From an uncultured Treponema sp. (lineage in GTDB: Bacteria > Spirochaetota > Spirochaetia > Treponematales > Treponemataceae), in contig CAMPAL010000014.1 in assembly GCA_946631855.1 (NCBI GenBank), positions 1 to 33,865 of the forward strand: 33,865 nucleotides of DNA. Reading direction: 5' to 3'. A model generated the notes under the pieces. It saw only the letters and a list, made by a program, of their open reading frames with translations, had not been told where the DNA came from and did no database searches. Within the stretch, counting starts at the first letter, position 1. Each line of letters starts with the position of its first letter. The position numbers and the translations under genes are program-made. Below, in pieces: positions 1 to 33,865 of the stretch.

Positions 1-3000
1 AAAGGTATCCCAGTCACCAGCCCAGTAAATTGATGAATAACTGTTATCTTTACTATATGCAGTTGTTTTATCTGAATTACCACCCATGCTGTAAAAGAGA
101 CCACCGTTTGCAAAGGCATAGTTCAACATACCTGTTACCTGGTTTACTTCCATATTTATACCGGTTGCAAGACCATTAATAGGAGTTGCGGCACGGTCAT
201 TGAATTCCCAGACATCAAAGTAGACATTATCAGTTAAGATATTGTTTGTATCTCCGTTTGCCTGGCGGTTGTAACAATTTACATAAGCAGAGCCGTTTGC
301 ACTTGCAGTACCCTTAGCATCATTATTATTAATATTATTTAATACAGGCAATCCACCAACAGTAAGATTCAACTCACCTGTTGCAAGTTTTGCTACATTA
401 AAGGTCAATTGACCAGCTGTATTATTTGTAATACTTAAAAGAGCTGTTTCATTTCCAACAGTAAAGGTATTGCTTCCACTTGTAATTTTTGCCGAATTAT
501 CATTCAAATTGAAGCCATACAAAATTACATCTTCTGAAGTAGAAGTTTTTAATTCAATACTTGAATCTATATTTGATACTACTGACTGAACAGGATAATG
601 ACCTAAAGCAGTTCTGTTATATACAGACCAGTTCGAAGACTTATTCTTAGCAAGGTTTGTATAAACCTTTGTAATATAAGGCACAACATCCATCTTATAG
701 TATCCGGTATTTGTTGTTGAGTTTGTCTGAGTTTCACCAGGAGTACTTGATGCAGGATCTGTATATGACAGTGTTGCTAAGTACTTTGTAGTTCCATCAA
801 TACTTGTTAATGTTCCGTTAGTGTTGTCTGTTGTTGCAGAAGGGATACCAAAGTTTGTTGCAGTCATTGTAACTTCTTTTTCGGTTCCTGTTTTTGAAGA
901 AAGAATTACTTCTGTATCTATGTGAAGTTTCCAGCTTACAGAATGTCCGTCTGCATTTATAGTCTGGCTTCCTTTTACAAGTTCGAACCAGAATCCATTA
1001 TCAGCAAAATCTGCTTTTGCATACTTAGATTCCAGAAGTCCACTTGTTGATGAATATTCTGCAACATCATATGAAGTTCCAAAAATAGAAGCTGATAATT
1101 TTGCAAGAAGTTTTGTATCCGAAGCTACTCCTTCAATTGTAATTTTTCCTGAAACTTTAGGGTCTAAATCATAAAGTTCAGTCTTTGTACTTGCAAAAGT
1201 TGGAGAAGGTAAATCACCCTCAAGTTCGATGTGTCCCTTAAGATTCTTGAATGAAGTTACTTCCGAAGAATCATAAATTGAGTTATCTGTAAGAGAAGTC
1301 CAATGGAAAGGTTTAATTGAAGCTGTTGGAGTTCCTACACTTGCAGCCTGAATTGCAAAATACATAGTAAGACTTGCATTCTGACTATCAGAGAATTTGG
1401 TTGTACCTTCTGTTTCATCCCAGAAAGTAAATTCAAATGGAATACCAGTTGTCGCATTAGTTGTATCACCAAAACTCAAAAGATCTCCCAGCTGAATATT
1501 AATATTGCCTGTAACAGCAGTATAATCTGTTGAACCAGCACTTATAAAGGCGGTTTCATTTTCACCTTCTTTTACAGTACTACCATTTGTAACTTTGTAA
1601 GAATAATAGATAGAATCATTTCCACCTACAATTTCTGGCTGAATAAGAGTGTAACCTCGCAAAGCTGCAATAGGAGCATCTGCACTTCCGTAAGTTTCTG
1701 AAGTTGGCAGAGGATTCTTTGCATTAGTATTTACAACCTTTGAATCAGGATTATAAATATAAGCCCCGGAAGTAGTAGTTCCAGTGTAATAATCTGAGTA
1801 AGATCTGCTTGCTGCATAATTATTGATTGTTTCACCATCGTCTGTTACATCACCGTCGCCGTTGTAGTCTGTCTTAATTACAGCACCAGCAATTCTTGGA
1901 CGATTATTAATAATCTTTCCACTTACAGAATCTTCTTTATAATTTCCAGCCTTGTCGAATACTACATAGCAAAGTTCTACAGGACCGTCTGCAATATTTT
2001 TAGAACATACGTTAGCATTCCAAACCCATGTTGTACCAGTATTATCAACACTTTCAATCATGCGGTCGCCATCGTCACGGGTAGGACTTTCGTAATATCC
2101 ATCATCCTGAATATCTCCGGAAGAAGGTGCTGACTCTACTTTTGTATTATCAACAATTCCAGCGATTGCAACATAAGCAAGACTTATATTTTCTGAAGAA
2201 AGGGCTGTATCCACAGTTACAGTTGTTCCTTCTACGCCTGTAATCAGATAAAGAGCTCCACCTATTTTCATAAGTGCATTTGTTCTGATTCCTGTAGTAT
2301 CGCTAACTCCAAATGAATTTCCAGAAATTGAATTAGCTGTAATAGATTTACGATACCAGTAAAGATTGCTATCTTTTACAATTGTATTTTCAGCAGTAGA
2401 AGTTTCTGAACCAAGGGAAGGAACAGTAGCTCCTAATTCAATCTTATTTTCTGTTTTAGCTTTGAGAATATCGTAAATGTTGCTTCCACGCTTAAAGTAG
2501 AAGGCTGTATAAGCAAAACCTGCCTGTTTAGCTCCAGATGCAGATGTTTCTTCATATACAGAAGAACCAAAAGAATACCAGCTGTTATTCTGATAAATTT
2601 CTTCGCCAATTGAGAATGCCGAACTTGTATGAGGTGCAAGTTCAGGCTTTGTATTATCATAATTAATAACAAGATCTTCAGAACCTGTATGTGTTGTACC
2701 TTCTGCATTATCTGTTGCTTCTACCTTAAAGCTTAAAGAACCAACTCCAGATGAAGTTGAAAGCGGATACTTAAATTTAACAGTCTTTCCACCACCTTCT
2801 GCATCTTCAATAGAAACCTGGTCAGCATAAGTAGCAATTTTTTCACAATTAGAAATGAGTGTAACATTATTTACTATAAGTTCTTTAAGACCCTGTTTAT
2901 CAGTTACAGTTCCTGTTAAATACCATGAATCTTTAACGAACATATCCTTGGTATAAGTTTTTTCTGCAGTACTATCAGTTGTAAGTTTAGCATCGCTAGA

Positions 3001-6000
3001 CTGAACGAGTACCAAATCGCTTATTACAGGATTATCAGCATCGAATGAAACATAACGTTCTGCTTTCTGGCTGAACTTACCATCTCCATCACGGGCGTAA
3101 ACTCTAATTGCAATAGGATTGTTGTTTACTCCGTATGGAGGGTCAAATTCAAACAGGTTTCTTGTATCAGTTTGTTCTTCGCCTGTTTCATCTGTATAAG
3201 TAGTCGTAATAGTTTGAACTACTTTATTAATTGTAATATTCCATGAAGCACCATTCAAAGTTGCAAGAGCGGCATAATCATCGGCAGATTCACCAGTACC
3301 AAGACTTTGTCCGCTTACCCAGGCAGTATTTGTTCCACCAACTACATAGTCACTTCTCTTATAAACAGAATAACCATTAGCTGCCATGTAATCCAAATCT
3401 TCTTTTGTAAGTGTCATAGAAATTGAATCAGTAGCACTGTCATAAGTAGGAGAAGTTCCATAAGTTGTAGTATCTTCTGCGGCACGGTGAGTTGTAGACT
3501 TAATCTGAACCCATACAGAGTCTACTCCCTTGTTTGTACCTTCAGTATCAGAAGCAGTACCATAAATACTTACCTTTCCACCCATTGTTCCATCATTTTC
3601 CAAAGGATAACTGAAACTGATAGAAGGTCTGTCTCCCTGAGGGTCAATATAGATTGGATAAGAGGCGTGATTAACATTTCCTACAGCATCTATTGTTTTT
3701 AAGTGAAGATAAAGAATAACAACATCGTCAAATGAACTTACAATAGAGTCTACTGCCTCATCTGTTGAATCTTTGTTAGCAATTTTATAATCGATGATGT
3801 ATTTATTTAAACTCTTGGCACAAGTTCCGCTTCCAGTGAAATTATTAAAATTGATTGTCCATTTTGTAGAAGCGTCTGTTACCTGAATCCAATCTTCAGA
3901 ATCGACACTATATTTTTCGCCATCTGCATCTTCATCTTGTGAGTCTGAATCTCCATTAAGCCAGCTGGTTATTTTTGCACCATTAAGGACGTCCGGATTT
4001 GTAGAGCTTGGAGAAACTGCATAATACAAGGTTGCAATTTCTGTTAAATCTCCGTATGAACTTACATCACCACTTACTGTTGCACTTGATAAAGGATAAG
4101 AAACTGTTGCTGTAGATGGAGTATTATCAACTACAACATCAATTAGATCAGTTTTTTCAAGACCAGCAGTATCTGTTATTGTAAGTGTGGCCTTTAAACT
4201 CTGACTATCAAGATTTTCAACAGACACATCAGGAATTGTCCAGGTACTGTAATATTTATCATTTGTTCTTTTAGAACTTTCTGTTGAATCTGGTGTAGAA
4301 ACAGTAGTTGTGTTTTCACCAACTGTCAGACTTACCGAAGCAATTCCGTTTTCATCACCAGCAGTAAAGTTCAATCTAAACTTTGTACGTTTACCACCAA
4401 CTGTAGCTAAAGATTCTGAATAAGCGGTATAAGCTGTTCCGTCCCAATATGAGAATCTAAGGTTTTCATACACAGGAGAAGTTTTATCAACCTTCATATA
4501 AACAGGAATTCCTGAAACAATAGAATTAGTTCCGTCTGAAAGTTTTGGAGTTGTCAAAACACTTGTTGCTGTTGCAGAAACTTCTGAAGTAAATTCTGTT
4601 GTAGAAGCTTTATCAACAACCTGGAAATACAAGGTTGAAGCACCTTCTCTTAAAGTAATACTCCATGCTCCATTATTTACAGTAACAGGAGTCCAGTTTG
4701 CGGCACTAAGATCTGTTTTATAGCTTAAAGAAGTAACTCCATCATCATCAGAGATAATTCCAAGCAAAGTTGTTGAATTCTTTAACCAAACAGGAGCTGA
4801 AGCAGACATTCCATTGATTGTAAGGTTTGTAAAGGTTATAAGAGGTCTGTCTGAATCCTGATTTACATACAGAGTAAGAACATTCGAATCTGAATAAGCA
4901 TTTGAACCAGTAGTATCTCTTTCTTCACCAGAGTTTCCAGTATTTCCTGAATCATCACTTGCAGAAATACGGAAGTCGTAAGAAGTTGGATCATCATCAA
5001 AAACTTTTGTTCCGTCTGATTGTACTGCATTTACTGTATCAATTGAAACTGACCATGAAGTTGTTCCTGTAAGAGCTACAGGATAATCAAGCCAGGTTGT
5101 ATCTGAAGATTTTTTATACTGCAATTTTACAGAGCTGAGACTTCTGTCGTCGGAAGCAGTACCACTTAAAGTAAAGGTCTTATTTACATCAATAACAGTA
5201 TCTGTAGTTGTCAGAGCATCTGTAACAGCATTTATTGTTGCAGAAGGATATGTATTATCAAGCTGCATCTGGAAAGCATCGAATTTATAAGAAGTATTTC
5301 CAACCTTATCTGTAATTTCTACGACAACTTTTCCAGTAGAATAATCTTTCGCTTTAATTGTGATTTTCCACAAACCAGCATAATCACCTGTAGTTTGCAA
5401 TTCTCCATCGTCAGAAGTGAGGGCTGACTGAGCATTTGTTCCAACCTTATAAAGTTTTACACTACCAATTCCAGAAGAAGCATTTGCCACACTTTTATCT
5501 GCTGCAGAAATGTACAAATCTTTATCATCAGTTCCATTTACATAAACAGTTGCAAAATCGGAAGTCTTATCTCCAACTTTTATTACCTCTGCTGTATCTG
5601 GAGATTCTGTATCTATATAGTAAGAACGGTAATACAGATTGTCATTTTCGCCAATTGTATTGCCTGCCTTATCTTTTACTCTGAAATAAACAGTATCAAG
5701 ACCGTCTGAATCAAAACTTACGCTTCCTTTATAAACAGAATTTGTTGAATCAAATGTAAGATCTGTCCAGTTTCTGTTTGCATTTGGATTAGTACTGTCA
5801 TAAGCAACTGTAGAATAAGAAATTGAATCTACTCCACTACCATTTATATTATCACTTGGACTAGCAGAAACTTTAATTGTTCGAGTTTTGTACCATCTTA
5901 CAGAATCTATATCTTTATAATCTGATGTACCATTTGTTACTGAAACTGCTGTAGATTCCAAAACAGGATTTACAGTATCAATTGTAATTTCGCGGGTCTT

Positions 6001-9000
6001 TATTGTAGTTTTATCAGCCTTATCTTTTACTGTGATTGTGAAAGTATAAGTTCCATCTGCAAGGCCCGAAGTTCCTACTGCAAAAGTTTTTGTCCAGGTA
6101 ACTTTACTTGAATCAGAAATAGCAGTAGCAAGAGTTCCGCCTGTTACAGAAACAGTTGAATCAGTATCATCAGTTGAGTATGTATTTGTTCCGTCAGAAA
6201 CCGAAATAGACTTAAGTCCATTTAAATCCCATGCAGTTCCTGTAAGAGTAATGTTTGAATTTGTTATAAGAGTATCTGTTACTGTTGTAGAAGTTGGATT
6301 TGCAGTATCCACTCTGATATAGCCTCTAGAAACTGCACTCACAAGACCATTTTTATCGACAGCGACATAATAAAGATATTTTACAGAACCTTCTATTCCA
6401 GTAAGGTCCAAATCTGTAGTCCAGCTTGTTGAACCTGTAGCGGCTGTCCATCCATTACCAGTCCAGGTTGCTGCTTCTGTTGGATTACCAGAAGTTGGTA
6501 CAGCTGGGGCAGTTTCAGAAGTACTAAGCTGATAGTAAACACCACTTGTTCCTGAATCATCACTTGCACTTCCCTTTACAGTTACTTTTGTACTGTTCTG
6601 GTATGAACCATCACTTACATCTGGAGTAATAATTGAAACTTCAGGAGCAGTTGTATCTAACTGAACTGTACGGCTAACAGAGCCGGTTTTTCCAGCCACG
6701 TCTTTAGCAGTAATTGTATATTCGTAAGTTCCGTCCCCAGCGACAGAGCCTTCTATAGCGACGGTGTAATAGCCTTCTGAGTCGGCAGAAGAAACTGAAT
6801 ATCCATTACCGGCTCCGGCTTCAACTTTTGTCAAAGCAACAGAATCTTTTGTAACAGTTATTGTATAAGGTTCTGTTGTATCAAGTGCATTAGTATCTGA
6901 AGGTTTAAATTTGAAACTATATGCAGAAGTTTTTACCTGTTTAAGACTTGTAGATAAATCTGCATCATCAAGTTTTGTTTCAATTGATGGAGAAGACTGA
7001 TCTACAAAGAATTCTCTGTATACTGAGTTAGATTTGTTTCCAGCCGCATCTTCTGCTTTTACGTGCAGATAATAATGACCTTCATAAAGACTAACCAAAG
7101 TATCAGTGATTGAGTTTGTACCGCTTCCTTCGTTTAAAGTAACGCCTAAGTTCCACTTACCTTCTGAAGCATCCTGAGCATGCCAGTCGGAAGCAGCAGG
7201 TTCGGCAGAAGAAGCTGTAATTGCATAATTCAAAGTAGAAATTTTAGATTTAGTTTGATTTGAACCAGCGGCAGCATCGTATGCAGTACCGGTGAAAGTT
7301 TCTGAATCACCACTGACAGAAACTGCTGTTCCACTTGAAGAAGCCGGTTTTGTAATTGTAAGTGTTGATGGTGCAATATTATCAAACTTACATGTGATAG
7401 ATTTAGAATTACTACTTGGATTCCAGTTTGCATCAAAAACTTTGTAGTAATAAGTTTTATCTGAAGTCTCGCCTGTGATAATATCTTCAATTTCTTTTTC
7501 AGAAGAAACTGCTACCAGGGTGGATAAAACATTTCCACCAGCATCTGTATAATTTAAGCCTGCAACAGGAGTTTCTGGTTTAGTTGCTGGATAATCATCT
7601 GTTGTAAAGTCACTGCCTTCTTTTCTGTACAAATAGAAAGGCGAATCTGAAGCTTCAATTTCTACAATATTTTTCCATTTTGTTTTAGTAGAAGTAGCTG
7701 AGTTTGAAATATATTCACCAACAGCGGCATCTGAATCAGAAGTTACGGCAGTTACAGTAAGCACACTAGGAGCGGCAGTTGTAACTCTTACAAGGAAAGG
7801 ACCTTTTGTTACAACAATTCCGTTTGTATCTGTTACTACAGCTTTAAGCCAGTAATAACCTGCTTCACTTGGCAGATTATATGTAACTGTCATCTGGGTA
7901 GAACTTCCACCATCTGTTGTTTCTTCGCCTATAAAGCTTGCCGCAATAGATGATGATGTTTCGTTACTTGCATAAGATGCTCTTGAAATAGCACAGCTTG
8001 CAATACCATCATCATCAATAACATTAAGAGAAATACTTCCTCCAGAAGGGAAAGAAGATTTTCCGCCGTTTGTACCACTGTCTCGATCATCTTTTGAAGC
8101 ATAAAGAAGACTTGTTGATGTAGCATTTGTTGGCAAAACTACAGGAATATCTGTTGACTGATCTACAGTGTATTCAGAAGAAATTAAAGTATAATCATTT
8201 CCTGCACGGTCACATCCGTAAATTTTAAACTTAATGTTCTTTGATACATAATTTCCATTAGAATCACGATTTGCAATTTGAGTTGTATCAATTGTGTAAG
8301 CACCGTTTATGAGGCTTGTAATATAATGTCTTTCTGTGTTTTCTGTTTCATCTGCAATTTTGAGAGAAATAACTGCATCGCTGTTATCTGCATCTAAAAC
8401 TTCAAGATATGGTTTTTTGTTTTCAGTTTCTGTATCAACAATATCGTAATCATCAATAACCGAAAGTTTGAGAGTAACAGTTCCGTTCAAGTACTGACCA
8501 GTCAATTTTGGAGAAGCTTCGTTGCTTGCATCATACTTTTCGGCAGTTGGTAAAAGACTTCCAATTGAAACTGTTGGAGCATCTTTATCGTAAATAATAG
8601 TTTTATAAATACTTGTTTCCAGCTGTTCCTGACTTGCAGTAATTGTATACTGAGTCTGACTGTTTTCTGTTACTCCGTTGTAATCAATTTCTGTAGAAAA
8701 ACTGTAATAAAGCAAACCATTTATAATTTGACCTTCACTGCTGGTGAAAGTTTTTGTATAAACGGTTGTGTCGGAAGTTGAAATGGTAAGGGTTGGAGTA
8801 CCTTCCTGACAAGTTACAGTTCCTTCAATAAGCTGTTTTCCATTTGCCTTTACATAAGCAGTTGGACTTGAAGGACTTGTTACAGTAAGACCAGGAGCTG
8901 CTCCACTACTTGCAAGTTTAAATCCATAAGGTTTTGAACTGCCAGATTCATCAAACTTTGCAATAACGGCATTTCCTTTTGAGTCTGTACCTTCTACACC

Positions 9001-10326
9001 AAATATATAAGTTGAACCGACAGTAAGATATTTTTCGTTATAATTTGTAGTACTGCTTAAATTTACTGTAAATTTGTAAGAAGTACCCGATTTTGAACCA
9101 GTTCCTGCTGTTGCAAGATAAATTCTATTTGCTTCAGTATTTTCTACACTTGCATTTCCAGAAGCATCACAAGGAATAACATAAGGACGTAATGTAGCAG
9201 CTCTTAGAGGAATTCCATCAAGACCTGTTGCAACTTCAAGAATTACACTGCTTCCGTTGGTGATGTTATAATCTGAACCTTCAAAATCTTGTCCAGACTG
9301 AGTAAGCTGATCTTTTCCGTTTACAAAGAAATAAGGATTGTTTGCAGGGTTCAAACTAAAGTTACTTTCGCTTATCTCATAAGGAGTAAGTAAACTTAAA
9401 ACTTCATTTACAGTACTTGCAGAACGATTTTCGCTGGAAATAAGATAAGTTCCATTCTGCATTTTATAAAGATCTGCTACAGAAACAGTATACTTATCAA
9501 GAATAGCATCATAAATATCATCATACAGATAGTAAACTGAGGTTGGATTTCCATCTGTTAATGATGATGAAGTGTCTTCTTCCAATGGATAATGTTTTGA
9601 TTTATCGTAGGCAGTAATTTTACAATAGCGGGTCACAGTTCCGTTTCCAGAAGTAGAACCATAAATTTCAGAATAAGAGTTTTCTTCTCCTTCTTCAAAA
9701 ACTGCAATATTAAGATTCATTGATGCAGCAACATTTGACTTTGTTATAGTTGTGATATAATCAGTGAAGTCTGCATCTCTATAAATTTCTATATCAATAT
9801 GATCTACGGAGTTATCATCACCATACATTCCTTCTAAAGAGAAAGTTTGACCATATGCATCGGCTTCCTCTGTAAGTTTTGTACCAGGACGCTGCAAAAC
9901 AATAAGTGGTGAAGTATTATCTATTACGAAAGTTTTTGTTTTTGTAACTGTATGACCACCCATATCGGTGATAGAAATGGTTGCTTCGTAAGAACCATCA
10001 ATAATATTCTCTGAAGAAGGCTCAAAGACGGTGTACCATCCCCCCTCGTCCCTGCTTCCAGTTACGGTGGCTTCATGAGTCAGTGGAGAACCAGTTTCAT
10101 CTGTTCTGGCAATTGTTACAGAAACACTGGCAATATCTCCATCATCAGTCCAGGTACCCTTAATTGCAAATGCGTCACAAATAATTGCATCAGTATCTGG
10201 ACTTGTTACGTTAAGAACTGGTGCCTCAGTATCTACGGCAGTACCAAGTCCGATTTCACAAGACAGAATAACGGTAATAGTAAAAAATACACTCAAAAGT
10301 GCAAGACACTTAAAAAACTTCTTCAT
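1..10326 (-). CDS. Giant Ig-array lipoprotein A, 3' end outside window
   Basis: The reading frame is open from ATG 10326 to the left edge (3442 codons), with no stop; the C-terminus lies outside. It begins with a lipoprotein signal peptide: MKKFF, a hydrophobic stretch, then ILSC with the likely lipidated Cys at residue 23, followed by EIGLG. Ig-like beta-sandwich modules follow, separated by hinges such as VDTEAP, IDNTSP, LDTTAP, VDTANP, IDTESP and IDPQGDRP; about 19 are countable. Near residue 3212 the array ends at a VPYI motif, followed by a conserved NNINNND / NGDTNNILTDNV module. The protein is colinear with the neighbouring giant (10516-23466), which predicts roughly 400 more residues beyond the edge. 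It is rich in Ser, Thr and Asp and poor in Cys. It is inferred to be an envelope-anchored, probably surface-exposed protein; adhesion or ligand binding is a guess. A G-tract (GGGG) seven bases before the ATG is the only ribosome-binding candidate. Confidence 0.85.
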   Translation of the reverse strand, partial: MKKFFKCLALLSVFFTITVILSCEIGLGTAVDTEAPVLNVTSPDTDAIICDAFAIKGTWTDDGDIASVSVTIARTDETGSPLTHEATVTGSRDEGGWYTVFEPSSENIIDGSYEATISITDMGGHTVTKTKTFVIDNTSPLIVLQRPGTKLTEEADAYGQTFSLEGMYGDDNSVDHIDIEIYRDADFTDYITTITKSNVAASMNLNIAVFEEGEENSYSEIYGSTSGNGTVTRYCKITAYDKSKHYPLEEDTSSSLTDGNPTSVYYLYDDIYDAILDKYTVSVADLYKMQNGTYLISSENRSASTVNEVLSLLTPYEISESNFSLNPANNPYFFVNGKDQLTQSGQDFEGSDYNITNGSSVILEVATGLDGIPLRAATLRPYVIPCDASGNASVENTEANRIYLATAGTGSKSGTSYKFTVNLSSTTNYNEKYLTVGSTYIFGVEGTDSKGNAVIAKFDESGSSKPYGFKLASSGAAPGLTVTSPSSPTAYVKANGKQLIEGTVTCQEGTPTLTISTSDTTVYTKTFTSSEGQIINGLLYYSFSTEIDYNGVTENSQTQYTITASQEQLETSIYKTIIYDKDAPTVSIGSLLPTAEKYDASNEASPKLTGQYLNGTVTLKLSVIDDYDIVDTETENKKPYLEVLDADNSDAVISLKIADETENTERHYITSLINGAYTIDTTQIANRDSNGNYVSKNIKFKIYGCDRAGNDYTLISSEYTVDQSTDIPVVLPTNATSTSLLYASKDDRDSGTNGGKSSFPSGGSISLNVIDDDGIASCAISRASYASNETSSSIAASFIGEETTDGGSSTQMTVTYNLPSEAGYYWLKAVVTDTNGIVVTKGPFLVRVTTAAPSVLTVTAVTSDSDAAVGEYISNSATSTKTKWKNIVEIEASDSPFYLYRKEGSDFTTDDYPATKPETPVAGLNYTDAGGNVLSTLVAVSSEKEIEDIITGETSDKTYYYKVFDANWNPSSNSKSITCKFDNIAPSTLTITKPASSSGTAVSVSGDSETFTGTAYDAAAGSNQTKSKISTLNYAITASSAEPAASDWHAQDASEGKWNLGVTLNEGSGTNSITDTLVSLYEGHYYLHVKAEDAAGNKSNSVYREFFVDQSSPSIETKLDDADLSTSLKQVKTSAYSFKFKPSDTNALDTTEPYTITVTKDSVALTKVEAGAGNGYSVSSADSEGYYTVAIEGSVAGDGTYEYTITAKDVAGKTGSVSRTVQLDTTAPEVSIITPDVSDGSYQNSTKVTVKGSASDDSGTSGVYYQLSTSETAPAVPTSGNPTEAATWTGNGWTAATGSTSWTTDLDLTGIEGSVKYLYYVAVDKNGLVSAVSRGYIRVDTANPTSTTVTDTLITNSNITLTGTAWDLNGLKSISVSDGTNTYSTDDTDSTVSVTGGTLATAISDSSKVTWTKTFAVGTSGLADGTYTFTITVKDKADKTTIKTREITIDTVNPVLESTAVSVTNGTSDYKDIDSVRWYKTRTIKVSASPSDNINGSGVDSISYSTVAYDSTNPNANRNWTDLTFDSTNSVYKGSVSFDSDGLDTVYFRVKDKAGNTIGENDNLYYRSYYIDTESPDTAEVIKVGDKTSDFATVYVNGTDDKDLYISAADKSVANASSGIGSVKLYKVGTNAQSALTSDDGELQTTGDYAGLWKITIKAKDYSTGKVVVEITDKVGNTSYKFDAFQMQLDNTYPSATINAVTDALTTTDTVIDVNKTFTLSGTASDDRSLSSVKLQYKKSSDTTWLDYPVALTGTTSWSVSIDTVNAVQSDGTKVFDDDPTSYDFRISASDDSGNTGNSGEERDTTGSNAYSDSNVLTLYVNQDSDRPLITFTNLTINGMSASAPVWLKNSTTLLGIISDDDGVTSLSYKTDLSAANWTPVTVNNGAWSITLREGASTLYFQVVDKASTTEFTSEVSATATSVLTTPKLSDGTNSIVSGIPVYMKVDKTSPVYENLRFSYWDGTAYTAYSESLATVGGKRTKFRLNFTAGDENGIASVSLTVGENTTTVSTPDSTESSKRTNDKYYSTWTIPDVSVENLDSQSLKATLTITDTAGLEKTDLIDVVVDNTPSTATVSYPLSSATVSGDVSSYGDLTEIATLYYAVSPSSTNPDVLNGAKITSWLNGDSDSQDEDADGEKYSVDSEDWIQVTDASTKWTINFNNFTGSGTCAKSLNKYIIDYKIANKDSTDEAVDSIVSSFDDVVILYLHLKTIDAVGNVNHASYPIYIDPQGDRPSISFSYPLENDGTMGGKVSIYGTASDTEGTNKGVDSVWVQIKSTTHRAAEDTTTYGTSPTYDSATDSISMTLTKEDLDYMAANGYSVYKRSDYVVGGTNTAWVSGQSLGTGESADDYAALATLNGASWNITINKVVQTITTTYTDETGEEQTDTRNLFEFDPPYGVNNNPIAIRVYARDGDGKFSQKAERYVSFDADNPVISDLVLVQSSDAKLTTDSTAEKTYTKDMFVKDSWYLTGTVTDKQGLKELIVNNVTLISNCEKIATYADQVSIEDAEGGGKTVKFKYPLSTSSGVGSLSFKVEATDNAEGTTHTGSEDLVINYDNTKPELAPHTSSAFSIGEEIYQNNSWYSFGSSVYEETSASGAKQAGFAYTAFYFKRGSNIYDILKAKTENKIELGATVPSLGSETSTAENTIVKDSNLYWYRKSITANSISGNSFGVSDTTGIRTNALMKIGGALYLITGVEGTTVTVDTALSSENISLAYVAIAGIVDNTKVESAPSSGDIQDDGYYESPTRDDGDRMIESVDNTGTTWVWNANVCSKNIADGPVELCYVVFDKAGNYKEDSVSGKIINNRPRIAGAVIKTDYNGDGDVTDDGETINNYAASRSYSDYYTGTTTSGAYIYNPDSKVVNTNAKNPLPTSETYGSADAPIAALRGYTLIQPEIVGGNDSIYYSYKVTNGSTVKEGENETAFISAGSTDYTAVTGNINIQLGDLLSFGDTTNATTGIPFEFTFWDETEGTTKFSDSQNASLTMYFAIQAASVGTPTASIKPFHWTSLTDNSIYDSSEVTSFKNLKGHIELEGDLPSPTFASTKTELYDLDPKVSGKITIEGVASDTKLLAKLSASIFGTSYDVAEYSSTSGLLESKYAKADFADNGFWFELVKGSQTINADGHSVSWKLHIDTEVILSSKTGTEKEVTMTATNFGIPSATTDNTNGTLTSIDGTTKYLATLSYTDPASSTPGETQTNSTTNTGYYKMDVVPYITKVYTNLAKNKSSNWSVYNRTALGHYPVQSVVSNIDSSIELKTSTSEDVILYGFNLNDNSAKITSGSNTFTVGNETALLSITNNTAGQLTFNVAKLATGELNLTVGGLPVLNNINNNDAKGTASANGSAYVNCYNRQANGDTNNILTDNVYFDVWEFNDRAATPINGLATGINMEVNQVTGMLNYAFANGGLFYSMGGNSDKTTAYSKDNSYSSIYWAGDWDTF

Positions 10327-10439
10327 AATATAACCCCAAATAAAATTAAAAGTGTGTCTTTTTTTAAATATTTAAACTCTCACCTTTCTAATATCGGTAT
10401 AAAATGACTATTTTCCAAAAAAAAGTTGTTATTAATATC
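10327..10439 (-). promoter_or_regulatory. Leader/promoter region of giant lipoprotein A
   Basis: This AT-rich stretch lies between the terminator of the upstream giant gene and ATG 10326. Because that terminator is strong, a promoter for gene A must lie here unless readthrough drives it. On the minus strand a TTGGAA at about 10414-10419 is followed 17-18 bases later by GATATT/ATATTA, which is a weak sigma-70-like candidate. No recognisable operator or riboswitch is visible, and no small ORF looks real. Confidence 0.35.
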
Positions 10440-10475
10440 AAAAAAAAGCACCAAATTTTTGAAAATTTGGTGCTT
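10440..10475 (-). terminator. Intrinsic terminator after giant lipoprotein B
   Basis: On the minus strand the RNA would form a long perfect hairpin: AAGCACCAAATTTT against AAAATTTGGTGCTT (10446-10475). The central TG means the real loop must open to at least four bases. It is followed directly by eight U residues (A-run 10440-10447 on the plus strand). It starts 41 bases after the stop codon at 10516. Stem plus U-tract is a textbook rho-independent terminator, and it separates the two giant genes into two transcription units. Confidence 0.9.
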
Positions 10476-10515
10476 ATAACAAAAAATTAGTTTCTTTTTC
10501 TGAATTTTTAAGTTT

Positions 10516-13500
10516 TTACTTTATCTGGGCGGTTTCGATGTAGCCTACAGAACCAGTTTTTATAGCATAACCTAAAACTTCATTATTAGTTCCATTTCCC
10601 CATACAGTACCATAACTATTATCAGTACTGCCTGCTTTAGATACAAAAGATTTAGTTCCTGGAAGTGAAGTAGTTAATACTCCTGCATTCGTCTTCCAAA
10701 CTGCAACATTAATATGATCTAAAGTCAGTTTACTCTGAGTTGGAACATAAGAAACTTCCCAGTTAGAAGTAAATAAGTCATCCTCTGCCCCTGCTACCGA
10801 AGATGTACTTGTAAGAGCTGAACCAACCCATTTTGCAATTTTTGGTTTTGCGGCGTTTGATGCATAATAACTGATATAAGGAACAGGATTATTATTAACC
10901 AAAGCAACATCAATATTAAGTTCTGAACCTACAAATCCGTTAGAATCAAGACATCCAACTTTCTTGGTTGAAGTATTATCAAAATCCTTAAGATAAGCAT
11001 ACCAGATATCTCCGTTTGTACTATCATAAGCTGCAATATGAACCCCATTATTAGCATCTACTGTAACTTTACAGTATTCACCAACCTCACCTGAGAATAT
11101 TTCAACTGGAGCAGACCAACCAGTTTCACTCTGTAAATATTCTCCCTTTGCTATTCCTGTTGGTTTTTTATTGTATGAATACTTCATTGCATGATTTGTA
11201 CCATCCCACCATACAGCAACAACAGCATTATCACTGTCTCCAGCTCCTGATAAAGCAGCAATACTAACATATTCACCAGCATAAACGTTTTGACCTGAAG
11301 TTGTAGTTACAGGACTTGATGCATACGTTGGAGTTGTACTAATAGCTTTATTTGTAGTTTGACCGGCAATAAGAGAAGTCTTACTTATTGAATATGCCAC
11401 ACTTGTACGAGTTGCATCAAAGTGTGTTCCAAACATACCTGTATCATCACTGTCGTCTTTTTTATTTTTTATAACACCCCAGCTAAAACGAATTTCATCG
11501 TTTATAGAATCGTAATATGCAAGATAAACAGTTGCTTTCGATGTATCTTCTGTAGAAGCTACAGTAGCTAATGATGGTGATTTTATTCTTTCCTTACTAA
11601 AGTTAGTAAAATCTTTCCAAGTTCCATCTGTATCTAAGAAATACTCTCTTTCTCCAATGTATTCCATACCAAACTGATTATTCAAATCTTTATAACCTTC
11701 AGTAGTAAGGGTTCCTTTACCATTCCAACGACTTGTTGTAAATCTGAAAATATCGACTCCGTTCTTAGATGTGTTAAGGTCTCCACCAGCAGCAGTTGCA
11801 TAACTGTAACCATTTATATCATAAGCCAGGCTAACACTATTCCATGCATCAAGACCTCCAATCCAGTATTCAAATGAATTTGGAGTTACATTTTTACTAT
11901 TCTTTCCGTAAGGCATACTAAAATATGCAGTTCCTCCTACAAAGGCAAAACCAATATTTTTGTTCACAGGGTCAATTGCCATTACCGGATGCTCAATAGA
12001 ACCTACTTTCGGAGTTACAGCAGTACTATCAAACTGCCAGATTTTAATAGCAACATCATCCGTCAGCAAATTGTTACTATCACCATTTGGACAACGGTTA
12101 TAGTAGTTACTGTAAATTTCTTCATCGCCTGTTGGGTTGTCTGTAAGATTTACAGGTTTATCGTAAGAACCTTTTACATCATTATTGTTGATGTTATTCA
12201 AAGAAGAAATATTCTTTGTCTTTACAGTAAGATTTCCACTCTTAAGAGTGCTTGCAGAAAGACTATAAACACTTCCTGCAGGTTTTGCACTTGAACTGTA
12301 CCATTCCAGAGCTGCCACTTCTTCATCTGTAAGAGCTGTAAGGGCAACTTCTGTATTAGCACTGTCATAAACCTTAGCTCCACCCATGTTGAAACCATAG
12401 ATATAGAATGTTTCAGTAGAACTTACTGCATAAGAACCAAGAGAAGTTCGGTCAAATACAGAAGAATTTCCCTTCTTGAACTTTGAAAGGCCGGTCTTAA
12501 GTCCTGCAATGTAAGGAACAATATCCATCTTATATTCAGTTTCATCTGAAGTATTTGTTGCAGCAGCACCTCGATCATCTACCGCATAAACTTTTACAGT
12601 CTGATCAAGTTGAGCCTGATCTGTTCGTTTTGCGGTATCAACAATAAGGGTCCAGTGAACTTTATGACCTTCTCCATTACAGAATACATCTTTTGCTTCA
12701 AAGCCCCAGCCTGTTTCTGCACTGTATGCAACTTTTGACCAGGTTCCTGTATATGTTGAAGCTTTTACACTTGTGCTAAGGTTTGTATGATTTGACATCT
12801 GAACCCAAATTTCTTTGAGTTTTATATCATCAAAAGTATCACCTTCTACTTTGATAATTCCTGAAACTTTAGGGTCATCTGCCCCATATGCTGTTGTTCC
12901 ATCCGAAGTTGTTGCAATAGCAGTTGTTCCAAAATCTGCTGGAAGTTCAATATGACCTTCAAGATCTGCTACTGATGTAACTTTAGATTTTGAAGAGTAA
13001 ACTGAATTGTCAGAAAGAGACTTCCAGTATAAATTATCAATTGTTACATTTGGTTTTGTTGTATCACGGTACTGAACATTCAAAGCTACACGGAATTTTG
13101 CACTTAATCTGCCATTTGTATAATTTTCAGTTTCAGTCCATGCAGTAGAACCTTCTGTAGTATCGTAAATTGTATATTCAAACCAGGTTGGTTCTGCATT
13201 AGAAGTACTGTTTCCAAGCATATTCAGTGTGTAGTCACCTTCCTGTTCTCCTTCCACGCTTCCAGGAATTTCTACATAAACATCAGAATGTCCGCTTATA
13301 TATGCAGATTCGTTATCATCTTTAATGTAATAACCATCTGAATCTACATCTTCATCAATTCCATCGTCAGTACCATTTCCTATTGTAGCACTGCCTTTTT
13401 TCGGAGTAGCAGAATCTAAAGCAGCAGCAGAACCATACTTATAAGTGTAGTAGAGTTCATTGTTACCGCCAACAAGTTCTGGAATAAAGCGGGTTGTAGC

Positions 13501-16500
13501 TTTTACTGTCTTAAAGGCAGAACCCTTAGTTGGGTTCGAATTGTAATCATAACCATTAGCAGAAACTACAAGTTCAGAAGTAACATCTGTAGCTTTTGTC
13601 AGATAGTTTCCATCAATCTTGCGTTCCTTACCCTTGTAATACTTAGTATCACATTCTGCGGCCTGCATTTCTCCATCTTCATTAAAATCTGACCAGACAG
13701 TAAGACTTGCAAGTCGTGGTGCATTATTTGCAATATTTACTTCTACAGATTCTTCAGCATACTTTCCGGCCTTATCGAATGCAACATAGTGAAGTGTTAC
13801 AGCTCCGTCTTTCATGTTCTGAGAATTGATATTTGCTTCCCATGTCCAGGTTGTTCCCTGTTTATTTACAGATTCCAGCATGTGGTCGCCATCATCTCCA
13901 GACAGAGTTTTATAGTAACCATATTTTCCGTCTTCGGTAGAACGTTCTCCAGCTCCAGATTCAGCCTCTTTATTTACAACATTTGCAATTGCAAATTTTA
14001 CAGTTTCAGTAAGAACAGGATTTCCAGAGGCATCTTTCTTATATTCAGGCTGTCCGTCAATTTCAATGCTTAATCCATTTTCACTAACACTGCTTATAAA
14101 GTAGATTGAACCCTGAATCTTACAAAGTCCTCCTGCATGAACATTAGGATCAATTGAAGTAAGACGTAAACTGCTCTGAGAATCTGCATCACGAGTTACA
14201 GATACAGATTTCCACATAAGACCATCTTCTTCTGTAAGATCTGCCCAGCTTACTTCGCTGTTTGCTTTTGAACGCATTACATCATAAACAATATGAGAAT
14301 TACCTATATTCTTTTCAAACCAGAATGCAAGATATGCAAAACCGGACTGAGTTTTATTATCAATACTGTTTTCAGTTACCTGAGCACCAAATGTATAGAA
14401 GAAGTTATCATTCTTTACATTTGTATTAATTGAATACTTACTTCCGCTTGTAACATTAACCGGAGCTTCGTTATCAAAATTAATACTATATGTTTTCTTT
14501 TCTGTATGTGGTGATGAATCAACATTATCTGTAGCAGAAACTTCAATACTCAAGCTTCCTACACCTTCTCCACTTTCAAGTTTATACTTAAAGCTTTCAG
14601 AAACGTTTTCTCCACCATTTACAGTCTGTTCAACTCTTGCACCTTCAGGTCCAACTTCAAGAGTTTTAATGCCCTGTGTATCAGAAACATTTCCACAAAG
14701 CCACCATACATCTTTAATCCACATATCTGCTTCATAAGGACGAGATGCAACTATATCACCAATTCCGTTTACATTATCTGAATACTGACGAAGATAAACA
14801 TTACTGATTACAGGGTTATCTGAGTCAAATACACCCAGCATTTCCTGATAGCGGCTCAGGTTGTTATCTTTATCTTTTGCATAAACACGGAAAGCAATAG
14901 GATTTACTTTTCCAGTTCCAGGGTTAAATTCTCCAATTCTGTTGATTTTTTGAGTCCATACAGAAGAGCTTGAGAAAGTAGCCTTTATGTAGTATGCAGA
15001 ACCGTCAGCATCATCATCACCAGTTGGAGCAGTAGTTACAGGAGTTGGAGTTGCATTTGTAATATCTGTATAAACTTCATACAGTTTTGTACCAGAAGCA
15101 TTTTCTGCATTTACCCACTGCTTAACATCTTTAAGTTTTGGAGCAAATGATTTTAGGGTGTAGGCATGTGAATAACTTGTTTGTTCCTTATCATCAACTG
15201 TTTTTACAACCGGTGTTACTGTATCAGTAAACTTCAAACTTCCAGTTGTACTTTCCCAGTCTTGAGTACTTGTGATTGTTGAAGAGTCGTATGCATTTTC
15301 TTTTGCAGAAATAATCTGAATCCATACAGAATCTACACCGTTATTAACGCCTCCGTTATCACTTGCATTACCTCTTAATGTAACATCGCTACTTAATGTA
15401 GTTCCATTTTCTTCAGGATATTCAATGGTTACAGTTGGAGCATCTCCCTGAGGGTCAATTAAGAAATCAAATTTTTCTACTGTAGAGTTTCCAGCTTCAT
15501 CAACAGCCTTCATCCAGAGATAAGCCTGAACGATTGTTGTAAACTTTTCAGCAGTAACTGTAGTTTCAATCTTATCTTTTGTTGTAACTCCAGAATCAAT
15601 TAAGAACTGTTTTACAGTTTTATCATGACTGGCTGTTGTAGAAGAAAGACCGTCAAAATAAACATTCCATGAATAACTGTCTCCAATTACAGGAGTATAG
15701 TAAGGTTTATAATTACATGCAGTTGAACCAGCAGTTCCATTTTCATCTTTCCAGCCTGTAATTGCTGTTACTTTTGCAAGTTCATCCTCTGTATTGTCTA
15801 CAGCAGGACTTGTTGTATCATTTAAAGAAAGTGCATAGTACAAATATTCCGATGGAGTATCTGTAGAATCCTTATTCTTCCATTTTGTAAGATTTGTTTC
15901 TCCTGAAGCAGTTACTGAACCACTTGAATACTGACTTGCACTTGGTAAAGTTCTAGTTATAGTTGGTGCAGTATTATCAACAACAATTGTAAATGTATCT
16001 GTGCTCTGTCTTGATCCATCATTAACTACAATAGAACATGACTTAGTACCATCACTTACATTTGTTGAAGACAAAGTAATAGTATTTGATTCATAGTAAT
16101 AAGCATCTGGATATGCAGTTAATTCTGCATTCACAGTTTTTGTAAATGTAATAGCAGAACCTGTATATCCAGGAATTGTCATTGATACTGGAGCAGATAT
16201 ATACTGCAAGTTCACATCATATACAGGGACTCTAATCTTAATTTTAGGTCTATAAGTTCCACCAAAAGGTAAAGAAGAAATTTCAGACTTAGCTTTCCAG
16301 ATTGGATTATCTGAATCAACATCAGTTGTAAACTGTAATGGTCCAAGATATGGATCTGTAGTATCAATTTTAATATAAGTTACAGTTATCTTTCTTCCTG
16401 TATCCGAATCTCTATATCCGTATTTATTACTATCTGAATCTGTCAGTTTTGGTGTTTCTTCACTATAAGAATCGCTGCTTGAAGAAGTAAATGTTTTATT

Positions 16501-19500
16501 ATCTTCAGTATCAGTTACTTCAAAGTAAAGATCATTTGGTCCATCAGCCAGACTGATATTAAAGCTTCCGTTTGAAAGGGTTGCATTATTCCAGCTACCG
16601 TTTTCACCAATTTTATATCTAACTCCGCTAACTCCATCATCATCAGTTACTGAACCATACAAGTTTCCGGAAGAGAAAGGTAAAGGTGCAGACGATGCCA
16701 TTACAGCATCATTTTCTCCCAAAAGCTTAAGATTTTGGAACTGAATTACAGGACGGTCTGTATCCTGATCTACAATTACAGTAAATCTATTTGAATAGCC
16801 TGTATTTCCAGGTTCATCTTTTCCAGCAACCATAAAATAAACTGTTGTTTGATGAACATCATTATCGCCATAAGTTTTTTCAAGTGATGGTGTATTAATG
16901 TTAGTAAAGGTCCAGCTGTTGTCAGATGTTGTTTCAGCTAATTTAACCCATGCTGAATCTGCATCTGTTCCAAAGTTGTCTGTATCTTCAGATCTTGTGT
17001 AATAAAGAGTCAGAGGTTCTGATGTAGAAAGTCCGCTTGTATCACTTGCAATTCCACTTAAAGACATCTTGCCATTTACTATATTTATTGACTCTCTTGT
17101 ATCTGCAGATGATGAAGTCTGAATTGTCACAGAAGGGCCGGTTGTATCTACCAGAATTGTTGCAACTGGTAAAGTAGAAGTGTTGCCTGTTCCGGCTTTA
17201 TCTACTGCGATTGCGGTAATTGTTTTAGTTCCTGTACAGCCTGCAAAAATAGAATGTGGAACATCACATGTCCAATCATATCCACCTGTTATTGCTGTAA
17301 GATTATCGTCATCTAATGAATATGTATAAGTATGAGTATCATCTACAGTAACAGAAAGGCTAAGTGACTTAACACCGGCTTGTGCATCTGTTACAGTTCC
17401 TGAAAGTGTAATATTTCCACTGCCACCGTTTGAGTACTGAATACCTGTTGTATTTGTTGTAATTACAGGTCCATCCTGTTCAACATTTAAAGTAAAATAT
17501 TTATTAGTTGAACCAGACGGAATATCAAGACTAGAGTTTCCTACATTATCAGTAACTACTAATACAAGGTAGTTTGTACCTGTATTAAAGCCAGACAAAG
17601 TTTCCATAAAGTTTGAAGAAATTGTCTTATAGTATCTGTCGTATTCTGTTCCGTTATCAGCTGCATCTGAAAGCTTAGTTCCTCCAAGAGTTGCAGAAGC
17701 TGCTGTAGCTCCAGGAGTTACGTTGTAGCATACATTCTTCTGAGATTCTGTAGAAAGCTTAGAAATTACTCCTGTTGGAGAAGTAAGTACCAGATTCTTT
17801 AATTCATCATCTGTTTCTGTAGGTGCTGTCTGTGTTACATAGTAGTAAACCTTAGAAGCCCCGGAACCGCCAGTTTCATCTGCAAAGTATCCGCGGATTT
17901 TCATTGTAAGGGCATTACCATAAGTTCCACTTTCATATTTTCCACCAACGTCAGTGTCGTAATCTGCATGAGTTGAATCTGTTACGACCTCATTATCATT
18001 TGAGCCTACACGTAAATAAAGGTCCTTATTTTTAACATCAGTAAGATGAGTTACTATAGGTCCTGTTACATCAAAATTAAGAGTTACATTTCTAGTAGTT
18101 TTATTGCCTGCTGCATCAGTTACAATCACTTTGATTTTGGCACCAGTTTCTTCTGTCCAGCCAGTAAGATTTATTCCACTGTAAGTCCATACATAAGCTG
18201 CAGTATCTCTGAAAGTTTCAGTTATATCTGGAGTTTCTGGATTTGCTGTATCTGTACTGCCATAAGTTGTATTTGAATTTTTAAAGATTTCAACTTTTAC
18301 ATTATCAACACCACTTGTATCACTTGCATTTCCAGAAAGTGTAAAGGTTCCTTCTGTATTATTTACAAAATAATTATATGCTGATGATGGCTGATAAACG
18401 GCGTAGTTTGAATTTTCTTTAGTAAGAGAAATATTTGTTAAACCAGGATTTGTATTATCATAAACAAGGCTGAATGGAGTAATTGTAAAACTAGTTCCAG
18501 CTGTATTTACACCACTTACAGAAAGTACCTTACTTGTATTTTCTGTTGAGCCAAAATCTTCAGCACTTGGAGTGAATGAAGCCTTATAAGTTCCATCCAC
18601 CGAATATTGAATAGTTGGAGTGATTTCAGTAGTTCCTAATTTGAAAGTAAGACCTGCTATACCGCTCTCTGGATCTCTAAATTCACCCCAAACTGTAAGT
18701 TCTGTACTGCCATTTACAAAAACAGTTCCACTTACAGACTTTTCAGTTCCTTCTGTTCCAAGCTTGTATCTCTGAGCAGAAAGTTCTGGAACACTTGGGT
18801 CAATATTAATAATAATTGGACTGTTATCTGTATTAAAATAATTTACGTTACCAGCATTATCTTTTATGCGGATAAAGAGTTTCTGTGCACTTCCAGTCTC
18901 AGTAAACATTGCATTTGCAGAATAGAAGTCACTTTCACCATTTTCTCCGCTCTCCAGTGAAAGTACAACCCATGAAGAATTTGCAGGACTTGTTTCACTT
19001 GCAGAAGAAGCAAGTGTTGCATACTCAACAGAAGAAACTTGTGAACCTGTTTCTGTAATGTTGTCTACACTTATGTTCAAAGAAAGAACCTGAGCGTTAT
19101 ACCAGTTTGAAGAATTGTCTGTATTTGCTGAAATTGGGTCTTTACCGGCAATTGAAATTGCAGAAATTACAGGCAAAGTTGTATCCACAACAATAGATTT
19201 TGTAAGACTTGCATTTGTTCTGCCAGCATTATCAACAGCTGAAATTACATAAGAATAAGAGCCTTCTCCAGGATAATCTGTAAATGACCATACAGCTCCA
19301 TTTGTATTTGGTATATAAGTCCATGTAGTATTTGCAGCTGATGAAGTTGTTAGGCTTCCATTATTAATTATTGTAAAGGTTTCTTCACTTGAATCTGAAG
19401 CAACTCTTTTTACGGTGAAAGTATTTACACCATTAGATTCTGTTACAGATCCTGAAAGCTGAACTTTTCCATTATCAGTTTCAGTCTTCTTTACATAAGC

Positions 19501-22500
19501 GGTGCTTAAAGTTTCTGTTACAAAAGGTGCTTCCTGATCAATGTAGAAAGGCTTTTCTATATGAGTAGATTCGTTTCCTGCCTTATCAACAGAATAAATA
19601 TAGAATGTGTGCTGACCTTCGTACAAATCTGCTTCACTTCCAGATGTACCAGTTCCTAAAAGTTTTGTAAGTTTCCACTGGCTTGCATCATTACAAGAAA
19701 CCTGAGTATAAGAAGTTTCATCATCAAACTTATAGAAGATATATGCACTTCCAGTTCCGCCGTCATTATCTGTAGAAGTTGCTTTAAAGGTGAAAGTATT
19801 TCCAGAAAGAGAATTATCACCAGAAATTGTTCCTGCTGGAGCATCCAGTGTAAGTTCAGGAGGAATGTTATCAACTGTTACAGTACAAACAGAAGTTGTC
19901 TTTTCTTTTCCGGCAGCATCTGTTACATAGAGAACATATCTGTAAGTTCCATTCACCGCTTTTGCAGGATCTGCACTATCTGCGGCAAAATTTTCTCCAT
20001 CTGCTGCACGAGGTAAATCTCCACATGTCCATTCATTTCCAGAACGGGTCAGTCCACTGGTGATTGTTACAGGGTCCTCCCCTTCCTTAGTCTGAACAAG
20101 TTTTACAGTCGCAACAGCGTTTGAATCGTAAGCACGTCCTTTAAGACTGAACTTATAACCATAATCAAAGGCATTTGAAGCGATTGTTCTTTCATCAGCA
20201 TTTCTATCAATATATTTTGCAATAGTAGCTTCTGGATCTGAAACATCATAAATAAAGGTTTTTGTAGACCATTCACTTTGGTTACCAACATTATCGATTG
20301 CACGGGCATAAATTGTATTCTGACCTTCGTGCAGATTTAATTCAGAGAAGCGGGCGATATAAGACCAGTTTTCTGTTCCGGAAGCAGTGTAAACTGTAGA
20401 ATGATCGGTATCAAAATCGATTTCAACAGCTGCAACTCCAGACAAATTAGCACTGTTATAAAGATCATCTGCATGACCTGCAAAAGTGTAAGAAGCGTTA
20501 TCTGTACCTACAGAAGAAGCACTTATATCTGAAATTGTAAGAGAAGGTACTGCATTATCAACTTTATAATCTACAGAAACAGCTTTTCTCTTTCCAAAAA
20601 CATCCCTTACTGTATAACCAATTGTTCCGGAAGAAGAAGCAGCCGCTGGTGTAAAGGTATCTGTTACAGTTGGGTATTCTCCGCTATCATCAACAGTCAA
20701 TTGTGCATCTGGATTATCATTTCTTGTTACAGTGTAAGGTGCAGAACCGTCTGTAATGGCAAGAACAACTGTAAAATCCTTCTTTATATAAGATGAATGA
20801 AGATTTGCAGAATCGTTTGTTGTAACATAAGCCGGACTGATTGATTTAGAAACTTCCGGTGCATTACCAGTACACTGAACATAAATCTTCTGAGTCTTTC
20901 CTGAAGTTGGCAGATTGCCCACCATATCAGTAAGTTCAATTTCAAGCTCGTAAGCCCCAGTTTCGTCTGGGAAAGAATAAGTTAAAATTGGACTAGTTGG
21001 ATTTCCTCCTAATGTAAGATATTCTACATCAGTTGAAGATTCATCTGCAACAAATGTTACAGAACCCTGAGTCTGATTCTTTTTACGGGTAATTTTAAAA
21101 CCAGATGATGTAGATGTAGAATTCATAAATCCATCATCATCACTAAGTTTAAAGGTAACTGTTGCACCCTTTGTAATTAAGTTTTTACACTCTGTATCAG
21201 TATTTTCAAAAATTTGAGTTCTTAATTCCGTATATGTGGAAATTTCCGCATCAAGGGAAGTTCCATCTACACAAATAAATGGGAAATCTGAAGACTGATC
21301 TACTGTATAAATGTAAGAAAAATCAGTTGAGTTTCCGGCTTCATCATAAGCGGTAAGTACCACTTTGATATATTTTACAGCTGATGGATTTTCTGAATCG
21401 TAAGTTAAAATCTTTGTTGTATCAAAAGTAAAACTAAAATCATCAGGATTTGAAAGAGGCTGATTTACTAAAGTAGCATCTGAAACTGCTGTCCAGTTCG
21501 AAGCAGCAGATGGTGCTGTATCTTCAGTTGTGAAAACAGTCCATTTTGCATTTTCAGAATTTAATCCTGAATAAGAATCTGAAAGTAAACCTGTAAGAGT
21601 TACATTTCCGTTCAAAAGTCCCAAAGTTGCAGAAGTTGAATCTGCAATTTTTGGTGATATTGCATAGTTTTTAATTGAAGGTCCTTCAACATCATAACGA
21701 ACTGTAACTGTATCGTAAGAAACTTTTCCATTACTTGCTTCAATACGGATTGAATACTGTTTTGTCTGAGTCTGACTGAAAGTGTCAGAAGGAATCATGT
21801 ATTCAAAAGTACTGCTGCCATTTTCGGCCAGATTTGTATACATAGTATGTGGAGAACTTGTACTTGTATCAGTAACAATTGGCTCTGGATTTGTTGATTT
21901 ATCTTTGAAAATACTGAGCGCTGCAAGTCCAGTTTCAACACCAACAGAACCTTTCACATAGAGTGGTGAACCTTTATGAAGATAGATTACTTCATCACTT
22001 GTCCAGTTTACCCCGTCTGTACTTGTCTGAATCTGTCCTAAATCTGGAGCTGCACCGTTTGAAACAAAGAGGAATCCATAACCTTTTCCATTTGGAACAA
22101 CGGCATTTCCGTTAACATCATATCCTTCTACACCAAAAATGTAATACGGATTATCAACATTCAAATCAAGAACAACATCTGTATTTTCTGCTGTACGACC
22201 ATGAACCAGAGAAACTACAAATTTGTAAGAAGTACCAGATTTTGCCCAGGTTCCCTTATCAGCAAGATAAATTCTGTTTTCTGCAACATTTGAAACACTT
22301 GGATTTCCGTAAGAATCACAAGGAAGTACATAAGGACGCAAATCTGTTGGGTCAATAGAAATACCATCAAGACCGGTAGCAACTTCAACTACTACTTCCG
22401 AACCGTTAGTAATATCAATGTTGCCAGGAGTAAAATCATTTCCGTCTTTTTCCAGCTGATCCTTACCGCTTACAGAAAATTTAGGGTTATTTTCAGGGTT

Positions 22501-23466
22501 CAAACTGAAGGTACTTTTTTCGATATTATGATTACTTAAGATAGTTTCAATGTTCTCACTTTTAGCTGCACGACTTTCATCAGAAGTTGTATAAAGTCCA
22601 CTTAAAATTTTATAGATATCATTAGCAGAGAAATCGGAAAGTACTTCTTTATAAATATCATCATACAAATAATAAACTGATGTAGAGTTTCCAAGCAAAT
22701 CTTCGGCAGAAACTTCGCCTGTTGCAGGGTAACGTCTGGCATTATCATAAACTGTAATTGTACACCAGAGATTTTTTGTTCCCGATTTTTCAGTAGAACC
22801 GTAAATTTCAGAATAATCGTTTGTAGAATGTTCTTCAAATTCCGCAAGATCCAGTTCAATTACATGAGAAATATTTGATTTAGTGATTGTCTTTAATAAA
22901 TGAGCTTCATCACAGGCTGCATTGTCATAAACTTTTACATCAATATGATCTATCTGGTTTTCTTCACCGGCAGAACCATCCATGGAGAAGGTCTGTCCAT
23001 AAGCATCTGGAGTTTCACCAACTTTTGTTCCAGGACGTTTTAAAACAATAACAGGTGCAGTATTATCTATCTTAAAACCACGATTGACTTTTGTAGCATG
23101 TCCACCTTCATCGGTAATAATAACTGAAACTTCGTAAGATCCGTCTAAAATATCTTCAGCTACAGGATCAATTACACAAGTCCAGGTTCCTTCACCAATA
23201 TTTGATTCAGTAAGAACTGCGTCATAAGAAACAGCATCTCTAAATCCATCTGGACGAGAAAGTATAACTTTTAAAGATGATATTTTTCCATCATCACTCC
23301 AGTTTCCCTGAATTGCAAATGAGTCACGAATAACCGAATCGGTTTCAGGAGCTGTAATAGATACAGAAGGTGCTTTTGTGTCAACAGCTGAACCTAAACC
23401 AATTTCACAAGATGAGAAAACAATAATGACAAAAAGGTACAATAACCCCTTAAAAAGCTTATTCAT
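10516..23466 (-). CDS. Giant Ig-array lipoprotein B with propeller-like C-terminus
   Basis: 4316 residues in one uninterrupted frame. A lipoprotein signal (MNKLFKGLL, hydrophobic core, FSSC) puts the lipid Cys at residue 20, followed by EIGLG as in protein A. A conserved N-terminal block follows (PGTK, DAYGQTFS, SVYYLYDDIY, FSLNP..NP..V.GKDQL), then Ig-like modules with about 22 hinges (VDTKAP, IDNTAP, YDVSDP, VDNIPP, IDQEAP, VDTTLP, FDVTGP, IDPQGDAP and others). The array gives way near residue 3650 to a VPYI module, an NNINNND / NGDSNNLLTDDV segment, then repeats with alternating aromatic strands (VYLAYYDS, VVAVWWDGTNH, VHIAAYDSTNGDIWYAY, PYISYYAS) to the end. These resemble beta-propeller blades, but the fold is inferred. 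It is probably a very long envelope-anchored stalk carrying a distal domain. The gene has its own terminator. The 172 bases before it contain no gene. GGGGGC six bases before ATG is a poor Shine-Dalgarno. Confidence 0.9.
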   Translation of the reverse strand: MNKLFKGLLYLFVIIVFSSCEIGLGSAVDTKAPSVSITAPETDSVIRDSFAIQGNWSDDGKISSLKVILSRPDGFRDAVSYDAVLTESNIGEGTWTCVIDPVAEDILDGSYEVSVIITDEGGHATKVNRGFKIDNTAPVIVLKRPGTKVGETPDAYGQTFSMDGSAGEENQIDHIDVKVYDNAACDEAHLLKTITKSNISHVIELDLAEFEEHSTNDYSEIYGSTEKSGTKNLWCTITVYDNARRYPATGEVSAEDLLGNSTSVYYLYDDIYKEVLSDFSANDIYKILSGLYTTSDESRAAKSENIETILSNHNIEKSTFSLNPENNPKFSVSGKDQLEKDGNDFTPGNIDITNGSEVVVEVATGLDGISIDPTDLRPYVLPCDSYGNPSVSNVAENRIYLADKGTWAKSGTSYKFVVSLVHGRTAENTDVVLDLNVDNPYYIFGVEGYDVNGNAVVPNGKGYGFLFVSNGAAPDLGQIQTSTDGVNWTSDEVIYLHKGSPLYVKGSVGVETGLAALSIFKDKSTNPEPIVTDTSTSSPHTMYTNLAENGSSTFEYMIPSDTFSQTQTKQYSIRIEASNGKVSYDTVTVRYDVEGPSIKNYAISPKIADSTSATLGLLNGNVTLTGLLSDSYSGLNSENAKWTVFTTEDTAPSAASNWTAVSDATLVNQPLSNPDDFSFTFDTTKILTYDSENPSAVKYIKVVLTAYDEAGNSTDFSYIYTVDQSSDFPFICVDGTSLDAEISTYTELRTQIFENTDTECKNLITKGATVTFKLSDDDGFMNSTSTSSGFKITRKKNQTQGSVTFVADESSTDVEYLTLGGNPTSPILTYSFPDETGAYELEIELTDMVGNLPTSGKTQKIYVQCTGNAPEVSKSISPAYVTTNDSANLHSSYIKKDFTVVLAITDGSAPYTVTRNDNPDAQLTVDDSGEYPTVTDTFTPAAASSSGTIGYTVRDVFGKRKAVSVDYKVDNAVPSLTISDISASSVGTDNASYTFAGHADDLYNSANLSGVAAVEIDFDTDHSTVYTASGTENWSYIARFSELNLHEGQNTIYARAIDNVGNQSEWSTKTFIYDVSDPEATIAKYIDRNADERTIASNAFDYGYKFSLKGRAYDSNAVATVKLVQTKEGEDPVTITSGLTRSGNEWTCGDLPRAADGENFAADSADPAKAVNGTYRYVLYVTDAAGKEKTTSVCTVTVDNIPPELTLDAPAGTISGDNSLSGNTFTFKATSTDNDGGTGSAYIFYKFDDETSYTQVSCNDASQWKLTKLLGTGTSGSEADLYEGQHTFYIYSVDKAGNESTHIEKPFYIDQEAPFVTETLSTAYVKKTETDNGKVQLSGSVTESNGVNTFTVKRVASDSSEETFTIINNGSLTTSSAANTTWTYIPNTNGAVWSFTDYPGEGSYSYVISAVDNAGRTNASLTKSIVVDTTLPVISAISIAGKDPISANTDNSSNWYNAQVLSLNISVDNITETGSQVSSVEYATLASSASETSPANSSWVVLSLESGENGESDFYSANAMFTETGSAQKLFIRIKDNAGNVNYFNTDNSPIIINIDPSVPELSAQRYKLGTEGTEKSVSGTVFVNGSTELTVWGEFRDPESGIAGLTFKLGTTEITPTIQYSVDGTYKASFTPSAEDFGSTENTSKVLSVSGVNTAGTSFTITPFSLVYDNTNPGLTNISLTKENSNYAVYQPSSAYNYFVNNTEGTFTLSGNASDTSGVDNVKVEIFKNSNTTYGSTDTANPETPDITETFRDTAAYVWTYSGINLTGWTEETGAKIKVIVTDAAGNKTTRNVTLNFDVTGPIVTHLTDVKNKDLYLRVGSNDNEVVTDSTHADYDTDVGGKYESGTYGNALTMKIRGYFADETGGSGASKVYYYVTQTAPTETDDELKNLVLTSPTGVISKLSTESQKNVCYNVTPGATAASATLGGTKLSDAADNGTEYDRYYKTISSNFMETLSGFNTGTNYLVLVVTDNVGNSSLDIPSGSTNKYFTLNVEQDGPVITTNTTGIQYSNGGSGNITLSGTVTDAQAGVKSLSLSVTVDDTHTYTYSLDDDNLTAITGGYDWTCDVPHSIFAGCTGTKTITAIAVDKAGTGNTSTLPVATILVDTTGPSVTIQTSSSADTRESINIVNGKMSLSGIASDTSGLSTSEPLTLYYTRSEDTDNFGTDADSAWVKLAETTSDNSWTFTNINTPSLEKTYGDNDVHQTTVYFMVAGKDEPGNTGYSNRFTVIVDQDTDRPVIQFQNLKLLGENDAVMASSAPLPFSSGNLYGSVTDDDGVSGVRYKIGENGSWNNATLSNGSFNISLADGPNDLYFEVTDTEDNKTFTSSSSDSYSEETPKLTDSDSNKYGYRDSDTGRKITVTYIKIDTTDPYLGPLQFTTDVDSDNPIWKAKSEISSLPFGGTYRPKIKIRVPVYDVNLQYISAPVSMTIPGYTGSAITFTKTVNAELTAYPDAYYYESNTITLSSTNVSDGTKSCSIVVNDGSRQSTDTFTIVVDNTAPTITRTLPSASQYSSGSVTASGETNLTKWKNKDSTDTPSEYLYYALSLNDTTSPAVDNTEDELAKVTAITGWKDENGTAGSTACNYKPYYTPVIGDSYSWNVYFDGLSSTTASHDKTVKQFLIDSGVTTKDKIETTVTAEKFTTIVQAYLWMKAVDEAGNSTVEKFDFLIDPQGDAPTVTIEYPEENGTTLSSDVTLRGNASDNGGVNNGVDSVWIQIISAKENAYDSSTITSTQDWESTTGSLKFTDTVTPVVKTVDDKEQTSYSHAYTLKSFAPKLKDVKQWVNAENASGTKLYEVYTDITNATPTPVTTAPTGDDDADGSAYYIKATFSSSSVWTQKINRIGEFNPGTGKVNPIAFRVYAKDKDNNLSRYQEMLGVFDSDNPVISNVYLRQYSDNVNGIGDIVASRPYEADMWIKDVWWLCGNVSDTQGIKTLEVGPEGARVEQTVNGGENVSESFKYKLESGEGVGSLSIEVSATDNVDSSPHTEKKTYSINFDNEAPVNVTSGSKYSINTNVKNDNFFYTFGAQVTENSIDNKTQSGFAYLAFWFEKNIGNSHIVYDVMRSKANSEVSWADLTEEDGLMWKSVSVTRDADSQSSLRLTSIDPNVHAGGLCKIQGSIYFISSVSENGLSIEIDGQPEYKKDASGNPVLTETVKFAIANVVNKEAESGAGERSTEDGKYGYYKTLSGDDGDHMLESVNKQGTTWTWEANINSQNMKDGAVTLHYVAFDKAGKYAEESVEVNIANNAPRLASLTVWSDFNEDGEMQAAECDTKYYKGKERKIDGNYLTKATDVTSELVVSANGYDYNSNPTKGSAFKTVKATTRFIPELVGGNNELYYTYKYGSAAALDSATPKKGSATIGNGTDDGIDEDVDSDGYYIKDDNESAYISGHSDVYVEIPGSVEGEQEGDYTLNMLGNSTSNAEPTWFEYTIYDTTEGSTAWTETENYTNGRLSAKFRVALNVQYRDTTKPNVTIDNLYWKSLSDNSVYSSKSKVTSVADLEGHIELPADFGTTAIATTSDGTTAYGADDPKVSGIIKVEGDTFDDIKLKEIWVQMSNHTNLSTSVKASTYTGTWSKVAYSAETGWGFEAKDVFCNGEGHKVHWTLIVDTAKRTDQAQLDQTVKVYAVDDRGAAATNTSDETEYKMDIVPYIAGLKTGLSKFKKGNSSVFDRTSLGSYAVSSTETFYIYGFNMGGAKVYDSANTEVALTALTDEEVAALEWYSSSAKPAGSVYSLSASTLKSGNLTVKTKNISSLNNINNNDVKGSYDKPVNLTDNPTGDEEIYSNYYNRCPNGDSNNLLTDDVAIKIWQFDSTAVTPKVGSIEHPVMAIDPVNKNIGFAFVGGTAYFSMPYGKNSKNVTPNSFEYWIGGLDAWNSVSLAYDINGYSYATAAGGDLNTSKNGVDIFRFTTSRWNGKGTLTTEGYKDLNNQFGMEYIGEREYFLDTDGTWKDFTNFSKERIKSPSLATVASTEDTSKATVYLAYYDSINDEIRFSWGVIKNKKDDSDDTGMFGTHFDATRTSVAYSISKTSLIAGQTTNKAISTTPTYASSPVTTTSGQNVYAGEYVSIAALSGAGDSDNAVVAVWWDGTNHAMKYSYNKKPTGIAKGEYLQSETGWSAPVEIFSGEVGEYCKVTVDANNGVHIAAYDSTNGDIWYAYLKDFDNTSTKKVGCLDSNGFVGSELNIDVALVNNNPVPYISYYASNAAKPKIAKWVGSALTSTSSVAGAEDDLFTSNWEVSYVPTQSKLTLDHINVAVWKTNAGVLTTSLPGTKSFVSKAGSTDNSYGTVWGNGTNNEVLGYAIKTGSVGYIETAQIK

Positions 23467-23526
23467 AAAGTGCCCCCGAATGCTGAATTTCTCTCTTTAC
23501 TTAAACTTTCTAAAAATGATTAATGA

Positions 23527-23554
23527 TTTTTAATTATTATTGTTTTTAATTATT
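23527..23554. repeat. AT-rich direct repeat upstream of giant lipoprotein B
   Basis: The 12-mer TTTTTAATTATT occurs at 23527-23538 and again at 23543-23554, a 16-base period, and is followed by a degenerate third copy (GATTTTTGAATTTT). It lies 60-90 bases before the start codon of giant B. The spacing and A/T tracts could make curved DNA or an UP-like element for that promoter, or this may simply be low-complexity intergenic sequence. Confidence 0.4.
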
Positions 23555-23579
23555 GATTTTTGAATTTTAAAATACATCA

Positions 23580-23610
23580 AGGTGCTTCTAAGACCTGCTT
23601 AAAAACACCT
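23580..23610 (-). terminator. Possible terminator hairpin after the CmpB-family gene
   Basis: Read on the minus strand, AGGTGTTTTTAAG pairs over 13 positions with CTTAGAAGCACCT around a five-base loop, using two G-U wobbles. On the plus strand the same two positions become C-A mismatches, so the structure favours minus-strand RNA. It lies about 30 bases after the stop at 23639. It lacks a clean U-tract (the next bases are TGATGTATTTT), so it may be a weak terminator, an RNA-stabilising hairpin or part of the leader of giant B. Confidence 0.45.
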
Positions 23611-23638
23611 AAATATATTAATAATATCGGTTAAACTG

Positions 23639-24502
23639 TTAGTTATCGTTACTATTTAACTTCTTTTTTAGTTTATTTTCAAGTTTTTTCTTTAAAATTG
23701 ACAGTTTTAAGTGGGTCAATTCTTCTCTATACTGCAAACTTTGCATTGAAGGGAATCGGTTGATAAAACTTTCCGCTGCCTGATGCTTAAAACTTTCAAG
23801 TCTGTTAATTTTTTCAAGAATACGCTCATTTATCTTATCCTTATTTTCCTGGCCATGCTCTTTTACAGAAGCAAACATTTCTGCAAGAGAATCTCCACGG
23901 AACCAGGCTTCCTGACTGTAATGGTCGCGTAAACTTTCGCCAAAAGAACGGAGTTTTTCCATTGTTGTATTGAAATCCACCAGTTTGCGGACTGTAAAGA
24001 ATATATCTACCAGCAGAATGAATCCAATTACATCTGCAGAAATATTAATTACAAAATCACCCAGCCAGTTTAAGAAACGAAGCATATGAGGATAAACAAA
24101 TCTTATTACACCAAGGCCCATGAAACCAAACAAAACCGAGTTTAAAAGGCATACTCTGCCCTTGAGATTAAACTTATATTTCGAATAATCCCACCAGCGG
24201 GTATGAAAAAGTTTTTCCATAAACCAGCTTACAAAATACTCAACAATAGTACAAAGAAGCATTGAAGCCAAAAATAAAGGAATCCAGGTTTTATAGAGTG
24301 ATGGTGGCAAAGTCAAAATAACAACTCCACCAAAACCATACACAGGACAAAGTGGACCATGCAAAAAACCACGGTTTATAAAGCGGTGTTCATGGATAAA
24401 CCCTACATAAACAACTTCAGAACACCAGCCTATAAAAGAGAACATGATAAAAATTAAAAAAGCCCATTGAAAGGGCAGTCTAAAAACGGGTAAAAGTTCC
24501 AT
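23639..24502 (-). CDS. CmpB/type IV ABC-like polytopic membrane protein
   Basis: 287 residues from ATG 24502. The N-terminal 180 or so residues contain about five hydrophobic segments. They carry the pattern I associate with the putative ABC-transporter type IV (ABC_trans_CmpB) family: FSFIGWCSEVVY, INRGFLHGPLCPVYGFG, EYFVSWFMEKLF, RWWDYS and NLKGRVCL. The last 110 or so residues are charged and helical (KINERILEKINRLESFK, ending KKKLENKLKKKL), probably a cytoplasmic coiled coil. No ATP-binding subunit is nearby, so transport is unproven despite the family name. A longer reading from TTG 24538 is possible, but it has no ribosome-binding site and would overlap the apparent promoter, so I prefer the ATG. 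The gene is divergent from ptsI and separated from it by 40 bases. Confidence 0.8.
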   Translation of the reverse strand: MELLPVFRLPFQWAFLIFIMFSFIGWCSEVVYVGFIHEHRFINRGFLHGPLCPVYGFGGVVILTLPPSLYKTWIPLFLASMLLCTIVEYFVSWFMEKLFHTRWWDYSKYKFNLKGRVCLLNSVLFGFMGLGVIRFVYPHMLRFLNWLGDFVINISADVIGFILLVDIFFTVRKLVDFNTTMEKLRSFGESLRDHYSQEAWFRGDSLAEMFASVKEHGQENKDKINERILEKINRLESFKHQAAESFINRFPSMQSLQYREELTHLKLSILKKKLENKLKKKLNSNDN

Positions 24503-24505
24503 ATC

Positions 24506-24534
24506 TTTAAATATATAAAGATTTTCTATATAAT
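24506..24534 (+). promoter_or_regulatory. Predicted promoter of ptsI operon (leaderless)
   Basis: A perfect TATAAT (24529-24534) lies eight bases before ATG 24543, with TTTAAA at 24506-24511 seventeen bases upstream as a weak -35. The expected transcription start, about 24541, gives a leader of only a base or two, and no Shine-Dalgarno precedes the ATG. The -10 box overlaps the -35 box of the divergent promoter by two bases (24533-24534), so the two promoters should compete. Confidence 0.5.
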
Positions 24535-24538
24535 TCAA
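24510..24538 (-). promoter_or_regulatory. Predicted promoter of the CmpB-family gene (leaderless)
   Basis: On the minus strand TTGAAT (24533-24538) is followed after exactly 17 bases by TATATT (24510-24515), matching sigma-70 consensus at four and five of six positions. The predicted start of transcription, about seven bases on, falls at or one base before ATG 24502, so the mRNA would have essentially no leader. This agrees with the lack of a Shine-Dalgarno sequence. Confidence 0.5.
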
Positions 24539-24542
24539 ATTT

Positions 24543-26273
24543 ATGGAAGTTTTTCTTGGTATTCCCGCTGCTGACGGTATAGGAATTGGAACTGCGTTTG
24601 TTATCCCAGACCCAGTAAAACGTGCAATTCCACAGCATCACATTAAACTTGATCAGGTTACAAAAGGCTGGACCCGCTATACAGCTGCAGTTCAGACAAT
24701 CACACTGGAAATTAACGAACATCTGGATTCCCTTTCTAAAACAGATCCAAAAGATAAAGCTCAACGCGAAGTTTTTGAGACCTACATCCTCATGCTCAGC
24801 GACCCGGTTTTTACAAAAGAACTTAAAGACTTCTTTGAAAAAGAACTTTTTAATATAGAATACACAGTTCAGTTTAAAGCAGAAGAATACGCAAGCCGCT
24901 TACGTCAGGCTGGAAACTATTATCTTTCAGAAAGAGCCCAGGATATTACAGATATTTTTGGACGCGTTCTGGACGAAATGCTTGATATCCATCCTTTTGA
25001 TATAAATCAGGTTCCAGACGGTTCTGTAATTCTTGCGACTTCCTTAAGTTCCGCAGATACAATCATCCTTTCTAAACGAAAGATTGCGGGACTTGCCCTT
25101 ACAGAAGGCGGTGTTTCTAGCCACGTAGTAATTCTTGCAAGAAACTATGGAATTCCAACAATTGTAGGACTTGAAGACATAAGTAAGAAAGTCCGCAACG
25201 GTGAAACTGTAATTATTGATGGTAAAACCGCAGAAGTTCTGGTAAGCCCAGATAAAGCAACTATTGATGAATTCAAGGAAAAGATTCGCGAAGAACATTT
25301 CCGAAAACAAAGCCTCAAAGCATTCCTGGACAAACCAGCCCTTACAAAAGACGGAACAAAATTCAAACTTTATGCAAATATTGGTACACCAGAAGAAGCA
25401 GAAATTGCCGTCGCAGAAGGTGCAGATGGAATTGGTCTTTTCCGTACAGAATTCCTTTACATGGCTCAAAGTGGAGCTTCCTTAAATGCAGCAGCCCGTT
25501 CTTTTAGTGAACAGAATCAGTTCGAAGCCTATAAACAGGTTCTTCAGATAATGGGTGAAAAGCCTGTTACAATCCGAACACTTGATGCAGGTGGTGATAA
25601 ACTCATTAACTCGGTAGATATTCCAATTCTGGACGAAAAAAATCCTCTTATGGGTTTAAGAGCTGTTCGCCTTAGTCTTGCATGTCCAAACGTTCTTAAA
25701 ACACAGTTGAGGGCACTTTACAGAGCAAGCGTTTACGGAAATCTTAGAATTATGTTCCCACTGATTACAAGCGTAACACAGGTGAAGGAATGTCTTGAAA
25801 TAATAGAAGAAGTTAAAAAAGAACTTACATACGAAAACATTCCTTTCAAAAGTGATATACCAGTTGGAATTATGATTGAAACAGCTGCAGCCGCTTTAGT
25901 TTCAGACTGTCTTACAAAAGTTTCAGATTTTTTCAGTCTTGGTACAAATGACTTAACTCAGTACACTCTGGCAATCGACAGGGAAAATCCTCACGTTGCA
26001 GAGCTTTACAACGAATTTAACCTTGCAGTTTTAAGACTTATACAGATGACTATAAATTCTGCCAGCGAAGCAAACATCCCTCTTTCAGTTTGTGGAGAAA
26101 TGGCAGGACGACAGGACTCTATCATGGTTCTTGCAGGAATGGGAATCCGCCACTTAAGTATGAGTCCAAAAATGATTTCCAGCGCAAAAGAACTTTTATC
26201 CAGATTTACAATTGAAGAACTTCAGGCTATTTCTGCCAAACATCTGGATAATATCTGGGAAATGAACCTCTAA
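24543..26273 (+). CDS. ptsI: PTS Enzyme I (PEP-protein phosphotransferase)
   Basis: 576 residues, normal for Enzyme I. It transfers phosphate from PEP to HPr in the cytoplasm. The N-terminus (FLGIPAADGIGIGTA) aligns with the usual start of the family, which supports ATG 24543. The phosphohistidine domain carries TEGGVSSHVVILARN with the phospho-acceptor His at residue 194. The C-terminal TIM-barrel has EGADGIGLFRTEFLYM, LDAGGDK, NPLMGLRAVRL, LRIMFPLI, DFFSLGTNDLTQYTLA and SVCGEMAG with the catalytic Cys at 517. All key motifs are intact. No HPr or EII gene is in view, so it must act with partners encoded elsewhere, in sugar uptake or in a regulatory phosphorelay. It is the first gene of a plus-strand operon with der (20 bases downstream). 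Confidence 0.97.
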   Translation: MEVFLGIPAADGIGIGTAFVIPDPVKRAIPQHHIKLDQVTKGWTRYTAAVQTITLEINEHLDSLSKTDPKDKAQREVFETYILMLSDPVFTKELKDFFEKELFNIEYTVQFKAEEYASRLRQAGNYYLSERAQDITDIFGRVLDEMLDIHPFDINQVPDGSVILATSLSSADTIILSKRKIAGLALTEGGVSSHVVILARNYGIPTIVGLEDISKKVRNGETVIIDGKTAEVLVSPDKATIDEFKEKIREEHFRKQSLKAFLDKPALTKDGTKFKLYANIGTPEEAEIAVAEGADGIGLFRTEFLYMAQSGASLNAAARSFSEQNQFEAYKQVLQIMGEKPVTIRTLDAGGDKLINSVDIPILDEKNPLMGLRAVRLSLACPNVLKTQLRALYRASVYGNLRIMFPLITSVTQVKECLEIIEEVKKELTYENIPFKSDIPVGIMIETAAAALVSDCLTKVSDFFSLGTNDLTQYTLAIDRENPHVAELYNEFNLAVLRLIQMTINSASEANIPLSVCGEMAGRQDSIMVLAGMGIRHLSMSPKMISSAKELLSRFTIEELQAISAKHLDNIWEMNL

Positions 26274-26293
26274 ATCTCAAACAAGGAAATTGT

Positions 26294-27829
26294 ATGGCAA
26301 AGAAAAAAGCTAAGCCTGATTTTAGCAAACCAAAAGAAATAAAAGAAGAAATTCTCAAAAACGAAGAAGAAATGCCAGACTTCATTGATGATAAAAGTGT
26401 AGATGGCATTACCATAGCGGCAGACGGAACTGTAACTTCAACAGGAGAACTTGATCCTCAGGATGCCGAATACAAAGGGCTTCCAATGGTTGTTATTGCA
26501 GGCCGTCCAAACGTTGGAAAGTCTACTCTTTTCAATCGTCTGCTCAAAAAAAGAATTGCAATTACCAATGACCAGCCAGGCGTAACCCGTGACCCGGTAG
26601 AAGCTACTGCCATTATTAATGACAAGCCCGTTCACCTGGTGGATACAGGCGGATACAAACTTACTCGTGATATTGGAACAAAAGAAGCAGAACTCGACGA
26701 TTACGTTGTTGAACGTTCTTTAGATATGATTGAAAAAGCTGATGTTGTCATTCTTCTTCTTGATGCAACAGAAATTACTGGTGAAGACGAAGAATTTATC
26801 CTTAAAATGCGTCCTTACTGGAACAAAATGATTGCAGCAGTAAACAAAACAGAAGGTGGAAAAAACGAAGCCGAAGCATGGAACTATGCAAAATATGGTT
26901 TTAACGAACTGATTTTTATTTCTGCAGAACATGGCGACCGCATCAGTGATTTGAAAAATCTTATTACCAACAGCTGTGATTTTAGCAGAGCAAAAGTTGT
27001 TTCTTCTGACCGTCCTATAAAAATTGCAATTTTAGGAAAACCAAATACAGGAAAATCTACTCTTTCAAACCGTCTTACACATTCAGAAAATTCTATTGTT
27101 TGTGATTATGCAGGAACTACCCGCGATGTTGTTGAAGGAGAATTTTCTTATGGTGGCAAACATTTCAAAGTTCTTGATACCGCAGGAATCCGCCGTAAAG
27201 CCAAAGTTCATGATGATGTAGAATACTATTCTGTAAACAGAGCCATTAAAACTCTTGATGAATGCGATGTTGTTTTCCTTATGATAGATGCCGTAGAAGG
27301 TCTTGCCGAACAGGATAAAAAGATTTGTTCACTTGCTTTTGAAAAAGGAAGAGGAATTATCTTTGTTCTGAATAAATGGGATTTGAAGGAAGACCAGGGC
27401 AACAAGGCAATAAAAGGTGTTCGCGAATGGATGAACATTATGTTTGCCCATATGGATTTTGCACCAATTCTCCCTCTTTCTGCACTGGAAGGAAAAGGTA
27501 TAAAAGATTTGTTAAACACAGCAATCACCCTTTATGAACAGTTAACCAGAAAGATTGGAACTTCTTCTTTGAACAATGCCCTTCAGGACTGGCTGGACCG
27601 TTATCCACCACCTGCCAGTAAAACTTCGCATTTCAAGATTCGCTATATGACACAGGCAAGTACAAATCCTGTAAGTTTTGTAATTTTTGCAACAAGACCA
27701 GAAGTTGTACCTGAGCCATATATCACCTATTTGAAAAACAGAATTCGCGAAGATTTAGGCTACGACCAGATTCCAGTTCAGCTGGAATTTAAGGGCAGCC
27801 GCCAGAAGTGGGAAGACCGGGAGCGTTAA
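26294..27829 (+). CDS. der: Ribosome biogenesis GTPase Der (EngA)
   Basis: 511 residues with two tandem GTPase domains and a C-terminal KH-like domain; in bacteria Der acts in 50S subunit maturation. Domain 1 has GRPNVGKST (70-78), PGVTRD (95-100), DTGG (117-120) and NKTE (184-187). Domain 2 has GKPNTGKST (248-256), AGTTRD (273-278), DTAG (295-298), NKWD (360-363) and SALEGKG. The KH-like end contains HFKIRYMTQAS and ends near VQLEFKGSR. The first 60 or so residues are a Lys/Glu-rich extension absent from E. coli Der, which accounts for the extra length. The G4 motif of domain 1 has Glu where NKxD is usual. AAGGAA five bases before ATG 26294 is a good ribosome-binding site. The stop TAA shares its last base with the next start codon (TAATG). 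Confidence 0.97.
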   Translation: MAKKKAKPDFSKPKEIKEEILKNEEEMPDFIDDKSVDGITIAADGTVTSTGELDPQDAEYKGLPMVVIAGRPNVGKSTLFNRLLKKRIAITNDQPGVTRDPVEATAIINDKPVHLVDTGGYKLTRDIGTKEAELDDYVVERSLDMIEKADVVILLLDATEITGEDEEFILKMRPYWNKMIAAVNKTEGGKNEAEAWNYAKYGFNELIFISAEHGDRISDLKNLITNSCDFSRAKVVSSDRPIKIAILGKPNTGKSTLSNRLTHSENSIVCDYAGTTRDVVEGEFSYGGKHFKVLDTAGIRRKAKVHDDVEYYSVNRAIKTLDECDVVFLMIDAVEGLAEQDKKICSLAFEKGRGIIFVLNKWDLKEDQGNKAIKGVREWMNIMFAHMDFAPILPLSALEGKGIKDLLNTAITLYEQLTRKIGTSSLNNALQDWLDRYPPPASKTSHFKIRYMTQASTNPVSFVIFATRPEVVPEPYITYLKNRIREDLGYDQIPVQLEFKGSRQKWEDRER

Positions 27830-28149
27830 TGTACACAATCGGTCAAGTTGAAGAATTAACAGGAATAAAAGCTCATATTCTGCGTTACTGGGAAGATGTC
27901 GTTCCAGGCTTTTCTCCCCAGAAAAATTTAACCGGACGCCGCGAATACACCCAGCATGATCTGGAACTCATTTTCAGATTAAAATACTTAATTACAGAAA
28001 AAAAATTTACTGCAGAAGGAGCCGGCCGACAAATCCTTGAAGAAGCCCAGACCGTTCAGAAAAATGCAGAAATAATTCAACAGATAAGGGAAACTCGTGC
28101 AATTCTGACTAACCTTTATGTTTCCCTTAAAAAAAATAACCAGCAGTAA
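27829..28149 (+). CDS. MerR-family HTH transcriptional regulator
   Basis: 106 residues. The N-terminal half is a MerR winged-helix DNA-binding domain: YTIGQVEELTGIKAHILRYWE (residues 2-22), then GRREYTQHDLELIFRLKYL (wing and helix). A short helical C-terminus, which would form the antiparallel dimer coiled coil, ends at KKNNQQ. No effector domain or metal-binding Cys follows, so the inducer cannot be guessed. I chose ATG 27829 because the HTH begins there, it overlaps the der stop by one base (TAATG) and GGAG lies five bases upstream. An in-frame GTG at 27808 would add seven unsupported residues. Being embedded in the operon suggests translational coupling; whether it regulates this operon is unknown. 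Confidence 0.88.
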   Translation: MYTIGQVEELTGIKAHILRYWEDVVPGFSPQKNLTGRREYTQHDLELIFRLKYLITEKKFTAEGAGRQILEEAQTVQKNAEIIQQIRETRAILTNLYVSLKKNNQQ

Positions 28150-28173
28150 ATGCAGGAAGATTAAGAATACACT

Positions 28174-29565
28174 ATGGCAGAAAACTTTTACGACAAATTT
28201 TACAAACATTCAGGAAAAAAGAATTCAGATAAAAAAACTCAGTCTGTCAAAAAGACATCTTATAAAGATACAGATAAAACTCCATCTATCAAAAATACTG
28301 AACAGCATAAGACCACTTCCACCAGAAAGCCAGCTTATACCGACCAGCATAAATCAAAATCTCAAGCTTATACCGACCAGCATAAATCTCAAACAGCCAA
28401 TCCTTTTACAATTGAAAACTCCCTTTTCCTGAACGAAGCTCTGGAAAATGACACAGTTTCTATTTTAAATAATTTTGACGAAATCATTCAGGGGGTCCGT
28501 CCCCTCAACAGCCGCCAGTTACAGCAGCTGCCAGACAACATAAAAGCCCTTTCCCATCAACTGACAGACCAGCGTTCAGAAAGACGACTTGGTTATATGA
28601 ACGATAATATCCAGCTTTCTTCATATGTACGTTACTATACATGGTGGAATCTGGTTCGTCTTACAAGACTTTTTTCAAATCTGCCATCAGAACTTTTTCC
28701 CAAAAAAGAAAACATCTGTCTTGATTTGGGAACAGGCCCTCTTACACTTATAATTGCCCTTTGGCTTGCCCGCCCAGAACTTAGAAAACTCAAACTCACC
28801 TGGTACTGCCTGGATGTTTCTGCAAATTCAATGGCCCTTGGTGAAGATATATACCTTTCTGTAGCGGCCCGTTCAAATGAAGAGCCTTGGAAAATTATCC
28901 GCGTAAAAGGTCCTTTTGGAACGAGCATCCGCCAGAAAGCAGATTTTATAACCTGTGCAAACATGTTCAATGAACTGGATCAGGCAGGAGAAATGCCTCC
29001 CGAATATCAGACAAAAAAATATTTTGACCAGCTAAAAACTTATTCCTCAAAGGATGCCCACTTTCTCCTGATTGAACCAGGTGTTCCAAAGGCTTCAAGA
29101 ACATTAAGTCTTTTAAGAGGCCGCTTTATTTCTGACGGAAAAGAAGTGCTTGCTCCATGTCCACACGCGGGAGACTGCCCGATGAACGGATTTAAGGCCT
29201 ATACAGGCAGCCAGAATAAATGGTGCAACTTTGCATTTTCAACAGAAGACGCCCCAGAAAAACTCCAGAAACTTTCAGAAAAGGCAAAACTTCCAAAAGA
29301 AAGAGCAACTTTATCTTTCCTGGCAGTAAGTGATGGGGGACAGACCCCTAAAAAAGAAGACCTGCTTTGTCGTGTTGCCTCAGATTCATTTACACTTCCA
29401 GGCCACACTTTTGGTCACTATGCCTGCTCCTCTTTAGGGCTTGTTTTACTGCGAACTAAAGGCAGCGAAATGCTTAAAAGTGGTGACTTAATCAGCGTTA
29501 AAATAAAAAGGCCGGACTCTCTTCCAAAGGACGAAAAATCCGGCGCTTTAATTATTAGTTTATAA
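28174..29565 (+). CDS. Rsm22/METTL17-like methyltransferase family protein
   Basis: 463 residues. A low-complexity, Lys/Thr/Gln-rich tail (1-75) precedes a helical region and a Rossmann methyltransferase core with the SAM loop LDLGTGPL (183-190), then DVSANSM and ITCANMFNELD. The Cys-rich signature CPHAGDCP (Cys329, Cys335), KWCNF (Cys351) and a later Cys399 or Cys418 matches the Rsm22 family. Its mitochondrial member METTL17 binds a 4Fe-4S cluster through four Cys and helps assemble the small ribosomal subunit. A role in 30S assembly is therefore inferred; whether it methylates anything is uncertain. The start ATG 28174 is the first after an in-frame stop at 28162-28164. A four-codon ORF (28150-28164) follows the merR stop directly and may help reinitiation, because the only AGGA lies about 16 bases before the ATG. 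Confidence 0.85.
   Translation: MAENFYDKFYKHSGKKNSDKKTQSVKKTSYKDTDKTPSIKNTEQHKTTSTRKPAYTDQHKSKSQAYTDQHKSQTANPFTIENSLFLNEALENDTVSILNNFDEIIQGVRPLNSRQLQQLPDNIKALSHQLTDQRSERRLGYMNDNIQLSSYVRYYTWWNLVRLTRLFSNLPSELFPKKENICLDLGTGPLTLIIALWLARPELRKLKLTWYCLDVSANSMALGEDIYLSVAARSNEEPWKIIRVKGPFGTSIRQKADFITCANMFNELDQAGEMPPEYQTKKYFDQLKTYSSKDAHFLLIEPGVPKASRTLSLLRGRFISDGKEVLAPCPHAGDCPMNGFKAYTGSQNKWCNFAFSTEDAPEKLQKLSEKAKLPKERATLSFLAVSDGGQTPKKEDLLCRVASDSFTLPGHTFGHYACSSLGLVLLRTKGSEMLKSGDLISVKIKRPDSLPKDEKSGALIISL
28332..28388 (+). repeat. 33-base in-frame tandem repeat in the Rsm22-like gene
   Basis: A 24-base block is identical at 28332-28355 and 28365-28388, a period of 33 bases or 11 codons. It encodes AYTDQHKSKSQ then AYTDQHKSQT in the disordered N-terminal tail. 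A fainter copy (EQHK) precedes it. The near-perfect DNA identity points to recent slippage-type duplication that keeps the frame. Confidence 0.85.
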
Positions 29566-29573
29566 TTTCTATA

Positions 29574-29598
29574 CTTTCAAAAAATTATTTCTTGAAAG
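29574..29598. terminator. Weak convergent hairpin between rsm22-like and small membrane gene
   Basis: CTTTCAA (29574-29580) pairs with TTGAAAG (29592-29598), with partial inner AAAT/ATTT pairing. It sits between two convergent genes only 19 bases apart and includes the last codons of the minus-strand gene. Neither strand has a strong U-tract, so it is at best a weak bidirectional terminator. A second inverted repeat, GCCGGA (29511-29516) with TCCGGC (29539-29544), lies inside the end of the rsm22-like gene. Confidence 0.35.
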
Positions 29599-29986
29599 CA
29601 CCAATAAGAGCTACAACCCAACCTGCAATTACAAGGTAGAAACCAACAACTGCATGTTTGATAAAGCCTTTACCAATTGCCTTATAAATACCACCATTTG
29701 TAAGGAAACCAACAACTAAAATAATTCCACCTGCAATAGAAACAAGCAGGAAAATCAATTTTAATCCGCTGAGCTGTTTTACAAACTGAGCAACGATACC
29801 TGCGATTGCACCAATAAAAATCAAAAGTGCACCAATTGTAACAAATCCTGAATTATCAAAATTGATAAACTTGAAACCATTTGATTCGATTGGACCAAGC
29901 TTAAACATTGGACAGCAGAATCCAATTGCTACAATAGCAAGACCAATACAGTATAAGTAAGACAAAATGTTTACTTTCTTTCCCAT
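29585..29986 (-). CDS. Small four-helix membrane protein, unknown function
   Basis: 133 residues that I do not recognise as a named family. Four hydrophobic segments are clear: about residues 8-28, 46-67, 73-94 and 109-131, each rich in Gly, Ile, Ala and Val. Short Lys-containing loops separate them, and both ends (MGKK and GAFKK) are basic. There are no catalytic-looking residues. A strong ribosome-binding site, AAAGGAG seven bases before ATG 29986, supports the start. It is 62 bases downstream of the FAD oxidoreductase gene and on the same strand, so it could be the last gene of that operon. The gap shows no clear terminator, and only a weak TTGTAA could hint at its own promoter. It is convergent with the rsm22-like gene. 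Confidence 0.8.
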   Translation of the reverse strand: MGKKVNILSYLYCIGLAIVAIGFCCPMFKLGPIESNGFKFINFDNSGFVTIGALLIFIGAIAGIVAQFVKQLSGLKLIFLLVSIAGGIILVVGFLTNGGIYKAIGKGFIKHAVVGFYLVIAGWVVALIGAFKK

Positions 29987-30048
29987 AAAATAACTCCTTT
30001 TTTCGGGTAATTAGTCATTTAAGACTTTCTAATAGTTTAACACAGATT

Positions 30049-31524
30049 TTACAAAAATAAAGTTTTTGTTTTTCGGCAAAGATACTGTACTGCCTGACGT
30101 CCTGTATAAACTGCAATTGGAAGTCCACCAGGCATCATGGTTCTAAGCCCTGCAAAATAAAGTCCTTCTACACTCTTACATTCCTGCGGATAATTATCCT
30201 GACTTCCACCCGGCTTATAAACCGACATCCAGCTGCCTTCAAAAGCTCCGGTATATCTTTCATAAGTCAAAGGAGTTGCAACATCTGTTACTTCAAGTTC
30301 AGACTTAACCTGAGGAATAAATTCTGCAACTGCATCTACGAACATTTTACAAAGTTCTTCTTTTTTTGCCTTGTAAGTTCCGTCGGCTTTTGCATTTTTC
30401 CAGAAAGAATAAGTATCACCAATCAACAGACAGGTGATAGAAGTTGTGCCTTCTGGCGAATGGTTCTTATAACGGGCATAATTATTCAAGCGAATTTCTG
30501 TCCATTTACAGCCGGCATATTCCAGAGGCTTTTTAAGAGGAAGTACAATTGCATAAGGAAGGGATGATAAATCGGCCTTAACACCAAGAGAAATAAAAAT
30601 ATTCTGGTCTGTCAAAAGATTTTTCTTCATCTTTGCAGTCCATTTTTCTTCAAGAGGTTTTTCAAATAACTGATCAATTGCAGCTCTTGTATCCTGACTT
30701 ACAATTACAGATTCAGCTTCAAAATCGCCTTTGGATGTATGAACGCCTTTTACCTTTCCATTTTCAATCAAAACTTTTTCAACTTTGGTACGGTACTCAA
30801 TCTTTCCACCAAGACCTTCAAAAGTTTCTTCCATATTTTTTACAAGACGGATTGAACCACCATCAGGATAACCACAATCTCCTGCCGCAAAAGCCCCCAA
30901 AGTATAGATGAAGGACAGGGCATTATAACGGTAACCAATCACACAGTTCAAAAGATGACGAAGATTTTTATTCTTAAATTTTCCAAGATAAGATTCCAGG
31001 CTTTCCTTAGTCAGACGAGGAACTCTTACAACCGCAGGCAGCATCTTAATAAATTCCATAAGATTAAAGCCCACTGGATTTTTACACTTACATCCCGCTA
31101 CGTCAAAAACAGGCATGTGGAAATTTACAAAGGCCTTTGTGTCGCGGCACATCTTCTTTATCATTTTTGCATCTTCTGGAGCATAACGCAAAAGTTCCTT
31201 CTCCATTTCTGGAAGATAACGATAAAGGCTCACAACTTCTTTTCCATCATAAACTGTATAAAGAGGGTCTCTGTTTTCAATAGGATTATTGTCTTTTAAA
31301 GCACCAACTTCCTTCCAGATGCGGTTCAAAGGTAAAGCTGGTGAAGAACCGGTAAGCCAGTGCATTCCACCTTCAAAAAAATACCCCTTGCGGCTCCATC
31401 CTGTAGAGAAGCCACCAAATGTGTTGTGCTGTTCAAGAATTGTTACATCAAATCCTGAACGAGCAGCATAAATTCCTGCAGAAAGCCCCGAAACTCCGGC
31501 ACCAACAATAATAAGTGATTTCAT
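30049..31524 (-). CDS. Phytoene-desaturase-like FAD-dependent oxidoreductase
   Basis: 491 residues. The N-terminus is a Rossmann FAD-binding fold, IIVGAGVSGLSAG (GxGxxG at 8-13), with the ribose-binding Glu at 31 (ILEQH), followed by GGFSTGWSRKGYFFEGG as in the CrtI/phytoene dehydrogenase-related family. The C-terminus has the second FAD motif, GLYFAGLRTMMPGGLPIAVYTGRQA. The substrate cannot be read from the sequence; members act on carotenoids, prenyl chains, retinoids and other lipids. No phytoene synthase or other carotenoid gene is in view, so I would not call it a carotenoid enzyme. It starts at ATG 31524 with AGGA six bases upstream, 13 bases after the SLBB gene stop. Its close coupling to polysaccharide export genes hints at a lipid-carrier or glycan-linked role, which is speculative. 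Confidence 0.85.
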   Translation of the reverse strand: MKSLIIVGAGVSGLSAGIYAARSGFDVTILEQHNTFGGFSTGWSRKGYFFEGGMHWLTGSSPALPLNRIWKEVGALKDNNPIENRDPLYTVYDGKEVVSLYRYLPEMEKELLRYAPEDAKMIKKMCRDTKAFVNFHMPVFDVAGCKCKNPVGFNLMEFIKMLPAVVRVPRLTKESLESYLGKFKNKNLRHLLNCVIGYRYNALSFIYTLGAFAAGDCGYPDGGSIRLVKNMEETFEGLGGKIEYRTKVEKVLIENGKVKGVHTSKGDFEAESVIVSQDTRAAIDQLFEKPLEEKWTAKMKKNLLTDQNIFISLGVKADLSSLPYAIVLPLKKPLEYAGCKWTEIRLNNYARYKNHSPEGTTSITCLLIGDTYSFWKNAKADGTYKAKKEELCKMFVDAVAEFIPQVKSELEVTDVATPLTYERYTGAFEGSWMSVYKPGGSQDNYPQECKSVEGLYFAGLRTMMPGGLPIAVYTGRQAVQYLCRKTKTLFL

Positions 31525-31537
31525 TTATATTCCTGTA

Positions 31538-33088
31538 TTAATAAATTCCCTTAAAAGCAGCAACACAAGTAAAACAAGTTGTAACAAAAGTCAGGATTGC
31601 TGTAAGAAGTGGTAAGAACCATCCATTATTTGGAGAATTTCGGGAAGCATAAATTGTTGCCTCTGGAGGAATAACTGATTTTTTAGAAAGTTTTTTGCCT
31701 TCTTTATCAACAATTTTTACAACCTTAAAAAGGTTCTGGTCATAATCAAGACCTTCTGCAAGACTTACATAATAAGTCCAGTCTTTTCCAGGCTGATAAG
31801 AATATTTTCCAGGAGTAACAACAGCTCCCTGTACATTTACATAATACTGAATAAATGGAATTACAATTGTATCTTCCGGCTCAAGAACTAAATCCTTACT
31901 TGTATCAACCTTATCAGACTGAAAAATAAGTTCATACAAATTAATCGGGATTTTTTCACCTTCATTTCGGTCTGTTCCATTACGCCAGATATATGCATCT
32001 GTAAGATTAGATGAATTCAAGAGCATTAAAGGATTATCCGCAACTAACTGAGAACAGGTTTTTCCAGCTGTATATGGGAAACGTAAAAGTGCAATGGTTG
32101 ATGGAGAAGATGCAACATCACCAGGCAGAGAAGCTTTTTCATTTCCATCATCATCATATTCTGCAACTAAAGATTTTGTAGAAATGTCATAGCGGTTAGA
32201 AACTGCACCTTCTACATAAATATAGCACTGTCTCATATTTCTGGATGCAATATTAACACTGTCATAACAGGCTAAAGGTTTGTCTAAATGCAAATCGCTT
32301 TCTGTAAGATATGAAACCTGATAAAGTGGATTTCCCCCAGTAAAACTGCTAAGTTCAATTCGGTTTTTATCGGCATATGGTGAAAAGCCCTGTCCATAAT
32401 CAAAAATCAAAGAATTAAGTTCTTCTCCAGGAAGCAGTTCATATGTTCCTCCCCTAACAACTTCACCAGAAACAGTTACCTTTCGGTCAAATTTTGGAAC
32501 AACAATTGTATCCCCTGGTCTGAGGTAAGGATTTTGAGAGAAATCACCATCACGGGAAGCTTTATAAAGGTCGTAAGTTGTTTCTTTTCCGCTGGCAGAA
32601 ATAATCTTTATAAAACGATTTGATGAATAAGGTGTATAAAATGAACCTACAATATCTGTAACATGATTCAAAGCCCAGGCATCAACAACAGCTGAAGAAG
32701 TAACTTCTCCTTTTACAAATACGTGGAATTGAGCCGGGTTTGCAAGGAAGAACTGTATTCCACCTGTTGGATAGTTACTTACAACCAGCGATTCAACCCT
32801 GTTTTTAAATTCCTGAAGAGTAAGACCCTGAGCATTGATAAATCCAAGATTGGCAATTCTTACTTTATATGTACTGTCCACCGAAATAGAAAAACTTCCA
32901 GATGCAAAAGCAAGAGTATAAATATCACCAGCAGTTACAATGTATTCATTTGTTGCCATTGCAATCTGAGCTTTTTTAATACTATCAGCAGAAGTAAATG
33001 AACTTTGAGAACCTTCTGAAAATGCAAAAGTTGTAAAAATACTTAAAGTAAAAAGGGCTGCAATTATCTTTTTTATATTTTTTTTCAT
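31538..33088 (-). CDS. Polysaccharide export protein with SLBB domains (Wza-like)
   Basis: 516 residues from ATG 33088. The start is chosen because MKKNIKKIIAALFTL begins a normal signal peptide (cleavage likely after FAFS) and AAAGGA precedes it; a longer reading from 33160 adds 24 unlikely residues. An export domain (EYIVTAGDIYTLAF to about FFLANP) is followed by SLBB-type repeats opening with FHVFVKGEV, VTVSGEVVRGGTYELLPGE and YVNVQGAVVTPGKYSYQPG. The family forms outer-membrane or periplasmic channels for capsule or exopolysaccharide export with a chain-length partner. Two features are unusual. There is no lipobox Cys at the signal end, unlike E. coli Wza, and the last 30 residues contain a hydrophobic helix (FLPLLTAILTFVTTCFTCVA). 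The gene starts one base after the Wzz-like stop. Confidence 0.88.
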   Translation of the reverse strand: MKKNIKKIIAALFTLSIFTTFAFSEGSQSSFTSADSIKKAQIAMATNEYIVTAGDIYTLAFASGSFSISVDSTYKVRIANLGFINAQGLTLQEFKNRVESLVVSNYPTGGIQFFLANPAQFHVFVKGEVTSSAVVDAWALNHVTDIVGSFYTPYSSNRFIKIISASGKETTYDLYKASRDGDFSQNPYLRPGDTIVVPKFDRKVTVSGEVVRGGTYELLPGEELNSLIFDYGQGFSPYADKNRIELSSFTGGNPLYQVSYLTESDLHLDKPLACYDSVNIASRNMRQCYIYVEGAVSNRYDISTKSLVAEYDDDGNEKASLPGDVASSPSTIALLRFPYTAGKTCSQLVADNPLMLLNSSNLTDAYIWRNGTDRNEGEKIPINLYELIFQSDKVDTSKDLVLEPEDTIVIPFIQYYVNVQGAVVTPGKYSYQPGKDWTYYVSLAEGLDYDQNLFKVVKIVDKEGKKLSKKSVIPPEATIYASRNSPNNGWFLPLLTAILTFVTTCFTCVAAFKGIY

Positions 33089-33089
33089 A

Positions 33090-33865
33090 TTATTTTTTTC
33101 CTTTATTTCCACGAAGTTTTGACATAGCTTCATCATCTTTTTTGATATTTTCAATTGCATTCAGAAGGAAAGCTAAAAATACTGCAATAAAGAATGCCGC
33201 AAATGTAACGATGATACAGAGTTTTCCACGACTAGGACCAGACTTTAAATCTGGAACATCTGGTCTTTCAAGAATCTGGAATTTTGGAGTTTCTGACTGC
33301 ATCTGAACTTTTAAAAGTTCCAGCTGAGTTCTAAGCTGAGTATAAACTTCTTTCTGTGCCTGTAATTCCAGCTGTAATTTCTGCTGTTCAATTCCAAGCT
33401 GACGTCCTGAAGCTGTGTTATAAATCTGTGCATTAGAAGTATTTGAAATTGCATTTGTAATTCTAATTACTTCGTTCCAGGTTATATCAATATTTTTTTC
33501 AAGATTTTCTTTTGTAATTTTGTTGTTATCAACACCAAGATCTGTAAGTTTATCTGCAATCCAGTCTACTGTGTAATCTACAACTTTTACTGCATATTCA
33601 GGATCTATATCTGTAAAAGAAATTGTCAAAACCCCACTGTCAGATTCAAAGTTTGTTTTAAACTGTTTAGTAAGCATTTTACGAACAGTTGCAACAGGAG
33701 CTTTTGTACCAGGTTTAAGTTCTGAATAAAGATCAAACTTCTGAGCTACAGAATCTAAGAAAGGATTTGAAGAGGCAAGGTAAATAACCAGATCACTGGT
33801 GGAAGAAGATTTACTTCCAAGATTTATACCAAGCATTGATGCTGCTGCAGAAGCCGCTCCAGAAG
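33090..33865 (-). CDS. Chain-length determinant (Wzz-like) protein, 5' end outside window
   Basis: The frame stays open through the right edge. Residues SGAASAAAS lie before the ATG at 33836, so that ATG is internal. The visible part, 258 residues, starts in the typical small-residue segment (SMLGINLGSKSSSTSDLVIYL), followed by the family region SNPFLDSVAQKF, an extended coiled coil (about LGIEQQKLQLELQAQKEVYTQLR) and the Pro-rich approach ILERPDVPD. It ends with a transmembrane helix (IIVTFAAFFIAVFLAFLL) and a short Lys-rich tail. There is no Tyr-kinase domain after the last helix, so it is a stand-alone polysaccharide co-polymerase. It would set glycan chain length in the inner membrane with the SLBB protein next to it. 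The last codons contain the AAAGGA that serves the next gene. Confidence 0.88.
   Translation of the reverse strand, partial: SGAASAAASMLGINLGSKSSSTSDLVIYLASSNPFLDSVAQKFDLYSELKPGTKAPVATVRKMLTKQFKTNFESDSGVLTISFTDIDPEYAVKVVDYTVDWIADKLTDLGVDNNKITKENLEKNIDITWNEVIRITNAISNTSNAQIYNTASGRQLGIEQQKLQLELQAQKEVYTQLRTQLELLKVQMQSETPKFQILERPDVPDLKSGPSRGKLCIIVTFAAFFIAVFLAFLLNAIENIKKDDEAMSKLRGNKGKK

Follow-up and report, generated by a model that had tools for sequence, protein, structure and literature searches.

The Brachyspira pilosicoli protein BPP43_05035 is a surface lipoprotein with a non-catalytic, sialidase-like beta-propeller and a role in N-glycan-dependent attachment (PMC11444514). Going by its description it resembles the proteins reported here in being a spirochaete lipoprotein with a propeller, but it is only 463 amino acids long, has six blades and no Ig-like stalk, and was described as unique to its species (PMC11444514). 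Lipid-anchored arrays of Ig-like domains, as in our family, are a feature of Leptospira LigA and LigB and of other Ig-like spirochaete adhesins. The Lig proteins are far shorter than the members of this family and have no propeller head. Very long Ig-like or beta-sandwich stalks with the ligand-binding parts near one end are also present in the giant BIg/RTX adhesins, such as SiiE and the ice-binding adhesin. These giant adhesins are exported by type I systems and are not lipoproteins. For SiiE, type I secretion is described in PMC5466336. The exchange of a C-terminal or specificity part by inversion at repeats within a gene is known from the shufflons (Rci/PilV) and from PsrA, an HsdS-inverting tyrosine recombinase encoded beside type I restriction-modification (R-M) genes (PMC7096588, PMC11709252). 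The head cassettes described below are similar to these systems, but what they would exchange is a giant-lipoprotein head, a recombinase lies beside the cassette in one relative only, and the inversion is predicted. The Photorhabdus beta-propeller lectins PLL and PHL are like one of our heads in predicted fold (Z 20-22, 8% identity), but they are soluble stand-alone lectins with no detectable sequence relationship. Ig-stalk lipoproteins, propeller adhesins and shufflons are already known kinds; in the open-licence full texts searched we found no description of this giant-lipoprotein family, no combination of Ig stalk, propeller and head cassette, and no sigma-28-type promoters on giant lipoproteins.

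The window analysed here is one whole contig (C14, 33,865 bp) of the genome of an uncultured, gut-type Treponema sp. (G000), which consists of 2.65 Mb in 217 contigs and is 77% complete. It includes two adjacent giant lipoprotein genes on the same strand, named A and B (Table 1), which confirms the tandem arrangement and the sizes given in a sequence-only reading of this DNA. That reading also placed them among the largest surface-protein genes, and this is correct in absolute size, but within the genus, where frames of 3000-7600 aa are common, they are ordinary. The 13-pair terminator-like hairpin that separates B from A indicates that each gene is probably its own transcription unit. A plasmid origin was rejected, as tblastn against PLSDB gave no match. 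At the opposite end of the contig, positions 31538-33836 include SLBB/polysaccharide-export-like and GNVR-like genes (weak Pfam matches), a content that suggests a surface polysaccharide locus.

Table 1. Location of the features of the two giant genes and of related loci; positions without a locus prefix are those of the window.
Feature	Position	Strand	Description and basis
Gene A, giant lipoprotein	1..10326	-	at least 3442 aa; open at the contig end, cut inside the head; paralogue of B
A signal peptide and lipobox Cys C23 (ILSC-EIGLG)	10258..10326	-	sequence; Cys invariant in 44-member alignment
A conserved N-terminal anchor module	8917..10326	-	residues ~1-470; A/B comparison, family alignment
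A stalk, Ig-like array	700..8916	-	residues ~471-3209; Big_13, DUF4625
A seam motif YKMDVVPYI	673..699	-	residues 3210-3218; identity to heads of other species rises from ~25% to ~75% here
A head, part in the window	1..672	-	IPT-like segment (named by eye from the sequence) and propeller start; class common to genes of G095, G092 and G076
Candidate sigma-28-type promoter of A	10390..10417	-	TGGAAAATA-N9-TACCGATATT; held-out PWM 10.0, shuffle p ~0.03
Terminator-like hairpin (intrinsic) after B	10446..10475	-	13 pairs and T run; 0.0 expected in shuffles
Gene B, giant lipoprotein	10516..23466	-	4316 aa; complete, single uninterrupted frame
B signal peptide and lipobox Cys C20 (FSSC-EIGLG)	23407..23466	-	sequence; Cys invariant in 44-member alignment
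B conserved N-terminal anchor module	22057..23466	-	residues ~1-470; signal helix, Ig-like domains, helical insert (AlphaFold)
B stalk, Ig-like array	12535..22056	-	residues ~471-3644; Big_13
B seam motif YKMDIVPYI	12508..12534	-	residues 3645-3653; motif comparison
B head	10519..12507	-	IPT-like segment and beta-propeller, ends ETAQIK; AlphaFold, Foldseek and VIA-align matches
B propeller proper	~10519-12051	-	AlphaFold
Candidate sigma-28-type promoter of B	23623..23651	-	TAACGATAA-N10-AACCGATATT; held-out PWM 9.5, shuffle p ~0.04
G153 inverted start-less head cassette	L169:3742-6490		opposite strand to the neighbouring giant gene
G156 inverted start-less head cassette	L216:6440-9415		inverted beside the head of the expressed giant gene
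PDDEXK_2-type genes or C51-gene relatives near heads	L025:12732-13631, L169:2465-3304, L216:9840-13885, L069:7019-7912		

BLASTP comparison of the two proteins gave two collinear blocks that span both ends, 1-1831/1-1806 (31% identity, 1e-174) and 2393-3442/2846-3875 (32% identity, 1e-119). The first 400 residues are 50-52% identical, the middle part 27-34% (with one bin at 38%) and the part toward the C-terminal end 35-42%; the high-low-high profile of the sequence-only reading is real, but mild at the C-terminal end. The other likenesses that it listed, namely the shared lipobox context, the conserved first 400 residues and the Ig-like modules common to A and B, were all recovered, and its account of the two as paralogues, giant lipoproteins composed of anchor, Ig-like stalk and C-terminal head module, is supported. 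The lipobox cysteine directly follows a hydrophobic signal helix, and signal peptidase II (LspA, PF01252) scored over its cut-off in G000 and in four relatives. The proteins of the family are predicted to be lipidated and may be displayed on the surface. For residues 1-490 of B, the AlphaFold model (pLDDT 88, pTM 0.77) has its PDB matches among Ig-like structures. The Ig content of A and B recognized by Pfam consists of Big_13, Big_7 and DUF4625: B has a Big-type domain (Big_13, 39.6 bits, cut-off 27), and A is assigned through DUF4625 (33.2 bits, cut-off 27), its Big_13 score of 24.2 being just under. B does not belong to the OmpL47 type, since it scored 57.8 bits with the NCBIfam OmpL47 equivalog (cut-off 250) and 28 with the barrel_OmpL47 model (cut-off 40), and no NCBIfam or Pfam match named A or B as Lig.

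Of 196 genomes sampled across the genus that contains T. bryantii, 150 have the N-terminal module according to a profile built from the four N-termini of this genome. The named relatives are T. bryantii XBD1002, Treponema sp. JC4 and rumen or faecal Treponema MAGs. The module is also found in other genera of the same taxonomic family and, weakly, elsewhere in the phylum; it is absent from one 1.1-Mb genome of that family. Members are mostly open frames of 3000-7600 aa, one frame reaching 10,197 aa, and two to four of them often stand in tandem. The genome analysed here has at least four copies: A, B, C (contig C51, 3641 aa) and D (contig C33, cut, at least 2854 aa). Contig C51 opens with a 454-aa head tail that matches the last 60 nt of A at 59/60 positions and ends normally, followed by copy C and a phosphoglucomutase gene. 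Phosphoglucomutase follows an array in three relatives: in G104 the array is of the ptsI-cmpB type, as in the window, and in G148 and G153 of the ABC-permease type, as for copy D; the genes upstream of copy D encode binding-protein-dependent transport permeases (Pfam). Contig C51 may thus continue A, which we prefer, or else D, and as these gene orders point both ways a triple array B-A-C is not claimed. In the first case A would run on to a normal end instead of being broken by a stop just outside the window. PDDEXK_2-type nuclease/transposase genes or C51-gene relatives recur beside giant-gene heads (Table 1). A giant gene of G156 appears to be split before its head into two overlapping frames of 547 and 881 codons (L217:1-4257), by a frameshift or a sequencing error.

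The last ~510 residues of B were modelled by AlphaFold as a beta-propeller (pTM 0.80, pLDDT 75), and most heads of the family end in ETAQ[MIL][KR] or a near variant. Solved structures of head-like fold include the lectins PLL, PHL, BP39L and RSL, sialidases and WD40 proteins, so that the predicted fold resembles bacterial lectins and sialidases. When the model was compared by VIA-align, the Photorhabdus lectins PLL and PHL were among the best solved matches (Z 20-22 over ~300 residues, 8% identity), and the head sequence had no match in the PDB at E values up to 1. WD40 and other propellers nearly equalled the lectins in score (Z ~20), and the propeller fold is therefore no proof of sugar binding. 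The fold would suit a binding head, the ligands of which would probably be glycans.

Heads and anchors differ in the relationships that they indicate. When A was compared in fine windows with genes of three other species, identity rose from ~25-30% to 70-88% between residues 3208 and 3269. The opposite change is found in a tandem pair of G042, whose members are 98/91% identical at the N-terminal end, 58-84% in the stalk and ~25% in the head, the fall from ~80% to ~25% occurring between residues 2747 and 2834. Both switches coincide with a conserved motif ahead of the head, Y[KRQ][MV]D[VI]VPY[IV], which we call the seam; some heads have no recognisable seam motif. Heads of other species are 72-75% identical to the head of A, that of B 42%. 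Among complete members the correlation between anchor identity and head identity was r = 0.09 (24 genes), and r = 0.03 (19 genes) when the first 232 residues past the seam were used. In the anchor tree the four copies of this genome group, together with one gene of G092. A single clade of the A, B and C heads was rejected by the AU test when A was completed with the joined C51 tail (p-AU 1e-24) and, because this join is uncertain, also with the in-window residues only (p-AU 1.4e-4), while a clade of anchors from the four genes with A-class heads was likewise rejected (p 6e-75); the clades were picked after the identity tables had been seen, so these p-values are descriptive. Differences in rate cannot yield conflicting topologies, and recombination near the seam is therefore required. 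Judged from these trees, the head of A does not descend with its anchor, and heads appear to be swapped both within and between species by recombination at the seam or shortly before it. As the mosaic pattern is also present in the T. bryantii isolate and in low-contig assemblies, it is not an artefact of one MAG. Recent gene conversion among the copies of this genome was rejected, as their longest identical stretch is 26 nt.

Heads in the 44 genomes inspected are nearly always located inside giant frames, and in two of them an inverted, start-less head cassette was found in addition (Table 1). The G153 cassette consists of a promoterless 639-codon open head frame that starts at the seam. A 55-nt inverted repeat (91%) covers the seam codons of both the spare head and the giant gene, a palindromic site is present, and a gene for a phage-integrase-family (tyrosine) recombinase adjoins the cassette (PF00589, 1e-28). 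The array of G156 is contained in a single 2.9-Mb contig; here the promoterless frame including the head has 992 codons, and the spare and expressed heads share a perfect inverted repeat (411 nt, 100%). Reading frames agree across the inverted repeats in both genomes, and inversion is thus predicted to yield an intact gene with the other head, from which we infer that heads may be actively switched in these relatives. A second orientation was seen at neither cassette. Using the G153 recombinase as query, we found no recombinase in the surroundings of the G156 cassette, no close relative in the genome of A and B, and no giant-gene heads beside its relatives in other genomes. Several of these relatives adjoin type I R-M genes with hsdM and a split hsdS (Pfam, three loci), which suggests that type I R-M is phase-variable in several Treponema genomes (L202, L205, L206 and others). 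A 438-aa head ORF of G020 was rejected as a cassette because it looks like part of a frame-broken giant gene. No silent inverted head was found beside A and B in the window or on the other contigs of this 77% complete genome; for these two genes head exchange is evolutionary, and programmed switching is not claimed.

The sequence CCGATA is located upstream of all four copies of this genome. It recurs in the -10 element (CCGATAA) of the T. denticola flaB2 promoter, a sigma-28 promoter with a mapped start site and a -35 TTAA (PMC9481697); the boxes of the family have the same elements. The candidate sites of C and D are strong and those of A and B modest, so that the case for the promoter rests on the family. 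CCGATA is present on the coding strand in 36 of 87 distinct family upstream regions and on the reverse strand in 8, against 2.0 in shuffles and 3/104 upstream of control genes from the same loci, and the aligned boxes read T-N-AAG, 15 nt, GCCGATAA. Upstream regions were scored with a held-out PWM (five-fold cross-validation, threshold at 95% of shuffles), and 75% of the 79 free ones exceeded the threshold on the forward strand vs 8% on the reverse (Wilcoxon p 2e-12). Eight genes close behind another open frame had mostly low scores, as expected for operon followers. A strict form of the pattern had only five matches per genome in the three genomes scanned and marks the flagellin FlaB and an FlgM-like gene, both named by eye from the sequence. 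One FliA/WhiG sigma factor scored over the cut-off in each of the five genomes tested (in G000, TIGR02479 with 298 bits, cut-off 189.6). Outside the genus the signal is patchy, being clear in ~4/20 upstream regions. Taken together, these data point to most members belonging to the motility regulon, with predicted transcription by sigma-28. The strict pattern is also found upstream of a conserved ~290-aa lipoprotein gene in 3/3 of the genomes scanned (L129, L133 and L134), and of an outer-membrane-protein-like gene on G000 contig C180 (L140). Some matches, at adenosine-deaminase-like and aminotransferase-like genes, were discounted as in keeping with the count of a reversed control pattern.

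We consider it reasonably likely that A and B are lipid-anchored, adhesin-like giants of the motility regulon with exchangeable heads. Such a protein would start with a signal peptide and a lipid anchor; conserved Ig-like domains would follow, then a long Ig-like stalk, the seam motif (YKMDVVPYIT), an IPT-like segment and a C-terminal beta-propeller acting as the binding head. Promoters of the sigma-28 (FliA) type would couple production of the giants to that of flagellin. Recombination at the seam or shortly before it would combine a lineage-specific anchor and stalk with different heads, and in some relatives inversion could bring in a spare head that lies inverted beside the expressed gene. 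The putative function in adhesion or ligand capture, supposed by the sequence-only reading, is now backed by the predicted lectin-like propeller fold and the sigma-28-type promoter. The more specific proposal, that in this sigma-28 family DNA inversion at the seam flips the lectin-like heads and thereby varies, within clonal populations, the glycan specificity carried on long stalks, is tentative, and we rate it at somewhat less than an even chance.

The history of the pair could be considered a simple old tandem duplication, in which function kept the ends, the stalk drifted and heads were never exchanged. A and B lie side by side, are collinear and resemble each other more at the N-terminal end, and the anchors of this genome form a clade, as expected from the whole-gene duplication that the sequence-only reading had proposed; the heads, which it took to be conserved along with the anchors, do not group. 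The strong conflict between head and anchor topologies, which rates alone cannot produce, and the G042 pair with its near-identical anchor and strongly diverged head make this explanation very unlikely. We also find it improbable that the CCGATA boxes serve another factor or are left over from the common ancestry of the regions ahead of duplicated genes: the members are homologous, so their upstream regions could share descent, and the consensus spacing is one base longer than that of E. coli, but the distance from the site to the ATG ranges from ~33 to 165 nt, the signal is missing on the reverse strand, and the same bipartite pattern precedes the FlaB and FlgM-like genes.

Two other explanations concern the role of the head. 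If the heads were enzymes, similar to sialidase or polysaccharide-lyase propellers, the proteins would be hydrolases tethered at the surface and acting on glycans of the rumen or gut. The top solved Foldseek matches of the B head model are indeed sialidases and PL24/GH93 propellers, but the Asp-box SxDxGxTW that marks GH33 sialidases is absent from the A and B heads, with one weak match in C, and non-catalytic lectins match the structure at least as well, so we give this possibility little weight. A structural envelope scaffold in the periplasm, surrounding the periplasmic flagella and using the propeller as a protein-protein module, would agree with the sigma-28-type promoters and with the frequent binding of proteins by propellers, the transfer of the anchor to the cell surface being itself inferred. 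However, some 20-30 Ig-like modules should far exceed the width of the periplasm, and diversity and exchange of heads would be typical of exposed, ligand-facing domains; we regard the scaffold as unlikely and favor the adhesin-like giants with exchangeable heads.

In the literature searched we found no explanation of the means by which commensal treponemes of the rumen and gut attach to fibre, mucus or other cells, and the occurrence of the family in named isolates such as T. bryantii and Treponema sp. JC4 makes the question of attachment testable. The promoter predicts that synthesis of the adhesin is coupled to motility, and the seam predicts which part of the protein is the head unit. If the inverted cassettes flip, C-terminal head switching of lipoproteins would join the known routes of surface variation in spirochaetes.
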